Shown here: piece after piece, positions 1 through 64,000 of the stretch
Layout of the letters: every line of letters begins with the position of its first letter
How positions within the stretch are numbered: position 1 is the stretch's first letter
Source: an uncultured Bacteroidales bacterium
Lineage (GTDB): Bacteria; Bacteroidota; Bacteroidia; Bacteroidales; UBA932
Length of the DNA: 64,000 nt
Direction: 5' to 3'
Assembly (NCBI GenBank): GCA_900317845.1
Contig: ONII01000008.1
Location: 49,263 to 113,262 of the forward strand
Notes under the pieces: model-generated
Told to the model about the DNA's origin: nothing
Database searches by the model: none
The model's input: the letters and a program-made list of their open reading frames with translations, nothing else
Position numbers and translations under genes: made by a program

Positions 1-1667
1 CCTACGCCATCGGTACCGGGAGTACTGGCAGCACACTGGGAGCCGCCCGCCACAGTTGTCACGACAGCATCGGCATAGCCGGAGGCTCCTTTCCGGATAC
101 GACGGATTTTGTACGAATCGGCCACATAGATATCACCGTTGGGTGCAATGGCAAGATCGGCCAGGTTGGCAGAGAATTTAGCGGTTAGCGGAGATCCTGC
201 CGTTCCGTCATCAAAGGCTTTTGCATTCAGAATACCGGCGACAGCCTCAAAAGAACCCGTAGTAGGATTCACTTTGATTAACTGGCAACCATTTGTAACT
301 ACCATCAGATTGCCGTCGGCATCGAAGGCCATGGCATTGGGCCATTTCCCCAGGTTTACCGTAAGTGAAGGAGAAGCCGTAAAATCGCCTCCGGAATACT
401 TGTAAATCGTATTCAAGTCACGGACGGCCACCCAGCCATTTCCTTCGCCGTCAAAAGCCACATCCATCACACTCTTTCCGCTCCAACCCGTCTGGGCAGC
501 AATCTGTGTGATTGCCTTGGTATCCGGATTAAAGGTATAAACCTTTGCCTTGGCTTTCTCTGCGAACCATACCAGCCCGTCTTTTGCGACGCCCAGCCAG
601 GGGACATGACTGGCATCACCGTATGTATACGGATCGGACAGTGTCCCGGTCTCCACATCCCAGATTCGGACGGTCTGCGCCTGCTCCAGCACGAAGGCCT
701 TTTTATCCGGAACAATCCATCCCAATCCACGGACGGCACCCAGGACGGCATCGGCTTTATCCCCGCCCTTTTTGCTGCCAACCGCGTTGGTAACCGTACC
801 GTTTCCAAATAGGGTAGTCACCTGCCCCGGGGTCTTCAGCTCCGGATAATCCAACTCATGCATGGGCTTGATGGTCGCCCGTTCAATCCTGATATCCGTT
901 GCCTCAACCATGGTCCCCGAAATGAGATTTCCGGAACCGTCCACCAGATAAGCCTTAATCTTCGGATAGACATGCCCGTTGCCGGGGCCTACCGGAAGCG
1001 GAACATAGAAGACCTTGGCCGATGAAGAGCCGGGTGTAAAGGACAGGCCGATGCAACCGTCCTCCCCCGCCACTGCCTGGACGAAAGGTTTTTCCAGGAC
1101 GAAACGTCCTTCCCATCCCTGGACTGGCAGGTTTTCCGTAATCGCATAACCGGGGGTACATACAATCAGACGGGCCGCTGCAGAAGGGATGTTGGTCAAA
1201 GACACTTTGAGTACTCCACCCAGGTGCGAGAAGGCCAGCTTCTGTCCGGTCAGGACAGGCGCCATCATGGGAGCCTCCACATTTCCGTCGGACCAATAAT
1301 ACTGGTCTTTCAAGGTCAAGGTGAGCGTACTTCCTATCTGATGGATATTCCCAGCGGCCAAAGAAGGATACAAGGCATAACCCGCTTCACCGAATACAAT
1401 GGAGGAAGAAGGAGATTCCGTCTGTGAGAAGACAGCCGCTCCGCTTGTGTTTGCTCCACCGTATCGCATGTCCAGCGTCGATCCATCCTGCAGTGCCACA
1501 CGGATACGGTCACCAGTGCGCCACTGGAACACCGCACCGTCAAAACCGGTTTTCGTAACAGCTTCTGAGAATACGGCCGTCAGCTCCACTTTTGAATCCT
1601 GTACAAGCGGTTCGCCGTGACATGACGCCAGCAGCAATATGGGAAGCAGATAGAAAAAACGTTTCAT
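1..1667 (-). CDS. Fimbrillin-like / NHL-repeat lipoprotein (partial, C-terminus outside window)
   Basis: The reading frame starts at ATG (complement of 1665-1667) and stays open to the window edge. The N-terminus is a lipoprotein signal (MKRFFYLLPILLLASC), so the protein should be lipid-anchored in the envelope. Residues ~25-100 contain the TKTGF...WRTGDRIRV pattern typical of fimbrillin/Mfa-like domains. From about residue 270 on there are NHL/beta-propeller-type blades (VMDVAFDGEGNGWVAV, AMAFDADGNLMVV, DLAIAPNGDIYVAD) like those of the two TIG/NHL proteins at 2614-5652. It starts 2 bp after the stop of the EEP lipoprotein and is the last visible gene of the fecI-fecR-susC-susD operon. A binding or scaffold role at the surface is inferred; no catalytic motif is seen. 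Confidence 0.8.
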   Translation of the reverse strand, partial: MKRFFYLLPILLLASCHGEPLVQDSKVELTAVFSEAVTKTGFDGAVFQWRTGDRIRVALQDGSTLDMRYGGANTSGAAVFSQTESPSSSIVFGEAGYALYPSLAAGNIHQIGSTLTLTLKDQYYWSDGNVEAPMMAPVLTGQKLAFSHLGGVLKVSLTNIPSAAARLIVCTPGYAITENLPVQGWEGRFVLEKPFVQAVAGEDGCIGLSFTPGSSSAKVFYVPLPVGPGNGHVYPKIKAYLVDGSGNLISGTMVEATDIRIERATIKPMHELDYPELKTPGQVTTLFGNGTVTNAVGSKKGGDKADAVLGAVRGLGWIVPDKKAFVLEQAQTVRIWDVETGTLSDPYTYGDASHVPWLGVAKDGLVWFAEKAKAKVYTFNPDTKAITQIAAQTGWSGKSVMDVAFDGEGNGWVAVRDLNTIYKYSGGDFTASPSLTVNLGKWPNAMAFDADGNLMVVTNGCQLIKVNPTTGSFEAVAGILNAKAFDDGTAGSPLTAKFSANLADLAIAPNGDIYVADSYKIRRIRKGASGYADAVVTTVAGGSQCAASTPGTDGV

Positions 1668-1669
1668 AA

Positions 1670-2617
1670 TCAGAATTCAAAGTCCACTATGATAGGCATA
1701 TGGTCGGAGGGATGGCAGAAGCCCCTGATATTGGCATCGCGAACCGGCTTTGTGTACCCGTCACCCACAATCCGTGCATCCGTTATCGTGGGGAACAAAT
1801 CCGGCGTGCAGAAAACGTAATCGTAACGGGTATTGTCGACGGTAGAGATTATCACATCCTCCGGATTCCAGCGTTTGATGATATCCCAGTACGGAGTATG
1901 GTCATGCATGTAATCCTGCGCCTGGAATTTCGGATCATCGGCAGGAAGACCGTAAAGAGCATTGTCTGTACGGGAAAGGGAATTGAAATCTCCCATCATG
2001 AGCCAGTTTCCTTCCGTCGCATTTCCAATCGTGTGCTTGCAAACGTACTCCACTTCCATCTTGCGATAGGCATCTCCGCCATGGGCAGCCGTGGAGGCTT
2101 CCTGGTCCTCTGCACCGAAAGCGTAGGGATGAGGCCAGGTATGCAGAGCAACGATATTGAGCACGCGTTTTCCGGCCTGGACCTGGGCCCAGAGAGCGCC
2201 GTGCGAGACCACGCTGTCAGGTTCGGCACCGACCATCTGTGCCATTCCATGTATAGGGGTCCTGGAAGTGACCACCTGCGGATAATTATCCCGCATGCCG
2301 CCCACATACACGTATTTGTGGCCATAGCGGGCTGCCAGTTCCGGCCAGTGGTCCACCAGATACTTCTGCTCCACAGGCATTTTGTCACGTGTCCCGTCAT
2401 AATAGATGGTTCGCGCTTCGCACCAGACACAGACATCCGGATTCTGGGCTTTTACCCAATCCACAAAACTGTTGTAATTCTCTCCCTGCCCCGACCACAT
2501 TCCATTCTGGATATTCCAGAAGAGAAGACGGAAAGGTTCCCCGGCCTTCTGCCGGGGACCTATCTGACTGCATGCCGCAAGCATCAGGGTCGCGGCCAAA
2601 ACAAGGACTCTTTTCAT
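1670..2617 (-). CDS. Endonuclease/exonuclease/phosphatase (EEP) family lipoprotein
   Basis: 315 aa, lipoprotein signal ending LMLAAC. The metal-dependent EEP fold signatures are all present in order: FWNIQNG (Asn), CEA (Glu), LHTWPHP, MMGDFNSLSR (GDFN), RYDYVF (Asp) and HPSDHMPI (SDH catalytic His). EEP enzymes cleave phosphodiester or phosphomonoester bonds of nucleic acids, inositol phosphates or phospholipids; the substrate here cannot be told. As an envelope lipoprotein in a SusC/SusD operon it probably acts outside the cytoplasm. Its start overlaps the stop of the upstream TIG/NHL gene by 4 bp (ATGA), so the two are translationally coupled. The catalytic set looks complete. Confidence 0.88.
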   Translation of the reverse strand: MKRVLVLAATLMLAACSQIGPRQKAGEPFRLLFWNIQNGMWSGQGENYNSFVDWVKAQNPDVCVWCEARTIYYDGTRDKMPVEQKYLVDHWPELAARYGHKYVYVGGMRDNYPQVVTSRTPIHGMAQMVGAEPDSVVSHGALWAQVQAGKRVLNIVALHTWPHPYAFGAEDQEASTAAHGGDAYRKMEVEYVCKHTIGNATEGNWLMMGDFNSLSRTDNALYGLPADDPKFQAQDYMHDHTPYWDIIKRWNPEDVIISTVDNTRYDYVFCTPDLFPTITDARIVGDGYTKPVRDANIRGFCHPSDHMPIIVDFEF

Positions 2618-3858
2618 CGGATGCTCACTTTACGGATCAGGCAGTTCTGGGAATCGCAGATGTAGAGGGTACTCTCATCGTACACCAGGATGCCGTCCAC
2701 TTCGTTGAACTTGGCATTGAGGCCTTTTCCATCGGCATATCCCTTGGTGCCGCCCAAAATGGTTTCAACCGTACCCTTGGAGTAGTCGCCATTCTCGTCC
2801 GGAGTAAGTTTCCGCACACAATGATATGCAGCATCGCCCACATAGATGGTGCCGTCGGGAGCGATGTCGAATCCCTGGCAGGAGCGTACCGTAGCCTTTA
2901 GTGGATCGCCGTCTCCGTCGTCCTTCTCGTCTTTTTTCTCGCCCGTACCCATAATCACAGTCTGAGTACCGTCGGGAGCTACAGAAACCAGTTTATAACC
3001 ATTCCAGAGAGCTGCAATCAGATTCCCCTTGGGATCGAAGCCGATGAAAGAAGGACCGCCCGTTTCAAATGTGGCGTATTCACTCTTTTCCATGGTCCCG
3101 GCGGCAAACTTGTACACTTTCTGTGCATTGCGGCAAGGAACATAGATATTTCCGGAAGCATCGATGGCCACGTTCATCGGGTTATTCAGACCGGAAGCCA
3201 TCACTTCGTTTTTCTTCGTGCCCGGATTGAAGCGATACAGTTTGCCTTTCGCCTTATCGTTGTACCAATAATTACCCTGGGCATCGAATGCGCCCTGCCA
3301 TATGGCAGCGCCGCTTTCGTCAACAGATGCTTCACTGGTCACAGTCATATCGGGAGCGATGTGACGGATCTTGTTCCCGCCACGGTCCGTGAACCAAAGC
3401 GTTCCATCGGCAGCCTTGTTAATGCCTGTGGGCATATAAGTGGCAGCTCCGGTACCCACGCCATCGATGCACTTGCGTACGCCCTGCTGGCCCACGATCG
3501 TAGAAACCAGGTACTCGTGGTCGGGAATCTTCAGGTAATTGAACTGGACACCCTCGGCCTTGCCGGCAGGGGCTTCCACCGAGAACTCGTATTGGCCGGG
3601 CTCATGGTCGGGAAGGATGACCAGCAAACGGTTGGAATAGGCTTCCAATACCCTGGCACGTTCTCCGCCCAGCATCACGATGTTCTTTTCGGGATCGGTG
3701 GAGAAATTGTTGCCCAAAAGGGTGACCAAATCTCCCGGATATCCATTCTTGGGATCTACCGATACCAAGCGGACGTCCGTAACGCGAGCCACGTAAGAAT
3801 TCTTATGGCAGGCTGTCATCAAAAGCAGCGGAAGCAGAAAATATAGGATCTTTTTCAT
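2614..3858 (-). CDS. IPT/TIG and NHL-repeat lipoprotein
   Basis: 414 aa. Lipoprotein signal MKKILYFLLPLLLMTAC. One IPT/TIG immunoglobulin-like domain (~residues 28-108, with DPKNGYPGDLVTLLGNNF) is followed by NHL-type propeller blades (GINKAADGTLWFTDRGGNKI, NVAIDASGNIYVPC, GFDIAPDGTIYVGD, ILVYDESTLYICD). Proteins of this build are common accessory surface lipoproteins of Bacteroidota SusC/SusD loci and probably bind ligand or pack against the SusCD complex; no catalytic residues are recognised. It is a shorter paralogue of the neighbour at 3862-5652, which has three TIG domains, and the genes are 3 bp apart. Confidence 0.85.
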   Translation of the reverse strand: MKKILYFLLPLLLMTACHKNSYVARVTDVRLVSVDPKNGYPGDLVTLLGNNFSTDPEKNIVMLGGERARVLEAYSNRLLVILPDHEPGQYEFSVEAPAGKAEGVQFNYLKIPDHEYLVSTIVGQQGVRKCIDGVGTGAATYMPTGINKAADGTLWFTDRGGNKIRHIAPDMTVTSEASVDESGAAIWQGAFDAQGNYWYNDKAKGKLYRFNPGTKKNEVMASGLNNPMNVAIDASGNIYVPCRNAQKVYKFAAGTMEKSEYATFETGGPSFIGFDPKGNLIAALWNGYKLVSVAPDGTQTVIMGTGEKKDEKDDGDGDPLKATVRSCQGFDIAPDGTIYVGDAAYHCVRKLTPDENGDYSKGTVETILGGTKGYADGKGLNAKFNEVDGILVYDESTLYICDSQNCLIRKVSIR

Positions 3859-3861
3859 GGC

Positions 3862-5652
3862 TTATTCAATAACGATTTCACGAATGAGGAAAGCATTGTA
3901 TTCTGTTACAATAAGGCGTTTTCCGCTGGGATCCATGCGGATTTCACCCGGAGAGTTGAACCGGGCTTCGGCGCCCTTGCCGTCTACCTTGCCGCTCTGA
4001 CCTGAAGTGCCCGCCACGGTGCTGATAACAGCATCTTCGTAGCCTTTCTCGCCACGGGCTATGAGCTTGATGACCTTGAAGGAGTCATCGGCCAGATAGA
4101 TATTGCCATCCTTATCCAAAGTGAGGCCGAAGAGGTTGGCTCCGAACTTGGCTGTCAGCGGTTTTCCGGGTTCGCCGGGATCATCGGCCTTGCCACTGCG
4201 GATACCGGCAATCACGAACTTGGTGCCGTCGGGTTTCACGCCGATAATCTGGCAGCCATTGGTACTGACAATCAGGTTTCCTTCGGGATCGAATTCCATG
4301 GCAAGAGGACCGTCGTCGAAAGTAACGAAGGACTGCAAGGTGGAAAGGTCATCACCGGTAGCTTTGAAGATAGCCTTGGAGCCGTCGCGGACCAGCACAT
4401 AGGCATTGCCTGCAGCATCGAACGCAACATCCATGGGGGATGTACCTGTAAACGACGCAGCGACCACCTCGGCGACATCGGTCTTATAATTATAGCGGAT
4501 GATCTTGTTGTTACCCTTGCTGGCATAGTAGAACCAGTCTCCCTTCATTGCTCCGCGCCAACCGGCGTTGGAAATGGAAGTTGTTTTCTTACTCGAAGTA
4601 ACATCCCATGTGTTCAGATCCATGAAACGCATGGCATTGTTGCCATTATCCAAAATGGCCAGACGGCCGTCGGACAGGAATGCGACGCCACGGGGCTGAC
4701 GGAACTTGGCAACGGTAGGGCCGCCGTCCACGATAGTTACGGCATCGGCGGCGCGGCCGGCGGTGCCGGACATGGTCTTTACCGTGTATGTATAGGTCTT
4801 GGCCACATACATGAAGACAGGGCCCTCAACGGTCTTTTCACCCACCGTGACGACAATGGGATAAGAACCCTTGGGATTCGAAGGAATCTTCACGCTGAGT
4901 TTGGTGGTGGTGGCCGACAGGACTTCGGCCGGCACGCCGTTGAAACTTACCTGGTTTTCGGCAGGAATCTCACTGAAGCAGATGCCCGCCACTTCCACGA
5001 TATCACCCTCAGAGCCGGAATTGGGTGTGATGCTGAATACCGTCAGTTCCGGTTTCTTGTCATAAGTGAAATTAGGGCCGCTGACCGTTTCTCCATCAAC
5101 GGAAACCACGAAAGGATACTGACCTTCCGGATTGTCGGGAAGAACGACCACCAAACGGGTATCGTTGGCAGAAACTATCTCGCACGGAAGATCGTTGATC
5201 TTTACGGTATTCCTCTCCTTCTTGTTGGAGAAAAGCTGTCCGCTGATGGTGATCTGGTCACCCTCGATACCGGACGCAGGAGTATAGGAGAAGATAGCCA
5301 GTTTTTCTTCCTCCACAGGTTCTGCATAGCGGAAGGTGAGGCCGGTGAGCGTTTCGCCGCCGGTAGTCACGCTGACGGCCACATTGCCCAGCTCATGTTC
5401 CGGCATCTTGAAATATATCCTGTCGATGGTGACAGAAGTCACACTGGCCTGGACGCCGTCTACGGAAACGGTGGCGGGTTCAGTGAAGCCATAGCCGGAA
5501 ATCACAGCCGAAGTGCCGGGATAGCCTGCCTTGGGAAGGAGGGACAGCACCTTGGGCTTTACCACTTCGGGAGCCACAGGGTCGTGTTGGCAGGAAGCGG
5601 AGACCATTGCAGCCGCAACTGCCAATAATATGTATTTCAGACTCTTTTTCAT
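3862..5652 (-). CDS. Triple IPT/TIG and NHL-repeat lipoprotein
   Basis: 596 aa. Signal MKKSLKYILLAVAAAMVSASC. Three tandem IPT/TIG domains (~34-110, 118-200, 206-285), each with the G-x-x-G-[DT]...G..F pattern, are followed by an NHL-like propeller (RQPRGVAFLSDGRLAILDNG, MDVAFDAAGNAYVLV, AMEFDPEGNLIVSTNG, GLTLDKDGNIYLADD). Related to the 2614-3858 and 1-1667 products, so three propeller lipoproteins differ mainly in their N-terminal stalk: fimbrillin-like, one TIG or three TIG. This suggests graded reach from the outer membrane. Only 2 bp separate its start from the stop of the phosphodiester glycosidase gene. Function as a surface glycan- or ligand-binding protein is inferred. Confidence 0.85.
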   Translation of the reverse strand: MKKSLKYILLAVAAAMVSASCQHDPVAPEVVKPKVLSLLPKAGYPGTSAVISGYGFTEPATVSVDGVQASVTSVTIDRIYFKMPEHELGNVAVSVTTGGETLTGLTFRYAEPVEEEKLAIFSYTPASGIEGDQITISGQLFSNKKERNTVKINDLPCEIVSANDTRLVVVLPDNPEGQYPFVVSVDGETVSGPNFTYDKKPELTVFSITPNSGSEGDIVEVAGICFSEIPAENQVSFNGVPAEVLSATTTKLSVKIPSNPKGSYPIVVTVGEKTVEGPVFMYVAKTYTYTVKTMSGTAGRAADAVTIVDGGPTVAKFRQPRGVAFLSDGRLAILDNGNNAMRFMDLNTWDVTSSKKTTSISNAGWRGAMKGDWFYYASKGNNKIIRYNYKTDVAEVVAASFTGTSPMDVAFDAAGNAYVLVRDGSKAIFKATGDDLSTLQSFVTFDDGPLAMEFDPEGNLIVSTNGCQIIGVKPDGTKFVIAGIRSGKADDPGEPGKPLTAKFGANLFGLTLDKDGNIYLADDSFKVIKLIARGEKGYEDAVISTVAGTSGQSGKVDGKGAEARFNSPGEIRMDPSGKRLIVTEYNAFLIREIVIE

Positions 5653-5654
5653 AA

Positions 5655-6614
5655 TTACGGTTCATTGACGGTTACCATCCAGGTGTTGACGACAGGGCGC
5701 TGGGCACCGTCGGAAGCACGGTTGCGGAGTTGATAAATATTGGCCGATGGATGACGGATCACCAATTGTGCGCTGCCGCCGCCGTCCAGGTTGGAAGCCC
5801 AGCTGCAGCCCAGGCTCTTCATTATTTCACCCATCTCCCAATAAAGCATGCCGTCTGACCAGAGCGCCTGGCGGCCGTCTACGATCATAAAGAACAGGGT
5901 ATTCCCGTCCTCGGTATATCCTACGACATTACGGGGATGACGGTTGGTGGAATAACCGGAGAAGTCGCCCGGGACCTCACCGTTGCTCAGGACAATTACG
6001 CCGCTGCCTGTCACATCCCTGAGATCCGATGCCATTTGACGGTAGGTGACGGTATCGCGGATAACCGGCTTCCCGTCGAAATCCAGGCCGAAGAAACTGA
6101 TGGCCTGATCGGTCAGGGTGGGAGAATACACAAAGGTATTCTTGAGGACACGACCGTTTCTGTGGATGGGGCCGCGGATCTTTCCGTTGGACGTATCCCA
6201 GAAGTCGGCGTTTACCACGGCGACCACGCGACGTCCGGGCTTGTCCACATATTCAATCATGTCGGAAGGGGTCTGGCGGCTGCCGATTACATAGGAATCC
6301 AAATCATACGGCATTCCCACCTTCATTTTCACGCCAGGCGTATTCAGTTTGATGCGCAGGATGAAAACGTGCTCCACTTTTGCCAGTGAAGTCTGCAGAT
6401 GGATATCCGTTTCGTCCACGCCGGCAGCGATCATGAAAGTCGTGTCGGCATAGACATGACCTACCGAGGCGGCCAGTGCCACCTGTTTTCCCAATTCCGT
6501 CCTGGGGACATAGGAGGTATCCGGAATATCTTCCGGTCCGGCAGGCAGTTTCTTGCAGGCCAGGACTGACGGCAGCAGCAAGAGAGTCAGCAGTATATAT
6601 GTTTTCTTCTTCAT
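5655..6614 (-). CDS. Phosphodiester glycosidase (NAGPA-like) domain lipoprotein
   Basis: 319 aa from ATG at 6614, five bases after the susD stop; an in-frame start 12 codons upstream would overlap susD and place residues before the lipoprotein signal (MKKKTYILLTLLLLPSVLAC), so it is rejected. Family motifs of the phosphodiester glycosidase domain are visible: VNADFWD, HPRNVVGY, MIVDGRQ, NLDGGGSAQLV and SDGAQRPVVNTW. The best-known member is the mammalian uncovering enzyme, which hydrolyses GlcNAc-1-phosphodiesters. A bacterial member exported as a lipoprotein and encoded right after susD would act on a phosphodiester-linked sugar at the cell surface or in the periplasm (inference). Confidence 0.85.
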   Translation of the reverse strand: MKKKTYILLTLLLLPSVLACKKLPAGPEDIPDTSYVPRTELGKQVALAASVGHVYADTTFMIAAGVDETDIHLQTSLAKVEHVFILRIKLNTPGVKMKVGMPYDLDSYVIGSRQTPSDMIEYVDKPGRRVVAVVNADFWDTSNGKIRGPIHRNGRVLKNTFVYSPTLTDQAISFFGLDFDGKPVIRDTVTYRQMASDLRDVTGSGVIVLSNGEVPGDFSGYSTNRHPRNVVGYTEDGNTLFFMIVDGRQALWSDGMLYWEMGEIMKSLGCSWASNLDGGGSAQLVIRHPSANIYQLRNRASDGAQRPVVNTWMVTVNEP

Positions 6615-6618
6615 AAGG

Positions 6619-7926
6619 CTATTCCTCCTCATTGTTATTGGGTGTTGCAACCCAGAGTGGGTTCTGTTTCAGCAGTTTGTTCAGGGTGAGTTCACGGGAA
6701 GGGATGGGCTGTACACTATACTTGTGGTCTACGCCCACTACCTTCTCGTACTTCCCGGTACGAACCAGATCGAACCAACGGAATCCCTCACCAAACAGTT
6801 CCAGACGGCGCTCATTCAGGACAGCGTCCAGGAAAGCATCCTCATTGGCCGGTGACACATCGGGCAGGCCGCGGAAGCGTCTGAGTTCATTCAGACGGTC
6901 GATTCCCAGGGCAAGCCCCTTTCCTTCGGCACTGATCAGATACATCTCGGCGAGACGGGTGATATAGATAGGATCGTGACCGGCATCGCCCATGCAGTAT
7001 TTGTTTACTACATTGTTGCTGCCCTGGATATCTACAGACACCGTACGGCGCTTGTCAATGTGCTGGAACATGTCCATGGCCTCCTGCGTGGGGCAGAAAG
7101 TATAGCTGCCGCCCACCGGGGATTCCTTCGTATAATAATACGAGCCGATATTGTAGCTTCCCTCCTCCAGAAGGTTGGAGAAAGTGAAAATCTCTTCCTT
7201 GTTGGCCACACCGCGGAAGATATCCGTGAAATCGGCCAGTGCGAAACGGCCGCAGGTAATCAGTTCTTCGGCCAGTTCCGCGGCTTCGGCTTTCTTGCCC
7301 ATGGCCAAATAGGTTCGGGCCAGAAGAGCCTTTGCAGCATCCTTGGACACGTAATTCTTGGTGGTGAAATCGGGAGCCAGCTTCACGGCCTGCTGGAATT
7401 CAGATTCGACGAATTTCCAGGCATCGGCCTCCGGAGTCTGGGCAATATCCTCGGTGATAATCTTGTCCACGATGGGAACGTCTCTCCAGCGGGCCACGAT
7501 ATTGTAGTAGTACAGGCCCCTGAAGAAATGGCCCACGCCCAGCATCTCGTTTTTCTTAACCGATTCCGGCAGTTTCTCGATGGAACGGATGAAGTTGTTG
7601 ATCTGATACATGCCGGCATAGTAACCATTCCAAGGTCCGCCAACCATAGAGTTGTCAGGGCCGATGGCACCTTGAATCACCAGAGCCGGTGTATTGGTAG
7701 ATGTAGCACCCGGGCGGATGAGGTCACCGCCGATGATGTCAAACATGGCCCAGCCGTTGAATGTAGGTTTATACTGGGCAATGTTGTATACGCCAACCAT
7801 CAGCATTTCGGCATCGTCTTCCGTAAGATTGTCACTGGAGACGGCATTATGCGGATACTGGTCCAGAAACTTGCCACAAGAAACCAGGGCCAGTGCTGCT
7901 GCAATAATATAGATATACTTTTTCAT
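6619..7926 (-). CDS. SusD/RagB family nutrient-binding outer-membrane lipoprotein
   Basis: 435 aa. Lipoprotein signal MKKYIYIIAAALALVSC, then the SusD N-terminal pattern FLDQYP...DDAEMLMVGVYN and the C-terminal RLNELRRFRGLP ... FLDAVLNERRLELFGEGFRWFDLVRTGKY motif typical of SusD proteins. It caps the SusC barrel next to it and helps capture the imported ligand. The gene follows susC by 5 bp. Slightly shorter than many SusD proteins (about 500 aa) but with both conserved ends intact. Confidence 0.95.
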   Translation of the reverse strand: MKKYIYIIAAALALVSCGKFLDQYPHNAVSSDNLTEDDAEMLMVGVYNIAQYKPTFNGWAMFDIIGGDLIRPGATSTNTPALVIQGAIGPDNSMVGGPWNGYYAGMYQINNFIRSIEKLPESVKKNEMLGVGHFFRGLYYYNIVARWRDVPIVDKIITEDIAQTPEADAWKFVESEFQQAVKLAPDFTTKNYVSKDAAKALLARTYLAMGKKAEAAELAEELITCGRFALADFTDIFRGVANKEEIFTFSNLLEEGSYNIGSYYYTKESPVGGSYTFCPTQEAMDMFQHIDKRRTVSVDIQGSNNVVNKYCMGDAGHDPIYITRLAEMYLISAEGKGLALGIDRLNELRRFRGLPDVSPANEDAFLDAVLNERRLELFGEGFRWFDLVRTGKYEKVVGVDHKYSVQPIPSRELTLNKLLKQNPLWVATPNNNEEE

Positions 7927-7931
7927 GACGC

Positions 7932-10900
7932 TCAGAATTTAAGATTGACGCCGAAGGTAAAAGAGCGGGGCTGGGGAATCCACATGCAGTCCAGGCCCAT
8001 CTTGGTAGCATCCAGCGAGGTGTTCACCTCCGGATCCAGGAAACGGAATGGAGCCAGCAGCCACACATTGTCACCCTGGACATAGACACGCAGTTTTTCA
8101 ACACCAATCCGCTTGGTCAGGTTTGCAGGAAGGGTATAACCCACGGAGACCGTACGCAGACGCAGATAGGAAGCGTCGTGAAGGAAGCGCGTGTTTTTGA
8201 ACATGGTGGAGTTCCAGGTGTATCCATAAATGGCACGGGGCGTGGTATTGGTAGTTCCGGGACCGGTCCAGCGGGCCAGGGCTTCGGATTCCTGGGCAGG
8301 CCAGTTACCGTTACCCAGACGAAGGCCACCCGTCCAGTACTCATACAGTTTGGCACCGTACGAGAAAGTGAAGAAAATATTGAAATCGAAACCCTTATAG
8401 GTAAAGGAGTTATTCAGACCACCCGTGAATTTAGGGTTGGCCGATCCGACGAACTGGCTGTCATAGGCGCTGCTGATATCGCCGTCGGGCTCGCCATTGG
8501 GGCCGGAAACATCTTCATAGATGCAGTCACCGGCACGGACGCCGTAATTGTCGCGCAGATAAGTGGGGACCTCATCATCGCTTTGATAGATGCCGGTCAT
8601 CTTGATCATATAGAAGCTTCCCACTTCCTCACCCACTTTCAAGGCGTGATAGTCATCCGTCCTCAGAATCTCATCCTCTCCGATAAGTCCAGTGAGACGG
8701 TTGCGGACGAAGGAAATGTTGAAATCACCTTTCCAGTGGAAGTCGTGCTTGCCAAGGTTTCCGCCGATGGCGAATTCGAGACCCTTATTGCGCATGGAGC
8801 CAATATTGCAGGTATAATTGGTAAAACCAGTGGTAGCTGCAGTAGGCTTGGAGTATAGCAGATTGCGGGTATCTTTCAAGAATGCATCGGCCGTAATGGT
8901 AAGGGCGCCGGAGAAGAATGAAAGATCTGTGCCGATATCATACTGGTCAGCCTTTTCCCATTCGAGGTCGCGGTTGCCCTGCGTCATCACAGCCAGACCG
9001 TTCTTGTTCATGTAATTGTAACCGCCGTTTGCCAGCGACTGGTAGGCATAGCTGCCGATACCGCCCTGGTTACCGGTGGCGCCGTAACTCACGCGGAGCT
9101 TGGCATTGGTTCCGGTGAATGTCCAGAAAGGTTCTTCGGTAATGTTCCAACCCAGTGAAACGGACGGGAAGAAACCGTAACGATGTTCCGGGGCGAACTT
9201 AGACGAACCATCATATCGGGCGTTCACAGTTGCCAGATAACGATTCTTCCAGTTAACGGTAGTGCGGAACATAAAGGACTGCAGGCCCCAGGAGGAAAGG
9301 CCAGAGGTAACTTCCGGGAATTCTGCTGCAACGGAGTTCACGTCAAAGGACTTGGAGGGGAAACCCTGGCCCTTCTGGCGGGCAGTGGAATTATTATCCA
9401 ACTGGAAGGAATGGCCCAGCATGACGTCCAACGAGAGGCCATCGAATGCATGGCTGTAGTCGAGGATGTTGTCTACGACGATGGACGTGAAGTTTTTGCG
9501 GGAATCGATGAGCACGCCTACAGAGTTGCCGTACATGTGCTCGGCAGAATACTGCACATGGTCTTCGGCTGCCATAAAGTCGCCACCGAAACTTGTCTTG
9601 AAATGCAGATCCTTGGAGAAATTCAGGCGGACAAAAGCGTTCCCGTACATACGGTAGCTTTTGTTGTATACATTCTGTTCATTGATAGCCTGGACAAGGT
9701 TGTAGTGAAGGAGCTCGGCATTGATGATGGTATAAGAGCCGTCCGGTTTGAAGGGAGTATCCCAAGGGCGGTGCTCAAGGCCATGCGTCAACATGGATGT
9801 GCCGATATTGCCATCGGGCACACGGTTGGCGTTGGTATAACTGAAATTCAATGAAGCACCCACGGAAAGCCAGGGACGTACATCGCTGTTGACATTGGCT
9901 TTAATGCCGTATTTCTGGTACAGGCTCCCCATGCCCACACCTTCATTCTGTTTGGCGTTGGCAGAAATATAATAATTGCTGTTTTCGGAACCTCCGGAAA
10001 CCGAAATATTGGTACTCCAGCTCTTGGCTACACGGAACACCATGTCCAGCCAGCTGAATTGCGGTTTGCCGGGATACGGATTCTCCAGACGGGCGATAGA
10101 ACTGCCGGTCTGCATATTGTAATTGTCGATGGCCTCATTCTGCACTTCCAGGTACAGGTCGGCGTCTGCCACCTTCAGCTTGGAAAGGTTGGGCAGGTAA
10201 CTCAGGCCGAAAGTTGCATCGGCCGACAGCTTGGGAGCGCCTTTCGCACCTTTCTTGGTGGTGATAATAATGACGCCGTTGGTACCGCGGGAACCATAGA
10301 TGGCCGCCGATGCGGCATCCTTCAGCACCTGCACCGATTCGATATCGGCAGGATTGATATCGGAAAGGCCGGTAAGGGATTCACCTCCCCATGCGCCGGT
10401 ATCACCCGAGGTATTGCTCATGGGAACACCGTCAATCACATAGAGGGGTTCGTTTCCGGCAGTCAGGGAGCCGATACCACGGATACTCACACGGCTTTTT
10501 CCACCCGGAGTGCCGGAGGCCGCCGTCACATTTACACCGGGCACACGGCCCTGCAGCATGGCATCGGGACTCAGCACCTGACGCTCGCCTTCCTCGGCCG
10601 GCTTATATGTTGCGATGGCCGATGTGATATCCCGGCGCTGCATGCTGCCGTAACCCACAACAACGGATTCTTCCAGCAGCGTGATATCATCCGACAGCAT
10701 GATAATGAAGCCATCTGTCCGGGAGCCCAATGGAAAACGGACTTCCTTGTATCCCAGCATGCTCACAAGAAGGACATCGCCTTGCTGAGCCTGAATGGAA
10801 AAGGAGCCGTCGTTGTCGGACATGGCGACAGCCGACATACCTTCCACCTGAATAACGGCGCCGATGACAGGGCCATCTTTATCCTGGACCTTTCCCGAAT

Positions 10901-11228
10901 AAACCTTCACTGCGCCCTTCTCTTTCTTGACAATCAGAATAATCTTGTCTTTGATACGGGCTTCACAATTGGTTCCTTCCAGAAGGGAGGCCAGGACCTG
11001 CGAGAGTCTCTTTCCGCTGGGAGCTGTTACTACTTTTTTCAGATCCAGCAGATTCTCATTGTATGCGATGGAATAGCCGCTTTGCTGTTCAACTGCCGAC
11101 AACGCTCCGGAAAGGGTCAGGCGACTTTTGGAAAAGTTGATGACCGGTTCCTCCTGCGCTTGGAGCAGGTTAGGGATGAGCAGGCCTATCAGCAGCATAC
11201 AACATGTAAGCATAATAGTCTTTCTCAT
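7932..11228 (-). CDS. SusC/RagA TonB-dependent transporter with N-terminal STN signalling domain
   Basis: 1098 aa. Signal peptide (residues 1-25, ending LLQAQ), an STN/secretin-TonB domain (~28-105: SKSRLTLSGALSAVEQQSGY...ILIVKK), a carboxypeptidase-regulatory-like domain (~112-180), a TonB-box-like stretch ESVVVGYG, the plug (SVQVLKDAASAAIYGSRG followed by TNGVIIITTKK) and a long beta-barrel ending in NLKF. The STN domain is the part that talks to FecR-type anti-sigma factors, and fecI-fecR lie directly upstream, only 36 bp away. The transporter should import a substrate through the outer membrane and signal its presence. Closest functional partner is the SusD protein encoded 5 bp downstream. 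Confidence 0.96.
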   Translation of the reverse strand: MRKTIMLTCCMLLIGLLIPNLLQAQEEPVINFSKSRLTLSGALSAVEQQSGYSIAYNENLLDLKKVVTAPSGKRLSQVLASLLEGTNCEARIKDKIILIVKKEKGAVKVYSGKVQDKDGPVIGAVIQVEGMSAVAMSDNDGSFSIQAQQGDVLLVSMLGYKEVRFPLGSRTDGFIIMLSDDITLLEESVVVGYGSMQRRDITSAIATYKPAEEGERQVLSPDAMLQGRVPGVNVTAASGTPGGKSRVSIRGIGSLTAGNEPLYVIDGVPMSNTSGDTGAWGGESLTGLSDINPADIESVQVLKDAASAAIYGSRGTNGVIIITTKKGAKGAPKLSADATFGLSYLPNLSKLKVADADLYLEVQNEAIDNYNMQTGSSIARLENPYPGKPQFSWLDMVFRVAKSWSTNISVSGGSENSNYYISANAKQNEGVGMGSLYQKYGIKANVNSDVRPWLSVGASLNFSYTNANRVPDGNIGTSMLTHGLEHRPWDTPFKPDGSYTIINAELLHYNLVQAINEQNVYNKSYRMYGNAFVRLNFSKDLHFKTSFGGDFMAAEDHVQYSAEHMYGNSVGVLIDSRKNFTSIVVDNILDYSHAFDGLSLDVMLGHSFQLDNNSTARQKGQGFPSKSFDVNSVAAEFPEVTSGLSSWGLQSFMFRTTVNWKNRYLATVNARYDGSSKFAPEHRYGFFPSVSLGWNITEEPFWTFTGTNAKLRVSYGATGNQGGIGSYAYQSLANGGYNYMNKNGLAVMTQGNRDLEWEKADQYDIGTDLSFFSGALTITADAFLKDTRNLLYSKPTAATTGFTNYTCNIGSMRNKGLEFAIGGNLGKHDFHWKGDFNISFVRNRLTGLIGEDEILRTDDYHALKVGEEVGSFYMIKMTGIYQSDDEVPTYLRDNYGVRAGDCIYEDVSGPNGEPDGDISSAYDSQFVGSANPKFTGGLNNSFTYKGFDFNIFFTFSYGAKLYEYWTGGLRLGNGNWPAQESEALARWTGPGTTNTTPRAIYGYTWNSTMFKNTRFLHDASYLRLRTVSVGYTLPANLTKRIGVEKLRVYVQGDNVWLLAPFRFLDPEVNTSLDATKMGLDCMWIPQPRSFTFGVNLKF

Positions 11229-11264
11229 AGAAACGAGGATTGGTTATTAGATAATGATAAATGA

Positions 11265-12173
11265 TTAACGGATGTAAATGGCATCATCAGTGCGGCTGTA
11301 CCGCATGGACGGGACTACCGAACATATGGCGTCCAGCAATTCGTCCACGGTTTCTCCGTGGATAAAGCGTGCGCTGATCCTGGCCTTGTCATATTTGGAG
11401 GTGGTCAGGTAAACCTGGACGCCATAGTGGCGCTGGATAATCCTGATAATCTCATGGATAGACTCCGAATGGAAACAAAGATTGCCCCCTTCCCAGGACA
11501 TGGATTCAGAGGAATTGGCACGCCCATGGACAAGGGCGCCGGTGGAACGCTCCAGAGCGCAGTACTGTTCCGGCTCCAGTTCCACCACCCTTTCAGGCGC
11601 GTTCTTCGGCCAGGCCGCGATGGCGCCCCTGTTCAGGGTTGCGGTAACCATGGGATCGTCGAAATAGGCTTTCACATCAAAGCGGGTCCCATGCACCTTC
11701 ACCACCAGGTCGGAGGTCTGCACATAAAAAGCATCCTCCTCAGAAGCAGTCACATCGAAAATAGCCTCCCCGGAAAGGAACACCGTGCGTTCCGATTGGA
11801 AAGTCTCCGGATAAATGAGTACCGACTGTGCATTCAACAGGACACGGGAATGGTCGGGAAGAATAACCTCGGCGGTTTCTCCGCAAGATGTGGAACGCTG
11901 GATATAATTGACGGCTGCGACCTGGTTCTGCGGCGCAGTACGGCGTGCATAGCGGACAGAAAAGACCGGTACCAGAATCAGGGCACAGACAGCCGCAACC
12001 GAGAAGATGACTCGGAGGTACTTTGTCCTGCGGATGCTCCGTTCCCTGGCAAGATAGGCTTCCAACGTCCGGGAGCGCTTCATCACCTCTTCAAAAGCGG
12101 CGTCCAGTTCCTCCGAAGACATGGGAAACGGTTCAATCTGATCCCACCCCGGGAAATGATCGAAAGGTGTCAT
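11265..12173 (-). CDS. FecR-family anti-sigma factor
   Basis: 302 aa. A short cytoplasmic N-terminal part is followed by one membrane segment (~residues 54-70, VIFSVAAVCALILVPVFSV), the FecR domain (~90-190: SCGETAEVILPDHSRVLLNAQS, VHGTRFDVKAY) and a C-terminal DUF4974-like domain (HEIIRIIQRHYGVQVYL ... YIR). It is expected to hold the ECF sigma factor encoded 54 bp upstream and to be relieved when the STN domain of the neighbouring SusC senses ligand. Gene order fecI-fecR-susC supports this trans-envelope circuit. Confidence 0.93.
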   Translation of the reverse strand: MTPFDHFPGWDQIEPFPMSSEELDAAFEEVMKRSRTLEAYLARERSIRRTKYLRVIFSVAAVCALILVPVFSVRYARRTAPQNQVAAVNYIQRSTSCGETAEVILPDHSRVLLNAQSVLIYPETFQSERTVFLSGEAIFDVTASEEDAFYVQTSDLVVKVHGTRFDVKAYFDDPMVTATLNRGAIAAWPKNAPERVVELEPEQYCALERSTGALVHGRANSSESMSWEGGNLCFHSESIHEIIRIIQRHYGVQVYLTTSKYDKARISARFIHGETVDELLDAICSVVPSMRYSRTDDAIYIR

Positions 12174-12227
12174 AGTTTTAGCGTTTACGTAATAAAGACG
12201 AAAAAAGGGGCGTCAGCCCCTAAGAGA

Positions 12228-12770
12228 TTATAGAAAAAAAGCGATGCATGAAGTGATTTTACGCAATTCCTTCAGTGCAGCATTGATGTGATTCTCCACG
12301 GTTTTCTTGGAAATCCCCAGCTCTGCAGAGATCTCTTCGTTGCTTTTCCCCTGTTTTCTGGACATGAGAAAGACCTGTTTCCGCTTCTGAGGCATCCGTT
12401 CCACCATACGGTCTATCTGATACTGGCGTTCGCGCGCAAAGTATTCTTCATCCAAATCATAGGATTGGGAGTCGTCGGTATGCTCTTCCAACGGAATCTT
12501 GACTTTATGGGTGCGGCCATAATCGATGGCGGCATTCCGGCACATCCGATAGAGATAGGCGCCAAGAGAACGGATCTTGCCCAAAGATGAGCGGATGAGC
12601 CAGATTTTTACAAACAGATTCTGCGCAAGGTCCTTCGCCTCGTTTTCATCCTGAATAAGCGCAAGGAGAAATGATACGGCTTTGGGATAATAGTATTCGA
12701 ACAGTTTCCGGAAGGATTCTTCATCCCCCTGGGAGAGCCGTTCAATTATCTTTCCTTCATCCGTAAGCAT
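12228..12770 (-). CDS. FecI-like ECF sigma factor (RNA polymerase sigma-70 family)
   Basis: 180 aa. Region 2 (residues ~15-85: EESFRKLFEYYYPKAVSFLLALI, DLAQNLFVKIW) and region 4 with its helix-turn-helix (~115-170: MPQKRKQVFLMSRKQGKSNEEISAELGISKKTVENHI) are both complete. It should direct transcription of the susC operon when freed by FecR. A TAATTTTG box lies only 4 nt before the ATG, so the transcript may be leaderless. The C-terminus (ITSCIAFFL) is hydrophobic, a feature seen in other Bacteroidota ECF sigmas. Confidence 0.93.
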   Translation of the reverse strand: MLTDEGKIIERLSQGDEESFRKLFEYYYPKAVSFLLALIQDENEAKDLAQNLFVKIWLIRSSLGKIRSLGAYLYRMCRNAAIDYGRTHKVKIPLEEHTDDSQSYDLDEEYFARERQYQIDRMVERMPQKRKQVFLMSRKQGKSNEEISAELGISKKTVENHINAALKELRKITSCIAFFL

Positions 12771-12774
12771 GTAA

Positions 12775-12782
12775 CAAAATTA
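12775..12782 (-). promoter_or_regulatory. -7 box TAATTTTG, fecI promoter
   Basis: Matches the Bacteroidota TAnnTTTG consensus on the minus strand. Only 4 nt separate it from the fecI ATG, which would put the transcription start at or within a base or two of the start codon. Confidence 0.5.
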
Positions 12783-12804
12783 ACAATACTTTAATAATAA
12801 CGAA

Positions 12805-12834
12805 CAAAACGGCCTGGACACCCAAGCCGTTTTG
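12805..12834 (-). terminator. Terminator of dnaK
   Basis: Perfect 9-bp inverted repeat CAAAACGGC/GCCGTTTTG with a 12-nt loop, downstream of the dnaK stop at 12873 and before fecI. The T-rich end of the right arm and an AT-rich run follow on the minus strand. Confidence 0.7.
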
Positions 12835-12872
12835 CTGACGAATTGAATTATTTTCGGGATGAGCTGCCTGAA

Positions 12873-14747
12873 TTACTGCTCATCGGGGCCTTCGGGCTGA
12901 GGGCCGTTGGGCTGAGGACCGCCCTGGAACGGGCCCTGAGGGCCACCGGCCTGCTGGCCGGCCTGGTACATCTTCTCGAAGGCTTTGTTCAGGGCCTCGG
13001 AGTACTTGTCGATGTCGGCCAGGTTCTGAGCCTTCACGGCCTCCTTGAGGGCGTTGCAGTTGGTTTCTACCTCGCTCTTGACATCGGCAGGAACTTTGTC
13101 GCCGTTCTCCTTGAGGAACTTCTCCGCCTGGAAGGTGAGGGCGTCGGCGGTGTTGATTTTGTCGATGCGCTCTTTCTCTGCCTTATCAGCAGCTTCGTTG
13201 GCCTTAGCCTCGTCCCGCATGCGCTGGATCTCGGCGTCGGACAGGCCGCTGGAGGCCTCGATGCGGATGTGCTGCTCCTTGCCGGTAGCCTTATCCACAG
13301 CGCTCACGTTCAGGATGCCGTTGGCGTCAATGTCGAAGGTAACTTCAATCTGAGGTACGCCACGGGGTGCCGGAGCAATGCCGTCCAGGTGGAAGATACC
13401 AATCTGCTTGTTGTCCTTGGCCATGGGGCGTTCGCCCTGCAGCACGCGGATTTCTACACCGGGCTGATTGTCTGCGGCCGTGGAGAACACCTGGCTCTTC
13501 TTGGCCGGGATGGTGGTGTTGGACTCGATGAGCTTGGTCATGACGCCGCCAAGGGTCTCGATACCCAGGCTCAGCGGGGTGACATCCAGCAGAAGCACGT
13601 CCTTCACATCACCGGCGAGCACACCGCCCTGGATGGAAGCGCCGATAGCGACAACCTCGTCCGGGTTCACGCTCTTGTTGGGCTCCTTTCCAAAGAAGTT
13701 CTTCACCAGTTCCTGCACGTACGGGATACGGGTGGAACCACCGACCAGCAGCACTTCGTCAATATCCGAAGGATTCAGGTGCGCATCGGCAAGGGCCTGA
13801 CGGCAAGGGGCGATGGAGCGCTGGAACAGGGCGTCCGACAGCTGCTCGAACTTGGCACGCGTGAGGGTCTTTGCCAGGTGCTTGGGCACACCGTCCACCG
13901 GCATGATGTACGGCAGGTTAATCTCCGTAGAGGTCTGGCTGGAAAGTTCAATCTTGGCTTTCTCAGCAGCCTCTTTCAGACGCTGAAGGGCCATCGGATC
14001 CTTCTTAAGGTCGATACCGCCGTTCTCTGCAGCGAACTCGCCGGCGAGCCAGTCGATGATAACCTGGTCGAAGTCGTCACCGCCAAGGTGCGTGTCACCG
14101 TTGGTGGACAGAACCTCAAATACGCCGTCACCGAGCTGGAGGATAGAGATATCGAAGGTACCGCCGCCGAGGTCGTACACGGCCACTTTCATGTCCTTGT
14201 CCTTCTTGTCCAGGCCGTATGCCAAAGCGGCAGCCGTGGGCTCGTTGATGATACGCTTGACATCCAGACCGGCAATACGGCCGGCTTCCTTGGTGGCCTG
14301 ACGCTGCGAGTCGGAGAAGTAAGCAGGAACAGTGATAACCGCTTCTGTCACTTCCTGACGGAGGTATTCTTCCGCCGTCTTTTTCATCTTCTGCAGAATC
14401 ATGGCGGAGATTTCCTGCGGCGTGTACAGCTTACCGTTGATGTCTACGCGCGGGGTATTGTTTTCTCCACGGACCACTTTGTAGGGTACGCGGCTCACTT
14501 CCGTATTCACCTGGTCATAGGTCTCACCCATGAAACGCTTGATGGAGAACACGGTATTGTTGGGGTTGGTAATGGCCTGACGCTTGGCCGGAGAGCCGAT
14601 TTTACGCTCACCACCGTCGGTGAAGGCCACTACGGAAGGGGTTGTGCGCTGCCCCTCGTTGTTGATGATGACAGTAGGCTGATTGCCTTCCATCACAGCG
14701 ACGCAGGAATTGGTTGTTCCCAGGTCGATACCGATAATTTTACCCAT
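12873..14747 (-). CDS. dnaK: Hsp70 chaperone DnaK
   Basis: 624 aa, normal length. ATPase signatures [15 protein letters not shown] at the N-terminus, [14 protein letters not shown] and [13 protein letters not shown], then the substrate-binding domain ([17 protein letters not shown]) and a helical lid. The C-terminal tail is Gly/Gln/Pro-rich (residues ~600-624, ending PDEQ), where many DnaKs carry a charged EEVD-like end. Works with DnaJ/GrpE in protein folding; neither is next to it here. It is a single-gene unit flanked by terminators on both sides. Confidence 0.98.
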
Positions 14748-14779
14748 AGTTTATACTCTTTTAATTGTTTGCTTACTAA

Positions 14780-14809
14780 AAGGCGCCACTCCTTGTGGAG
14801 CGACGCCTT
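14780..14809 (-). terminator. Terminator of the OMPP1-like gene
   Basis: Inverted repeat AAGGCGCCACTCC / GGAGCGACGCCTT with a 4-nt loop and two mismatched positions, between the stop at 14869 and dnaK; followed on the minus strand by TTAGTAAGC. Confidence 0.55.
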
Positions 14810-14868
14810 GATTTTATCGAACATCGTGCCAGTGTTTTTCTGCTGACAAAATGGCAGATTTTTGGACA

Positions 14869-16548
14869 CTAGAACCGCCAGCCGAAAGTGAGGAGGGCAT
14901 CCCAGAGACGGGCCTTTGCCTCCAGTTCCGGTGTGAGCACTGAGTTGTCTATCCGTTTGGACATAGGATCTGCGTCGTACGTATAATAATCATAGGTCAG
15001 GAGATATTCCTTGGGCATGAAACGTACCCGCACGGCAGCATCCAGGAAGAATGCGCCAAAACTGGCACCAAGCCCCACGGAAGCGACATGCTTTGCCTGA
15101 CGGATTTTATCGGCGGAAGACAGCGGCGTATTGGTCCAGTCCGCGTTGAGCCAGTTCTTCTGGGCCGATGTAATGTAGTTGTAACCCGCACGGATAGAAA
15201 GGAAGGAAGCGGGCTTAACTTCCAACCCGGCACGGAACTGATGACCCACGGTGAGGGCGTTCTGGATATCGCCGTTGGCATCCGTCAGATAAGCGGGCAT
15301 ACTGGCGCTGCTCCCCCTGTAACGGGCACTCCGGTAATCCGTGAGTTCATAGTCTGCGCTGACAACGGCCACAGAACCGAAACTATATGCCACACCGGCA
15401 TTCAGGCGCCAGGGCTGCTGGAGGCGGAACGTCCAGTCGTCCTCCGGGCTGGTGGAAGGCAAGAGGGTTTTCCCGGTGAGCCGGACCTCTCCGGAGTATG
15501 CCTGGCGGGCACGCATATTGGTCCAGGTAGGCGACTGGATGGCGACACCCAACCGCAACCCGCCCACAGGGCGCCACAGCAAACCAGCCTTAAAATATAC
15601 ACCACTTCCCCGCAGGGAGTAATTGTGCTTCATCATGAGGGAAGCAAAACGTCCCCTGGTGCCGTCCGTATACTCAATGTCCGGAAATTCCTCGGCGTTT
15701 TCCGGGGACTCCTGCCAATACTCCGACATATTGTAGTTGAGCATGGTAAAGCCCAGGTTGAAGCCCAGATACAATTGGTCGTTGTAGTTGGCCGACATAT
15801 TCAGGAAGAGATCCTGCTTGTAGCCGTAGGTTTGCTGGCCGTATTTCTGATACACGGGCGCAGCCAGCCAGCAGTTGTTAGCAGCATCACGGACTTCCGT
15901 GACGGCCTGGTACTTGTTGGCGCTCCCGGGGATGCCATTGAACATACCGCTGCGGTAACCCACCATATCCATCCAGGCCGGCATACGCGTAACATCCGGA
16001 CCGTCGTACCACCAGTCTCCCGTGCCCAGCACATTTTCCGTATAGCCCTCTGCCGATGAGGCCAAGGATGCGGCAAAAGAGTTGTCTTCGTTGACGCCCG
16101 AGCCTACGACACGGCCCGTGAAGTCATTGGTGGCATTGGAGACCATGCCAAAGGAAAAACGCTTCCAGCCGGCCCTGCGACCGGTATCGGCATTAATTAT
16201 AAAGCCGATATTGGGAAGCTTTACACGAGCGTAACCGGAATTTACTTTGTCTCCCAGGCCCATGGGCGAAGTAGAGCCCTCCGGGATAACGCCGGTAGCC
16301 GAGGTGCTGGAGATGCTCAGGCCGGGCGTAATGACCACCTGGGAATAGCCGGCCACGGAGGAACCGGCCGGATTGAGGCCAATGGAGCCAAGGTCTCCCC
16401 CAACGGCCGTAAGGGCATTGCCCATGCCGACGCTTCGGGCGGTACCTTGATACAGGTTCTCGGAAAAATAGAGGGCATCCTGCCAACTCTGGGCAGCGGC
16501 CGCCACCGTGACGACCGCTCCCAATGCGAATGTTATGATTTTTTTCAT
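14869..16548 (-). CDS. OMPP1/FadL-like outer-membrane beta-barrel protein
   Basis: 559 aa. Signal peptide MKKIITFALGAVVTVAAAAQ, then the start typical of the OMPP1/FadL/TodX group: ALYFSENLYQGTARSVGMGNALTAVGGDLGSIGLNPAGSS broken here as GTARSVGMGNA, GGDLGSIGLNPA. Many alternating amphipathic strands follow and the protein ends in the aromatic residue of LLTFGWRF, as outer-membrane barrels do. The family transports hydrophobic molecules in proteobacteria; in Bacteroidota members are common and mostly uncharacterised. It lies 12 bp downstream of the repeat lipoprotein gene and is probably co-transcribed with it. Confidence 0.85.
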   Translation of the reverse strand: MKKIITFALGAVVTVAAAAQSWQDALYFSENLYQGTARSVGMGNALTAVGGDLGSIGLNPAGSSVAGYSQVVITPGLSISSTSATGVIPEGSTSPMGLGDKVNSGYARVKLPNIGFIINADTGRRAGWKRFSFGMVSNATNDFTGRVVGSGVNEDNSFAASLASSAEGYTENVLGTGDWWYDGPDVTRMPAWMDMVGYRSGMFNGIPGSANKYQAVTEVRDAANNCWLAAPVYQKYGQQTYGYKQDLFLNMSANYNDQLYLGFNLGFTMLNYNMSEYWQESPENAEEFPDIEYTDGTRGRFASLMMKHNYSLRGSGVYFKAGLLWRPVGGLRLGVAIQSPTWTNMRARQAYSGEVRLTGKTLLPSTSPEDDWTFRLQQPWRLNAGVAYSFGSVAVVSADYELTDYRSARYRGSSASMPAYLTDANGDIQNALTVGHQFRAGLEVKPASFLSIRAGYNYITSAQKNWLNADWTNTPLSSADKIRQAKHVASVGLGASFGAFFLDAAVRVRFMPKEYLLTYDYYTYDADPMSKRIDNSVLTPELEAKARLWDALLTFGWRF

Positions 16549-16560
16549 GACAAGTCTGTT

Positions 16561-17814
16561 TTATCTGCGGGAAGACGAGCGGGAACCACCGCCACCGCCG
16601 CCTGAATAACCACCGGAGCGGGAACTACCGCCACCACCGGAATAGCCACCACCGCCGGAATAGCCGCCGGAGCGGGAACCACCGGAATAACTGCTGCCGG
16701 AAGAACGGTAGCTGGAGCTGCCACTGGAACGATAGCTGCTACTGCCGCTGGAACGGGAACTACTGCTACCGGAAGACCGATAATTGGAACTGCCGGAAGA
16801 ACGGTAGTTGGAGCTTCCGGAGCGGGAAGATCCGCTATAACCGCTGCTGCGGGAACCACCGGTAGAGCGGCTTACTGAACTACCGGAAGAAGAGCGGCTG
16901 CTACCCACGGAAGAGGAACGGCTGCCACTGCGGGAGGCCGTAGTGCTGGCGGAACGGGAGGCCGCCGATACACCGGAGCGGGAGGCAGAAGATACGCCGG
17001 AACGCGAAGCCGTAGAACGCGTTGTGGAACTGGCGGAACGGGCTACCGAAGAGGCGCTGGAGCGACTGCCGGAAGCTGACCGGACACTGGCGCCGCCGGA
17101 AGAAACCGTGCCTGTCCGGACCGTCCGGGAACTGCTCCCCACGCGTGAACTGCGTGCCGTACCCACACGGGTAGAAGTTATGCTACGAACATCGGTGCGG
17201 AAAGCACCGCCACGGGCGCTGTATCCTCCTGCATAAGGGCCGTTATACCGCCCCCGCCCGGACCAGTAATACCCACCGGCAGGGCCGTAATAGAAGCCCG
17301 GGCCGTAGCTGTACCAGCGGTGCCGATACCAGGAATCCCAGTAATAATGCGGGCCATACCAATAGGGACGATACCAGGGATACCAAGGATCCCAAACCCA
17401 GGAACGATAGTAAAACGGGCCACCCCAGTACCAGGGACGATACCAGGGATCCCAAGGATCGCAATACCAGGGACGATACCAGGGGTCTCCGTAATAAAAA
17501 GGATCGCGAAGCCACAGGGGGCCGTTAACAACAACCAGGGTAGAAGTTTCTGTAGTAAGGCGTTGCGGCTTGGCGGCAGGCACCACCAGGGTGTCTCCGT
17601 TGCTGTTCACGATATAAGCATGAGACTGCTTGCTTTCTGCAAGGAGATTATCCAGTTCCGACTCCGTGGCGGCCGTAATGGTGGGCGTTGCAGGAGCGGC
17701 GGCAGGACGGGTATATACGCCGTCATCGTACACTTTGGTTTGGAGCTGGCTCGTGGAAGAGCAGCCCCAGGCGGCTAATACCGCCACGGCACAGGCCAAA
17801 AAACTCTTTTTCAT
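16561..17814 (-). CDS. Lipoprotein with Trp/Tyr/Pro-rich and Ser/Arg/Gly-rich repeat regions
   Basis: 417 aa, function unknown. Lipoprotein signal MKKSFLACAVAVLAAWGC. Residues ~100-190 are extremely rich in Trp, Tyr, Pro and Asp with recurring (D)PWYRPWY units; residues ~215-417 are almost only Ser, Arg, Gly, Ala and Tyr with SSGSSNYR/SSGSSSYR repeats of 8 residues near the end and a Gly-rich tail. The first type resembles low-complexity surface proteins and the second is probably disordered and strongly basic. AAAGGAGGT precedes the start, an unusually good Shine-Dalgarno for this genome. Probably in one operon with the OMPP1-like gene. Confidence 0.8.
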   Translation of the reverse strand: MKKSFLACAVAVLAAWGCSSTSQLQTKVYDDGVYTRPAAAPATPTITAATESELDNLLAESKQSHAYIVNSNGDTLVVPAAKPQRLTTETSTLVVVNGPLWLRDPFYYGDPWYRPWYCDPWDPWYRPWYWGGPFYYRSWVWDPWYPWYRPYWYGPHYYWDSWYRHRWYSYGPGFYYGPAGGYYWSGRGRYNGPYAGGYSARGGAFRTDVRSITSTRVGTARSSRVGSSSRTVRTGTVSSGGASVRSASGSRSSASSVARSASSTTRSTASRSGVSSASRSGVSAASRSASTTASRSGSRSSSVGSSRSSSGSSVSRSTGGSRSSGYSGSSRSGSSNYRSSGSSNYRSSGSSSSRSSGSSSYRSSGSSSYRSSGSSYSGGSRSGGYSGGGGYSGGGGSSRSGGYSGGGGGGSRSSSRR

Positions 17815-17847
17815 CGTCAGTACCTCCTTTTATCCAATAAAAATAAG

Positions 17848-17855
17848 TATCTTTG
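17848..17855 (+). promoter_or_regulatory. -7 box TATCTTTG, proS promoter
   Basis: Exact TAnnTTTG match 105 bp before the proS ATG. Confidence 0.6.
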
Positions 17856-17959
17856 TGCCCTAATAGGGCATTTGGGCAAGTTTATGCAATTATTATACCT
17901 GCAAGCCCATTCGGTCCTGCAATATTACGCATAAAAACAAAAATAAACAAGCAAACAAT

Positions 17960-19438
17960 ATGGCAAAAGAGGTAACCAAACGGTCCGAAAACTACTCTCA
18001 GTGGTACAACGACCTGGTAGTCAAGGCCGATCTGGCCGAACAATCGGCCGTGCGCGGCTGCATGGTCATCAAACCTTATGGCTACGCCATCTGGGAAAAG
18101 ATGCAGCATATTTTGGACGGCATGTTCAAGGAAACCGGCGTCAAGAACGCCTACTTCCCCCTGTTCATCCCCAAAAGCTTCTTCAGCCGCGAGGCAGAGC
18201 ATGTGGCCGGATTCGCCAAGGAATGCGCCGTGGTCACGCACCATCGTCTTATGAACGACCCTAACGGGAACGGCATTGTGGTGGATCCGGAGGCCAAGCT
18301 GGAGGAAGAACTCATTGTGCGCCCCACCTCGGAAACCATCATCTGGAACACCTATAAAAACTGGGTTCACAGCTGGAGAGACCTCCCCATCCTGTGCAAC
18401 CAGTGGTGCAACGTGGTGCGCTGGGAAATGCGCACGCGCCTGTTCCTGAGAACCGCCGAATTCCTGTGGCAGGAAGGCCATACCGCCCATGCCACCGCCC
18501 AGGAGGCAGAGGCAGAGAAAACCCAGATGGTGAATGTATACGCCAAATTCGCCCGCGAGGTAATGGCCCTGCCCGTAGTGGTGGGTCACAAGAGCCCCGG
18601 GGAGCGTTTTGCCGGCGCCCTGGACACCATGACCATCGAGGCCCTCATGCAGGACGGCAAGGCCCTGCAGGCCGGCACCTCCCACTTCCTGGGCCAGAAC
18701 TTCGCCAAGAGCTTCGACGTCACCTTCACCAACAAGGAGGGCAAGCAGGACTATGTCTGGGCCACTTCCTGGGGTGTGAGCACCCGCCTGATGGGCGCCC
18801 TCATCATGGCCCACGGAGACGACAACGGCCTGGTCCTCCCCCCTGCCCTGGCCCCCATCCAGGTAGTGATGGTACCCATCTACAAGAGCGAGGAAGAGCA
18901 TAACGCCGTGCTGAACAAGATGTACGAGGTTAAGAAAGCGCTGGAAGCCAAAGGCCACAGCGTAGAAATTGACGACCGCGACACCCTGCGTCCCGGCTTC
19001 AAGTTTGCCGAATGGGAGCTCAAGGGCGTTCCGGTGCGTCTGGCCATGGGCCCGAGAGACCTCCAGAACGGCACCGTAGAGGTGGCCCGCCGGGACACCC
19101 TGGAAAAAATCTCGGAGCCGCTGGAAGGCCTGGAAGACCGGATCATCGGCCTGCTGGACGATATCCAGAAGAACATTTACAACAAGGCCCTGGCCTTCCG
19201 CGACGCTTCTATCCGCAAGGTAGATACCTGGGAGCAGTTCAAGGAAGAGATTGAAAAAGGCGGATTCCTGCTCTGCCACTGGGACGGCACCGCAGAAACG
19301 GAGGCCAAAATCCAGGAAGAAACCAAAGCCACCATCCGCTGCATCCCCGTGGACAGCGCCCTGTGCTTTGAAGAAGGAAAATGCATTTATACCGGCAAGC
19401 CCTCACACCAGAGAGTGCTCTTCGCCCGTTCCTATTAA
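17960..19438 (+). CDS. proS: Prolyl-tRNA synthetase
   Basis: 492 aa, the short archaeal/eukaryal-like form usual in Bacteroidota, lacking the internal editing (INS) domain of E. coli-type ProRS. Class II motifs are seen: [10 protein letters not shown] (motif 1 region), [42 protein letters not shown] in two halves (motif 2), [27 protein letters not shown] (motif 3), then the anticodon-binding domain and a C-terminal zinc-binding-like domain ending in Tyr ([11 protein letters not shown]). The missing editing activity is likely supplied in trans by the YbaK-type protein at 44489-45031. Confidence 0.97.
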
Positions 19439-19445
19439 CAACGCT

Positions 19446-20552
19446 ATGAAGAAGATTTTTGTATCGATTGCCCTGCTGGCCGCCACCGTGCTGGCTGCCC
19501 GGGCGCAGAACACCCAGGAAGCTGCGGCAGAGGCTGCGGCTGCCCTAAGCGCCGCGGACGATGTTCCGGAAAAAGTGGAGAAGCCCAAATACTGGACCAA
19601 TTCCATCCTCACCAATATCAACTTTGGCCAAACCTACCTGAGCCAGTGGGCTGCCGGTGGTTACAACAACCTGTCGCTGGCCGGCAATGTGGATGCCAGC
19701 GCCAACTTTGCCAAGGACAAACTCACCGGAACCAACCGCATCCAGCTGGACTACGGTTTCCTGTGGAGCGCAGACAAACCCATTCTCCAGAAGAACAAGG
19801 ACCGCATGTACATTGAATCCAAATGGGGTTACGAGACCCCCGTGCGTCACCTGTCCTACTCTGCCACCTTTGACTTCCTGAACCAGTTTGGCCGCAACTA
19901 TGACTATAAAACGCCGGCCACCAAGTATGACGATGACGGAAAACAGCTGGATCCCACCACGGACGACTGGCTGGGTGCCCGCGTCCTGAAATCCGGCTTC
20001 ATGGCTCCCGCCTACATCAATCTGGGTATCGGTGTGCTCTGGACCCCGGCACCGTGGGTGTCCGTGAACTTTGCCCCCCTCACCGGGAGTGCCGTCATTG
20101 TCACCATCCCGCAACTGCGCTACACCTACGGTATGGACCTCAGGGATGCAGATAAATACAAAAATTTAGCGGACGGCGAGGGAAAAGAGATTCGTAAATA
20201 CAACCAGGACAACGGATATTATGACAACTTCCGCCCTGCCCGTATGGAATTCGGTGCCCAGCTCAAGGTAGATATGGGATGGGTCATCAACGACAATTTC
20301 TCCTACACCACCCAGTTCACCGCATTCTATAACTACCTGAAACCCAAGGTGGAGCCGCGTCTTACCTGGGACAACAAAGTGTATTGGAAACTGCGCAAGT
20401 TCTTTGCCCTCACCTTGTCCACCAACCTCATTTATGACCCGCTGGTGCACGTGCGCGATACGGACAAAGACGGCAAGGCCGATGCCAAAGGCGTCCAGTT
20501 CAAGGAATTCCTGGAGTTCGGCTTTACATACAGCTTCTCGCATCAGCGCTAA
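19446..20552 (+). CDS. DUF3078 family outer-membrane-associated protein
   Basis: 368 aa from ATG at 19446, 7 bp after proS; a longer frame exists inside proS but lacks the signal peptide (MKKIFVSIALLAATVLAARAQ) at its start. The mature part carries the family pattern YWTNSILTNINFGQTYLSQWAAGGYNN, followed by beta-strand-rich sequence, and ends FGFTYSFSHQR. The domain is found in many Bacteroidota exported proteins without known function. It overlaps tilS by one base (TAATG) so the two are likely translated together. Confidence 0.85.
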   Translation: MKKIFVSIALLAATVLAARAQNTQEAAAEAAAALSAADDVPEKVEKPKYWTNSILTNINFGQTYLSQWAAGGYNNLSLAGNVDASANFAKDKLTGTNRIQLDYGFLWSADKPILQKNKDRMYIESKWGYETPVRHLSYSATFDFLNQFGRNYDYKTPATKYDDDGKQLDPTTDDWLGARVLKSGFMAPAYINLGIGVLWTPAPWVSVNFAPLTGSAVIVTIPQLRYTYGMDLRDADKYKNLADGEGKEIRKYNQDNGYYDNFRPARMEFGAQLKVDMGWVINDNFSYTTQFTAFYNYLKPKVEPRLTWDNKVYWKLRKFFALTLSTNLIYDPLVHVRDTDKDGKADAKGVQFKEFLEFGFTYSFSHQR

Positions 20553-21748
20553 TGCTCTTGGTTGCAGTCAGCGGAGGCATTGATTCTATGTGCCTTATGG
20601 AAAAGGTCCGTCAGGAAGGCGGGCCTTTTGCCGTTGCCCACTGCAACTTTGGTCTGCGGGGCGCAGAAAGCGACGCAGACGAAGCCTTTGTCCGCGAGCA
20701 GGCAGCCCGCCACCGCATCCCCTGCCACGTAAAGCGCTTTGATACAGAGGCATTTGCATCGGCAGAGGGGATTTCCATCGAGATGGCGGCCCGGCGGCTG
20801 CGGTACCACTGGTTTGGGCAACTGTGCCGGGAACACGGGTATGAGGCCGTGGCCGTGGCACACAACGCCAATGACAATGCGGAAACGCTAATCCTGAATT
20901 TGTTACGCGGAACCGGGCTGCGCGGCATCACGGGCATGAAGGCGGAAGGCTTTCTCCCGGATCCGGACTTTGGGGACATTCCCCTCCGAAGGCCGCTCCT
21001 CTCCATGACCCGGGAAGAGATTGAAGCCTTTGCCCGCGAGAAGAGCCTGTCCTGGCGCGAGGACAGCACCAATGCCCTGAACGGGTACAAACGGAACAAA
21101 ATCCGCAACCTGGTCTTTCCCATCTTTGCCACCATCAACCCCTCGTTCGTCCAAACCCTGAACCGGGATATGGAGCGATTCGCCGCAGAACTGAATCTCA
21201 TCCTCAAAAACAGCCAAAATCAAGGACGAGAGGGCGAAAACCAGGGTCTCATCCTCAAAAACAGCCAAAAACAAGGACGAGAGGTGGCACATACCTCCAA
21301 ACCCATGGCCACCCTCGGCCGTGTTAGAGGGAGGGGCCCGCGGCCGCAGGCCGTGGGAGGGACGAGGAGCGAAGCGACGAAGGGTTTGGAGGTATGTGCC
21401 ACCTCTCGTGAGTATGTTATTACTGTGGAAGAATGGGACGGAACGGAGGCGGTGAAGCAGCCGGAGGGAGTGCTCATCCTGGATGCGGAGAAGGTGGGAG
21501 CGTATGTGGAAGGGGCCTGGGAGAGCGGAGACTGGATAAAGCCGCTGGGGGCGCCGGGGCGCAAAAAACTGCAGGACTGGTTCACGGACCATCACATCCC
21601 GGCCGACGAAAAACCCTTTGTACCGCTCCTGAAAAGCGCAGCAGAGCCGCACCATGTGCTGGCCGTTATCCCCTGCTGCATCGACCATAGTGTCCGGGTC
21701 ACAGCAAGCACCCGCCGGATTCTTCGCATTTCCATAAAAAATGGTTAA
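20552..21748 (+). CDS. tilS: tRNA(Ile)-lysidine synthase, carrying an in-frame palindromic insertion
   Basis: 398 aa. The PP-loop SGGIDSM stands at residues ~7-13, so the usual short N-terminal lead is almost absent. Further TilS motifs: AHCNFGLRGAES, AVAHNANDNAETLILNLLRGTGLRGITGM and SWREDSTN, R-N-K-I-R-N. It should make lysidine at position 34 of tRNA-Ile(CAU). Residues ~216-286 do not belong to the family: they are encoded by a 38-bp tandem direct repeat plus a 133-bp palindrome (see separate entries), and the C-terminal substrate-binding domain (KPLGAPGRKKLQDWFTDHHI) resumes after it. The frame is kept throughout, so the gene is probably expressed. Confidence 0.93.
   Translation: MLLVAVSGGIDSMCLMEKVRQEGGPFAVAHCNFGLRGAESDADEAFVREQAARHRIPCHVKRFDTEAFASAEGISIEMAARRLRYHWFGQLCREHGYEAVAVAHNANDNAETLILNLLRGTGLRGITGMKAEGFLPDPDFGDIPLRRPLLSMTREEIEAFAREKSLSWREDSTNALNGYKRNKIRNLVFPIFATINPSFVQTLNRDMERFAAELNLILKNSQNQGREGENQGLILKNSQKQGREVAHTSKPMATLGRVRGRGPRPQAVGGTRSEATKGLEVCATSREYVITVEEWDGTEAVKQPEGVLILDAEKVGAYVEGAWESGDWIKPLGAPGRKKLQDWFTDHHIPADEKPFVPLLKSAAEPHHVLAVIPCCIDHSVRVTASTRRILRISIKNG
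21196..21284 (+). repeat. Tandem direct repeat (2 x 38 bp) inside tilS
   Basis: Copies 21196-21233 and 21247-21284 differ at one base; period 51 bp (17 codons), so the frame is kept (LILKNSQNQGRE / LILKNSQKQGRE). The second copy runs into the left arm of the palindrome. Confidence 0.9.
21277..21409. repeat. Palindromic insertion element, copy 1 (in tilS)
   Basis: Arms 21277-21304 and 21382-21409 are perfect 28-bp reverse complements. The 77-bp centre begins with ATGGCCACCCTCGGCCGTG (21305-21323), contains GGGAGGGGCCC, a GCGGCCGC palindrome and GGAGCGAAGCGACG. The same core occurs in opposite orientation in truB. Encodes part of the extra ~70 residues of TilS. Confidence 0.9.
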
Positions 21749-21753
21749 CTTTG
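21746..21753 (+). promoter_or_regulatory. -7 box TAACTTTG, gpmI promoter
   Basis: Exact TAnnTTTG match overlapping the tilS stop codon; start of gpmI follows 61 bp later. Confidence 0.6.
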
Positions 21754-21762
21754 CAGGCTAAG

Positions 21763-21783
21763 ATTCCCGGTCGAGCCGGGAAT
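21763..21783. repeat. Short palindrome in the gpmI leader
   Basis: ATTCCCGG-TCGAG-CCGGGAAT followed by GACCGG. Its right half (CGGAATGAC-like) resembles the repeats in the nusA leader at 30137-30210. Confidence 0.6.
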
Positions 21784-21814
21784 GACCGGAAAGAAGAAAT
21801 AAACGTTATACAAT

Positions 21815-23335
21815 ATGAACAGAAAAGTACTTCTGATGATTCTGGACGGCTGGGGCGAAGGCCGTCACGACTACTCCAACGCCATCTGGACCCAGGGTTC
21901 TCCCAACATTGACGCCCTCCGCGCCAAGTACCCGTCTTCTCACCTGCAGGCCTGCGGGGAATATGTAGGCCTTCCGGACGGCCAGATGGGCAACTCCGAA
22001 GTGGGCCACATGAACCTGGGCGCCGGTCGCGTGGTGTATCAGGACCTGGTGAAGATCAATATCGCCTGCCGTGAGCACAAACTGCTGGAAAACAAAGAGA
22101 TAAAGGCAGCCTATGACTATGTGAAGCAGAGCGGCAAAAAGCTGCATCTGATGGGCCTTACCTCCCACGGCGGCGTGCACAGCTCCCTGGACCACGTGTA
22201 CGAATTCCTGCGCGTAGCCAAGGAAGAAGGACTGGACAAAGTGTATGTCCACGCCTTCATGGACGGCCGTGACACAGACCCGCACAGCGGCCTGGGATTC
22301 GTGAAGGAGCTGGAAGAGAAAATGGCCGAAACCACCGGTAAGGTAGCTTCCGTGTGTGGCCGCTTCTATGCCATGGACCGCGACAAACGCTGGGCCCGCG
22401 TGAAAGAAGCCTATGACCTGCTGGTAGAAGGCAAGGGCGCCGCATTCGAAAGCGCCGAGGCCGGTATCCAGGCCAGCTATGATGCCGATGTTACGGACGA
22501 ATTCATCAAGCCCATCGTGGTAACGGAGAACGGCAAGCCCGTGGCCACCATCGAGGAAGGCGACGCCATCATCTTCTACAACTTCCGCAACGACCGCGCC
22601 CGCGAGCTCACCGCTGTCCTCACCCAGCAGGACATGCCGGAAGAAGGGATGCACACCCTTCCGCTGTACTACTGCTGCCTCACCCCGTACGACGCTTCCT
22701 TCAAGGGCGTGCACATCCTCTTTGACAAAGAGCTGGTGCAGGACACCCTGGGAGAAACCGTTTCCAAGGCCGGAAAACACCAGTTGCGCATTGCGGAAAC
22801 CGAGAAATACGCCCACGTGACCTTCTTCTTCAACGGCGGCCGCGAGACCGTGTTCGAGAACGAGGAACGCATCCTGGTGAACAGCCCCAAGGTTCCCACC
22901 TATGACCTTCTGCCGGCCATGAGCGCCCCGGAAGTGGCCGAAAAACTCATCGGCCAAATCCGCACCGGGAAACAGGACATGATTATCCTGAACTTCGCTA
23001 ACGGAGACATGGTGGGCCATACCGGCGTATATACCTCCATCACCCAGGCCGTCAGCTGCATCGACCGTCTGGTGAAAGAGGTGGTGGACGAGGCCATTGC
23101 CCAGGACTATGTGGTGCTGCTCACCGCGGACCATGGCAACGCAGACTTCGCCGTGAACCCGGACGGTACGCCCAATACCGCCCATTCCCTGAACACCGTT
23201 CAGTTTGTTGTAATCAATGCCGGAGAGGAAGTGAAAACCGTCAAGGACGGCGCCCTTTGCAACGTGGCCCCCACCATCCTTAAACTGATGGGCATCCCGC
23301 AGCCCGCCGCCATGACTGCGGAGCCGCTGATTTAA
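21815..23335 (+). CDS. gpmI: 2,3-bisphosphoglycerate-independent phosphoglycerate mutase
   Basis: 506 aa, normal length. Alkaline-phosphatase-superfamily metal and Ser motifs: [10 protein letters not shown] at the start, [15 protein letters not shown] (catalytic Ser), [34 protein letters not shown] and TADHGNAD. Interconverts 3- and 2-phosphoglycerate in glycolysis and gluconeogenesis, using Mn rather than a bisphosphoglycerate cofactor. Its stop overlaps the lpxD start by one base. Confidence 0.98.
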
Positions 23336-24333
23336 TGACAGCTATGGAATTTACTGCCAAATCTTTAGCTCAGTTACTGAAAGGAACGGTTGAAGGAGAC
23401 GAGAACGCCACAGCCACCAAGTTCGCCAAGATAGAACACGGAAAGCCGGGCACCCTCAGTTTCTTTGCCAATCCCAAGTACGAGCCCTTCGTATATACCA
23501 GCAAGGCTTCCATCCTCATCGTCAACAAAGACTTTGAGCCCAAGGAGCCTGTCACCCCTACCCTGGTGCGCGTGGAGAACGCCTATTCCGCCATTGCCGA
23601 CCTCCTCAAGTACGTGGCCGACAAAAAGAAGAAAGCCAAATGCCACCGCAGCCTCAGGGCCCGCTGGTTCCTGAGCACCCACTTTGGGAAGCGCGTGTAC
23701 CTGGGCGCCTTCTCCTATGTGGGGCGCCACACCACCGTGGGAGACAACACCATCATTCACGAGCAGGTGTACATTGGCGAGAACTGCACCATCGGCAGCA
23801 ATTGCATCTTTTATCCCGGCGTACGCATTTACCCGGGCATGGTGATCGGCGACAACGTCATTCTGCACAGCGGTGTGGTGATCGGGGCCGATGGTTTTGG
23901 CAACGCTCCGCGTCCGGACGGCAGTTGGGAAAAGATTGAGCACCTGGGGAACGTGGTCATCGGCAACGATGTGGAAATTGGTGCCAACAGCACCGTGGAC
24001 CGCGCGCAGATGGAGTCCACCATCATCGGCAACGGCGTCCGCATCGACAACCTGTGCATGATTGCGCACAACGTGGTAATCGGCGACCATACCGCCATGG
24101 CGGCGCAGACGGGCATCGCCGGTTCCACCGAGGTGGGAAAATACTGCATCTTCGGCGGCCAGGTGGGCATTGCCGGCCACGTGAAGATTGCCGACCATAC
24201 CACCATCATGGCGCAGGGCGGCGTTATCGGCAATATCAAGGAAGAGGGGCAGGTCCTCCTGGGCTCCCCCGCTATTGCAGCCCGCACGTACATGAAGGCC
24301 TACGCCCTTTTCAAGCGCTCCGCAGAAAGCTAA
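23335..24333 (+). CDS. lpxD: UDP-3-O-acylglucosamine N-acyltransferase
   Basis: 332 aa; ATG at 23335 overlaps the gpmI stop, an alternative ATG lies at 23344. The N-terminal uridine-binding domain ([21 protein letters not shown]) is followed by left-handed beta-helix hexapeptide repeats ([20 protein letters not shown] and similar) with the catalytic-His segment [13 protein letters not shown], and a C-terminal helix. Third step of lipid A biosynthesis. The neighbours lpxC and lpxA complete the early pathway. Confidence 0.97.
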
Positions 24334-24368
24334 CATACGGCCCGTTTGGGTATTCCATAGATTTTACT

Positions 24369-24376
24369 TATCTTTG
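24369..24376 (+). promoter_or_regulatory. -7 box TATCTTTG, lpxC promoter
   Basis: Exact TAnnTTTG match between lpxD and lpxC, 36 nt before the chosen lpxC ATG. A frame extension starting inside this box is therefore not used. Confidence 0.65.
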
Positions 24377-24412
24377 TGCACTTTTACACGTGTAACAGAG
24401 ATAAGTTTTTGC

Positions 24413-25324
24413 ATGCACAAAAACCAACATACAATCAAGAAGGCATATTATTTTCAGGGAAAAGGGCTGCACACAGGCACATACGCCCATATGAAGATTA
24501 TGCCGGCGCCGGCAGATTCCGGCATCAATTTCCGCCGGACAGACCTCCGCAGCAAGCCCGTCATCGAGGCTTTGGCGGAGAATGTGAGCAATACGGCGCG
24601 CAGCACCACCATTTCCCGCAAAGAAACTTTGGTGGTCACCATCGAGCATGTCATGAGCGCCCTCACCGGCCTGGGAATCGACAATGCTTTTATTGAGCTG
24701 GACAACATCGAGGTCCCCATTCTGGATGGCAGCGCCAAGCCGTACATCGACGCCATTCTTAAGGATGGCCTTGAGGATCAGGGTGTTCCCCGCAAATACA
24801 TCGACATTCCGCAGTCGCTGGAAATCCGCGACGACCGTTCCGGCTCCTGGGTCCGGATAGAGCCTTCCGCCGCCCCCAGCGCAGACATCACCGTAGACTT
24901 CGACTCCAAAATCCTGGGCATCCAGAGCGCCCACTGGGACGAGCACACGGACTATGCCCATGAGATTGGCGTATGCCGCACGTTCGTGTTCTTCCACGAG
25001 ATTGAATACCTGTTCCGCAACAACCTCATCAAGGGCGGCGACGTGGACAACGCCATCGTCATTGTAGAGCATCCGGTAAACGAAGAACAGCTGAGCAGTA
25101 TTTCCAACCTGTTCAACCTGCCGGGCATCAAAATCACCGACGAAGGCTACCTGAACAACCTGGAGCTGCACTTCCCGGACGAATGCGGACGTCACAAGCT
25201 GCTGGACCTCATGGGAGACCTGCGGCTGGCAGGCGGTTACCTCAACGCCCGCATTACGGCATACAAACCGGGCCATTCCATCAACACCAAGGCAGCAAAA
25301 GCCCTCCGGGCCCTGCTTAAATAG
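24413..25324 (+). CDS. lpxC: UDP-3-O-acyl-N-acetylglucosamine deacetylase, stand-alone form
   Basis: 303 aa from ATG at 24413 (MHKNQHTIKKAYYFQGKGLHTG). Zinc and catalytic motifs: TIEHVMSAL (His), GVCRTF, and GRHKLLDLMGDL (His and Asp). It removes the acetyl group in the committed step of lipid A synthesis. In most Bacteroidota LpxC is fused to a C-terminal FabZ dehydratase (about 460 aa). Here the protein stops right at the domain boundary (KPGHSINTKAAKALRALLK) and lpxA starts 7 bp later; no FabZ motif (H-F-P...PGV) is seen anywhere in the window. Confidence 0.95.
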   Translation: MHKNQHTIKKAYYFQGKGLHTGTYAHMKIMPAPADSGINFRRTDLRSKPVIEALAENVSNTARSTTISRKETLVVTIEHVMSALTGLGIDNAFIELDNIEVPILDGSAKPYIDAILKDGLEDQGVPRKYIDIPQSLEIRDDRSGSWVRIEPSAAPSADITVDFDSKILGIQSAHWDEHTDYAHEIGVCRTFVFFHEIEYLFRNNLIKGGDVDNAIVIVEHPVNEEQLSSISNLFNLPGIKITDEGYLNNLELHFPDECGRHKLLDLMGDLRLAGGYLNARITAYKPGHSINTKAAKALRALLK

Positions 25325-25331
25325 AAGAGTT

Positions 25332-26129
25332 ATGAACAAAATCCATCCCATGGCACATGTGGACCCGGCAGCCCAGCTGGGGGACAACGTAGAGATTGGA
25401 CCTTTCGCATATGTCGATGCCGGCACCGTCATTGGCGACGGCTGCCACATCATGAACGGAGCCACCATCCTCAACCATGTTAAAATGGGCTCCCAGTGCA
25501 CCGTGTTCCCCGGAGCCGTGGTAGGTGCCATTCCGCAGGACCTCAAATTCGAGGGAGAAGAATCCTGGGTGGAGATCGGTGACCGCGTGAATATCCGTGA
25601 ATGTGCCACCATCAACCGCGGTACCAAAGCCAGCGGAAAAGGCGTAACCCGCATCGGCAGCGACACCTTGATTATGTCTTACGCGCACATCGCGCACGAC
25701 TGCCAGATTGGCAATCACTGCATCATCGTGAGCTATGCCGGCCTGGCCGGTGAAACGGAAGTGCACGACTGGGGCGTGATGGGCGGCAAGTCCGGTTCCC
25801 ACCAGTTCACCAAGATAGGCGCCCATGCATTCTTAGGAGCCTACTCAAGACTCTCCAAAGATGTTCCGCCGTACGTACTGGCTGGCCGCGAACCGGTTGT
25901 GTTCGAGGGTGTTAACCGCGTAGGCCTGCTGCGTCGCGGCTTCACGGAGGAGCAGGTGAACGAGATCAAAGACATCTACGAGACGCTGTATTTCAAGGGC
26001 ATGAACGTAAGTCAGGCTGCAGAGTACATCGAGGCCAACTTCCCTCCCACTGAGCAGCGGGACACCATCCTCCGCTTCATCAAAAACTCGACCCGCGGAC
26101 TCATTCCCAAACCGCGTCCTACCCGCTAG
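25332..26129 (+). CDS. lpxA: UDP-N-acetylglucosamine acyltransferase
   Basis: 265 aa. Left-handed beta-helix hexapeptide repeats from the start (HPMAHVDPAAQLGDNVEIGPF), the catalytic segment SYAHIAHDCQIGNHCII, and the C-terminal helical domain (NRVGLLRRGFTEEQVNEIKDIYETLYF). First step of lipid A biosynthesis. Follows lpxC by 7 bp; its TAG stop shares a base with the GTG start of the next gene. Confidence 0.97.
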   Translation: MNKIHPMAHVDPAAQLGDNVEIGPFAYVDAGTVIGDGCHIMNGATILNHVKMGSQCTVFPGAVVGAIPQDLKFEGEESWVEIGDRVNIRECATINRGTKASGKGVTRIGSDTLIMSYAHIAHDCQIGNHCIIVSYAGLAGETEVHDWGVMGGKSGSHQFTKIGAHAFLGAYSRLSKDVPPYVLAGREPVVFEGVNRVGLLRRGFTEEQVNEIKDIYETLYFKGMNVSQAAEYIEANFPPTEQRDTILRFIKNSTRGLIPKPRPTR

Positions 26130-26854
26130 TGCTGCTTTCCAGCGCATATTTTCCGCCGCTGAGCTGGCTGGCGCTTGCGGCCCGCGATTTTACCCTGTCT
26201 CCGGACAGGGTTTTGCCTTCTGTAGTGCAGTTGGAAGCCTGCGAGAACTACCAGAAGCAAAGTTACCGCAACCGGTGCTACATCCTGGCCGGCGACGGCG
26301 TGCAAATGCTCCAAGTGCCAGTGAAACATGGCAAGGGAGAGGTGCCCCTTTCTTCCACGTCGCTTCGCGACCCTGTACGGGCAAATGTTCCAGAAAGGGG
26401 CGCCTCTCCCTTAAACATTCAAAACGTTCTGGTGGATTATTCCACGCCCTGGGTGGTGCGGACGCAGCGGGCGCTGGATACGGCCTATGAGACGGCGGCC
26501 TACTATGAGTATTATCGGGACGATGTCTTTTCCGTCCTGGATGCCCGGCCGGAAACCCTCTGGGAGCTGAACCTTTCCACCAGCCGCCTCCTGCTGGAGA
26601 AGACGGGCATTGCCTGCACGCTCTCCCCCACTTCGGCATTTACCGCACCCGGCAGCGAGCCGGACGACTACCGTTTCTCCATCCATCCCAAACAGCCGGA
26701 CACGGTGCTGGAGGTACTGGGCCTGGAGCGGCCTTACTATCAAGTATTTCAGGACCGCCTGGGCGGCTTTACCCCCCGGCTGAGCGCCCTGGACCTGCTG
26801 TTCAACGAGGGTCCGGACAGCATTTTGTGGCTCAAAAAACTATCAACCATATGA
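26129..26854 (+). CDS. WbqC-family protein, carrying an in-frame palindromic insertion
   Basis: 241 aa from a GTG start that overlaps the lpxA stop (TAGTG). Family features: SSAYFPPLSWLALAA near the N-terminus, ACENYQKQSYRNRCYIL, VLVDYSTPWVVRTQRAL and AYETAAYYEYYRD. WbqC-like proteins occur near polysaccharide and LPS genes; the exact reaction is not established. Residues ~69-95 (GEVPLSSTSLRDPVRANVPE and on) interrupt the family sequence between VPVKHGKG and NIQNVLVDYSTPW and are encoded by an 80-bp palindromic element. The gene overlaps rimP by 4 bp. Confidence 0.85.
   Translation: MLLSSAYFPPLSWLALAARDFTLSPDRVLPSVVQLEACENYQKQSYRNRCYILAGDGVQMLQVPVKHGKGEVPLSSTSLRDPVRANVPERGASPLNIQNVLVDYSTPWVVRTQRALDTAYETAAYYEYYRDDVFSVLDARPETLWELNLSTSRLLLEKTGIACTLSPTSAFTAPGSEPDDYRFSIHPKQPDTVLEVLGLERPYYQVFQDRLGGFTPRLSALDLLFNEGPDSILWLKKLSTI
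26333..26412. repeat. Palindromic insertion element, copy 2 (in the wbqC-like gene)
   Basis: 21-bp arms 26333-26353 and 26392-26412 pair with a single T/C difference (a G-U pair in RNA). The 38-bp centre contains CGTCGCTTCGCGACCC (26358-26373), which matches 15 of 16 bases of 54979-54994 in the truB copy. The smallest of the three copies. Confidence 0.85.
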
Positions 26855-27315
26855 ACAAGGAACAAATCATACAGGCGGTGACGCCGGCCGTGGAGCAGCG
26901 GGGCTGTTTCCTGGTAGAAGTAAGCGTAAGCGCAGAAAACGACATCGAGATTGTGATCGAGAAAGAAGAAGGCGTGGTGGACTGGGAAGACTGTGCCGCC
27001 ATTGACCAGGTGATGCACGCCGCCTTCAACCAGGACGAGGAAGACTACGCGCTCACGGTGTCATCGGCCGGACTGGACAGGCCGTTCAAGGTGCTCAAAC
27101 AATACCTCAAGGCTATTGGAAGCAAGGTGGACGTGAAGTTCAAAGGCGGGAAACGCCTGATTGCCACCCTGGAAGAGGCCACCGAGGAAAGCGTAACCCT
27201 CAACTATACCGCCCTGGAGGCCGTGGAAGGGAAAAAGAAAAAGGAGAAGGTGGAACACACGGACACCTTCTCCCTCACGGAAATCAATTCCGTTAAACCT
27301 TATATTACCTTCTAG
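26851..27315 (+). CDS. rimP: Ribosome maturation factor RimP
   Basis: 154 aa from ATG at 26851, overlapping the preceding stop as ATGA. Motifs: CFLVEVSVSAENDIEIVIEKEEG split as VEVSVSAENDIEIVI, VDWEDCAAIDQVM, and DYALTVSSAGLDRPFKVLKQY. Needed for 30S subunit assembly. In most bacteria rimP is followed directly by nusA and infB; here those genes begin 2.9 kb downstream after two unrelated genes. Confidence 0.95.
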   Translation: MNKEQIIQAVTPAVEQRGCFLVEVSVSAENDIEIVIEKEEGVVDWEDCAAIDQVMHAAFNQDEEDYALTVSSAGLDRPFKVLKQYLKAIGSKVDVKFKGGKRLIATLEEATEESVTLNYTALEAVEGKKKKEKVEHTDTFSLTEINSVKPYITF

Positions 27316-27327
27316 TTTTCCAGAAGA

Positions 27328-28725
27328 TTATAGCATTTCCCCGCGGGTACGGGTTTTGGCATTCTGGAAGTGGGAGCCGCACCTGAGGCAGCAGCGCTCT
27401 ACGTCGTAGTGGTCCGTGTGCGTAATTCTATGGAAGTACTTCCGCACGTAGTAGTTGGTGGTCTCATGGCCCACGGTCTCACTGTGGTCATATTGATCGT
27501 AGGAATCGGTATCTACACTGGTAGAAGTGCCCATGTATTCCTCCCCCAGCCTGGGGTGTCCGGCGTAATAGCCGCAGTGCGGGCAGACATCGTCCCCTAT
27601 CTTCTTGGCAAACCATTTTGTAAACTTGAACACCACGCCGGCATAGAAAATAAACAGGGCAACATGCAGGATGAGCATCCGGCCGGAGAATAGCTCCAAC
27701 ACGCCCATTACATAGAGTGACGCCGCCAGGGAGATGATGTTGAAAGCCGTTGCAACCCCACGGGAAGCCCCTGTGTAGAGGAGAGGATACAGGAGGGGAA
27801 ATACCAGAATGGGGATGAGCAGCCCGTAGACAATCCCAGGGGCACTTGTTAGATCCGAACACAGGAACAGCAGGAGGGCCGATACGGGAAACACCACAGC
27901 CGGGACCATCCAACACTTGCGCTTGATGGCCGGGAAAAGGAAGAGAAGGGCTACCAGGATGGCCACAAGGGCGCCGTATTTGAAAACCTGAAGGAGGGCT
28001 GCCTTTAGCTGAACCGCATGCCTTATCCCCTTTTCCATCCACCTGCCCTTTTGGCCGGCATTGGAAAGCGCCCTTTCCTGCATCGCTTCATAAGCCCCAT
28101 CCTTAAGCTGTGCATAAGAGGCATCCTCTATCTGACGAAAGTGCTTGAGCTGCACCCAGCCGTACTTGGGCGCTTCTTTTCCGGCCTGGGAGAAGCGCAC
28201 CCACTCCACGAATGCCCAGCTGCCGCTTTTGCGGTGCGCCAACACTTTGTCTCCCTTTTTTAGCTTATGGACCAGTTTGTCTTTCTCGTCGAGCTTGGGG
28301 TGTTTGTACATGTCTATCCAATCCTCCTTGGCCTCATAGGTGGGCTTGATATCGGCCGTGGCAGTTTCCCCGCAAAAGATGAGCTGATCCAGTTTGATCC
28401 ATCCCTTCCAATCCAGAATGAAGGGCACTTTCTCTGAAAAGTAGCCCCACTCCCCGCTCTCGTCAAACTTTTTTATGCCTACCGGCACCGGATTGCGGTC
28501 TTCGAAGATAAACGCATACGGAATCTCCGCCTTCTTTTCACTGTAGGAGCTGGGCCTGCGGTCGCAGATGAGTTTCATGGTGACGGGGGAACTCTCCGAG
28601 GGCTCCGCATGGACATCCACGGCGTCATAGGTCATATAATAGGCCAGGTAGTCGCCCTTCCCTGCCGTGCAGGAAACGAGCAAAAGAGCAGTAAGCAGTA
28701 GAATCGAAAAAAGACGGGCTCTCAT
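27328..28725 (-). CDS. Lipoprotein-like membrane protein with SH3-type and zinc-ribbon regions
   Basis: 465 aa from ATG at 28725, chosen because MRARLFSILLLTALLLVSC is then a complete lipoprotein signal. Residues ~30-190 look like two SH3-like segments (YMTYDAVDVHAEPSESSPV; KLVHKLKKGDKVLAHRKSGSW). About five membrane segments follow between residues ~245 and 385. The C-terminal part has two CxxC pairs (DVCPHCGYYAG and ERCCLRCGSHF) about 60 residues apart that could bind zinc. No known function is recognised. It faces rimP convergently and diverges from the Sel1 gene. Confidence 0.75.
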   Translation of the reverse strand: MRARLFSILLLTALLLVSCTAGKGDYLAYYMTYDAVDVHAEPSESSPVTMKLICDRRPSSYSEKKAEIPYAFIFEDRNPVPVGIKKFDESGEWGYFSEKVPFILDWKGWIKLDQLIFCGETATADIKPTYEAKEDWIDMYKHPKLDEKDKLVHKLKKGDKVLAHRKSGSWAFVEWVRFSQAGKEAPKYGWVQLKHFRQIEDASYAQLKDGAYEAMQERALSNAGQKGRWMEKGIRHAVQLKAALLQVFKYGALVAILVALLFLFPAIKRKCWMVPAVVFPVSALLLFLCSDLTSAPGIVYGLLIPILVFPLLYPLLYTGASRGVATAFNIISLAASLYVMGVLELFSGRMLILHVALFIFYAGVVFKFTKWFAKKIGDDVCPHCGYYAGHPRLGEEYMGTSTSVDTDSYDQYDHSETVGHETTNYYVRKYFHRITHTDHYDVERCCLRCGSHFQNAKTRTRGEML

Positions 28726-28745
28726 ATCCGATGGTTTTGTTCTCA

Positions 28746-28753
28746 CAAATATA
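28746..28753 (-). promoter_or_regulatory. -7 box TATATTTG, minus-strand promoter
   Basis: TAnnTTTG match 20 nt before the start at 28725; lies back to back with the plus-strand box at 28759. Confidence 0.55.
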
Positions 28754-28758
28754 AATAT

Positions 28759-28766
28759 TATTTTTG
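28759..28766 (+). promoter_or_regulatory. -7 box TATTTTTG, plus-strand promoter
   Basis: TAnnTTTG match 20 nt before the start of the Sel1-repeat gene; divergent with the box at 28746-28753 only 5 bp away. Confidence 0.55.
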
Positions 28767-28786
28767 TAACATGAACGCTTGATACT

Positions 28787-30055
28787 ATGACAGTTAACGA
28801 TTATCTCTCCGCCATGGGCCGGACCCCGGACAAAGCCGCTCAGAAGGCCCAGGAAAGGCCCATTCCCCAGTTCCAGCGCAAAAACACACCCAAACCGGAT
28901 CCGGAAGCCGAGCATCTGTATGACCTTGCCAGCCGCAATCTCAAGGCTAAGCTCAATGTCAAGGAGTCCCTTCAATGGATGCAGCAGGCGGCCGATATGG
29001 GGCACTGCCTGGCTTGTCACCAGATGGCGCTTCTCCTTGAGGACGGGAAACTGGTAAAAAAAGACCGGGACGCTGCTATCGCGTATGCCCGCAAATCGGC
29101 CCAAATGGACTATTTCCAGGCCCAGCAGTATCTGGGAGAACTGCTCCTGAAGGAAGGCCGATATGAAGAAGCAGCCGAATGGCTGAGAAAGGCGGCAGAG
29201 CAAGGCGTGGGACAGGCGGCCGTGCTTTTGGCACAGCTGTACGAGAACGGACAGGGTGTGCCCCTGGACAGGGTAGAAGCCGCATTTTGGTACAAAGTGG
29301 CCCTGAAGGACTTTTTCTTCCTGAACAGGGATGCCGCCCAGCAATCCCTTCAGCGCCTGGAAGGCGCAGACGGCTATCTGGAACAAATTGCCCAGAAACC
29401 CGTCAACGACTTTCTGGGCGTAGAGAAACTCTACGAAAAAGGATCCGTGTGGAACCTGCAGCATGAGCCGGAGAACATAGCCTGCCTCATACACGCGGCG
29501 GCACTTGGGGACCCCTGGTCTGCGTTTCTGCTCGCAAAAATCTTTTGCAGCAAAGACGCCAAATCTTACGGCATCTACAATGAGGAACTCGCCCTTAAGT
29601 GCTTCCATGAGGCCCTTCCGCTTCTGGAAAAGCTGGCAGAGGAAGGAAATATCCGGGCTGTAGAGAGTTTGGCCGATTTGTATTTGGACGGTATCAAGGC
29701 CGATTCCGGAACCGTTCTTGTCCAAGCCAATCCGGACAAGTCCGATAAACTCTATCTCCAAGGCGCGCAAATGGGCAACCGTGAGTGCCAATTCCTGATA
29801 GGCAAGAGTTTCCGCCTTAGCGGGCGCGCCTCAGAAGCCCTGGTGTTTCTTCGCCAAGCGGCCGACCAAGGGCAGCCTGCTGCGGCGTATCTGGCAGGAG
29901 AGATGCTGGAGAAGGGAGAAGGAGGCCCCGCCGACAAAGAGGCGGCCAAGCACTATTACGCCATTGCCGCTGCCAATCAACTGCACGCCTACCACCAACA
30001 CGCCGCGGCGGCCCTCCAACGGCTTTGCAAAAAAAGTTGGTGGCCGTTTTGGTAG
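28787..30055 (+). CDS. Sel1-like (tetratricopeptide-type) repeat protein
   Basis: 422 aa with no signal peptide. Several Sel1 repeats are visible: ALPWM-type ESLQWMQQAADMGHCLACHQ, AIAYARKSAQMDYFQAQQYL, AAEWLRKAAEQGVGQAAVLL, then further copies near the C-terminus (SEALVFLRQAADQGQPAAAY, AAKHYYAIAAANQLHAY). Such alpha-helical solenoids mediate protein-protein contacts; the partner is unknown. It lies between rimP and nusA and diverges from the SH3/zinc-ribbon gene. Confidence 0.88.
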   Translation: MTVNDYLSAMGRTPDKAAQKAQERPIPQFQRKNTPKPDPEAEHLYDLASRNLKAKLNVKESLQWMQQAADMGHCLACHQMALLLEDGKLVKKDRDAAIAYARKSAQMDYFQAQQYLGELLLKEGRYEEAAEWLRKAAEQGVGQAAVLLAQLYENGQGVPLDRVEAAFWYKVALKDFFFLNRDAAQQSLQRLEGADGYLEQIAQKPVNDFLGVEKLYEKGSVWNLQHEPENIACLIHAAALGDPWSAFLLAKIFCSKDAKSYGIYNEELALKCFHEALPLLEKLAEEGNIRAVESLADLYLDGIKADSGTVLVQANPDKSDKLYLQGAQMGNRECQFLIGKSFRLSGRASEALVFLRQAADQGQPAAAYLAGEMLEKGEGGPADKEAAKHYYAIAAANQLHAYHQHAAAALQRLCKKSWWPFW

Positions 30056-30071
30056 TTTTGAGAATATTTTG

Positions 30072-30079
30072 TACCTTTG
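30072..30079 (+). promoter_or_regulatory. -7 box TACCTTTG, nusA promoter
   Basis: TAnnTTTG match with TTTTG at 30047-30051 as a candidate -33 element. The predicted RNA start is at ~30084-30086, just before the terminator-like hairpin at 30092. Confidence 0.6.
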
Positions 30080-30091
30080 CACTTGTGAACG

Positions 30092-30123
30092 AGATAGAGG
30101 ACGGCGGTCCCCTATCTTTTTTT
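30092..30123 (+). terminator. Terminator-like hairpin in the nusA leader
   Basis: AGATAGAGGAC / GTCCCCTATCT (10 pairs, one A-C mismatch, loop GGCG) followed by seven T. It sits only a few nt downstream of the predicted start of the nusA transcript, so it is either an attenuator of nusA-infB or the terminator of the Sel1 gene (stop at 30055). Confidence 0.7.
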
Positions 30124-30136
30124 ATAAGATTCACTC

Positions 30137-30210
30137 GCCTTCGGCTCGGAATGACAAAAGTAGCCTTCGGCTCGGAATGACAATAGTGAATTGCCCGGAA
30201 TGACAATAGT
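30137..30210 (+). repeat. Triplicated GCCTTCGGCTCGGAATGAC-type repeat in the nusA leader
   Basis: Copies at 30137-30161 and 30163-30187 differ at one base (ACAAAAGT versus ACAATAGT); a partial third copy lies at 30193-30210. All lie between the leader hairpin and the nusA ATG. Confidence 0.85.
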
Positions 30211-30226
30211 AAATTATTAAATAAAA

Positions 30227-31495
30227 ATGGCAAAAGAAAAAGAGAAAGAAGTAACCTTGATTGATGCCTTCAAGGACTTCAAGGAAGAAAAGAGCATTGA
30301 CCGTCCGGTGATGCTCGGTGTACTCAAGGATGTATTCCTCACCCAGCTGGCCAAAACCTACGGCAGCGCCGACAATTTTGACGTCATTATCAACGTGGAC
30401 AAAGGCGACTGCGAGATTTACCAGAACTTTGAGGTGGTGGAAGAAGTGGAAGACCCTGTGACCCAAATCACCGTAGAGGAAATTGCCGCAGAAACCGGTG
30501 ACGACGACTACGAAATTGGCGACACCTTCACCCGCAAGCTCTCCCTGGCTTCCTTCGGCCGCCGCGGTATCCTGAACATCCGCCAGAACCTGCAGGGCCG
30601 CATCATGGACATTGAGAAAGCCAACGTGTTCAAGAAGTACTCCGAGCGCGTAGGTGAAATCTTCACCGGTGAGGTGTACCAGACCTGGAAGAACGAGGTC
30701 CTCATCCTGGACGAGGAAGGCAACGAGCTCCGCATGCCCAAGAGCGAACAAATCCCCGGCGAGCGCTTCAAGAAGAGCGACTCCGTGCGTGCTATCATCA
30801 AGAGCGTGGAAATGAAGAACAACACCACGCCCTACATTGTCCTTTCCCGCACTACCGACAGCTTCCTGGAGAAACTCTTCGAGATGGAAGTACCAGAAAT
30901 CTACGACGGCCTCATCACCGTGAAAAAGGTGGTCCGCATCCCTGGCGAGCGTGCCAAGGTGGCTGTAGAGTCCTACGACGACCGTATCGACCCCATTGGC
31001 GCCTGCATCGGCGTTAAGGGTTCCCGCATCATGGGTATCGTGCGTGAGCTTCGCAACGAGAACATTGACGTCATCCAGTGGAGCTCCAACCCGCAGCTGA
31101 TGATCCAGCGTGCCCTGAACCCGGCCCGCATCTCCCGTATCGACCTGGGCAGCAGCCCCGAAGAAAAGATCAAGGTGTACATGCAGGCGGACGAGGTGAA
31201 AAAAGGTATCGGCAAGGGCGGCGTGAACATCAAACTGGCCGGCATGCTGGTGGGCCGCGAGATTGAAGTCTGGCGCGAACTCCCGCAAAACGAAGAGGAG
31301 GAAGACGACGTGCTGCTGAGCGAATTCACGGACGTGATCGACCCTTGGGTGATCGAGCGCCTGCAGAGCATCGGCTGCGACACAGCACGCAGCGTCATGG
31401 CACTCTCTCCCGCCGATATTGCCTCCCGGGCCGATCTGGAAGACGAGACCGTGGAAGAAGTGCTCCGCATCCTGCACGAGGAATTTGAAGATTAA
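30227..31495 (+). CDS. nusA: Transcription termination/antitermination factor NusA
   Basis: 422 aa. The N-terminal RNA-polymerase-binding domain is followed by an S1 domain (~140-205: GEIFTGEVYQTWKNEVLIL) and two KH domains (VGACIGVKGSRIMGIVRELRNE broken here as VGACIGVKGSRIMGI; KGIGKGGVNIKLAGMLVG). A short C-terminal HhH-type segment (VIERLQSIGCDTARSVMAL) ends the protein. Modulates pausing, termination and antitermination. Forms an operon with infB (24 bp gap). Confidence 0.97.
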   Translation: MAKEKEKEVTLIDAFKDFKEEKSIDRPVMLGVLKDVFLTQLAKTYGSADNFDVIINVDKGDCEIYQNFEVVEEVEDPVTQITVEEIAAETGDDDYEIGDTFTRKLSLASFGRRGILNIRQNLQGRIMDIEKANVFKKYSERVGEIFTGEVYQTWKNEVLILDEEGNELRMPKSEQIPGERFKKSDSVRAIIKSVEMKNNTTPYIVLSRTTDSFLEKLFEMEVPEIYDGLITVKKVVRIPGERAKVAVESYDDRIDPIGACIGVKGSRIMGIVRELRNENIDVIQWSSNPQLMIQRALNPARISRIDLGSSPEEKIKVYMQADEVKKGIGKGGVNIKLAGMLVGREIEVWRELPQNEEEEDDVLLSEFTDVIDPWVIERLQSIGCDTARSVMALSPADIASRADLEDETVEEVLRILHEEFED

Positions 31496-31519
31496 TTTAG
31501 AAAACATAGGGGGTTATTT

Positions 31520-34231
31520 ATGGCAGAAATCAGATTATCGAAACTTATCAAACAATTCAACATCGGGCTGGACACCCTGGTGGATTTCCTCAACTCCAAA
31601 GGCGCCGGCATTGAAGACGCCAATCCCAACCTGAAGATTTCCGACGAATACATGCCGGAACTGCACAAGAAGTTCGGAAAAGACCTGGAGCTCAAGGAAC
31701 AGGCCGAGAAGGTGGACGTCAAGCTCACCGAAATCCTGGACAAGGCATCGAGGAAACAGGACGACGAAGAAGACGAGTTTGAGCCCGAACGGGTAACCGT
31801 TATCAAGAACAACAACCTGTCCCGCACCGTTGTTGCAGAGCCCGAGCCCGTGGCAGAGCCGGAGCCGGAACCGATAGTGGAACCGGAACCCGAGCCGGTT
31901 GTAGAGCCGGAGCCAGTTGTGGAACCGGAACCCGAACCCGTGGTAGAACCTGAACCTGAACCGGAGCCCGAACCGATAGCAGAACCCGACCCCATTGTGG
32001 AGCCGGAGCCCGAACCCGAACCCGAACCGGTCGCAGAACCTGAGCCCGAAGCAGAGCCGGAATCCGCCCCGACCCCCGCGGAAGCCCCTGCAGCCCAGGA
32101 AGGCGCGGCACCCTTCAAGGTGCTGGGCAAGATTGACCTGTCCCAGTTCGACACCAAGCGCGCCAAAAAACGTGAGCGCATCAAGAGCAGCGGCTCCCAG
32201 AAGGTAGACGTTACCAAGGTACAGGCAGAAAAAGCCCCCAAGAAGAAAGAGGACAACAAAAAAACAAAGCCTTCCAAGAAGGGCGAGCGCTTTAAACCGG
32301 CTATGACGGAGGCCGAGCAGGAAGAACTGCAGAAGGAAATCCAGAAGCAGGTGAAGGAAACCTACGCCCGCATGAACGAGAGCAAGAACAATTTTGGCGC
32401 CAAGCACCGCAAGGAGAAACGCGAAATTGCCGCCATCCGTTCGCAGGAAGAAATGGAAGCCGCCGCTGCAGAGAACAAGATCCTGAAGGTAACCGAGTTT
32501 GTGACCGTGAACGACCTGGCCACCCTGATGAACAACACCCCGGTGGTGAAGGTGATTGGCGCCTGCATGTCCCTGGGCATGATGGTGTCCATCAACCAGC
32601 GCCTGGATGCAGAAACCCTGGTCCTTGTGGCCGAAGAATTCGGCTACAAGGTGGAATTCGTCACGGCAGAACTCACCGAAGAAGTGCAGCAGCAGGAGCC
32701 CGACAAGGAGGAAGACCTGGTGGAACGCCCGCCGGTAATCACCGTGATGGGTCATGTGGACCATGGTAAGACCTCCCTGCTGGACAACATCCGCAACTCC
32801 AACGTGATTGCCGGTGAGGCCGGTGGCATTACCCAGCACATTGGCGCCTACAGCGTAAAACTGGAAAACGGCCGCCGCATCACCTTCCTGGATACCCCCG
32901 GCCACGAGGCCTTTACGGCCATGCGTGCCCGCGGTGCCCAGATGACGGACCTGGCCATTATCATTATTGCGGCCGATGACGCCGTGATGCCCCAGACCAA
33001 GGAAGCCATCGCCCACGCCCAGGCAGCCGGCGTGCCCATGGTCTTTGCCATCAACAAGATTGATAAGCCGGGCGCCAATCCGGACACCATCCGCCGCCAG
33101 CTGTCAGAGATGAACATCCTGGTGGAAGACTGGGGCGGTAAGTACCAGTGCCAGGAAATATCGGCCAAGAAGGGCCTGAACGTAGATAAGCTCCTGGAGA
33201 AAGTGCTCTTCGAGACCGACCTGCTGGAGCTCAAGGCCAACCCCAACAAACTGGGAAGCGGCGCCGTGATTGAAAGCTCCCTGGACAAGGGCCGCGGTTA
33301 TCTGGCCACTGTCCTGGTGCAGGACGGAACGGTGAACGTGGGCGACGTCATTATTTCCGGCGCCTACTACGGCCGCGTCAAAGCCATGTACAACGAACGT
33401 GGACAGAAGGTGGAAAGCGCCGGTCCGTCCACGCCGGTTTCCCTGCTGGGCCTCAACGGTGCCCCGGCCGCCGGTGAAAAGTTCAACATCATGGCCGATG
33501 AAAAAGAAGCCAAGTCCATTGCCCAGAAGCGTGAGCAGCTCATCCGCATCCAGGGCATCAAGACCCAGAAGCACCTCACCCTGGAAGAGATTGGCCGCCG
33601 TATTGCCATTGGTAACTTCAAGGAGCTCAACGTGATTGTGAAAGGTGACGTGGACGGTTCCGTGGAAGCCCTGTCGGATTCCCTCATCAAGCTTTCCACC
33701 GAGGAAGTGCGCGTGAACGTGATCCACAAGGCCGTGGGTGCCATCTCCGAGTCCGATGTCCTTCTGGCGGAGGCCTCCGACGCCGTGATCATCGGCTTCC
33801 AGGTGCGTCCTTCCGCCGAGGCACGCCGTGCCGCAGAGAAAGAAGGCATCGAAATTCGCCTGTACTCCGTGATTTACGACTGCATCAACGAGGTGAAGGA
33901 AGGTATCGAGGGCATGCTGGAGCCGGAGAAGAAGGAAGAGGTCACTGCCACCGCAGAGGTCAAGCAGACCTTCAAGATTTCCAAGGTGGGCACCATTGCC
34001 GGTTGCCTGGTGAAGGAAGGCAAACTCACCCAGAAGGCCGATGTCCGCCTTATCCGGGACGGTATTGTAGTGTACACCGGTTCCCTGTCTTCCCTCCAGA
34101 GGGGCAAGGACCAGGCCAAGGAAGTACCGGCCGGCATGGAATGCGGCTGTGGCCTGGAGCGTTACAACGACATCCACCCCGGCGACATCATCGAGGCCTT
34201 CCAGATTGTAGAAATCAAGCGCAGCCTGTAA
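31520..34231 (+). CDS. infB: Translation initiation factor IF-2
   Basis: 903 aa. N-terminal IF2-N-like domain ([19 protein letters not shown]), then a Glu/Pro repeat linker (residues ~106-196) and a basic Lys-rich stretch. The GTPase domain has G1 [10 protein letters not shown]3 DTPGHEAF and G4 NKID; domains II-IV follow, ending [12 protein letters not shown]. Delivers initiator tRNA to the ribosome. The linker is unusual for its almost pure EPEP/VEP composition, discussed in the findings. Confidence 0.98.
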
Positions 34232-34270
34232 AGACTGCGCTTGTCAAAGCACCTTACAGGGCTTTTGCCG

Positions 34271-35446
34271 TTATATCAGCAGCAGCAGTGCCGCCAGATA
34301 GACGCAAAAGCCCTGCGTGCGTAAGCGGCGGCGGATGATGTAGTGGGTGGAAAGGTCCACCGGGTCTGCGGCAAAGTCTGCCTGCAGGTTTTCCGGCAGG
34401 TGACGGACATCCCATTTGTTCACCAGCTCCCCTTCATTGAAATAGGAGCCGCCGCCATTGGAGCGGTTTAAGGTGATGAGCGTCTTATAATCTGCGTAAT
34501 ACAGCGGAAGGTCCTGAGGGAGACGGACATCTCCGGGAACGGCCGACACCAGCACCAGCGGCATGCCACCGGCATTCAGTACAGCATGATAGTGTTCCCG
34601 GACGCGCTCCCAGGGGGCCTTGGCGACATCGTACACGGAAAGTACCACCACATGGCCTTCTGCCGCCATGCGGTCATGGTACACGCCGTCTGCGTCCGAG
34701 AAACTCAGGATGGGATAGTCTTCCGACACGGCCGTAGTTTTGCGGAACACGGTGTCTACCCGCACAAAGGTCCAGGTAGAATCCGGCAGGTCCGTAAGAT
34801 CAAAAACGCCCTCCTTTCCGTCTTTTTGGTACACGTACGCCGCCTTGTAATGGTTGTCCGCCGCCACTTCATCGTCCAGGGAGGCATAAAGCTCCGCGCC
34901 CCAGTCGAAGGCGGTGAAATCCATGATGGGCAGGTGCCGATTACTGTAAATAACCACAAACAGGAGCGAAAGACCCGCCAGGACTGCCGCCACAATGCGG
35001 TTGCGCTTGGGACGCCCAAAGTCATGGAAGGGCGTGAACGCAATGACACTCAGCAGAAGCAGAATCACATTTTTCCAGAAACTCTGCGCATGCGACAGGT
35101 GGACGGCCTCCCCGAAACAGCCGCAGTCCATGGTGGGATTGAGCACCCACAGCACAAACGTGACGATGGTGAAAAAACCAAGCAGCACGTACGTCAGGAC
35201 CGCCGCCATCTTTCGGAGCACGCCGGTAATGAGCGATACGCCCACGGCAGCCTCTGCCACCGACAGCGCGATGCCCAGCCCCTTGGCCGCAGGCATGAGC
35301 CCCGGCACCTGGAAATAACGGAAATACTCCTGCAGGATGAGCATAGTGCCCACCGGGTCTATCATCTTTAGCAGGCCGGACACCAGGAAGACAATGCCCA
35401 CCAGGACAGCCGCAAAGCGGCGGAAACGTTGATACGAAGTATTCAT
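34271..35446 (-). CDS. DoxX/MauE-like membrane protein of the BT_3928 type
   Basis: 391 aa. Four to five membrane segments in the first ~150 residues (VLVGIVFLVSGLLKMIDPVG, VTFVLWVLNPTMDCGCFGEAV with a Cys-x-Cys) resemble DoxX/MauE domains; the remainder is a soluble, probably extracytoplasmic domain (residues ~200-391) without known motif. The two close Cys residues recall MauE-like proteins that support disulfide or thiol chemistry, but the role here is unknown. Its start overlaps the tmk stop by 4 bp (ATGA). Confidence 0.8.
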   Translation of the reverse strand: MNTSYQRFRRFAAVLVGIVFLVSGLLKMIDPVGTMLILQEYFRYFQVPGLMPAAKGLGIALSVAEAAVGVSLITGVLRKMAAVLTYVLLGFFTIVTFVLWVLNPTMDCGCFGEAVHLSHAQSFWKNVILLLLSVIAFTPFHDFGRPKRNRIVAAVLAGLSLLFVVIYSNRHLPIMDFTAFDWGAELYASLDDEVAADNHYKAAYVYQKDGKEGVFDLTDLPDSTWTFVRVDTVFRKTTAVSEDYPILSFSDADGVYHDRMAAEGHVVVLSVYDVAKAPWERVREHYHAVLNAGGMPLVLVSAVPGDVRLPQDLPLYYADYKTLITLNRSNGGGSYFNEGELVNKWDVRHLPENLQADFAADPVDLSTHYIIRRRLRTQGFCVYLAALLLLI

Positions 35447-36123
35447 TTCAGGTACGGGTCTATCATGCCGCGGACTTTGGCGAAGATGGCGCCCGGAGGC
35501 AGCATTTCGCCGTTAGCGTTGGCACAGTCTATACGAAGGAACTGGCGGTCCAGCTGGGTTTGCGCCAGATACATGGAGCGGACCTCCCGCTGGAAAGCGA
35601 TGGATGCCTCATGGATGTCCCGGGCGCCTTCCAGGTAGTTCCGGTCTTCGCCGGAGCGCTCCCGGGAAAGGCTCTGCTCCACAAAGCCGATGGGAACGTC
35701 CAGGAAAAGGTTCAGGTCCGGTACCGGTAGCTGGAACTCCTCATATTCCGTCCGGAAAATCCAGTTCCTGAGCTCCTTACGCTGCAACGGATCCTGGAGC
35801 TTGGCACATTGGTAGGCAATGTTGGAATACACATAGCGGTCCAAAAGGACGGTTTTCCCCTCCTCCAGGGCCTTCCGGATCATGGGACCTGCGCCATGGC
35901 GGTCTTCTGCAAAGAGCAGCGCCACCAGCTGCGGATGCACGCTCTCGTTGGAGCCGAAGTCTCCCCGGAGGAAGCGGCTGATGAGCTCCCCGTATACAGG
36001 AGCATCGTAGCGCGGGAAATGGATGTACTCCAGTGCGCCGCACCGCCCTTGCAGATATTCTTTCAGTTTCTTGACCTGCGTGGACTTTCCTGCCCCATCC
36101 AGGCCTTCTAATACGATAAGCAT
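35443..36123 (-). CDS. tmk: Thymidylate kinase
   Basis: 226 aa from ATG at 36123 (MLIVLEGLDGAGKSTQ), which places the P-loop at residues ~7-14 as in the family; an upstream in-frame start would lie before the promoter box. DRY motif VLLDRYVYSNIAYQ is present, as is a lid region with Arg (SLSRERSGEDRNYLE). Phosphorylates dTMP to dTDP. A promoter box TATCTTTG sits 3 nt before the ATG. Confidence 0.95.
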   Translation of the reverse strand: MLIVLEGLDGAGKSTQVKKLKEYLQGRCGALEYIHFPRYDAPVYGELISRFLRGDFGSNESVHPQLVALLFAEDRHGAGPMIRKALEEGKTVLLDRYVYSNIAYQCAKLQDPLQRKELRNWIFRTEYEEFQLPVPDLNLFLDVPIGFVEQSLSRERSGEDRNYLEGARDIHEASIAFQREVRSMYLAQTQLDRQFLRIDCANANGEMLPPGAIFAKVRGMIDPYLK

Positions 36124-36126
36124 GCA

Positions 36127-36134
36127 CAAAGATA
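36127..36134 (-). promoter_or_regulatory. -7 box TATCTTTG, tmk promoter
   Basis: Exact consensus on the minus strand, only three bases (TGC) before the tmk ATG, so the mRNA would start at or almost at the initiation codon. Confidence 0.6.
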
Positions 36135-36135
36135 A

Positions 36136-36164
36136 GAAAAAAAGAGCCGGTCTCAAAGACCGGC
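36136..36164 (-). terminator. Terminator of pnp
   Basis: GCCGGTCT / AGACCGGC with a 3-nt loop, followed on the minus strand by CTCTTTTTTTC. Located between the pnp stop (36182) and tmk. Confidence 0.85.
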
Positions 36165-36181
36165 CCCAGGAGTTTCAGTTT

Positions 36182-38512
36182 TTAGAACACGTCAGGCTCG
36201 TTCTGCTTGGGCTCTTCTTCCTCGAAGCGGGGCTTGCGGGGTTTGTCGTGACGGTCGTCATGACGCGGGCCACGCTCTCCACGGCGCTCGTTGCCGCCTT
36301 TGCGGTCGCCTTCGCGACGCGGGCCACGGTCACCGCGGTCTCCACGGGGAGCGCGCTTGGGCTCCACGTAGCCTTCCGGTTTCTCGGTGAGGGCGCGCAT
36401 GGACAGGCGCATCTTGCCGGTCTTGGCGTCAATCTCCAGGAGCTTGACATCCACCTCGTCGCCCACCTTGAGCACGTCTTCCACTTTCTCGGTCTTGTTC
36501 CAGGCAATCTCGGACACGTGCAGGAGACCTTCCTTACCGGGCAGGATCTCGATGAAGGCGCCGAATTCCAGGATGCTCACCACCTTGCCGTGGTACACCT
36601 GACCGGCCTCGGGCACGGCGCAGATGCCTTTGATACGCTCCAGCGTAGCATCCATGGCCGCTTTATCCGTGCCGAAGATATCGACCACACCCTTAGTGGT
36701 GCCGTCGCCGTTGTCCACCTCGTCGATGGTGATGGTGGTGCCGAATTCCTTCTGCATGCCCTGGATGGTTTCGCCACCCTTGCCGATGATGGCGCCGATG
36801 AACTCGGAAGCCACCTCGATCTGGACCATGCGAGGCACGAAGGGCTTGAAGTCTGCGCGCGGCTCGGGGATGGTCTTGAGCATTTCGCCCATGATGTGCA
36901 GGCGTCCCTGACGGGCCTGCTCCAGGGCTTTCTCCAGTACCTCGTAGGACAAGCCGTCCACCTTGATGTCCATCTGGGTGGCGGTGATACCGTCCTTGGT
37001 ACCAGTTACCTTGAAGTCCATATCGCCCAGGTGGTCTTCGTCACCGAGGATATCGGTGAGGATGGCGTAGCGCTCGTTGGGACGGACGGCATCCGTGATC
37101 AGGCCCATGGCCACACCGGCCACCGGCTTCTTGATTTTAACGCCGGCATCCATCAGGGCCAGGCAGCCACCGCAAACGGAGGCCATGGAAGAGGAACCGT
37201 TGGATTCCAGGATATCGGAAACTACGCGCACGGCGTAAGGGAATTCAGGAGCCGTAGGGATGACGGGCTTGAGGGCACGCATGGCCAGGTTGCCGTGGCC
37301 GATTTCGCGGCGGCCGGTGCTTCTCTGGGGCTTGGCTTCACCGGTGGCGAAGGGAGGGAAGTTGTAGTGCAGGACAAACTGCTGGTCGTCCTGGATGAGC
37401 ACCTCGTCCATCTCCTTCATGTCCATCTTGGTGCCCAGGGTGACGGAAGCCAGGGACTGGGTTTCACCGCGGGTGAAGATGGCGCTGCCGTGGGCGCAAG
37501 GGAGGTAGTCGGTCTCGCACCAGATGGGACGCACCTCGTTGGTGGCGCGGCCGTCCAGGCGCTTGCCTTCGTCCAGCACCAGGTTGCGCATGGCTTCCTT
37601 CTCTACGTCGTGGTAGTAGCGGTCGATCATGGCGCCCTTCACCTCCAGGTCTTCCTCGGAAAACTGGGCTTTAAATTCGTCACGGATGGCGTTGAAGCCG
37701 TCCTCGCGCTCGTGCTTGGGCTTGGCGCTCTTAGCCAGTTCATAGCACTTGCTGTAGCAGGCCTCGTGCACGGCCTTGCGGAGGTCTTCGTCCTGCTCGT
37801 CGTGCGGGTAGTCGCGCTTGTTCACGTCCGTACCCAGCTCGTGCATGAGTTCCTTCTGCACGCGGCAGTGCTTCTTGATTTCTTCGTGGGCGAACTTGAT
37901 GGCCTCCAGCATGTCGTGCTCGGAAACCTCGTTCATCTCACCTTCCACCATCATGATATTCTCTTCGGTGGCGGCGACCATCAGGTCAAGATCGGCCCGT
38001 TTGTTTTCCTCGAAACCGGGGTTAATCACAAATTTACCGTCGATGCGGGCTACACGGACCTCGCTCACGGGACCGCCGAAGGGCAGGTCGCTGGTGGCAA
38101 GGGCGGCCGATGCGGCCAGACCGGCAAGGGCATCCGGCTGGATGTCTTTCTCTGCCGAGATGAGCATTACATTCACAAAGACCTCCAGGTGGAAGTCCTC
38201 CGGCCACAGCGGGCGGATGGGACGGTCCACAAGACGGGCGATGAGCACCTCATAGTCAGAGGGGCGGCTTTCGCGCTTGAGGAAACCTCCGGGGAAACGG
38301 CCGGCGGCATAGTATTTTTCACGATAATCCACGGTGAGGGGCATGAAGTCCGTACCCTCTTTCACCTCCGTGGCGCAGGTGACGGTGGCGAGCAGCATGG
38401 TGCCACCCATTTTCACAACGGCAGAACCGGCAGCCTGTTTGGCGAGTTTTCCGGTTTCGATCTCGATTACCCGACCGTCGGGTAACGTGATGGTCTTTTT
38501 GATAATGTTCAT
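36182..38512 (-). CDS. pnp: Polyribonucleotide nucleotidyltransferase (PNPase)
   Basis: 776 aa. Two RNase PH domains (first: ADFMPL-type [26 protein letters not shown] split by [17 protein letters not shown]; second: TLASVTLG-like [32 protein letters not shown]), then KH ([20 protein letters not shown]) and S1 ([19 protein letters not shown]) domains. The C-terminus has an extra ~60-residue Arg/Gly/Asp-rich tail. 3'-5' phosphorolytic exonuclease of the RNA degradation machinery. Downstream of rpsO, as in many bacteria. Confidence 0.98.
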
Positions 38513-38573
38513 CTAATTACGTCTTTGTTTCGTCTATATTCATCTTCCCTTGCGGAGGATGTTTTTTTCTGTT

Positions 38574-38604
38574 ATTGCGGCCGGAATTTATTCCGTTCCG
38601 CAAT
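38574..38604 (-). other. Hairpin between rpsO and pnp
   Basis: ATTGCGG/CCGCAAT continued inward by CGGA/TCCG. It is followed by A-rich sequence on the minus strand, not by a T run, so it looks more like an RNA processing site than a terminator. In E. coli the rpsO-pnp spacer also has an RNase III hairpin. Confidence 0.5.
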
Positions 38605-38621
38605 TCTGCTTGTTTCTCATC

Positions 38622-38663
38622 AAAAAGGGGGAAGAGCCATGCCTTGCATGAACCTCTGCCCCC
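38622..38663 (-). terminator. Terminator of rpsO
   Basis: Long hairpin with pairing GGGGG/CCCCC, AGAG/CTCT and inner CATGC/GCATG, followed on the minus strand by TTTTTG. Lies 20 bp after the rpsO stop. Confidence 0.8.
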
Positions 38664-38683
38664 GTTATTTCCTATCCTTTTGC

Positions 38684-38938
38684 TTATCGGCGGAGACCCA
38701 GCTCCTTGACGATAGCTCTGTATCTCTCGATGTCAATCTTCTGAAGGTAGTTCAGGAGCTGACGACGCTTAGAGACCAGGCGAAGAAGGCTGCGGCGCGT
38801 TACCACGTCTTTCTTGTTCTTCTTCACGTGCTCTGTAAGGTGAGCGATACGGTAGGAAAATAAAGCAACCTGACTCTCAGGAGAGCCGGTGTCCTTATTG
38901 GACTTCCCGTACTTCGCGAAAATCTCTTGCTTTGCAAT
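38684..38938 (-). CDS. rpsO: 30S ribosomal protein S15, probable ATT start
   Basis: The frame reads [14 protein letters not shown]...VKELGLRR, an unmistakable S15 ([18 protein letters not shown] is the core). No ATG, GTG or TTG precedes the conserved sequence: upstream of Ile-Ala-Lys-Gln the frame holds only Asn-Phe-Lys-Leu after a stop codon. ATT at 38938 is the most plausible start (84 aa; the family has 88-89). S15 binds 16S rRNA early in 30S assembly. A good -7 box lies ~30 nt upstream and a strong terminator follows. A sequencing error near the start is the alternative. Confidence 0.88.
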
Positions 38939-38967
38939 GAGTTTAAAGTTTTAAAAATTTTAGCCCG

Positions 38968-38975
38968 CAAATGTA
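38968..38975 (-). promoter_or_regulatory. -7 box TACATTTG, rpsO promoter
   Basis: Exact TAnnTTTG match on the minus strand; the predicted leader to the ATT codon is about 25 nt. It fixes the 5' limit of rpsO. Confidence 0.65.
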
Positions 38976-39006
38976 CGGATTTATTTTGGGACCACCAAAT
39001 TTTTCG

Positions 39007-39014
39007 TATCTTCG
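39007..39014 (+). promoter_or_regulatory. -7 box TATCTTCG, ion channel promoter
   Basis: Near-consensus TAnnTTNG box 25 nt before the channel ATG, divergent from the rpsO promoter. Confidence 0.5.
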
Positions 39015-39039
39015 TGCCAACAATTATAAGGTATTTCAC

Positions 39040-39810
39040 ATGGGAAAGCAGAACGCCATCCAATCCTTCTTCACAAACGACCGGATCATGCTCATCCTGG
39101 TGTTGGTGAACACCATCGCCATCTTTGTGGGAGGGTTTTTCGAAGCCTCCACCTTTTTCACCTGGAGCGATTCCCTCTTTACGCTGCTGTTCGTCGTAGA
39201 AGCCATCGTCAAGATTGGGACCTACGGCTGGAAGGACTATTGGAAGGATGGCTGGAACCGCTTCGACTTTATCCTGACGGTGGTGGCCATTCCGTCCCTG
39301 ATGAACAGCTTCCTGGACTTCGACCTGGCCACCAACATCCTGCTGTCCCTCCGGGCGCTGCGCATCTTCAAGTCCTTTCGCCTGTTCAAGTTCATCCCCA
39401 ATGTGGACGGCCTCCTCAAGGGCTTTAAGGTAGCTGCCAGGGCTTCCCTCATTGTCATTATCGCCTTTGTGGTCATTGTGTTTGTGACGTCCATCCTGGC
39501 TTCTACTTTATATAGTAAGATCGTCCCGGACCTGTTTGGGGATCCGGGGGTGTCGCTCTATACCATTTTCCGCTACTTCTCCGGAGACGACTGGGGCGCC
39601 GTGCCCGTGAGAATAGCCCAGAACAGCTCCGACATTGTCGGCCATCTGTCCCGTACCGGTTTTGCCATCATCTTCTTCTTTGGCGGCATCCTGGGCGTGT
39701 CGCTGGTGAACTCCATCTTTGTAGACGCCATGCAGGACGACGACAATGCCAAAATCATGGAAAAGCTGGAAGCGCTGGAAAAGAAGCTGGACGAGCTAAA
39801 GAAGGACTGA
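39040..39810 (+). CDS. Voltage-gated cation channel, NavBac/CavAb type
   Basis: 256 aa from ATG at 39040, downstream of the promoter box. Six membrane segments; S4 carries regularly spaced Arg/Lys (LRALRIFKSFRLFKFI, residues ~105-119); pore helix and filter FRYFSGDDWGAVPVRI (residues 178-191); S6 FFFGGILGVSLVNSIFVDAM; then a short coiled coil (IMEKLEALEKKLDELKKD) that would hold a homotetramer together. The filter SGDDWGA is closer to the engineered calcium-selective CavAb (TLDDWS-) than to the sodium filter TLESWS. Ion preference is inferred. Physiological role in this bacterium is unknown. Confidence 0.88.
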   Translation: MGKQNAIQSFFTNDRIMLILVLVNTIAIFVGGFFEASTFFTWSDSLFTLLFVVEAIVKIGTYGWKDYWKDGWNRFDFILTVVAIPSLMNSFLDFDLATNILLSLRALRIFKSFRLFKFIPNVDGLLKGFKVAARASLIVIIAFVVIVFVTSILASTLYSKIVPDLFGDPGVSLYTIFRYFSGDDWGAVPVRIAQNSSDIVGHLSRTGFAIIFFFGGILGVSLVNSIFVDAMQDDDNAKIMEKLEALEKKLDELKKD

Positions 39811-39842
39811 ATCTGACGTCCAGGCTGGGATTGAAGTTCCGC

Positions 39843-41159
39843 CTAAAACCCCGCCGGGGCCAGCGGAAGGGTGGCCAGAAGGAGAATGAGGCCCAGCACC
39901 AGGAGCACGGCTACCAGCTTCCAGGCCCACCTGAGCCACTTTTCGTAGGGGACGCGGGCCATGGCCAGCGCCGCCATAAGGACGCCGGAGGTGGGGGTGA
40001 TCATGTTGGTGAACCCGTCGCCGAACTGGAACGCCAGCACCATCGCCTGCCGGGACACGCCCACCAGGTCCGAGAACGGGGCCATGATGGGAATGGTGAT
40101 GGCCGCTTTGGCTGTGGCGCTGGGGATGAGGAAGTTGATTACCGCCTGGATGCCATACATGGCCGTGAGGGAGGAGGCCTCCCCCGTTCCGTCCAGCGAG
40201 TCCTGCATGCTATGCAGGATGCTGTCCACAATTTTTCCGTCCTGCAGGATAATGACAATCCCGGAAGCGAACCCCACCACCAGGGCGGCCGGGAGGATGT
40301 CCTTGGCGCCGGCTATGAGCTCGTCCGCTATGCGGTTGGCCGGAAAGCGGGCAATGATACCGCAAAGGATGCCCATGGCCAGGAACAGGCCGGTAATTTC
40401 GGCCATGTACCAGCCCCAGAGGGTGGCCCCGGCAACAAGGGCAATGACGGCGACAAGCAGCACCCCCAGAATCCACGCCTGCCTGGCAGAAAGCGCCTCT
40501 GCCTTAAGGGCGCTCCCCTCCTGCGGCTCCCGCCGGGTCCGTTTGGCATAAAGGGCCACAAACAGGCAGAGCAGCCCGGTCAGGAAGGCCCAGCAGAAGA
40601 TGCGGTATCCCATGCCGGAGAAAGGCGGAAGGTCCGCCATGCCCTGGGCAATCCCCACCGTAAATGGATTGAGAAAGGCACTGGAAAAGCCTATGTTGGA
40701 GGCCACATACACCACTAGAAGGCCCATCACGGCATCATAGCCCATGGACACCACCAGCGGAACCACAATCCCCACAAAAGGGATGGCTTCCTCGCTCATG
40801 CCAAACACCGCACCGCCCAGGGAGAAAAGGAGCGTAAGCGCCACCAGGACCCATTTGTCTTTGGGGCCGATAAGGGCGATGAACCGGCGGATGCCCGCAT
40901 CTACGGCTCCGGTGGCGGTGAGAAGAGAAAACGCCCCGCCCACCACCAGGATAAAGATGATGATGCCCGCCTGCTTGACAAAGCCGTGGTAGATGGCCGA
41001 AAAAACCTGCCAGGTTTGCGGTACAGCCCCCACCTCCTCATAGGTGAGCGCGCCCTCTCCCGCCGTGACATACTGACCGCCCGGAACAAACCAGGTAAGG
41101 ACGGCGCACAGCACAATGAGCAGGGCAATGATAACGTATGTGTTGGGCAGTTTCTTCAT
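39843..41159 (-). CDS. YfcC-family (C4-dicarboxylate/basic amino acid type) transporter
   Basis: 438 aa from ATG at 41159 (MKKLPNTYVIIALLIVLCAVLTWFVPGGQY is the typical start, read in two parts). About twelve membrane segments and family motifs TWQVFSAIYHGFVKQAG, FGMSEEAIPFVGIVVPLV, and near the end FLIPSATAKAAITIPIMAPFSD and GDGFTNMITPTSGVLMAAL. The family groups with putative arginine/ornithine or dicarboxylate carriers; the substrate is not known. Single gene, convergent with the channel gene. Confidence 0.85.
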   Translation of the reverse strand: MKKLPNTYVIIALLIVLCAVLTWFVPGGQYVTAGEGALTYEEVGAVPQTWQVFSAIYHGFVKQAGIIIFILVVGGAFSLLTATGAVDAGIRRFIALIGPKDKWVLVALTLLFSLGGAVFGMSEEAIPFVGIVVPLVVSMGYDAVMGLLVVYVASNIGFSSAFLNPFTVGIAQGMADLPPFSGMGYRIFCWAFLTGLLCLFVALYAKRTRREPQEGSALKAEALSARQAWILGVLLVAVIALVAGATLWGWYMAEITGLFLAMGILCGIIARFPANRIADELIAGAKDILPAALVVGFASGIVIILQDGKIVDSILHSMQDSLDGTGEASSLTAMYGIQAVINFLIPSATAKAAITIPIMAPFSDLVGVSRQAMVLAFQFGDGFTNMITPTSGVLMAALAMARVPYEKWLRWAWKLVAVLLVLGLILLLATLPLAPAGF

Positions 41160-41209
41160 ATTCCCCGCAATGTACAAAGAAAAAATCAAATGGCCAAAAT
41201 GTCCGTAAA

Positions 41210-41248
41210 ATGGACTTTCTGTCACCTCCCGTATGCCCAAAAGTCCAT
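41210..41248. promoter_or_regulatory. Inverted repeat upstream of hsp20
   Basis: ATGGACTTT (41210-41218) and AAAGTCCAT (41240-41248), 9 bp each, 21 bp apart, in the intergenic region between yfcC-like and hsp20. A candidate operator or RNA stem; no known factor can be named. Confidence 0.35.
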
Positions 41249-41347
41249 CTTGGGGCATTGGTCCCGGCTTTGCAATTTCCTTAGGCGTTCCGCGAAAGGA
41301 ACCCGGACGGAAGGCCACGTAAGGGCCGGAAACCGGAGGTGTTTAAA

Positions 41348-41791
41348 ATGAGTTTTGTTATGTTACCTACTATCAGAAGGGATCAAAGCTGGCTGCCCGA
41401 CATCTTCAACGACTTCTTCGACAACAGCTGGATGGAAAAAGCGAATTACACCGCCCCTGCAATCAACGTGATTGAAACCGAGAAAGAATATGAAGTGGAG
41501 CTTGCCGCTCCGGGTCTCACCAAAGAGGACTTCCAGGTCCATGTGGACGAGGACAACAACCTGGTAATCAACATGGAAAAGAAGGCCGAAAACAACGAGA
41601 AGAAGCATCACGGCCGCTACCTCCGCCGCGAATTCTCCTATGAGAAATTCCAGCAGATGCTCATGCTCCCGGAGGATGCCGAGGCCGAAAAGATTGAAGC
41701 CAAGGTGGAACACGGCGTCCTGCATGTGAGCATCCCCAAGAAGGACAAGGTGGAGCTCCAGAAAGCGGTGAAACAGATTGAGATTCAATAA
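41348..41791 (+). CDS. Small heat-shock protein, Hsp20/alpha-crystallin family
   Basis: 147 aa from ATG at 41348, preceded by GGAGG at a good distance; a GTG three codons upstream is less likely. The alpha-crystallin domain spans residues ~40-145 (INVIETEKEYEVELAAPGLTKEDF, HHGRYLRREFSYEKF, AKVEHGVLHVSIPK) with the terminal I-E-I motif for oligomer assembly. ATP-independent holdase that keeps unfolding proteins soluble. Confidence 0.95.
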   Translation: MSFVMLPTIRRDQSWLPDIFNDFFDNSWMEKANYTAPAINVIETEKEYEVELAAPGLTKEDFQVHVDEDNNLVINMEKKAENNEKKHHGRYLRREFSYEKFQQMLMLPEDAEAEKIEAKVEHGVLHVSIPKKDKVELQKAVKQIEIQ

Positions 41792-41826
41792 TCACCGCAA
41801 CCCCCGCTCCAGCGGAACCATTCCGG

Positions 41827-42381
41827 TCAACGGGTTTCCCGGGCAATCAGGTCCCGGGCTTTGACCATTTCCTCTTTCAGCAATTCCAGGCTTTCCGCAT
41901 CCAATAACTTCATGGATTGGCTGGTGTCATTTTTGGTCAGGATATACGCCGTCCATTCTTGTTTGCGCGTATCAAAAAATGCGCCGATTGTAACCTTGTC
42001 CCGGGTGCGGTATTCCGCCTCTGTGTACGTCTCACAGGGGGACAGAAGAAGATTCTCTTTCATGTAGGAGAGCGCTTGGATACATGCATCCAGTTCGTCG
42101 GCGTCCAGCGTGCCGACATAGGTTTCCTTGCTGCGGGCGGCCGATGGCTTTGTTTCCAGCCGCATACACCCCATCTTCTTCCCGGAAAAAGCATCGGTAA
42201 TGATGAGCACTTTGCAATCGACCTCCTTTACCGTGGCCAGGTCATAAAACGATTTTACTAAAAAAGAGCCATCCGCTTCCAACAACTGGAGCGTTTTACT
42301 GGAGGAACCGGACACCAGCGATTGCGCATACGCTCCGGTTGCCATAAAGAGTACAATCAGAATATTCAGAATCTTTTTCAT
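41827..42381 (-). CDS. Exported protein of unknown function
   Basis: 184 aa from ATG at 42381, chosen because MKKILNILIVLFMATGAYAQ forms a clean signal peptide with a signal peptidase I site. The mature part is a single alpha/beta-looking domain (SKTLQLLEADGSFLVKSFYD, CKVLIITDAFSGKKMGCMRL, WTAYILTKNDTSQSMKLLDA) without motifs I recognise. A TATATTTA element precedes it. It diverges from the acetyltransferase gene. Confidence 0.75.
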   Translation of the reverse strand: MKKILNILIVLFMATGAYAQSLVSGSSSKTLQLLEADGSFLVKSFYDLATVKEVDCKVLIITDAFSGKKMGCMRLETKPSAARSKETYVGTLDADELDACIQALSYMKENLLLSPCETYTEAEYRTRDKVTIGAFFDTRKQEWTAYILTKNDTSQSMKLLDAESLELLKEEMVKARDLIARETR

Positions 42382-42433
42382 ATGCCTGTAGTCTTTGAAG
42401 TGGTAAATATAGTTCATATTTTTTAAAAATGCG

Positions 42434-42441
42434 TACATTTG
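42434..42441 (+). promoter_or_regulatory. -7 box TACATTTG, acetyltransferase promoter
   Basis: Exact TAnnTTTG match 22 nt before the ATG at 42464. Confidence 0.6.
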
Positions 42442-42463
42442 TGTGCTGGACACACCCTTTATT

Positions 42464-43018
42464 ATGACAGAAAAAGAACTCATGCAATCCGGACTCCCTT
42501 ATTCGGCCGTTGATGTACAGCTGTTAAGGGAGCTCAATGCCACCAAGGAAGTGATTCACCGCTACAACGCCCTGCAGCCTTCGCAGACAGAGGAGTTACG
42601 CTCCATCCTGAAAAGCCTGCTGGGGCACATTGGCGACGACCATATCTGCATTAACCAGCCGTTCTACTGCGATTACGGCAAACAGATCCGGGTGGGCAAA
42701 CGCTTCTTTGCCAACTTCAATTTCACGGTGCTGGACGAGGCTCCTGTTACCATTGGGGACGACTGTTTTATCGGCCCCAACGTCAGTATCTACACCGCTT
42801 GCCACAGTACGGATCCGCAGGAGCGCAACAGCCGGCGGGAATGGGCCGAGCCCGTGACCATCGGCGACAATGTATGGATTGGCGGCAGCGTGACCATCCT
42901 TCCGGGCGTGAGTATCGGAGATAATACCACCATTGGAGCGGGTTCCGTTGTGACCAAAGACATCCCGGCCAACGTCGTGGCCGCCGGCAATCCGTGCAAG
43001 GTGCTCAGAAAACTTTAG
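42464..43018 (+). CDS. Maltose/galactoside O-acetyltransferase-like hexapeptide transferase
   Basis: 184 aa from ATG at 42464, just after the promoter box. N-terminal Mac domain (TEKELMQSGLPYSAVDVQLL), then left-handed beta-helix repeats with the active-site segment NFTVLDEAPVTIGDDCFIGPNVSIYTACHST and the typical GDNVWIGGSVTILPGVSIGD / GAGSVVTKDIPANVVAAGNPC run. Transfers acetyl from acetyl-CoA to a sugar; the acceptor is uncertain. Its stop overlaps the stop of the convergent peptidase gene. Confidence 0.92.
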   Translation: MTEKELMQSGLPYSAVDVQLLRELNATKEVIHRYNALQPSQTEELRSILKSLLGHIGDDHICINQPFYCDYGKQIRVGKRFFANFNFTVLDEAPVTIGDDCFIGPNVSIYTACHSTDPQERNSRREWAEPVTIGDNVWIGGSVTILPGVSIGDNTTIGAGSVVTKDIPANVVAAGNPCKVLRKL

Positions 43019-44376
43019 AAGTACTTGTAGAACAGGGCCAGGGACCGCATGCCGGCCCAGAGCTGGCGCAGCAGGTAGCTCTCGTTCGGGGAATGGATGG
43101 TATCCCGCTCCAGGCCGAATCCCATCAGCAGCGGGTCCGTTCCCAGGATGGTTTGCATATCGGCCAAAATGGCGATGGAGCCGCCTCCGCGGGAGGGCAC
43201 CGGCTCTATTCCGTAGACCTCCGCCATGGCGCGCGAGGCCGCCTTGTAGGCCTCCGACGTAATGGGAATGAGGAACCCGTTCCCGCCCTCGCAGGGAGTC
43301 ACTTCCACCTTTACGCACTTGGGGGCAATGGCCTTGAAATGCTGCTGGAAAAGCGCCGTAATCTCACTGGAGCGCTGATTGGGGACCAGCCGCATGGAAA
43401 TCTTGGCATGAGCCGTGGAAGGAAGGACGGTCTTGGCGCCCGTTCCGGTATAACCGCCCCAGATACCGCATACGTCCAGGCAAGGGCGGATGCCCGTACG
43501 CTCCAGGGTGGTGTACCCTTCCTCTCCGCGGACATCGTCAATATCCAAAAACTCCTTGTACTCTTTTAGGTCGAACGGAGCGCGGGAGAGCATGGCACGG
43601 TCCTCTTGGGAGAGTTCCACCACTTTGTCGTAGAAACCCGGGATGGCTACCCTGCCCTTTTCATCGTGCAAAGAGGCAATCAGCTCGCACAGGACATTGA
43701 TGGGATTGGCGACAGCGCCCCCGTAGTGGCCGGAATGAAGGTCTTTGTTGGGGCCGGTCACCTTGACCTCCAGGTACGCCAGGCCTCGCATGCCGCAGTT
43801 GATGGACGGCACTTTGTCGGAGAGCATGGTGGTGTCCGATACAAGGATGACATCGGCCTTGAGCAGGTCCTTATGGGCCTCCACCCAGGCGGGAAGGGAC
43901 GGGCTGCCTATCTCTTCCTCGCCTTCGAAGATGAACTTGACGTTATGATGAAGGAGCCCCGCCCGCACCTCGTGCTCAAAGGCCTTCAGGTGCATGAACA
44001 GCTGCCCTTTGTCGTCATTGGCGCCACGGGCATAGATGGCCTCCTCCCCCGTTGCCGGATCGGCTGCGATGACGGGCTCGAAGGGATCCGTACGCCACTT
44101 CTCCAGCGGCTCCGGCGGCTGCACATCGTAGTGCCCGTACACGAGGATGGTTTTGGGAGCGCCGATATCCTTGCAGCCATAGACCACAGGATGGCCGGCC
44201 GTGTCGTATACGGCGGCCTCGTCCACGCCCGCCTCCATGAGGAGCGCCACCAGGCGCTCTGCGCAGCGGCGCATATCGGCCTTGTGCTCGGGCTTGGCGC
44301 TGACGGACGGAATCCTGAGGAGCGAAAACAGCTCCTCGTAAAAACGTTCTTTGTTCTCCTGGATATATTGTAGCAT
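43015..44376 (-). CDS. M20 family dipeptidase/metallopeptidase
   Basis: 453 aa, no signal peptide. Metal-site motifs in order: VYGHYDVQPPEPL (His-x-Asp), YARGANDDKGQL (bridging Asp), FEGEEEIGSPSL (Glu-Glu), ILVSDTTML (Asp) and a distal His in RDTIHSPNESYLL. The length and the VYGHYDVQPP motif place it with the CNDP/PepV-like dipeptidases. Cytoplasmic hydrolysis of dipeptides is likely. Own promoter (TATCTTTG) 31 nt upstream. Confidence 0.93.
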   Translation of the reverse strand: MLQYIQENKERFYEELFSLLRIPSVSAKPEHKADMRRCAERLVALLMEAGVDEAAVYDTAGHPVVYGCKDIGAPKTILVYGHYDVQPPEPLEKWRTDPFEPVIAADPATGEEAIYARGANDDKGQLFMHLKAFEHEVRAGLLHHNVKFIFEGEEEIGSPSLPAWVEAHKDLLKADVILVSDTTMLSDKVPSINCGMRGLAYLEVKVTGPNKDLHSGHYGGAVANPINVLCELIASLHDEKGRVAIPGFYDKVVELSQEDRAMLSRAPFDLKEYKEFLDIDDVRGEEGYTTLERTGIRPCLDVCGIWGGYTGTGAKTVLPSTAHAKISMRLVPNQRSSEITALFQQHFKAIAPKCVKVEVTPCEGGNGFLIPITSEAYKAASRAMAEVYGIEPVPSRGGGSIAILADMQTILGTDPLLMGFGLERDTIHSPNESYLLRQLWAGMRSLALFYKYF

Positions 44377-44407
44377 ATCGTGTTTTTTAAGTGGTTAATC
44401 TCTGTGA

Positions 44408-44415
44408 CAAAGATA
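44408..44415 (-). promoter_or_regulatory. -7 box TATCTTTG, M20 dipeptidase promoter
   Basis: Exact consensus on the minus strand, 31 nt before the ATG at 44376. Confidence 0.6.
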
Positions 44416-44454
44416 GCCATTATTGCTTGTCTTCCAAAATGTCGAAATTTTTTA

Positions 44455-44462
44455 TACCTTTA
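44455..44462 (+). promoter_or_regulatory. -7 box TACCTTTA, ybaK-like promoter
   Basis: One base from the TAnnTTTG consensus, 26 nt before the ATG at 44489. Confidence 0.4.
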
Positions 44463-44488
44463 CCAAATAAAAACAGGATTTAGGCAAG

Positions 44489-45031
44489 ATGACAGCTTTT
44501 CAGGTTAGCGACATACGCACAACTCCCCCGGCGGAGTTCTCTACGCACCTTCAGGAGAAGGTGTATGCTTCTTTTGCAGCCCTGGGGATTCCTTTCTGGA
44601 GGGTAGACACAGACCCCGGACTTACCATGGAAGACTGCCAGCATATTGATGCCAAAATTGGAGTGCGCATTGTCAAGACCGTGTTCCTCTGCAACCGCCA
44701 GCAGACCGCCTTCTGGCTATATGTCACAACGGACGACAAGCCGTTTGTCACGCGGGAGTTCTGCGCGGCGCTCGGCGGCATTCCCAGGGTTTCCTTCGCC
44801 CCGGCGGAAAAACTCCGGGAACTCACCGGCGTAGAGGTCGGGGCTACAACCATCCTGAGCGCTGTTCTCCCGGCATGCGCCCCTGTCCACCTGGTAATGG
44901 ACAAGGCCGTCGCGGAGAGCGAGTGGTTTGCCTGTACGGACGGAACGCCCACCTGCTTTGTCAAGCTGCGGACAGCCGATCTCCTGGGTAAGTATATTCC
45001 TGGCACCAGCCACCAACTCACCATCATTTAA
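44489..45031 (+). CDS. YbaK/ProX-type aminoacyl-tRNA deacylase (trans-editing)
   Basis: 180 aa. Matches the free-standing YbaK/EbsC/ProXp fold: DIRTTPP, IVKTVFLCNRQQTAFWLYVT, ELTGVEVGATTILSAV and CTDGTPTCFVKLRTADLLGKY near the end. These enzymes hydrolyse mischarged Ala-tRNA-Pro or Cys-tRNA-Pro. This fits the ProS of this genome, which lacks an internal editing domain. Probably in one operon with the carbonic anhydrase gene 5 bp downstream. Confidence 0.85.
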   Translation: MTAFQVSDIRTTPPAEFSTHLQEKVYASFAALGIPFWRVDTDPGLTMEDCQHIDAKIGVRIVKTVFLCNRQQTAFWLYVTTDDKPFVTREFCAALGGIPRVSFAPAEKLRELTGVEVGATTILSAVLPACAPVHLVMDKAVAESEWFACTDGTPTCFVKLRTADLLGKYIPGTSHQLTII

Positions 45032-45036
45032 TCTCT

Positions 45037-45576
45037 ATGACAAGCATTGATTCCGTTCTTGCGTTCAACCGCGAATACGTTGCCTCGAAAGGCTATGAAA
45101 AGCACCTCACCGACAAGTACCCGGACAAGAAGCTGGCCGTGGTGAGCTGCATGGACACGCGCCTGTCCGTACTCCTGCAGGAGGCCCTCGGCCTTCGCAA
45201 TGGCGATGCCAAGATTATCAAGAACGCCGGTGCGGTAATTCCCTCCCCCTGGGACTCCGCCATGCGCAGCCTCATTGTAGCGGTCTATGAGCTGGGCGTT
45301 ACCGAGATCATGGTCGTGGCGCATACCACCTGCGGTGCCTGCCATATGAGCTTTGGTCATTTCAGGGAGGAGATGCTCCACCGCGGCATCCCGGAAGCCG
45401 CCCTCAACCGGGCCGATGTGAATCTCACAGCCTGGCTGGAAGGCTTCCACGACACGGAACGCTCCGTCCGCGACACCGTGGCCACCATCGTGAACCATCC
45501 GCTCATGCCCTCCGATGTCACCGTCCGCGGCTTTGTCATCGAATCCGCCACCGGCGAACTCACCGAGGTGGAATAA
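45037..45576 (+). CDS. Beta-class carbonic anhydrase
   Basis: 179 aa. Zinc ligands and the Asp-Arg dyad of the beta class: VVSCMDTRLSVLL (Cys, Asp, Arg) and VVAHTTCGACHMSF (His, Cys); KIIKNAGAVI is the conserved linker segment. Interconverts CO2 and bicarbonate in the cytoplasm. Resembles the short YvdA-like subgroup. Confidence 0.93.
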   Translation: MTSIDSVLAFNREYVASKGYEKHLTDKYPDKKLAVVSCMDTRLSVLLQEALGLRNGDAKIIKNAGAVIPSPWDSAMRSLIVAVYELGVTEIMVVAHTTCGACHMSFGHFREEMLHRGIPEAALNRADVNLTAWLEGFHDTERSVRDTVATIVNHPLMPSDVTVRGFVIESATGELTEVE

Positions 45577-45605
45577 TTCCCAGTCACCGAGCAAAATCTA
45601 TACGA

Positions 45606-47141
45606 ATGAAACGCCTTTTCTTCCTCCTGGCCGCGCTGGCCATCTCCCTCCCCCTCTTTTCCCAAGAGTACGTCGGTGACAGTTGCACCGCCCTTCTGGT
45701 GGGCAAGAAAGCCTCGTCGGACGGCTCCGTGATGACTTCCCATACCTGCGACGGCCGTTACCGCACCTGGGTGCAGATGGAGCCCGCGGCAGACCATGAA
45801 CCCGGGTCGATGCATCCCGTCCTTCGGGGCACCATGCAAACCAAGTTCCGCGGAGACACCACCGGCGTAAAGCGGATGGGTGAGATTCCCCAGGTGGCCC
45901 ACACCTATGCCTATCTCAACACGGCATACCCTTGCCTCAACGAGAAGCAACTGGCCATGGGAGAGACCACCTTCGTCGGCCCGGATACCCTCGTGAACCC
46001 GGCCGGATGGTTCACCATCGAGGAGCTGGAGCGGGTTGCCCTGCAGCGCTGCGACAACGCCCGGGATGCCATCCGTCTGATGGGCGCCCTGGCGGAGCAG
46101 TACGGCTACGGGGACAGCGGCGAATGCCTCACCGTGGCCGACAAGAACGAGGTCTGGCAGTTCGAGATTGTGGGCGTCGGCAAGGAAAAGATCGGTGCCG
46201 CATGGGTCGCCAAGCGGGTCCCGGACGACCACGTAGCCATATCGGCCAATATCCTCCGAATCGGGAAGATCAACCGCAAGGACAAGGACATGATGGCCTC
46301 CTCCAATGTGGAGCAGGTAGCTATCGACAACGGCCTTTGGGACGGGAAGGGTGAATTCGTTTTCTGGAAGGCCTTCAACACGGATTACGCCAAGGGCAGG
46401 AATTTCTCCGACCGCGAGTGGTTCATTCTCAATCAATTAGCGCCGTCGCTCGGACTCACCTACGACATGGACGAGCTCCCCTTCTCCGTGAAGCCGGATA
46501 AGCCCGTAGATATCCGTCAGGTGATGGCCCTCTACCGGGAGACCTACGAGGGAACGGACTTTGACATGACAAAGAACATCAAGTTGGCCCGTCCTGCCAC
46601 CAAGAAGCATCCGGCCGATACCATCGCAAGCCCCATCGCCAATCCCTGGCTCACCACCACCCTTCGGAACACCCTCAACACCCTGGCCCCCGGGACAGTG
46701 GAGTTCCGCCGCACGGTTGCCGTTGCCTGGTGCGCCTACAGTCACATCACGCAGCTGCGCTCCTGGCTCCCGGACGAGGTAGGCGGCGTGTGCTGGATTT
46801 CGGTCGATAACCCCGGCCAGAGCCCCCGCATTCCGGTCTTCTGCGGCACCACGGCCCTCCCGAAGAACTTCGAGATTTGCGGCCAGAAGCAGTATGTCCC
46901 GGACAGCTACCTGTGGCAGTTCCGCCGGGCCAACAAGCTGGCGACGCTCTCCTGGCAGACCACCAAGGAAGGCTTCAACAAGGAGATTCTCCGTCTGGAA
47001 GAGATGGCTTTGCAGGGCCTTCCCACCGCCGGCTCCCCCGCCCTCCTTAACGCCTATACGGAATACATCTACAACGAGAGCGTCCGCGCCTGGCAGGCCC
47101 TGGAGGACAAATACTGGCTCCAGTTCGGAATGGGGTTCTAG
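45606..47141 (+). CDS. C69 family dipeptidase (exported)
   Basis: 511 aa. Signal peptide MKRLFFLLAALAISLPLFSQ followed by EYVGDSCTALLVGKKASSDG: the Cys of DSCT is the expected N-terminal nucleophile after processing, as in PepD-like peptidases. Conserved later segments include TSHTCDGRYRTW and EVWQFEIVGVGKEKIGAAWVA in two parts. Cleaves dipeptides outside the cytoplasm. Follows the carbonic anhydrase gene by 29 bp and ends before a repeat-rich spacer. Confidence 0.92.
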   Translation: MKRLFFLLAALAISLPLFSQEYVGDSCTALLVGKKASSDGSVMTSHTCDGRYRTWVQMEPAADHEPGSMHPVLRGTMQTKFRGDTTGVKRMGEIPQVAHTYAYLNTAYPCLNEKQLAMGETTFVGPDTLVNPAGWFTIEELERVALQRCDNARDAIRLMGALAEQYGYGDSGECLTVADKNEVWQFEIVGVGKEKIGAAWVAKRVPDDHVAISANILRIGKINRKDKDMMASSNVEQVAIDNGLWDGKGEFVFWKAFNTDYAKGRNFSDREWFILNQLAPSLGLTYDMDELPFSVKPDKPVDIRQVMALYRETYEGTDFDMTKNIKLARPATKKHPADTIASPIANPWLTTTLRNTLNTLAPGTVEFRRTVAVAWCAYSHITQLRSWLPDEVGGVCWISVDNPGQSPRIPVFCGTTALPKNFEICGQKQYVPDSYLWQFRRANKLATLSWQTTKEGFNKEILRLEEMALQGLPTAGSPALLNAYTEYIYNESVRAWQALEDKYWLQFGMGF

Positions 47142-47444
47142 GGGGCGTGGGCAAGGTGGGAGACCCAGGTGGGCAAGGTCGATAATCATCCCCACCTCCT
47201 TGCCCACGTAATCCTGACCACACCGCCCTCTAAGGCCACTTCGCCGGGCAAAGTGGTCCCCCTCAAATCCCACCTTGCCCGTTGACAAGCCCCACCTTGC
47301 TCATCCAGGTGTCCCCCTTCCAGCGTGTCCGCTTGGGGTCAGCCATTGGGTTCCTTGTCAGCGGCAAAACCAGGGCGGGCCGGCGGCTTGCCAAAGGCGG
47401 ATAATTTTTCTAAATTTGTGCGAGATAAAACCATTTTTAGAGGT
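47142..47444. repeat. Spacer with repeated CCACCTTGCCC words
   Basis: No gene is seen. The 11-mer CCACCTTGCCC or its complement, exact or near-exact, occurs about five times in both orientations (near 47148, 47168, 47191, 47269 and 47290). CGTGGGCAAGGTGGG (47146-47160) and CCCACCTCCTTGCCCACG (47191-47208) form a hairpin. It resembles a cluster of REP-type palindromes and may double as the terminator of the C69 gene. The dtd promoter lies at its right end. Confidence 0.7.
47411..47418 (+). promoter_or_regulatory. -7 box TAAATTTG, dtd promoter
   Basis: Exact TAnnTTTG match 26 nt before the dtd ATG at 47445. Confidence 0.6.
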
Positions 47445-47897
47445 ATGAAGGTTGTCATTCAGAGGGTTTCTTCGGCTTCTGTCACCATTGCAGGCGCCGT
47501 CCGCTCCGCTATCGGGGAAGGGCTTCTCATTCTTCTTGGCATCGGACACGAAGATACGGAAGAAGACATTCAGTGGCTTGTGAGAAAGATTTCCGGCCTT
47601 CGCATCTTCAACGATGACAATGGGGTAATGAACCGGAGTATCCTGGACACTGGCGGGGATATCATTGTCGTGAGCCAGTTCACCTTGATGGCATCCACAA
47701 AGAAAGGCAACAGGCCCTCCTATATCGGCGCCGCAGGGCACGAGAAAGCCATTCCCCTCTATGAGCAGTTCTGCGATGCGCTCTCTCAGGCCATCGGAAA
47801 GCCCGTCGGGACCGGAGAATTCGGCGCGGATATGAAGGTTGCCCTCGTGAACGACGGCCCCGTCACGATATGCATGGACACAAAGGACAAAGAGTAG
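47445..47897 (+). CDS. dtd: D-aminoacyl-tRNA deacylase
   Basis: 150 aa from ATG at 47445, the normal start ([15 protein letters not shown]) and normal length; upstream in-frame codons lie in the spacer and before the promoter. Motifs SQFTLMA (catalytic Thr region) and [10 protein letters not shown] (the Gly/Pro-containing substrate-chirality segment, here in a variant form) are present. Removes D-amino acids and Gly from mischarged tRNA. Confidence 0.95.
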
Positions 47898-47958
47898 TAT
47901 GCCAGTAATTACCCTCTGCGGTTGCACCCGCTCGGAGAAACGGGCCATTCTCTCCGCC

Positions 47959-48903
47959 ATGCGTAAACCCCTCTTTCTCCTTTCGACCCTCTTTCTTCTT
48001 GTCGGCTGTGTGAACCTCAAGGTCTCCAAGCCGATGCTGAAGATGATCGTCGACGCGACCATCAAGCTCTCCGACGCCCCCGCCTACGCGGATTCGCTCA
48101 GGCATGTCATCGGCCTACCCTACGGGTCGGAGGACTCCGGCAGGCAGGTCATTGATATCTACTACGCCGATTCGTCCGTCCGCCGGGAGGCCGTCCTTAT
48201 CGATATCCACGGAGGGTTCTACGTGGCTGGAGACCGCCGGAGCAACCGCGCTTTCGCCTCGGCCTTCCTCAAGGAGGGCTTCGATGTTGTCCTCGTGGAG
48301 TACCGTCTTAACGACGGGGAGAGCGTCGATGTAGAAACGGAACTCGGGGACTGCGCTGCAGCGCTTGACTTCCTTGCGGACCACGCCGGGGAGCTGGGGC
48401 TTAACCGGGACGCGATGTTCCTTACCGGGGACTCGGCGGGCGGGCATTTCGCCCTCTACCTTGCGGAAGGGGCAGAGGATCATTCGCTGCCCGTCCACCC
48501 CGAGCGCTTTGTCTCCCAAGGGATCCTTATCAACTGCCCCGCATATGAGTATGAGCTTTTCGCCATCTCGAACGGCTTTACGGAGAGCGCCCTGAAGTGG
48601 TTTATCGGTCCCCGCTACCTGGACAAGGCCTGGATGGCCTCCCTGTCGCCAAGGACCCATATTGCCAGTTACACGGGACCTCTTTTCGTGTCCACCTGCA
48701 GGAACGACTTTATCCGGGATGAGGCCCTGAAGCTCGTCGGCGACTACAAGGCGCTTGGCCGCGAGGTGGAGTTCCTGGATATCCCCTCCAAGGATAAGAA
48801 GGTCGGCCACGTACACAATATCAACTTCCCGGACCTTCCGGAATCCCGGGAGGTCAACGGCAGGATGGCTGCGTTCATGCAGTCCTGCCTGGAAAAACAA
48901 TAA
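47959..48903 (+). CDS. Alpha/beta hydrolase lipoprotein (HSL-like esterase)
   Basis: 314 aa from ATG at 47959, where MRKPLFLLSTLFLLVGC is a lipoprotein signal; an earlier start just after dtd would bury that signal. Motifs: oxyanion hole DIHGGFYVAGDR, nucleophile FLTGDSAGGHFAL (Ser), Asp in CRNDFIRDEA and His in KVGHVHNI. An extracytoplasmic carboxylester hydrolase is likely; the substrate is unknown. Confidence 0.88.
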   Translation: MRKPLFLLSTLFLLVGCVNLKVSKPMLKMIVDATIKLSDAPAYADSLRHVIGLPYGSEDSGRQVIDIYYADSSVRREAVLIDIHGGFYVAGDRRSNRAFASAFLKEGFDVVLVEYRLNDGESVDVETELGDCAAALDFLADHAGELGLNRDAMFLTGDSAGGHFALYLAEGAEDHSLPVHPERFVSQGILINCPAYEYELFAISNGFTESALKWFIGPRYLDKAWMASLSPRTHIASYTGPLFVSTCRNDFIRDEALKLVGDYKALGREVEFLDIPSKDKKVGHVHNINFPDLPESREVNGRMAAFMQSCLEKQ

Positions 48904-48942
48904 TTATCTTTTAAATATTTTGGAATTATGCTCTAAAAACAT

Positions 48943-48950
48943 TATGTTTG
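48943..48950 (+). promoter_or_regulatory. -7 box TATGTTTG, AAA ATPase promoter
   Basis: TAnnTTTG match 19 nt before the ATG at 48970. Confidence 0.55.
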
Positions 48951-48969
48951 CAGAACATAATTATTGTAT

Positions 48970-50349
48970 ATGAAATTTGTAGACCGACAAAAGGAACAAC
49001 AGCGGCTGAAGGAACTCCTTCACAGTGATTCACCGCAGTTTATCATTGTCAGAGGACGCCGCAGGATAGGCAAGTCGGCATTGATAGGAAGAGTCCTTGA
49101 CAATGACGACATCTATTATGAGGCCGACAGGACCGCTGCGCCCAACCAAATGAGAGTATTTTCTCAAGTGGTTAGCCTCCGATTTCCCGGTTTCGCCGAT
49201 GCCGTTTATGCAGACTGGAAGGCTTTGCTTAAGGCCATCAATCACAGGGTGACGGGGCCGTTGACCGTGTGCCTGGATGAATTCCCCTACCTTGTAGAGA
49301 ACACGCCGGCCCTCCCTTCTATCATACAGGGATTGCTTGACGATGATAAAGACCCGCTGCGATTCAATCTGATACTTTGCGGTTCCTCGCAGCAGATGAT
49401 GTACAACCTGACACACGACGAGTCTTCACCGCTTTTCGGAAGGGATGATTCCGATTTCAATATGAGGCCCATCGCAGCTCAATTCCTTTCGGAAGCCTTG
49501 AATCTGGATCCCACGGAGACGGTGGAAAACTACGCACTATGGGGTGGAGTTCCCCGTTACTGGAAATTGAGGGAAGGTTGTTCAAGCCTAAGAGATGCCA
49601 TTGATACCCACATCTTTTCCAATATGGGAACACTGTATGAAGAGCCGCATCATCTTTTCCGGGATGATATCAGGGACCCAGTGAAGACATCGACCATTAT
49701 GTCAATTGTCGGGAATGGCATACATCGACTTTCAGAGATAGCGTCCAGGTGCAATGAGCCTGCTACAAATCTGTCAAGGCCGCTGGCCAAGCTTTTGGAT
49801 TTGGGTTATTTGGAGAAGGACATTCCCTTTGGAGAATCGGCCAAATCAAGTAAGAAGAGCCTGTACCAGATTGCCGACCCGTTCTTGAGTTTCTATTACA
49901 GGTTCGTTCCGGCCAACCGCTCTTTTATCGAGATGGACCGCCGTCTTCCGCTTGAGGCGGCATTGGATAGCCAACTAGCCTCGCATATCGGCTACTGGTG
50001 GGAGCATCTGTGCCGCGATGCCGTATCCGGCAACCGTATCGATGGGATTGTCTTTGGCAAAGCATCACGGTGGTGGGGAAAAGTACTTATAGAAGGGGAA
50101 GAAAAGCCGCGGGATGTTGAATTGGATATTGTAGCAGAGTCTATTGATGGCAAGAGCATCCTGATAGGAGAATGCAAGTGGACAATGGGAGAGAATGGAC
50201 GCTTACTAACCAATCAGTTGGAAAAGCTAGCGAAGAGCCTTCCTTTTACACAAGGCAAACAATTGATTGTAAAACTGTTTACCAAGACCAAGCCGGATGA
50301 GGATCAAGGTAATTCCCTCCTTCCCGCCGATGTGCTGGCTCTACTTTGA
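48970..50349 (+). CDS. AAA ATPase with C-terminal DUF234
   Basis: 459 aa. The start FVDRQKEQQRLKELL is typical; an in-frame TTG two codons upstream is less likely. Walker A VRGRRRIGKSALIG, Walker B LTVCLDEFPYL, a winged-helix part, and a C-terminal nuclease-like DUF234 region (EKPRDVELDIVAESIDGKSI in which Glu/Asp and ILIGECKW resemble PD-(D/E)xK strands). The family is common in archaea and anaerobic bacteria and has no settled role. The gene is more AT-rich than its neighbours, suggesting recent acquisition. Confidence 0.9.
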   Translation: MKFVDRQKEQQRLKELLHSDSPQFIIVRGRRRIGKSALIGRVLDNDDIYYEADRTAAPNQMRVFSQVVSLRFPGFADAVYADWKALLKAINHRVTGPLTVCLDEFPYLVENTPALPSIIQGLLDDDKDPLRFNLILCGSSQQMMYNLTHDESSPLFGRDDSDFNMRPIAAQFLSEALNLDPTETVENYALWGGVPRYWKLREGCSSLRDAIDTHIFSNMGTLYEEPHHLFRDDIRDPVKTSTIMSIVGNGIHRLSEIASRCNEPATNLSRPLAKLLDLGYLEKDIPFGESAKSSKKSLYQIADPFLSFYYRFVPANRSFIEMDRRLPLEAALDSQLASHIGYWWEHLCRDAVSGNRIDGIVFGKASRWWGKVLIEGEEKPRDVELDIVAESIDGKSILIGECKWTMGENGRLLTNQLEKLAKSLPFTQGKQLIVKLFTKTKPDEDQGNSLLPADVLALL

Positions 50350-50461
50350 AATCACTTTACTTCCATTGGGCGGATTGGTTAGTTGCCCTCGCAGAGAAAA
50401 GCAAAGGATTTATCCCGCTCCTGCAGCGATATCATCTATGACCTGTTCTAAGTTCAGCGCC

Positions 50462-50929
50462 CTAATCCAGTGTAATGCGCTCGATGCGGAGACGCAGGAG
50501 CCCGGAAGGCACCTGAGCCTCTGCAATTTCGCCCACCTTCTTGCCCATCAGGGCGGCACCGATGGGCGATTTGAGGGAAATCTTACCTGCCTCCAGGTCC
50601 ATCTCGTGGGGGCTCACAATCTGGAAGGTCATACGGGTTTGGGTGGACAGGTTGGTAAATTCCACCCGGCTTAGCAGGCAAACCCGGTCCTTGGGAAGGT
50701 GATTGGTGTCGATAACCCGTGCGTGCTCCAGAATACGCTGCAGGAAACGGATACGGCTGATGGTCTTCCCCTGGATGCGCCGGGCTTCACGGTAGCCCGC
50801 ATTGTCGCTCCGGTCTCCCTGGGCGCTGGCCTCCGCAAGGTCGTCCGCCACCTTGGGGTACACCTCGTTGATAAGATGCTTCAGCTCCGAGGCAATCTCG
50901 TCGTATCGTTCTTTTGACAGGTATTCCAT
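50462..50929 (-). CDS. GreA/GreB-type transcript cleavage factor
   Basis: 155 aa. The N-terminal coiled coil has the tip motif EASAQGDRSDNAGYREAR, matching the GD-x-S-[ED]-N-A-x-Y motif of GreA with both acidic residues kept; the C-terminal FKBP-like domain includes SPIGAALMGKKVGEIAEAQV. It rescues backtracked RNA polymerase. It follows the TlpA-like gene by 9 bp. Confidence 0.93.
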   Translation of the reverse strand: MEYLSKERYDEIASELKHLINEVYPKVADDLAEASAQGDRSDNAGYREARRIQGKTISRIRFLQRILEHARVIDTNHLPKDRVCLLSRVEFTNLSTQTRMTFQIVSPHEMDLEAGKISLKSPIGAALMGKKVGEIAEAQVPSGLLRLRIERITLD

Positions 50930-50938
50930 GGAGACAAC

Positions 50939-51472
50939 TCAATTCAGCACGGAAGAGAGGAATTCGGAGAGTTCGTCCCCGCGGAGATCGCAGGCCTCAA
51001 TGACGCCGTCCGGGCCGATAAGGAAGCTGGTGGGGACGCCGTCAATGCCATATTTCTGGGCGGCCTTGCACTTCCAACCGTTCAGGTCCGACAGCTGAAT
51101 CCAGGGCATGCCCCAGCCTTCTACTGCGCCCAGCCACTCATCTTTGTCCTCGTCCAGGGAGATACCCACAATCTCGAAGCCCTTGCCATGAAACTTATTG
51201 TAGGCGTCGATGACGTTGGGCATTTCTTCCTGGCAGGGGCCGCACCAGGAGGCCCAGAAATCCAGTAGAACCCATTTTCCCTTGCCGGCATACTGGCTGA
51301 GCTTATGGGTTTTTCCATTGGCGTCCTTGGACTGGACATCCAAAAAGCGCTGGCCCACCAGCGGGTTCTGGTCCTGTGCCACCGCAACGGTTTTGGCAGG
51401 AGAGGAAGGAGCGACGGAAACCATACTCAGGCAAGCGAGTACGAGAGCCATAGTGATGAAAGAAGTACGCAT
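50939..51472 (-). CDS. TlpA-like exported thioredoxin-fold protein
   Basis: 177 aa. Signal segment (MRTSFITMALVLACLSMVSV) then a TlpA/AhpC-type fold with the redox motif ASWCGPCQEEMP (CxxC) and the cis-Pro segment GIDGVPTSFLIGPDG. Periplasmic or membrane-tethered thiol-disulfide oxidoreductase. A TAAATTTG promoter lies 22 nt upstream, overlapping the hrpB stop. Confidence 0.92.
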   Translation of the reverse strand: MRTSFITMALVLACLSMVSVAPSSPAKTVAVAQDQNPLVGQRFLDVQSKDANGKTHKLSQYAGKGKWVLLDFWASWCGPCQEEMPNVIDAYNKFHGKGFEIVGISLDEDKDEWLGAVEGWGMPWIQLSDLNGWKCKAAQKYGIDGVPTSFLIGPDGVIEACDLRGDELSEFLSSVLN

Positions 51473-51494
51473 AGTCTTTGGTATTATGTTTTTA

Positions 51495-51502
51495 CAAATT
51501 TA
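51495..51502 (-). promoter_or_regulatory. -7 box TAAATTTG, tlpA-like promoter
   Basis: Exact consensus on the minus strand; overlaps the 3' end of hrpB. Confidence 0.55.
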
Positions 51503-53974
51503 GCATTTTTTCTTGATTCCGCGCACAGGGGCGGCTTCCAGCGGGTCCTCCGGCCAGGCATGTTTGGGATAGCGCCGGCGGAGTTCCTTCCGCACCTCAA
51601 AGTAGGTTCCACTCCAGAAGCTCCTGAGATCTGTTGTGAGCTGCACGGGCTTGTAGCCCGGGGACAGGAGTTCCATGAGCACCGGCGCGCCGTCCACCCT
51701 GGGCGTATCCAGCAGCCCGAAGCACTCCTGCAGGCGCACCCTTAACACCGGTGCCTCCGCCCCCTGGCGGTATTCCAGGCGGATTTGGCTGCCCGTGGGT
51801 ACGGTAATATGGGTGGGCGCCAGGCGGTCCACCGCCTGCTGCTGACTATAGGATAGCCGGCTCCAGATCACCTCGCAGAGCTTGATTTTTTTCAGTTCCG
51901 CCAGCGTTGTGGCCCCACCCACAAAGAGCGGTCCCCATTCACGGGCCGCTGCGCAAAGGGCCGTCGTATCCACCGCCGGCAGTTCCAGCTCCGGATGGCG
52001 AAGGGCCACAAAGGCGATGCGCCGCTGCAGGTTCCCGGCCTCGTCGTCAAAGGAAAGCAGGGACGTACCGTTTCTGGCGATGGCCTCGCAGACAACGACC
52101 TGCAGTTTCTCTTTCACTTCTCCGGATAAAGGCTTGGACCAGAGCAGGATAGCACCTATCCGGCATTCCCGCCGGGCCACAGCCGCACCGCCTTTGGCGT
52201 CCCAAAAGACGACGTCGCGTTCCTTGGTAAAGGCGGCCAGGTCCTCCGGGGCTACAACGCTGGCGAGGAACACCTTACCCACGCCGCCGGCACTCGGATG
52301 CATGGACGCGGCCACCACCCAATCCGCCCCGGCGAGCGGGTCCCGCGGCTCCACGGCCACCAGTTCCCCGCCTGCGAGCTGGAAGGTGCCCACACCCTCT
52401 TTCCAGGCCTTGCCGATGCGCTCCGGATAGGCCTGGGCAAGGAGCCGCCCGGCGTCATAGGGGTTCACCGGGGAGTCATCCACGGGCACATGCACCAGAT
52501 CGGCATATTGCCGGGCCACCCGCGCAATCCGACTCCAGGGGCGCGTATTCCTTCCGCGACGAAGGGCATCCAGCCGCCTGTCCACAGACACGTCTCCCTC
52601 CCCTGCCAGCGGGTCTTTTTCCTCCAAAAGGGCCGCCAGATCGGCCGCAAGGGCCTTTTCCGGGCCGGTTCTGGCACAAAGCAGCATAGCGGCAATTCGA
52701 GGATGGCACGGGAGCTTGGACAGTGCCTTTCCCCGGGCCGTAATGCTGCCTTCCGTGTCGATGGCGCCAAGCGACAGCAGGAGTTCCCGCGCATGCATAA
52801 GGGCCGGGCGCGGCGGCTCCGTGAGCCACGGGAGGCTTTCCACCTCTTTCTCGCCCCAGACGGCGCTGTCCAGCACCAGCGGCGCCAGATCGGCCTCCAG
52901 GATTTCCGGCGTGCGGATGGGGGCCATGCGGGCCTGGGTGCCCGTGCTCCAGAGCCGATAGCAAATGCCCGGCGCCACGCGTCCGGCGCGCCCCGTCCGC
53001 TGGGTGGCCATATCCAGGGAGATTCGCACCGTTTCCAGGTGCGAAAGGCCGCTCCGTGGGTCGAAGACCATCTTCCGGCAAAGGCCGCTGTCCACCACTA
53101 CGCGCACCCCTTCAATGGTGAGGGAGGTCTCGGCGATGGGCGTAGCAAGGACCACCTTCCGCTCTCCGGGGTGGCTGGGGGCGATGGCCCGCGCCTGGTC
53201 CTCGCTGGAAAGAAGGCCGAAGAGCGGATAGACGGCCGTGTTGCCCAGCTGGCCGGTCAAAAGCTCCTCCGCCTTCCGGATCTCCCCTTCTCCCGGCAGG
53301 AAAGCCAGGATATCGCCCGCATGGCTACGGTGCGCCTGAAGGACGGTTTTGGCAACGAGGGCGGCGCAGCCAAAGGCATCGGCCTCCTCTTTCGCATGAA
53401 TGACCTCCACCGGATACATTTTGCCGGCGCTTTCCACCACAGGCGCGTTCAGGTCCCGTGAAAGGACGTCCGTGTCGATGGTGGCCGACATGATGACAAT
53501 CCGCAGGTCCTCCCTCAGGAGGGAGCGGCACTGCCGCGTGAGGGCGAGGGCTTCATCGGAGGTGAGGCTGCGCTCGTGGAATTCGTCAAAGATAACCGTC
53601 CCTACCCCTTCCAGGGCGGGATCGTCCAGCAGCATCCGTGTGAGGATGCCCTCTGTGACCACCTCCACGCGGGTTTTGGAGCTTATGCGGCTTTCCAGGC
53701 GGATGCGGTAGCCCACCGTCTCCCCCACCTGCTCCCCCAGGAGCCAGGCCATGCGGGAAGCCACCTGCCGGGCCGCCACCCGCCGGGGCTCCAGGAGAAT
53801 CACCTTCCCCTGAGGAAAGGCCTCCGCAATGGTCAGCGGCAGCACGGTGGATTTACCCGCCCCGGGCGGCGCCGTCACAATGACGCACCCCCGCTCCGCC
53901 AGGACACGGTTCACCTCCCCCGCAATCCCATAGGCCGGCAGGGCAGCAATCTCCGTATGACGGGCGATAGTCAA
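51500..53974 (-). CDS. hrpB: ATP-dependent helicase HrpB
   Basis: 824 aa from a TTG at 53974; an earlier TTG is part of the promoter box and no ATG fits. DEAH-box motifs: I APPGAGKSTVLPL, II VIFDEFHERSL, III MSAT, VI QRTGRAGR. The HA2/OB part and the HrpB C-terminal domain (FWSGTYFEVRKELRRRYPKHAWPEDP read in parts) are present. RNA helicase family member of unclear substrate. Predicted to be read from a nearly leaderless transcript. Confidence 0.93.
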   Translation of the reverse strand: MTIARHTEIAALPAYGIAGEVNRVLAERGCVIVTAPPGAGKSTVLPLTIAEAFPQGKVILLEPRRVAARQVASRMAWLLGEQVGETVGYRIRLESRISSKTRVEVVTEGILTRMLLDDPALEGVGTVIFDEFHERSLTSDEALALTRQCRSLLREDLRIVIMSATIDTDVLSRDLNAPVVESAGKMYPVEVIHAKEEADAFGCAALVAKTVLQAHRSHAGDILAFLPGEGEIRKAEELLTGQLGNTAVYPLFGLLSSEDQARAIAPSHPGERKVVLATPIAETSLTIEGVRVVVDSGLCRKMVFDPRSGLSHLETVRISLDMATQRTGRAGRVAPGICYRLWSTGTQARMAPIRTPEILEADLAPLVLDSAVWGEKEVESLPWLTEPPRPALMHARELLLSLGAIDTEGSITARGKALSKLPCHPRIAAMLLCARTGPEKALAADLAALLEEKDPLAGEGDVSVDRRLDALRRGRNTRPWSRIARVARQYADLVHVPVDDSPVNPYDAGRLLAQAYPERIGKAWKEGVGTFQLAGGELVAVEPRDPLAGADWVVAASMHPSAGGVGKVFLASVVAPEDLAAFTKERDVVFWDAKGGAAVARRECRIGAILLWSKPLSGEVKEKLQVVVCEAIARNGTSLLSFDDEAGNLQRRIAFVALRHPELELPAVDTTALCAAAREWGPLFVGGATTLAELKKIKLCEVIWSRLSYSQQQAVDRLAPTHITVPTGSQIRLEYRQGAEAPVLRVRLQECFGLLDTPRVDGAPVLMELLSPGYKPVQLTTDLRSFWSGTYFEVRKELRRRYPKHAWPEDPLEAAPVRGIKKKC

Positions 53975-53980
53975 TGTATG

Positions 53981-53988
53981 CAAAGATA
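53981..53988 (-). promoter_or_regulatory. -7 box TATCTTTG, hrpB promoter
   Basis: Exact consensus on the minus strand, 6 nt before the TTG chosen as hrpB start. Confidence 0.55.
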
Positions 53989-54011
53989 TCGGGAAATTTC
54001 CATAAAATTGC

Positions 54012-54019
54012 TACATTTG
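54012..54019 (+). promoter_or_regulatory. -7 box TACATTTG, rpiB-truB promoter
   Basis: Exact TAnnTTTG match 21 nt before the rpiB ATG. Back to back with the hrpB promoter. Confidence 0.6.
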
Positions 54020-54040
54020 TACGATAAACTTAGGACGATT

Positions 54041-54405
54041 ATGAAAATTGGCATTTGCAATGACCACGCGGGCGTGGAGTACAAGTTCAAGCTTGTGAAA
54101 ATGCTGCAGAAGCGCGGCATCGAGGTAGTGAATTTTGGCACGGATACCACAGACAGCGTGGACTATCCGGACTTTGCCCATAAGCTGGCCTATGCCGTGA
54201 CAAGCACCAGGGCATCCGCGCCGGCCTGGCCTGGGGCACCGCTATCGGCCATCTGGTGGCGCAGCACAACAACGCAAACGTGCTGGTGCTGCCGGCCCGC
54301 TTCATCAGCTACCGCCTGGCATCGGCCATCGTGCGCGAATGGCTGGACACCCCGTTCGAGGGCGGCCGGCACCAGAAGCGCATCGACAAGATGCCCGTTA
54401 AATGA
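54041..54405 (+). pseudogene. rpiB: Ribose-5-phosphate isomerase B, internally deleted
   Basis: The first ~53 codons (MKIGICNDHAGVEYKFKL ... DYPDFAHKLAYAV) and, in another frame, the last ~67 codons (KHQGIRAGLAWGTAIGHLV ... EGGRHQKRIDKMPVK) are clear RpiB. Between them, at about 54200, some 22-23 codons are missing, including the segment with the active-site Cys (CGTGNG-type motif), and the frame is shifted (total 365 nt, not a multiple of 3). Unless this is an assembly error, the gene cannot make active enzyme. Its end overlaps the truB start by 4 bp, so ribosomes may still reach truB by coupling only if they terminate nearby. Confidence 0.85.
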
Positions 54406-55370
54406 GTTTCTCCCGTGACATTGCCGACTATCCGGAAGGCATTGTGCTGGCGGTAGACAAGCCCTACCGCTGGACCTCGGCCGACGTCATCCGCAAGCTC
54501 AAGTATGCCGCCATCAAGCACTTCGGGAAGAAGAACCTGAAGGTGGGACATGCGGGTACGCTGGATCCGCTGGCAACGGGGGTGCTGCTGGTTTGCATCG
54601 GCAATGCCTGCAAACGGGCGCAGGAGCTGCAGGACCACGACAAAGAGTACATTGCGCGCATCCGCTTTGGCGCCACCACCCCGTCGTACGACCTGGAGAA
54701 GGAGGTGGACCGCCGGTTCCCGTATGAGCATATTACGGCCGATGCCGTTCGCGCCGCCCTTCCCGCCTTCCTGGGCGAGCAGGAGCAGGTGGCCCCGCTG
54801 TTCAGCGCCAAGAGCGTGGACGGGGTCCGGGCCTATGAACTGGCCCGGAAGCTGTACCGTGCCGGCAAGACGGAGGCCATCGACGCCGCCGCCCTTGAGA
54901 CCCTTCACCGTAACCGCATCAACATCAGCGAGTTGGAGCTGTTAAGCTATGCGGAGGAGGGTATAGAGGTCTCCGAACCGTCGCTCCGCGACCCCTCCCA
55001 TTCGCAACGTGCTGCGCACGGCTCTGGGCCCCTCCCGTTCCGGGAGAGATTTTCCCCCTATAATCCCCAAGGGGATACTTGCCCTGACGGGGCACGGCCG
55101 AGGGTGGCCATGGGTTCGGAGACCTCCATACCCTCCTCCGCATCGTCCCGCATCCATGTGGCAGACACTTCGGGCATGGGGCTGCCGGAGGCCACCATCC
55201 GCATCGCGTGCTCCAAAGGCACGTACATCCGCGCCTTCGCCCGCGACCTGGGAGAGACGTTGGGCTCCGGGGCGCACCTGAGCGGGCTCATCCGCTCCCG
55301 GAGCGGAGATTATACCATCGACCAGGCGCTTTCCGTAGAGGAGGCCCTGACATTATTACAAGCAGAATGA
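54402..55370 (+). CDS. truB: tRNA pseudouridine(55) synthase, carrying an in-frame palindromic insertion
   Basis: 322 aa. Catalytic motif KVGHAGTLDPLATGVL (Asp) in the N-terminal part, YIARIRFGATTPSYD, and near the end ATIRIACSKGTYIRAFARDL (KGTYIR motif). Makes pseudouridine 55 in the T-loop of tRNAs. Residues ~184-247 (SYAEEG | IEVSEPSLRDPSHSQ ...) do not fit the family and correspond to a 191-bp palindromic element; removal would leave ~258 aa, close to the usual size. The frame is open, so the product probably folds with a surface loop there. Confidence 0.93.
   Translation: MSFSRDIADYPEGIVLAVDKPYRWTSADVIRKLKYAAIKHFGKKNLKVGHAGTLDPLATGVLLVCIGNACKRAQELQDHDKEYIARIRFGATTPSYDLEKEVDRRFPYEHITADAVRAALPAFLGEQEQVAPLFSAKSVDGVRAYELARKLYRAGKTEAIDAAALETLHRNRINISELELLSYAEEGIEVSEPSLRDPSHSQRAAHGSGPLPFRERFSPYNPQGDTCPDGARPRVAMGSETSIPSSASSRIHVADTSGMGLPEATIRIACSKGTYIRAFARDLGETLGSGAHLSGLIRSRSGDYTIDQALSVEEALTLLQAE
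54951..55141. repeat. Palindromic insertion element, copy 3 (in truB)
   Basis: 29-bp arms 54951-54979 and 55113-55141 pair with one A/G difference. The complement of 55093-55111 is ATGGCCACCCTCGGCCGTG, identical to 21305-21323 in tilS; GGGAGGGGCCC, GGGAGGG and a GGAGCGACG-type word are also shared, in the same order. The copy is inserted in opposite orientation relative to the one in tilS and has ~60 bp more in the middle. Confidence 0.9.
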
Positions 55371-56314
55371 AAAAAATGAGTCTTCTTATGGCGACACTCC
55401 TTGCCAGCTTTTCCGCCCTTGCGCAAGAGTGGGGCGTTGTGAATATTTCCGTGTGCAACCTGCGCGACACGCCCACCTACAGCGCAGAAATGGTGTCGCA
55501 GGCCCTTCTGGGCACGCCCGTGCACATCCTGCAGACGGGCGGCAGCTACAACTGGCCGCAGGTGCAAACGCCAGACACCTACACCGGCTGGGTACACAAG
55601 GACGCCATCACCGTGATGGATTACGCGGCCTATCATGCCTGGAACGTGGCCCCCAAGGTGGTGGTGACGGCCCTCACCGGCATCGTCCATAAAGAGGCCT
55701 CCAGACAGTCGGCCACCGTTTCGGACGTAGTAGCCGGGGACATGCTCCGCTACCTGGGCAAGCGCGGCAACTACTTCAAGGTGGCCTTCCCGGACGGCCG
55801 TACGGGCTACCTTTCCCGCAAACTCGCCAAGGAGGAGGACGACTGGCGCCAGGGCATCAGCCTGTCGCCGGAAGCCATCCTGGAAACCGCAGAGAGCATG
55901 CTGGGCTTCCCCTACCTCTGGGCCGGCATGTCGCCCAAAGGCATGGACTGCAGCGGCTTTGTGCGCACGGTCCTGTTCATGCACGACCTCATCCTCCCGC
56001 GCGACGCCGGTCCGCAAAGCAAAGTGGGTGAGCGCATTACGGACATGAACCAGCTCCAGCCGGCAGACCTGGTGTTCTTTGGCAGGTGGAAAGAGGACGG
56101 CACCGCCGGCATCAGCCACGTAGGCTTTTACCTGGGCGGCGGGCGCTTCATCCACTCGCTGGGGCTGGTGAAAATCGGCAGTTTTGTGCCGCAGGACGCC
56201 TGTTACGATGCCTATAACACGGGCCGATACCTCTTTGGCACGCGTTTCCTGCCGTATATCGGCACAGATCCGCTCATCCAGACCACGTTAAGCAACCCCT
56301 ATTATGCAGAATAG
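55367..56314 (+). CDS. NlpC/P60 family murein peptide endopeptidase with SH3 domains
   Basis: 315 aa from ATG at 55367, overlapping the truB stop (ATGA); frames starting inside truB lack the signal peptide (MKKMSLLMATLLASFSALAQ). Two SH3b-like segments (~22-85, 100-165) precede the NlpC/P60 domain with catalytic Cys in GMDCSGFVRTVLF and His in GISHVGFYLGGGRFIHS. Probably cuts gamma-D-Glu-diamino acid bonds of peptidoglycan peptides in the periplasm. Overlaps the next gene, whose product acts on the released L-Ala-Glu. Confidence 0.93.
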   Translation: MKKMSLLMATLLASFSALAQEWGVVNISVCNLRDTPTYSAEMVSQALLGTPVHILQTGGSYNWPQVQTPDTYTGWVHKDAITVMDYAAYHAWNVAPKVVVTALTGIVHKEASRQSATVSDVVAGDMLRYLGKRGNYFKVAFPDGRTGYLSRKLAKEEDDWRQGISLSPEAILETAESMLGFPYLWAGMSPKGMDCSGFVRTVLFMHDLILPRDAGPQSKVGERITDMNQLQPADLVFFGRWKEDGTAGISHVGFYLGGGRFIHSLGLVKIGSFVPQDACYDAYNTGRYLFGTRFLPYIGTDPLIQTTLSNPYYAE

Positions 56315-57437
56315 ACGCGATTTCCTCAAAACATCTGCCCTGGCAGCGGCCGGCATGGCGCTGGTGGGCTGCACCGGCGGTCCCGAGCGCTTCAACATTG
56401 TCAAGGGCGATGGCCGCATGCACCTGAAATTCTTCCCGTACGAACTTGAACTCACGCACACCTTCACGGTGGCATCGTACAGCCGCAAAACCACGCCGGA
56501 CGTGCAGGTGAAAATTGAGTATGAGGGAGTTACGGGATACGGAGAAGCATCCATGCCGCCCTACCTGGGGCAGTCGGTGGCCTCCGTGACGGCCTTCCTG
56601 GAGAAGGTGGATCTCTCGCAGTTCACGGACCCGTTCCAGCTTGAGGACATCCTTGCCTATGTAGACAGCCTCTCGGAGGGCGATTCCGCCGCCAAAGCGG
56701 CCGTAGACATTGCCCTGCACGACCTTGTGGGCAAGCTCATGGGCCAGCCCTGGTACCGCATCTGGGGCCTGGACCCGGCCAAGGCGCCATCGACCACCTA
56801 TACCATCGGCATCGACACGGCCGATGTAGTGCGCGAAAAAACGCTGGAAGCCGCCGGGCGCTTCAATATCCTGAAGGTGAAGGTGGGACTGGACACGGAC
56901 GAGGAAATGATTCGCACCATCCGTTCCGTCACCGACGTGCCACTGGCGGTGGATGCCAACCAAGGCTGGAAAGACCGTTCCAAGGCCCTGGACGAGATTC
57001 TTTGGCTGGCGGAGCAAGGCATTGTGATGGTGGAGCAGCCCATGCCCGTGACGCAGCTGGACGACATTGCCTGGCTCACCGAGCGCAGTCCCCTCCCCAT
57101 CTTTGCCGATGAAAGCATCCAGCGCCTCAAGGACATCCCGGGTCTGGTGGGTGCCTTCTCCGGCATCAACATCAAACTGATGAAGTGCACGGGCATGCGC
57201 GAGGCCTGGAAGATGGTTTCCACCGCCCGCGCCCTGGGCATGAAGGTGATGGTGGGCTGCATGACGGAAACCTCCTGCGCCGTCTCCGCCGCCGCCCAGC
57301 TCTCCCCCGCCGTGGACTTCGCCGACCTGGACGGCAACCTCCTCATCTCCAACGACCGCTTCAGCGGCGTTCGCGTAGTGGACGGCAAACTCACCCTGCC
57401 CGCCGATCCCGGCATTGGCGTAACCCTTGTAAAGTAA
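56304..57437 (+). CDS. Dipeptide (L-Ala-D/L-Glu) epimerase, Tat-exported lipoprotein form
   Basis: 377 aa, overlapping the preceding gene by 11 bp. The N-terminus MQNRRDFLKTSALAAAGMAL has a twin-arginine motif and is followed by VGC, a lipobox. Enolase-superfamily residues: Lys pair in ILKVKVGLD (K-x-K), Asp in LAVDANQGW, Glu in VEQPMP, Asp-Glu in IFADESIQ, and Lys in GINIKLMKCTG. Epimerises L-Ala-D-Glu from murein. The folded-export route is unusual for this enzyme, normally cytoplasmic, and matches the exported NlpC/P60 partner. Confidence 0.92.
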   Translation: MQNRRDFLKTSALAAAGMALVGCTGGPERFNIVKGDGRMHLKFFPYELELTHTFTVASYSRKTTPDVQVKIEYEGVTGYGEASMPPYLGQSVASVTAFLEKVDLSQFTDPFQLEDILAYVDSLSEGDSAAKAAVDIALHDLVGKLMGQPWYRIWGLDPAKAPSTTYTIGIDTADVVREKTLEAAGRFNILKVKVGLDTDEEMIRTIRSVTDVPLAVDANQGWKDRSKALDEILWLAEQGIVMVEQPMPVTQLDDIAWLTERSPLPIFADESIQRLKDIPGLVGAFSGINIKLMKCTGMREAWKMVSTARALGMKVMVGCMTETSCAVSAAAQLSPAVDFADLDGNLLISNDRFSGVRVVDGKLTLPADPGIGVTLVK

Positions 57438-57448
57438 ATATTTTTTAC

Positions 57449-57456
57449 TAACTTTG
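57449..57456 (+). promoter_or_regulatory. -7 box TAACTTTG, tRNA-Ser promoter
   Basis: Exact TAnnTTTG match 13 nt before the mature tRNA 5' end. Confidence 0.65.
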
Positions 57457-57469
57457 CAGTCCACTTCCC

Positions 57470-57556
57470 GGTGAGTTGTCCGAGTGGTTGAAGGAGCCTG
57501 CCTCGAAAACAGGTTTGCGTGCGAGCGCAACGGGGGTTCGAATCCCTCACTCACCG
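57470..57556 (+). tRNA. tRNA-Ser(CGA)
   Basis: 87 nt with acceptor arms GGTGAGT / ACTCACC, D-arm, anticodon loop CTCGAAA (anticodon CGA), a long class II variable arm (TTGCGTGCGAGCGCAA) and T-loop GGTTCGAATCC. The anticodon stem has one C-A mismatch next to the loop. CCA is not encoded. Own promoter and terminator. Confidence 0.95.
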
Positions 57557-57570
57557 CAAAGAGATGGGAA

Positions 57571-57608
57571 AGAGCACTTTAAAGTTTCGGCTTTAAAGTG
57601 CTCTTTTT
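57571..57608 (+). terminator. Terminator of tRNA-Ser
   Basis: Perfect 14-bp stem AGAGCACTTTAAAG / CTTTAAAGTGCTCT with loop TTTCGG, followed by a T run. Confidence 0.9.
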
Positions 57609-57622
57609 CAGCTCTTTGCAAA

Positions 57623-57665
57623 GCCCGCCGCAGGCGGGCAGGGATGTCGCCGAAGGCGAAATCCC
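57623..57665. repeat. Two adjacent palindromes downstream of tRNA-Ser
   Basis: GCCCGCCGCAGGCGGGC (57623-57639) and GGGATGTCGCC-GAA-GGCGAAATCCC (57641-57665, one mismatch). The remaining bases to 57740 hold TGGCCCAAAAAATGGCCC but no gene is seen; a scar of integration at the tRNA 3' end is possible. Confidence 0.6.
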
Positions 57666-57740
57666 GGGTGAGTGGCCCAAAAAATGGCCCAATTTTGAGC
57701 GAAATAAAGTCTCCGCATCCACCTGAATACACCTGCACCT

Positions 57741-57771
57741 AAAACAACAAAAGCGGCCCTTGCTGGGCCGC
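57741..57771 (-). terminator. Terminator of lipoprotein cassette A
   Basis: GCGGCCC / GGGCCGC stem with 5-nt loop, followed on the minus strand by TTTTGTTGTTTT. Confidence 0.8.
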
Positions 57772-57841
57772 CCTCCTCTGTGGTATCTACTGCCGCTGTC
57801 GCGGTTAAATTCGATTAACGGGTGAATGGATAAATAGGTTA
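57772..57841 (-). repeat. Conserved 3' flank, copy A
   Basis: Starting at the stop codon, the minus strand reads TAACCTATTTATCCATT, then CCGCGACAGCGGC and GATACCAC..AGGAGGGCGG. The same words in the same order follow the stop codon of cassette B at 62152-62226. Confidence 0.85.
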
Positions 57842-59185
57842 GAAGCCGAGCACTGGCCTGACACTAAGGCTAATCCCCTTACCGAGCTCGTACCAACCGT
57901 AGCCGAAGTTCCATGCGAAGTTGACATCGTACTCCGTAGCAGACCAATAGTTGTTGCTAGTCATTGCCGTACCGCCGACGCCTGTAGTGATATAGGCATT
58001 CACGTTGCCGTCGTAAGTCGTGCCGTTGCTGTTAACATCCGTCGAGCCGAGGTTCACGAATATCTCATCGTAGTCGCTCTTCTGCGCCACGCACCAGTTC
58101 GACACCATAATATGATCAAAAATACCACCCAACCAAAAATAACTCGTCAGGCTGCCTCGGGCATCGTCGGGCAGCAGCTTCAGCTTGGTGTCGGCGTAAG
58201 TGGTCACGGATTCCCAGCTGTTGATGGTGTTCCAGCTCTGCTCCGTAGCGTCCTGCAGGGCGAGAATAAGGCCGTGGCCGGTCTCCGTCACCTTGCCAAC
58301 GATGCCTATGGCAGTCTTGCCAGCGGGTGCGGCCTTCTTCTCCATGTACAAATTGCCATCGTCGCAAGCCACAGCGCCTAAATCCCATTCAGCCGTAGCA
58401 CTGCTGAGAGCCAGCGGATAGCGTGCGGCGAGCGTCGTCTGATAGTACTTGCCGGCGGTGATGGTGGCTGCTCCGCTCTTAGCAATCCTGTTGTTGGCAG
58501 TATTGGCCAGGAACTTATAGGTGGTCGATGTGCCGTTTGCGGGCATGGCCACGTAGGCCGTCGTCGTCGATGAGGCCGGAGTCACGGTGATAATCGTGTT
58601 GTCGGCATCGTCCTTGACATAGAGCGGGTGCGTGCCATCGATGGCCGAGCCGAGCGTGAACTTGAAGATGGCGAACTGAGCGGCGGGCTGGGTGGTGACA
58701 TCGAGGCCGGGCGTCGTGGTCCGGATGGTGCCAGCGCCTACACGCACATCAAGGTTGGCATTGAGCGTGCCGTCTTGGGCGGAGAGTAGCGTGGCGGCAT
58801 CCTTTACGCCGCTCTTGTCATCCTTGGCGGCGGAGTACGGATAGACCAATGTGCAGGCGGTGTTGTCGGGCGTGCCGCTCACTACGGTGAACGAAATAGT
58901 GGCAGCGCCAGTGGTTCCGTCCACGGCGGTGATGGTGGCATCGGCCACTTGTGCGCCGTCCTTATCGTAAAGAATGGCGATATGCTCATTCTCGGCCCAA
59001 GTTACGGTTATCTTGTCACCGCCGTCGGCCACGGCTTTGGTATCGGCCGTCTTGGGAGCCAGTGTGGCTGTTATGGTGATGCCTTTGCTGTCGGAAGGCT
59101 GTTCTACTGGCGTGATTTCCGTTTCGACTTTGTTGCAGGCGGCAAGGGCAAGCAGCAGGGCTGCGATTCCAAATACTTTCTTCAT
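57839..59185 (-). CDS. Fimbrillin-like lipoprotein with DUF1566/lectin-like C-terminus (cassette A)
   Basis: 448 aa from ATG at 59185 (MKKVFGIAALLLALAAC lipoprotein signal); an in-frame ATG five codons upstream is possible. Residues ~25-265 look like a fimbrillin/Mfa-type region (ADTKAVADGGDKITVTWAEN, TACTLVYPYSA, LLSAQDGTLN, FAIFKFTLGSA). The C-terminal ~175 residues resemble the DUF1566/Fib_succ_major C-type-lectin-like fold: GLILALQDA, NNYWSATEYDVNFAW, and the end SLSVRPVLGF. Surface-exposed binding or adhesion is inferred. Preceded by a small gene (59204-59353) and divergent from an analogous pair. Confidence 0.8.
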   Translation of the reverse strand: MKKVFGIAALLLALAACNKVETEITPVEQPSDSKGITITATLAPKTADTKAVADGGDKITVTWAENEHIAILYDKDGAQVADATITAVDGTTGAATISFTVVSGTPDNTACTLVYPYSAAKDDKSGVKDAATLLSAQDGTLNANLDVRVGAGTIRTTTPGLDVTTQPAAQFAIFKFTLGSAIDGTHPLYVKDDADNTIITVTPASSTTTAYVAMPANGTSTTYKFLANTANNRIAKSGAATITAGKYYQTTLAARYPLALSSATAEWDLGAVACDDGNLYMEKKAAPAGKTAIGIVGKVTETGHGLILALQDATEQSWNTINSWESVTTYADTKLKLLPDDARGSLTSYFWLGGIFDHIMVSNWCVAQKSDYDEIFVNLGSTDVNSNGTTYDGNVNAYITTGVGGTAMTSNNYWSATEYDVNFAWNFGYGWYELGKGISLSVRPVLGF

Positions 59186-59203
59186 TGTCTTGTCCTCCAT
59201 TGG

Positions 59204-59353
59204 TTAAAATGCAAACGGGTCTCCGCCGGGCGTGTAATCATTGGGGTCTTGCAGGGTACCCTCTGGCAAACTTTGACAGACCACGCCTTCGATTTTCACC
59301 TCCACGACGGTAGTCGCGGGGGCTTCATAGTAAGTTTTTCCTTCTTCTTTCAT
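59204..59353 (-). CDS. Small Cys-containing protein of cassette A
   Basis: 49 aa: MKEEGKTYYEAPATTVVEVK then IEGVVCQSLPEGTLQD, PNDYTPGGDPFAF. It shares a pattern P-x3-[TV]-x-EVK-x-EGV-[VI]-C-x-S ... GTLQD with the 44-aa product at 59893-60027, although the flanking residues differ. No signal peptide and no known domain. It ends 18 bp before the start of the large lipoprotein, so the two are most likely one operon. The two short genes are too alike in place and sequence to be chance. Confidence 0.75.
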   Translation of the reverse strand: MKEEGKTYYEAPATTVVEVKIEGVVCQSLPEGTLQDPNDYTPGGDPFAF

Positions 59354-59892
59354 TATTGCTATATGTAATTTCTGTTACTAACCGCTTTGAACGGGTAAAT
59401 ATACAAAAAATGAAGGTTTTGGAAAAGAGTTGAGGGGATTCGTGATAAGAATCGGCCCCGATAACGGCGGCTATTGGAAGCGCCTGAAATAATCAATCCT
59501 CATCACCGTCCGGGGATTTCTATATCTTCTGCACCCACTTTTTATCTTAGTTCCAATTTGGCTCACCAAAGTTCCGTGGGCATGCAATCAATTAACTTGC
59601 GCATTAACTCTATTTTCACTATCTTAGCAATTTGAAAAAAGGAAAGACCTATCAGATACAGAAGACATCACGTTTGCTATGAGAAACAGGCAGGAATGGT
59701 TCAATGAGAAGATGGCGGCCGTATCTCCGGAAATCGTGTCATATTTCTTCGCTTCTAATGCTCTCCTCACAATCGGGGGGGTATAACCATCTTGTAATCA
59801 ATAACATATCAGTATTTTATCGCGGACTCCGCAAGGAGTGCCGCGGCTTTTCGCGTGCCTGCGTAAACACAAATCTAAACAACTTATAAATT
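59354..59892. other. Intergenic region between the two divergent cassettes
   Basis: No long gene is seen. It should hold both promoters: TATATTTA on the minus strand near 59396 is a candidate for cassette A. A hairpin with GCAA loop (CGCGGACTCC-GCAA-GGAGTGCCGCG, 59820-59844) lies in the leader of cassette B. A frame that is open from ~59628 to 59786 (FEKRKDLSDTEDITFA ... FASNALLTIGGV) may be a remnant or a small gene starting at ATG 59679 (35 aa), but nothing supports its expression. Confidence 0.5.
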
Positions 59893-60027
59893 ATGGAACT
59901 AAACAAAAAAGAAATGTACATTTCACCCGAGGCTAAGACCTTCGAGGTGAAAACCGAGGGCGTCATCTGCGGAAGCGGCAGCGGAACCCTCCAGGACTAC
60001 AACTGGAACGATCCGGTAAACGAGTAA
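59893..60027 (+). CDS. Small Cys-containing protein of cassette B
   Basis: 44 aa: MELNKKEMYISPEAKTFEVK, TEGVICGSGSGTLQDYNW, NDPVNE. Shares EVK-x-EGV-[VI]-C-x-S and GTLQD with the cassette A small protein, plus an aromatic-x-[SA]-P start. It lies 6 bp before the large lipoprotein gene. Function unknown; similar very short proteins with a 'P-E-x-x-x-F-E-V' start occur in Bacteroidales as far as I recall, but none has an assigned role known to me. Confidence 0.78.
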   Translation: MELNKKEMYISPEAKTFEVKTEGVICGSGSGTLQDYNWNDPVNE

Positions 60028-60033
60028 CAACCC

Positions 60034-62154
60034 ATGAAAACGAAGAAAGCAATGAAAAAGATTACACACATCGGCATGGCCGCCCTCGTTGCCATGGGCA
60101 TGCTTGGGACCTCCTGCAACAAGGCGGAGAGCCCGGAGATTGAAACTCCTGAAACTCAGAAAGAAAACATCGTCACCCTGACCACCACCGTGGGCTTCGC
60201 TGCGGACGGCACCAAGGCCCTGACCGCAGAGGGCGTGAAGACCTTCGCCGAAGGCGAGAAAATGGTGCTCCGCTACAAGAACACGAAGGGTGATTGGGTG
60301 AAGGCGGTGAGCAATGCGCTGGAGGCAGGAGATATTGCCGCCGGAAGCAAGTCCGCCACATTCACCTTCACCCTGACCAACCCCGACAAGACGAAGACCG
60401 TGGACTACATCTACCCAGCAGCGATAGTTAACGAACTCGGCAACATGGACGAGGCCGCCCTCTTCGGAAGTCAGGACGGTACGCTCAATAAAATCGCAAG
60501 CACATTCGACTACAGCAGGAAGATAAGCGCATGGGACGGCGAAAACCTGCCCTCGCTGACGCTGGAGAACCAGCTGGCCATCCTCGCCATCACACTGAAG
60601 AACGCTGACGGCAGCAGCGACATCACCAGCAGCATCACGGGCCTGACCCTGAGCGACGGCACCAAAACCTACAACGTCACGCGCGAAGCTGTCGCAGGCC
60701 CCATCTACGTCGCCATCTTCCCCACAGAGGATGCCACCATCGACATCACCGCCACCAACGGCACGAAGAACTACACCAAGACGCTGACCGGCAAGACCTA
60801 CGCAAAAGGCAACGGCTACCCGGTGAGCTGGAAGATGGCGAAGCTCACCGACCTCAGTTCTATTTCAGGAACCGAATACACGGTGCAGGACGGTGAAGTG
60901 CTGACGGGTACGCTGGCAAGCAAAGTGAAGATCAGTATTGCAGCCCCCGTAGCTCCCGCTACTACTACCACCGTTACGCTGAAGGATGCCGATATCAATG
61001 GCAGCGGCACGTGGACTGATGGCGACTATGCCGGCATCACCTGCGAGGGCAACGCCACCATCATTCTCGAAGGCGATAACACGGTGACGGGATTTAACGA
61101 TTCATATCCCGGTATCTACGTGCCCGCTGGCAACACGCTCACCATCCAGGGCTCCGGCTCGCTCGCTGCCACGGGCGGTGGTTCCTATAGCGGAGGTGCC
61201 GGCATCGGCGGCGGCGTTGGCAGTTGCGGCAACATCGTCATCAATGGCGGTAACATCACGGCCACGGGCAGCATGAATGCTGCCGGCATCGGCAACGGCT
61301 ATTATGGCACTTGCGGTGCCATCACCATCAGCGGCGGCACCATCACGGCCACGGGCGGTGACTATGCTGCCGGCATCGGCGGCGGCAATCATGGCACCTG
61401 CGGCGCCATCACCATCAGCGGCGGCACCGTCGAGGCCACGGGCGGCGCAAGTGCTGCCGGCATCGGCGGCGGCCGTAATAATGGAGCCTGCGGCACCATC
61501 ACTATCACCAGCGGCGTGACCAGCGTGACGGCCACGAAGGGCAGCTATGCCCCCAACAGCATCGGTTCAGGTGATGGCGGCGCAGTTATCACCGTGACCA
61601 TCGGCGGCACGGAGTATGCAAGCGGCATCAGCCAGAGCCCCTACGAATATTCTGCTCCTCCCACGCTCACCCTCACCAGCCCCACTGTGGGTCAGGTCAT
61701 CGGCAGCGACGGCAAGAATTATGCTGCAGATGCCTCCCTGCCCACCGGCGTGACTAAAGTGGCCATGATTGCCTACGTCTCTGGCTCCAACGGCCTCGCC
61801 ATTGCACTGGCCGACGAAAGTGGCAGTATGAACTGGGCGACGGCAAAATCCACATGCGAAGCAAAAACGCCTGCCTTCACTGGTGGTACATGGAAACTGC
61901 CCAGCCTGGATGAGTGGAAGAATATGCTGACGTATGATGGAGATTCTTATTGGAATAACAACCTGCAAACGGCATTATCTACCGCTGGTGGTAACAGCTT
62001 GCAAGAGTGGATGTATTACTGGTCGTCGACGGATTACGTTAGCGATAATACTCAAGCCTGCGATGTGGAATTCCAAAGTGGTTACGCCAATTTCAGCAAC
62101 CAGTCTAAGACCTACACCAGCGGTATGCTGGTTCGCGCTGTTCTCGCTTTTTAA
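60034..62154 (+). CDS. Fimbrillin-like lipoprotein with Gly-rich repeats and DUF1566/lectin-like C-terminus (cassette B)
   Basis: 706 aa from ATG at 60034 (or 60052). Lipoprotein signal ending MLGTSC. Residues ~40-275 are fimbrillin-like (KTFAEGEKMVLRYKNTKGDW, TVDYIYPAAI, LFGSQDGTLN, LENQLAILAITLKNADG). Residues ~350-520 hold four repeats of ~27 aa built on CG-x-I-x-I-[NS]-GG-x-[IV]-x-ATG and AAGIGGG, which would suit a beta-helix. The C-terminal ~130 residues are DUF1566-like: GGTWKLPSLDEWKNML, YYWSSTDYV, end MLVRAVLAF. Paralogue of cassette A at both ends, with the repeat block as an extra. Likely displayed on the surface. Confidence 0.85.
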   Translation: MKTKKAMKKITHIGMAALVAMGMLGTSCNKAESPEIETPETQKENIVTLTTTVGFAADGTKALTAEGVKTFAEGEKMVLRYKNTKGDWVKAVSNALEAGDIAAGSKSATFTFTLTNPDKTKTVDYIYPAAIVNELGNMDEAALFGSQDGTLNKIASTFDYSRKISAWDGENLPSLTLENQLAILAITLKNADGSSDITSSITGLTLSDGTKTYNVTREAVAGPIYVAIFPTEDATIDITATNGTKNYTKTLTGKTYAKGNGYPVSWKMAKLTDLSSISGTEYTVQDGEVLTGTLASKVKISIAAPVAPATTTTVTLKDADINGSGTWTDGDYAGITCEGNATIILEGDNTVTGFNDSYPGIYVPAGNTLTIQGSGSLAATGGGSYSGGAGIGGGVGSCGNIVINGGNITATGSMNAAGIGNGYYGTCGAITISGGTITATGGDYAAGIGGGNHGTCGAITISGGTVEATGGASAAGIGGGRNNGACGTITITSGVTSVTATKGSYAPNSIGSGDGGAVITVTIGGTEYASGISQSPYEYSAPPTLTLTSPTVGQVIGSDGKNYAADASLPTGVTKVAMIAYVSGSNGLAIALADESGSMNWATAKSTCEAKTPAFTGGTWKLPSLDEWKNMLTYDGDSYWNNNLQTALSTAGGNSLQEWMYYWSSTDYVSDNTQACDVEFQSGYANFSNQSKTYTSGMLVRAVLAF
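61190..61480 (+). repeat. Degenerate tandem repeats encoding AAGIGGG units
   Basis: About 80-bp periods with words GCTGCCGGCATCGGC and GCCATCACCATCAGCGGCGG returning three to four times within the cassette B lipoprotein gene; such DNA can expand or contract by slippage or recombination. Confidence 0.8.
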
Positions 62155-62226
62155 CCTATTTATCCATTTACCAATTTATCTATTTTAGCCGCGACAGCGG
62201 CTACGGATACCACCAAGGAGGGCGGC
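62152..62226 (+). repeat. Conserved 3' flank, copy B
   Basis: TAACCTATTTATCCATT, CCGCGACAGCGGC and GATACCACCAAGGAGGGCGG follow the stop codon of cassette B, matching copy A at 57772-57841. A second hairpin (GGCGGCCCTCTCGCC ... ) extends to 62259. Confidence 0.85.
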
Positions 62227-62273
62227 CCTCTCGCCACGGCGAGGGGATGCCGCCCTCCCATCTATATAAGTAC

Positions 62274-62302
62274 AAAGCGGTCTTCAAGGCCGCTTTCGTT
62301 TT
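62274..62302 (+). terminator. Terminator of lipoprotein cassette B
   Basis: AAAGCGG / CCGCTTT stem with 9-nt loop followed by CGTTTT. Confidence 0.65.
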
Positions 62303-62324
62303 ACGTAAACCTTCCGCAAACACT

Positions 62325-62614
62325 ATGGACAAAACCGTCTCTCAACTCCGACTTTACCAGTATTCCCTGGGATTCTTCTTGCCGAAGGGCATTCTGGACT
62401 TCTTCGAACCCGTCTGGATGGAAACACAGTCCCTCGACAGCAGGGAAAGCAAGAAGGACATCTTGTATACCGGGACAAAAAACTGACCTTGCTCATTCGC
62501 CGCCGCAGATGGCTTACGCCAGAGGAGTGTCAGATCTGCCATTCTTCATGTTCAGGCTATGCAGGCTCTTCGGATAGTCTCCCACGGAACTTTGCTTTTA
62601 GATTTGCACTGTGA
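62325..62614 (+). pseudogene. Eroded transposase fragment, ISAon1-like N-terminal region
   Basis: A 53-codon frame (MDKTVSQLRLYQYSLGFFLP, KGILDFFEPVWMETQ ...) ends at TGA 62486; another frame takes over at ~62470 with LTLLIRRRRWLTPEE and ends at 62614. The combination 'LP-x-G-I-L-x-x-F-E' plus 'L-x-I-R-R-R-R-W' is what I associate with the N-terminal region of ISAon1-type transposases. The catalytic part is absent. Frame change and truncation mark it as a remnant. Confidence 0.45.
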
Positions 62615-62642
62615 TTCCAATATGGGGTTACGGTGTTCTTTT

Positions 62643-62650
62643 TATCTTTG
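62643..62650 (+). promoter_or_regulatory. -7 box TATCTTTG upstream of the candidate bridge RNA
   Basis: Exact TAnnTTTG match directly before the closing stem of the structured RNA candidate. Confidence 0.5.
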
Positions 62651-62748
62651 TTCCTAAGTGGTGTAGGCAGCTCGGAGGGACTGTGAATTTTGCATGACTT
62701 CTTGTCAATCACCTGTAATAGCTCTGGCTGTACGCACCCGTTAGGAAC
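62650..62748 (+). ncRNA. Candidate IS110 bridge RNA
   Basis: A 99-nt segment in the non-coding left part of the IS110 element, closed by GTTCCTAA (62650-62657) and TTAGGAAC (62741-62748), preceded by a TATCTTTG promoter box. IS110-family elements encode a structured guide RNA in a non-coding end whose internal loops pair with target and donor DNA. That this is such an RNA is inferred from position and pairing only. Confidence 0.45.
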
Positions 62749-62765
62749 AATAATAAAGACTGACC

Positions 62766-62817
62766 GGAAAGAGGAGGGGTAATATTTGTTTAGAGCATAA
62801 ACACCCTTCCTCTTTCC
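62766..62817. other. Long hairpin between bridge RNA candidate and transposase
   Basis: GGAAAGAGGAGGGG pairs with CCCTTCCTCTTTCC (one mismatch), loop about 24 nt. Could terminate the small RNA, protect against read-in or be part of the RNA itself. Confidence 0.6.
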
Positions 62818-62918
62818 CCATATTGAGATGACCGTTTAGAATCGTAGACATAATGGTCTAATAAAAGCATTTGCGTCAAATACAATATGGCGTCAGCCGA
62901 ACGAAACACCACAAATTT

Positions 62919-63914
62919 ATGCATTTTTCTCAATTCATTGGAGTCGATATCTCCAAAGACACGCTGGATGCAGCCATATATCCAGCGAAGGACAAGAAAA
63001 TGGACTTTCTCCATTTTGACAACACAACAAGGGGGCTCAACGAAATGCTGAAGTGGCTAAAGAGCCGTGGCATAAAGCCTTCAGAGATGGTTATCTGCGC
63101 AGAGCATACAGGAGTGTACACAAATCCTCTCATTGACTTTACTGAGAAGAAGGGGCTATCACTGAGCCTTAACTCGCCATTGGACATTAAGCATTCAATG
63201 GGAATCACGAGAGGTAAAAACGATGCTATTGATGCCGGCCGTATCGCCGAGTATGCCCATGACCATAAGGACAAACTGAGATTATATCAGAAACCATCTG
63301 AGGCTATTGTGAAGCTGAAGTACCTTCTGACTGAGCGTCGTCAATATGTGCGTCAGAGGACAGCAATGCTTAGTTTCAATAAAATTATGGGCAAATATGA
63401 AACCCCTGAAGCTCGTTCCCGTAACGGGTCCGATATCCATCATTGTGAGACATTGATCTTGAAGGTTGAAAGGCAGATGTTGGATATCATCAAAGAGAAT
63501 CCTGAACTTAAACGCAACTATGATCTGGTAAGTAGCGTAAAGGGTGTAGGGCTCATAAATGCCATAAACATAGTCGTTTTTACCAACAACTTCAAGTCGT
63601 TTGAGACGCCGCGCCAATATGCTTGTTATATAGGGGTCGCACCGTTTGGTTACACTTCTGGAACCAGCGTCAAAGGCAAAACGCAAGTGTCCAAGATCTG
63701 CCGTACCCAGCAAAAGGCAGAGTTATCTATGGCTGCGAGAAGCGCAATCATTTATGACCCCGGTCTGAAACGTTACTATCAGCGGAAGATGAAAGAAAAG
63801 GGCGAAGGTAAGGATGCCCATGGCGTAGTTCTTAACGCTGTTAAGTTCAAACTTATCCTCCGAATGTTTGCGGTTGTCAAATCCGGGCAACCATACAAAA
63901 TCCTTCTATGTTGA
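62919..63914 (+). CDS. IS110-family transposase
   Basis: 331 aa from ATG at 62919 (MHFSQFIGVDISKDTLDAAI). The N-terminal RuvC-like DEDD domain has Asp10, Glu62 (CAEHTGVY), Asp102 and Asp105 (KNDAIDAGRIAEYA). The C-terminal Tnp domain has SVKGVGLINAINIVVFT (helix-hairpin-helix), and YTSGTSVKGKTQVSK with the serine expected to be catalytic (Ser247 or Ser250). The gene looks intact. Its lower GC content than the housekeeping genes fits a recent arrival. The right end is not complete in the window. Confidence 0.95.
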   Translation: MHFSQFIGVDISKDTLDAAIYPAKDKKMDFLHFDNTTRGLNEMLKWLKSRGIKPSEMVICAEHTGVYTNPLIDFTEKKGLSLSLNSPLDIKHSMGITRGKNDAIDAGRIAEYAHDHKDKLRLYQKPSEAIVKLKYLLTERRQYVRQRTAMLSFNKIMGKYETPEARSRNGSDIHHCETLILKVERQMLDIIKENPELKRNYDLVSSVKGVGLINAINIVVFTNNFKSFETPRQYACYIGVAPFGYTSGTSVKGKTQVSKICRTQQKAELSMAARSAIIYDPGLKRYYQRKMKEKGEGKDAHGVVLNAVKFKLILRMFAVVKSGQPYKILLC

Positions 63915-64000
63915 ATTCCAAATAAATTGAGCACTAATATACATCTTTTTGCTCGATTGACCTTAGAACAGACAACAGTTACCCTTCCGACGGAAAGCCG

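Follow-up and report, generated by a model that had tools for sequence, protein, structure and literature searches.

In-frame palindromic elements of Candidatus Cryptobacteroides belong to two mobile families and, at informative sites, pair a target with its inverted copy

The palindromes lying within three protein-coding genes of a gut bacterium of Candidatus Cryptobacteroides (Bacteroidales) represent two related mobile-element families, A and B. Their copies are dispersed, are present in some species and absent from others, have a folded core, and leave the reading frame open. Where element-free relatives are informative, one arm of the palindrome is the original target and the other arm is an inverted copy of it.

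The window, the whole stretch of 64,000 nucleotides that was analyzed, had been predicted to contain long inverted repeats in tilS, a wbqC-like gene, and truB. In this study, all three were found using an inverted-repeat listing and a check of the open reading frames, with arms complementary at 28/28, 20/21, and 30/31 positions, respectively (Table 1); only the truB arms extend slightly further than predicted. They are numbers 1, 2, and 4 among the 18 inverted repeats of the window with arms of at least 16 nt at a distance of up to 400. The open reading frame runs through each palindrome. The predicted location of the inserts between conserved domain blocks holds for TilS and TruB, which have Pfam matches on both sides, but the WbqC match starts at residue 93, close to the insert's right end. 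The three copies had been taken for a single family with shared sequence. Their cores are indeed related, but they represent two families, B in tilS and truB and A in the wbqC-like gene, and the arms are mostly not common to them.

Table 1. Coordinates of the three coding palindromes and their parts in the window.
Feature	Position	Strand	Basis
tilS (tRNA(Ile)-lysidine synthase), host of family B element	20552..21748	+	ORF; PF01171 (2-186) and PF11734 (324-362) flanking insert
tilS left arm, locus-specific, 28 bp, perfect (28/28 complementary)	21277..21304	.	inverted-repeat listing
tilS family B core, read on minus strand	21305..21381	-	core comparison
tilS core: hairpin 3	21305-21323		
tilS core: connector GGGCCCCTCCC	21329-21339		
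tilS right arm, reverse complement of left arm	21382..21409	.	inverted-repeat listing
wbqC-like gene, host of family A element	26129..26854	+	PF08889
wbqC-like left arm, putative newly made inverted copy	26333..26353	.	inverted-repeat listing and relatives
wbqC-like family A core, 38 bp	26354..26391	+	core comparison
wbqC-like right arm, putative original target	26392..26412	.	outer GCCTCT as in element-free L133
truB (tRNA pseudouridine synthase), host of long-core family B element	54402..55370	+	PF01509 (44-151) and PF16198 (277-314) flanking insert
truB left arm, 31 nt	54949..54979	.	inverted-repeat listing
truB family B core; extra stretch of ~60 nt also in truA (C28) and in copy at C31	54980..55112	+	
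truB core: hairpin 1	54980-54992		
truB core: connector GGGCCCCTCCC	55026-55036		
truB core: hairpin 3	near 55093-55111		
truB right arm, 30/31 complementary to left	55113..55143	.	inverted-repeat listing

Many further copies were found in the genome and its relatives. The 19-mer ATGGCCACCCTCGGCCGTG occurs 6 times in the genome (reversed control, 0), the word GTCGCTYCGCGACC 10 times (control, 0), and a 35-nt word of the wbqC core in 4 copies, all identical. The tilS insertion recurs in a related locus (L128), where the two arms carry a matching T/A change. A tblastn search gave hits at 10 loci, of which one lacked a usable forward-strand hit and one (L129) was another copy of the element; the insert was missing in all 8 remaining relatives, whose wbqC could be aligned at the site, which argues against an old protein domain. 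These results support the original prediction that palindromic elements were inserted in frame.

We then consider distribution. The hairpin word GTCGCTTCGCGACCC is common to both families, and the word GTCGCTYCGCGACCC is present in 46 of the 151 genomes of the genus, with up to 22 copies each. Element length ranges from 74 to 197 bp. A total of 22 strong inverted repeats were detected in 973,510 bases of related loci versus none in one base-triplet shuffle; one of them (L172) is a probable fold-back at a contig end, and not all of the others are of the element kind. Of 159 genomes drawn from the order, only the window's own genome contained the exact B core pattern; the draw included a single further member of the genus and a single further member of the family. 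Carriage by phage was rejected because one pattern of each core had no exact match among IMG/VR viral contigs. A known structured RNA or intron was likewise rejected, as Rfam at the gathering threshold gave one tRNA and nothing else on the window, L019, L091, and L106.

The family A core is highly conserved (identity 0.98 among 14 independent copies), and the family B core has three covarying hairpins and a covarying pairing between loop and connector. Core pair cells formed in 93.9% of cases versus 82.9% after shuffling, and covariation was 0.286 versus 0.099. The connector/loop pairs were CCCTC/GAGGG (127), CCCCC/GGGGG (9), CCCGT/ACGGG (6), and CCCGC/GCGGG (2) among 161 occurrences, which are copies and not events. 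Each core is bounded by a short terminal inverted repeat: AACC...GGTT for B and roughly TTTCC...GGAAA for A. Hairpin 1 of family B varies, and the CGTC word common at the hairpin foot is not always retained (L135, L235, and L252 are variants without it). The minus strand of the truB element with its arms, folded as DNA, gave -66 kcal/mol (z -7.5).

Flanking these cores, the two arms of a copy are almost perfect inverted repeats of each other (median length 26 bp; no mismatch in 32 of 65), but their sequence depends on the locus. Among the 14 family A copies, outer arm identity was 0.47 between copies, whereas arm-to-arm identity within a copy was 0.97. Matching between the arms declines at about 20 bp for family A and at about 27 bp for family B. 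The outer arms have a weak motif in common, about CGGAGG, and part of the arm may thus not be free target. Wobble pairs in the arms favor one strand, 32 to 6, and this bias tracks the core strand, not the host mRNA, which would fit a substrate consisting of one folded DNA strand. Selection on a host mRNA hairpin was not supported, with 9 wobble pairs on the mRNA strand and 15 on the antisense strand (gene strands of 31 loci entered by hand, most from Pfam and some by eye). An origin of the A/C arm mismatches in copying errors was dropped because their pattern goes with the core strand, regardless of which arm is the target.

Element-free sister genomes account for arms that are near-perfect yet differ between loci, in that one arm is the original target and the second an inverted copy of it. 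This is clearest at trmB, in which a 96-bp in-frame insert in G064 consists of AACC-core-GGTT and, copied in inverted orientation, 23 bp of the neighboring target. This copy forms the last 23 bases of the insert and has 2 mismatches to the target. The empty site in G149 (flanks 92/92%) runs on exactly where the insert sits, and G003 has matching codons and no element. At truA, the empty site in G038 (94/92%) contains 12-13 bp from the outer part of a single arm, and in the M20 peptidase gene, 17/19 bases of one arm are present in G005. The return junction is exact at trmB, has 4 bp repeated at truA, and has lost ~11 bp at the M20 peptidase site. At the two clean sites, a direct target-site duplication was absent (trmB) or amounted to merely the 4 repeated bp (truA). 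The wbqC element of G028 is an independent insertion whose right arm codes for I-S-S-V, versus I-T-R-V in L195, with a low swap-test score. In the window's own wbqC element, the right-arm match to L133 is short, and the site has a swap-test score of 0 when L128 is the relative. The original prediction had not included locus-specific arms, nor their division into old target and inverted copy in informative relatives.

A swap test was performed at 31 sites, comparing the flank match extended by a site's own arms with that of arms swapped between sites. The own arms extended the match by 356, versus 77.6 for swapped arms (sd 17.7, maximum 145 of 500). In a reduced test of 27 sites, leaving out L001, L013, and L123 as possible remnants and L047 as a repeat of L106, the values were 184 versus 50.9 (sd 11.7, maximum 92 of 500). 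Just 10 of the 31 sites beat every swapped arm; three of these (L001/L276, L013/L270, L123/L360) are possible deletion remnants, and two represent a single insertion present in two genomes. At the remaining 21 sites, among them wbqC of the window and the mtaB copy in the same genome, the relative's loop has diverged, carries other repeats, or has no match. Also counting against inverted target copying, 8 of the 97 word occurrences lack an enclosing inverted repeat scoring 10, and the words read from G134 in L098-L102 have another core context, in which arms are weak or absent.

We consider it probable that these are non-autonomous elements of the REPIN/MITE type that insert with ~10-25 bp of the target copied inverted on the far side of the core. 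The mobile unit would be the short structured core with its small terminal inverted repeat, acting as single-stranded DNA. It would insert adjoining a stretch of target, attached to a 3' end left free by a fork or nick. The core's own 3' end may then fold back onto the short terminal repeat and prime copying of the flank, and synthesis would return to the original template with little precision. The predicted product is target-core-target', a near-perfect hairpin specific to the locus. The chances are about even that this constitutes a new class of mobile DNA, in which a pseudoknotted single-stranded core joins a target 3' end and snaps back, the target strand serving as template for a custom palindrome, or inverted target-site duplication.

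A similar product could arise in two steps, although we regard this as unlikely: an ordinary insertion of the small core, followed by replication template switching at the short terminal repeat, which copies one flank across and keeps the arms alike. In published examples, template switching between inverted-repeat arms homogenizes the arms and inverts spacers in coding DNA (PMC8604942). The truB core is inverted in G005/G037/G038 relative to G000, the truB arms vary between species with each pair matching, and the imprecise return junctions at truA and the M20 gene also fit. However, 81 of the 97 word copies already have arms scoring at least 15, of similar length within a family, and few armless intact copies were seen.

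An origin from ordinary REP-type palindromes, with intrinsic arms that drift apart after insertion and are kept complementary by hairpin selection, is improbable. The weak motif in the arms, matched changes between orthologous copies, and the one-strand wobble bias agree with it, but the presence of one arm in element-free relatives contradicts it at trmB and truA. Family A cores are identical within one genome while the outer arms are about half different, leaving no time for drift, and slow drift of one ancestral arm was ruled out on these grounds. Insertion into the loop of a pre-existing palindrome is very improbable; a core-less relative (L276) is itself palindromic at the NTP-transferase site, and A. 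variabilis and H. neapolitanus are reported to have REP dimers located within palindromes (PMC3733652), but by eye the element-free relatives have no palindrome at trmB, truA, the M20 gene, or wbqC, and at these sites the explanation was rejected. An assembly or amplification artefact of metagenome-assembled genomes, as L172 with its 142-bp arms reaching the contig end might suggest, is scarcely credible, since the same insertions with matching arms occur in several species (tilS in L128, truB in G005/G037/G038, mtaB in five genomes) and genes are in frame on both sides of the element.

The leading candidate for the enzyme that cuts the DNA is a RAYT-like HUH (Y1) transposase, which we name tentatively and at less than even odds. 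G000 encodes RAYT-like proteins, for example at L386:992-1948. A Y1 match was found in 110 of the 151 genomes of the genus, 99 over the cut-off; five examples match NF047646 below its cut-off (24.8-49.9 of 80 bits). Y1 was present in 44/46 word-positive versus 66/105 word-negative genomes (Fisher 8e-6, ignoring kinship and taken from two tables read by eye). The word-positive genomes without a match were G140 (87% complete, 11 words) and G144 (58% complete, 2 words). Among the matches listed, none of the 40 fetched Y1 regions had a Y1 gene with an A or B core at its flank, and in two (L412, L420) a B connector lay nearby, in truB. As judged by eye, several RAYT-like genes of the genus are flanked by their own hairpins, and some RAYT-linked REPs have locus-specific inverted extensions of 7-14 bp. 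Inverted target copying may also apply to the RAYT-linked REPs of these genomes. Cleavage at the core ends is predicted on one strand alone, which in the truB element is that opposite GTCGCTTCGCGACC.

Of 82 elements, 54 lie within an open reading frame of at least 150 aa, and Pfam domains were found in 27 of the 30 interrupted frames scanned. These include AtpG (the gene at L013, by Pfam), AtpB, DnaX, UvrA, RsmH, CysS, and AroB. Judging from the sequences, insertions persist in loops or linkers when their length is divisible by three and the frame stays open, so that the insert peptide is most likely kept in the product. New peptides of ~25-66 residues, arms included, would thereby be written into ATP synthase subunits, DnaX, RsmH, CysS, and tRNA-modifying enzymes, making the genus a natural experiment in insertion tolerance.

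In-frame insertion in unrelated protein genes, as found here, is also described for Rickettsia palindromic elements (RPE), palindromic repeats of ~150 bp (PMC10969869, PMC3733652). Compared by description, RPE occur in another host group, and their families are described by a conserved element, the accounts cited including no inverted target copy. CGTC-tagged REPs, RPE-4 and RPE-6 among them, are reported in Bacteroidetes among other phyla, with no dedicated transposase found according to that account (PMC3733652). They are described with 8-9-bp stems and CCA-type tails, whereas B hairpin 1 is variable and its CGTC word is not constant. REP/REPIN systems with RAYT are likewise short, non-autonomous hairpin elements in many copies, and RAYT-like genes are present in the genus; in contrast, A and B cores were beside none of the RAYT genes inspected, are often inside genes, and in B combine three hairpins with loop-connector pairing. 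MITEs leave direct target duplications, whereas that of the Cryptobacteroides element is inverted. MITEs are also non-autonomous, have terminal inverted repeats, and are known to form in-frame fusions (PMC10969869). Long perfect inverted repeats lie inside translated genes of Nematomorpha mitochondria; there, both arms encode conserved protein, and the account mentions no repeated core (PMC6649704). Short template-switch mutations and fold-back inversions differ from the Cryptobacteroides elements, which have a conserved element at the turn. To our knowledge, no mobile core is involved in such mutations. They are described as placing inverted copies beside their origin, with arms homogenized (PMC8604942, PMC8794818, PMC10622511). 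Inverted target copying would explain the repeated origin of long perfect hairpins with unrelated sequences, and the spread of REP-like elements without a cognate transposase becomes testable. As far as we know, transposition leaves either a direct duplication of its target or none; an element with an inverted copy instead suggests a different route of joining and repair.

The original prediction placed three long palindromes inside tilS, the wbqC-like gene and truB, without loss of frame. All three inverted repeats were present (see table), and the reading frame was open across each of them. The sequence said to be shared by the copies was confirmed between the arms, in the core, but the arms themselves differed over most of their length. 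A genome search with the 19-mer common to tilS and truB gave 6 places in 2.41 Mb, and GTCGCTYCGCGACC gave 10, with a reversed control of 0 in each case. The palindrome finding is real and bigger than first noted.

Families A and B are related. Family A has a 38-bp core and four copies in the window's own genome (wbqC, fmt, atpG and an M20 peptidase gene), in all four of which a 35-nt core word is identical. The family B core is longer, with variable hairpins, and is found in tilS, truB, truA, an NTP-transferase gene, an mtaB/miaB-type gene and elsewhere; some of its copies have no ORF running through. The hairpin word GTCGCTTCGCGACCC is common to both families, with variants in B. Within the genus, GTCGCTYCGCGACCC was detected in 46 of 151 genomes, at 229 places summed (reversed control, 5). 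The exact B core pattern was found in one of 159 genomes sampled from the order, namely the window's own, and neither this pattern nor the A pattern was found in viral contigs. The nearest gpmI genes among named records were from Bacteroidales, mostly ruminant and horse, and Candidatus Cryptobacteroides. In genome G134 (loci L098-L102), the surroundings of GTCGCTYCGCGACCC were different (CTCCCTGTCGCT..CGCGACCCAGT) and the arms were weak or absent; this relative of the elements may spread differently.

Positions of inverted and tandem repeats (window or fetched locus)
Sequence	Position	Feature
Window	21199-21290	Peptide LILKNSQ.QGRE twice, imperfect tandem copy of ~49 bp, just left of the tilS element
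Window	21277-21409	tilS element, family B
Window	21763-21787	CGTC-REP-like palindrome (GATTCCCGG...CCGGGAATGAC) between tilS and the phosphoglycerate mutase gene
Window	26333-26412	wbqC-like element, family A
Window	54951-55141	truB element, family B
Window	57470-57556	tRNA gene
Window	57556-57619	29-nt inverted repeat, 6-nt loop, immediately after the tRNA gene; probably a terminator
L172	7422-7761	142-bp inverted arms around a B-type core, contig end
L154	10924-10992	Inverted repeat with small core
L143	1539-1605	Inverted repeat with small core

Among 97 distinct words from fetched loci, an enclosing inverted repeat with a score of 10 or more was present for 89 and lacking for 8; arm statistics were taken from the 81 with a score of at least 15. 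When copies with like arms were merged, 65 elements were left, with a median arm of 26 bp, 32 perfect repeats and 54 mismatches in 1,652 pairs. Pairwise identity of 14 independent family A copies was 98% in the core and 47% in the outer arm, and arm-to-arm complementarity within one copy was 97%. The match between arms dropped at about 20 bp in A and about 27 bp in B. Target choice or an intrinsic arm part is possible, because a weak motif (about CGGAGG) runs throughout the outer arms. G.T mismatches numbered 32 on the strand opposite GTCGCT versus 6 on the other (p 2e-5), independently of whether that strand was the host mRNA, suggesting that the form that folds is a DNA strand.

We compared filled sites with element-free relatives. 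In trmB, element-free G149 (flanks 92/92%) has a 23-bp target and then AAAGATG; in G064 these 23 bp are followed by AACC-core-GGTT, an inverted copy of the 23 bp carrying two changes, and AAAGATG. The insert is 96 bp, or 32 codons, and no base was lost. This target is old, since trmB of G003, also element-free, has matching codons. In truA, only one arm is represented in element-free G038 (94/92%), by its outer 12-13 bp, and ACCC is repeated at the opposite junction. For one arm of the M20 gene insertion, 17 of 19 bases were matched in element-free G005, which also has about 11 bp absent from the filled allele; the arm match at fmt was shorter. Independently, wbqC of G028 has acquired an insertion at the position that is occupied in the window. 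The target may sit on either side of the core: in truA, the M20 gene and both wbqC insertions it was the right arm, and in trmB and the NTP-transferase gene the left.

A swap test was performed in which a site's own arm, or the arms of other sites, was added to the flank and aligned to the element-free relative. Over 31 sites, own arms added a summed alignment score of 356, compared with 77.6 for swapped arms (sd 17.7, maximum 145 in 500 shuffles). The own arm outscored every one of the 30 swapped arms at ten sites and did not at 21. Of the ten, three are possible remnants and two are a single insertion found in two genomes. With the possible remnants and the repeated row dropped (four rows, 27 sites left), the scores were 184 versus 50.9 (sd 11.7, maximum 92 of 500).

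The family B core was aligned from 41 of 68 distinct cores, mainly short ones. Sameness of the CCCTCCC-, GGGCCCCTCCC- and GCCGAGGGTGGC-type words arises by construction, because the picking pattern fixes them; the evidence for the fold is the stems. In these, 93.9% of cells were paired versus 82.9% after shuffling, and covariation was 0.286 versus 0.099 and was lost when partners were slid. With RNAalifold alone, covariation was low (-0.06) and a connector-loop helix was favoured. Hairpin 3 has a loop complementary to the connector that immediately precedes it, and the two partners change together: 161 occurrences (copies, not independent events) comprised CCCTC/GAGGG (127), CCCCC/GGGGG (9), CCCGT/ACGGG (6) and CCCGC/GCGGG (2), 10 with a hairpin and no match (6 with CCCGT), and 7 in which no hairpin was found. 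An Rfam search of four sources gave no match except a tRNA.

Through-running ORFs of at least 150 aa contained 54 of 82 elements; 28 lay elsewhere. Pfam was scanned with 30 of these 54 ORFs, frames that looked antisense by eye being left out along with others, and domains were found in 27. A single match spanned the element in 10 of the 27, and in the rest the element was between, beside or outside matches. In AtpG and RsmH, alignment to solved homologues stopped at the insert and then resumed. The TruB and MtaB loops are hot-spots: 15 of 22 TruB loops (those that could be cut out of 30 fetched loci) and 12 of 30 MtaB loops (30 fetched loci) contained an inverted repeat with a score of 15 or more, with the core in either orientation and the arms often different.

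Other repeats were also observed. In sister species, the same loops of tilS (L132), mtaB (L267), fmt (L284), the M20 gene (L288) and atpG (L297) held small repeats of the TCATTCTGAGCG...AAGAATCT type and the CGTC-REP-like GTCATGCCCGGC...GCCGGGCATC type. The tandem copy beside the tilS element was not among the Tandem Repeats Finder listings; L128 has a similar arrangement. The long arms of L172 probably arose when an assembler reversed direction at the hairpin. Inverted repeats of L154, L143, L218 and L214 have far smaller cores (14-21 bp) and may represent additional families of this type; one of them, in truB of L214, adjoins a family A-like core.

RAYT-like Y1 (HUH transposase) genes, the candidate enzyme, were matched in 110 of 151 genomes. 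By eye count, they occurred in 44 of 46 genomes with the word versus 66 of 105 without it (Fisher 8e-6, kinship ignored). Several Y1 genes appeared by eye to be flanked by their own short palindromes, and in regions L401, L406, L410 and L417 the outer 7-14 bp of these resemble locus-specific inverted repeats. No A or B core flanked a Y1 gene in 40 regions fetched among the matches listed; two of the 40 have a B connector in a neighbouring truB. The link of Y1 to the A and B elements is putative.

In the parts of the literature covered by our search, we found neither an account of these elements nor a report of a mobile element that duplicates its target in inverted orientation. Novelty is limited by prior art as far as the consulted portions go: in-frame REP insertions in tnpA-REP genes of subclass 2.4 (PMC6006769), REP dimers within palindromes (PMC3733652) and RPE as a precedent (PMC10969869). 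The consulted portion of a survey of perfect inverted repeats (PMC13155455) does not contain the word Bacteroid-. The elements fall within the wide group of REP-, RPE- and MITE-like repeats and are distinguished there by their inverted target copy and folded core.
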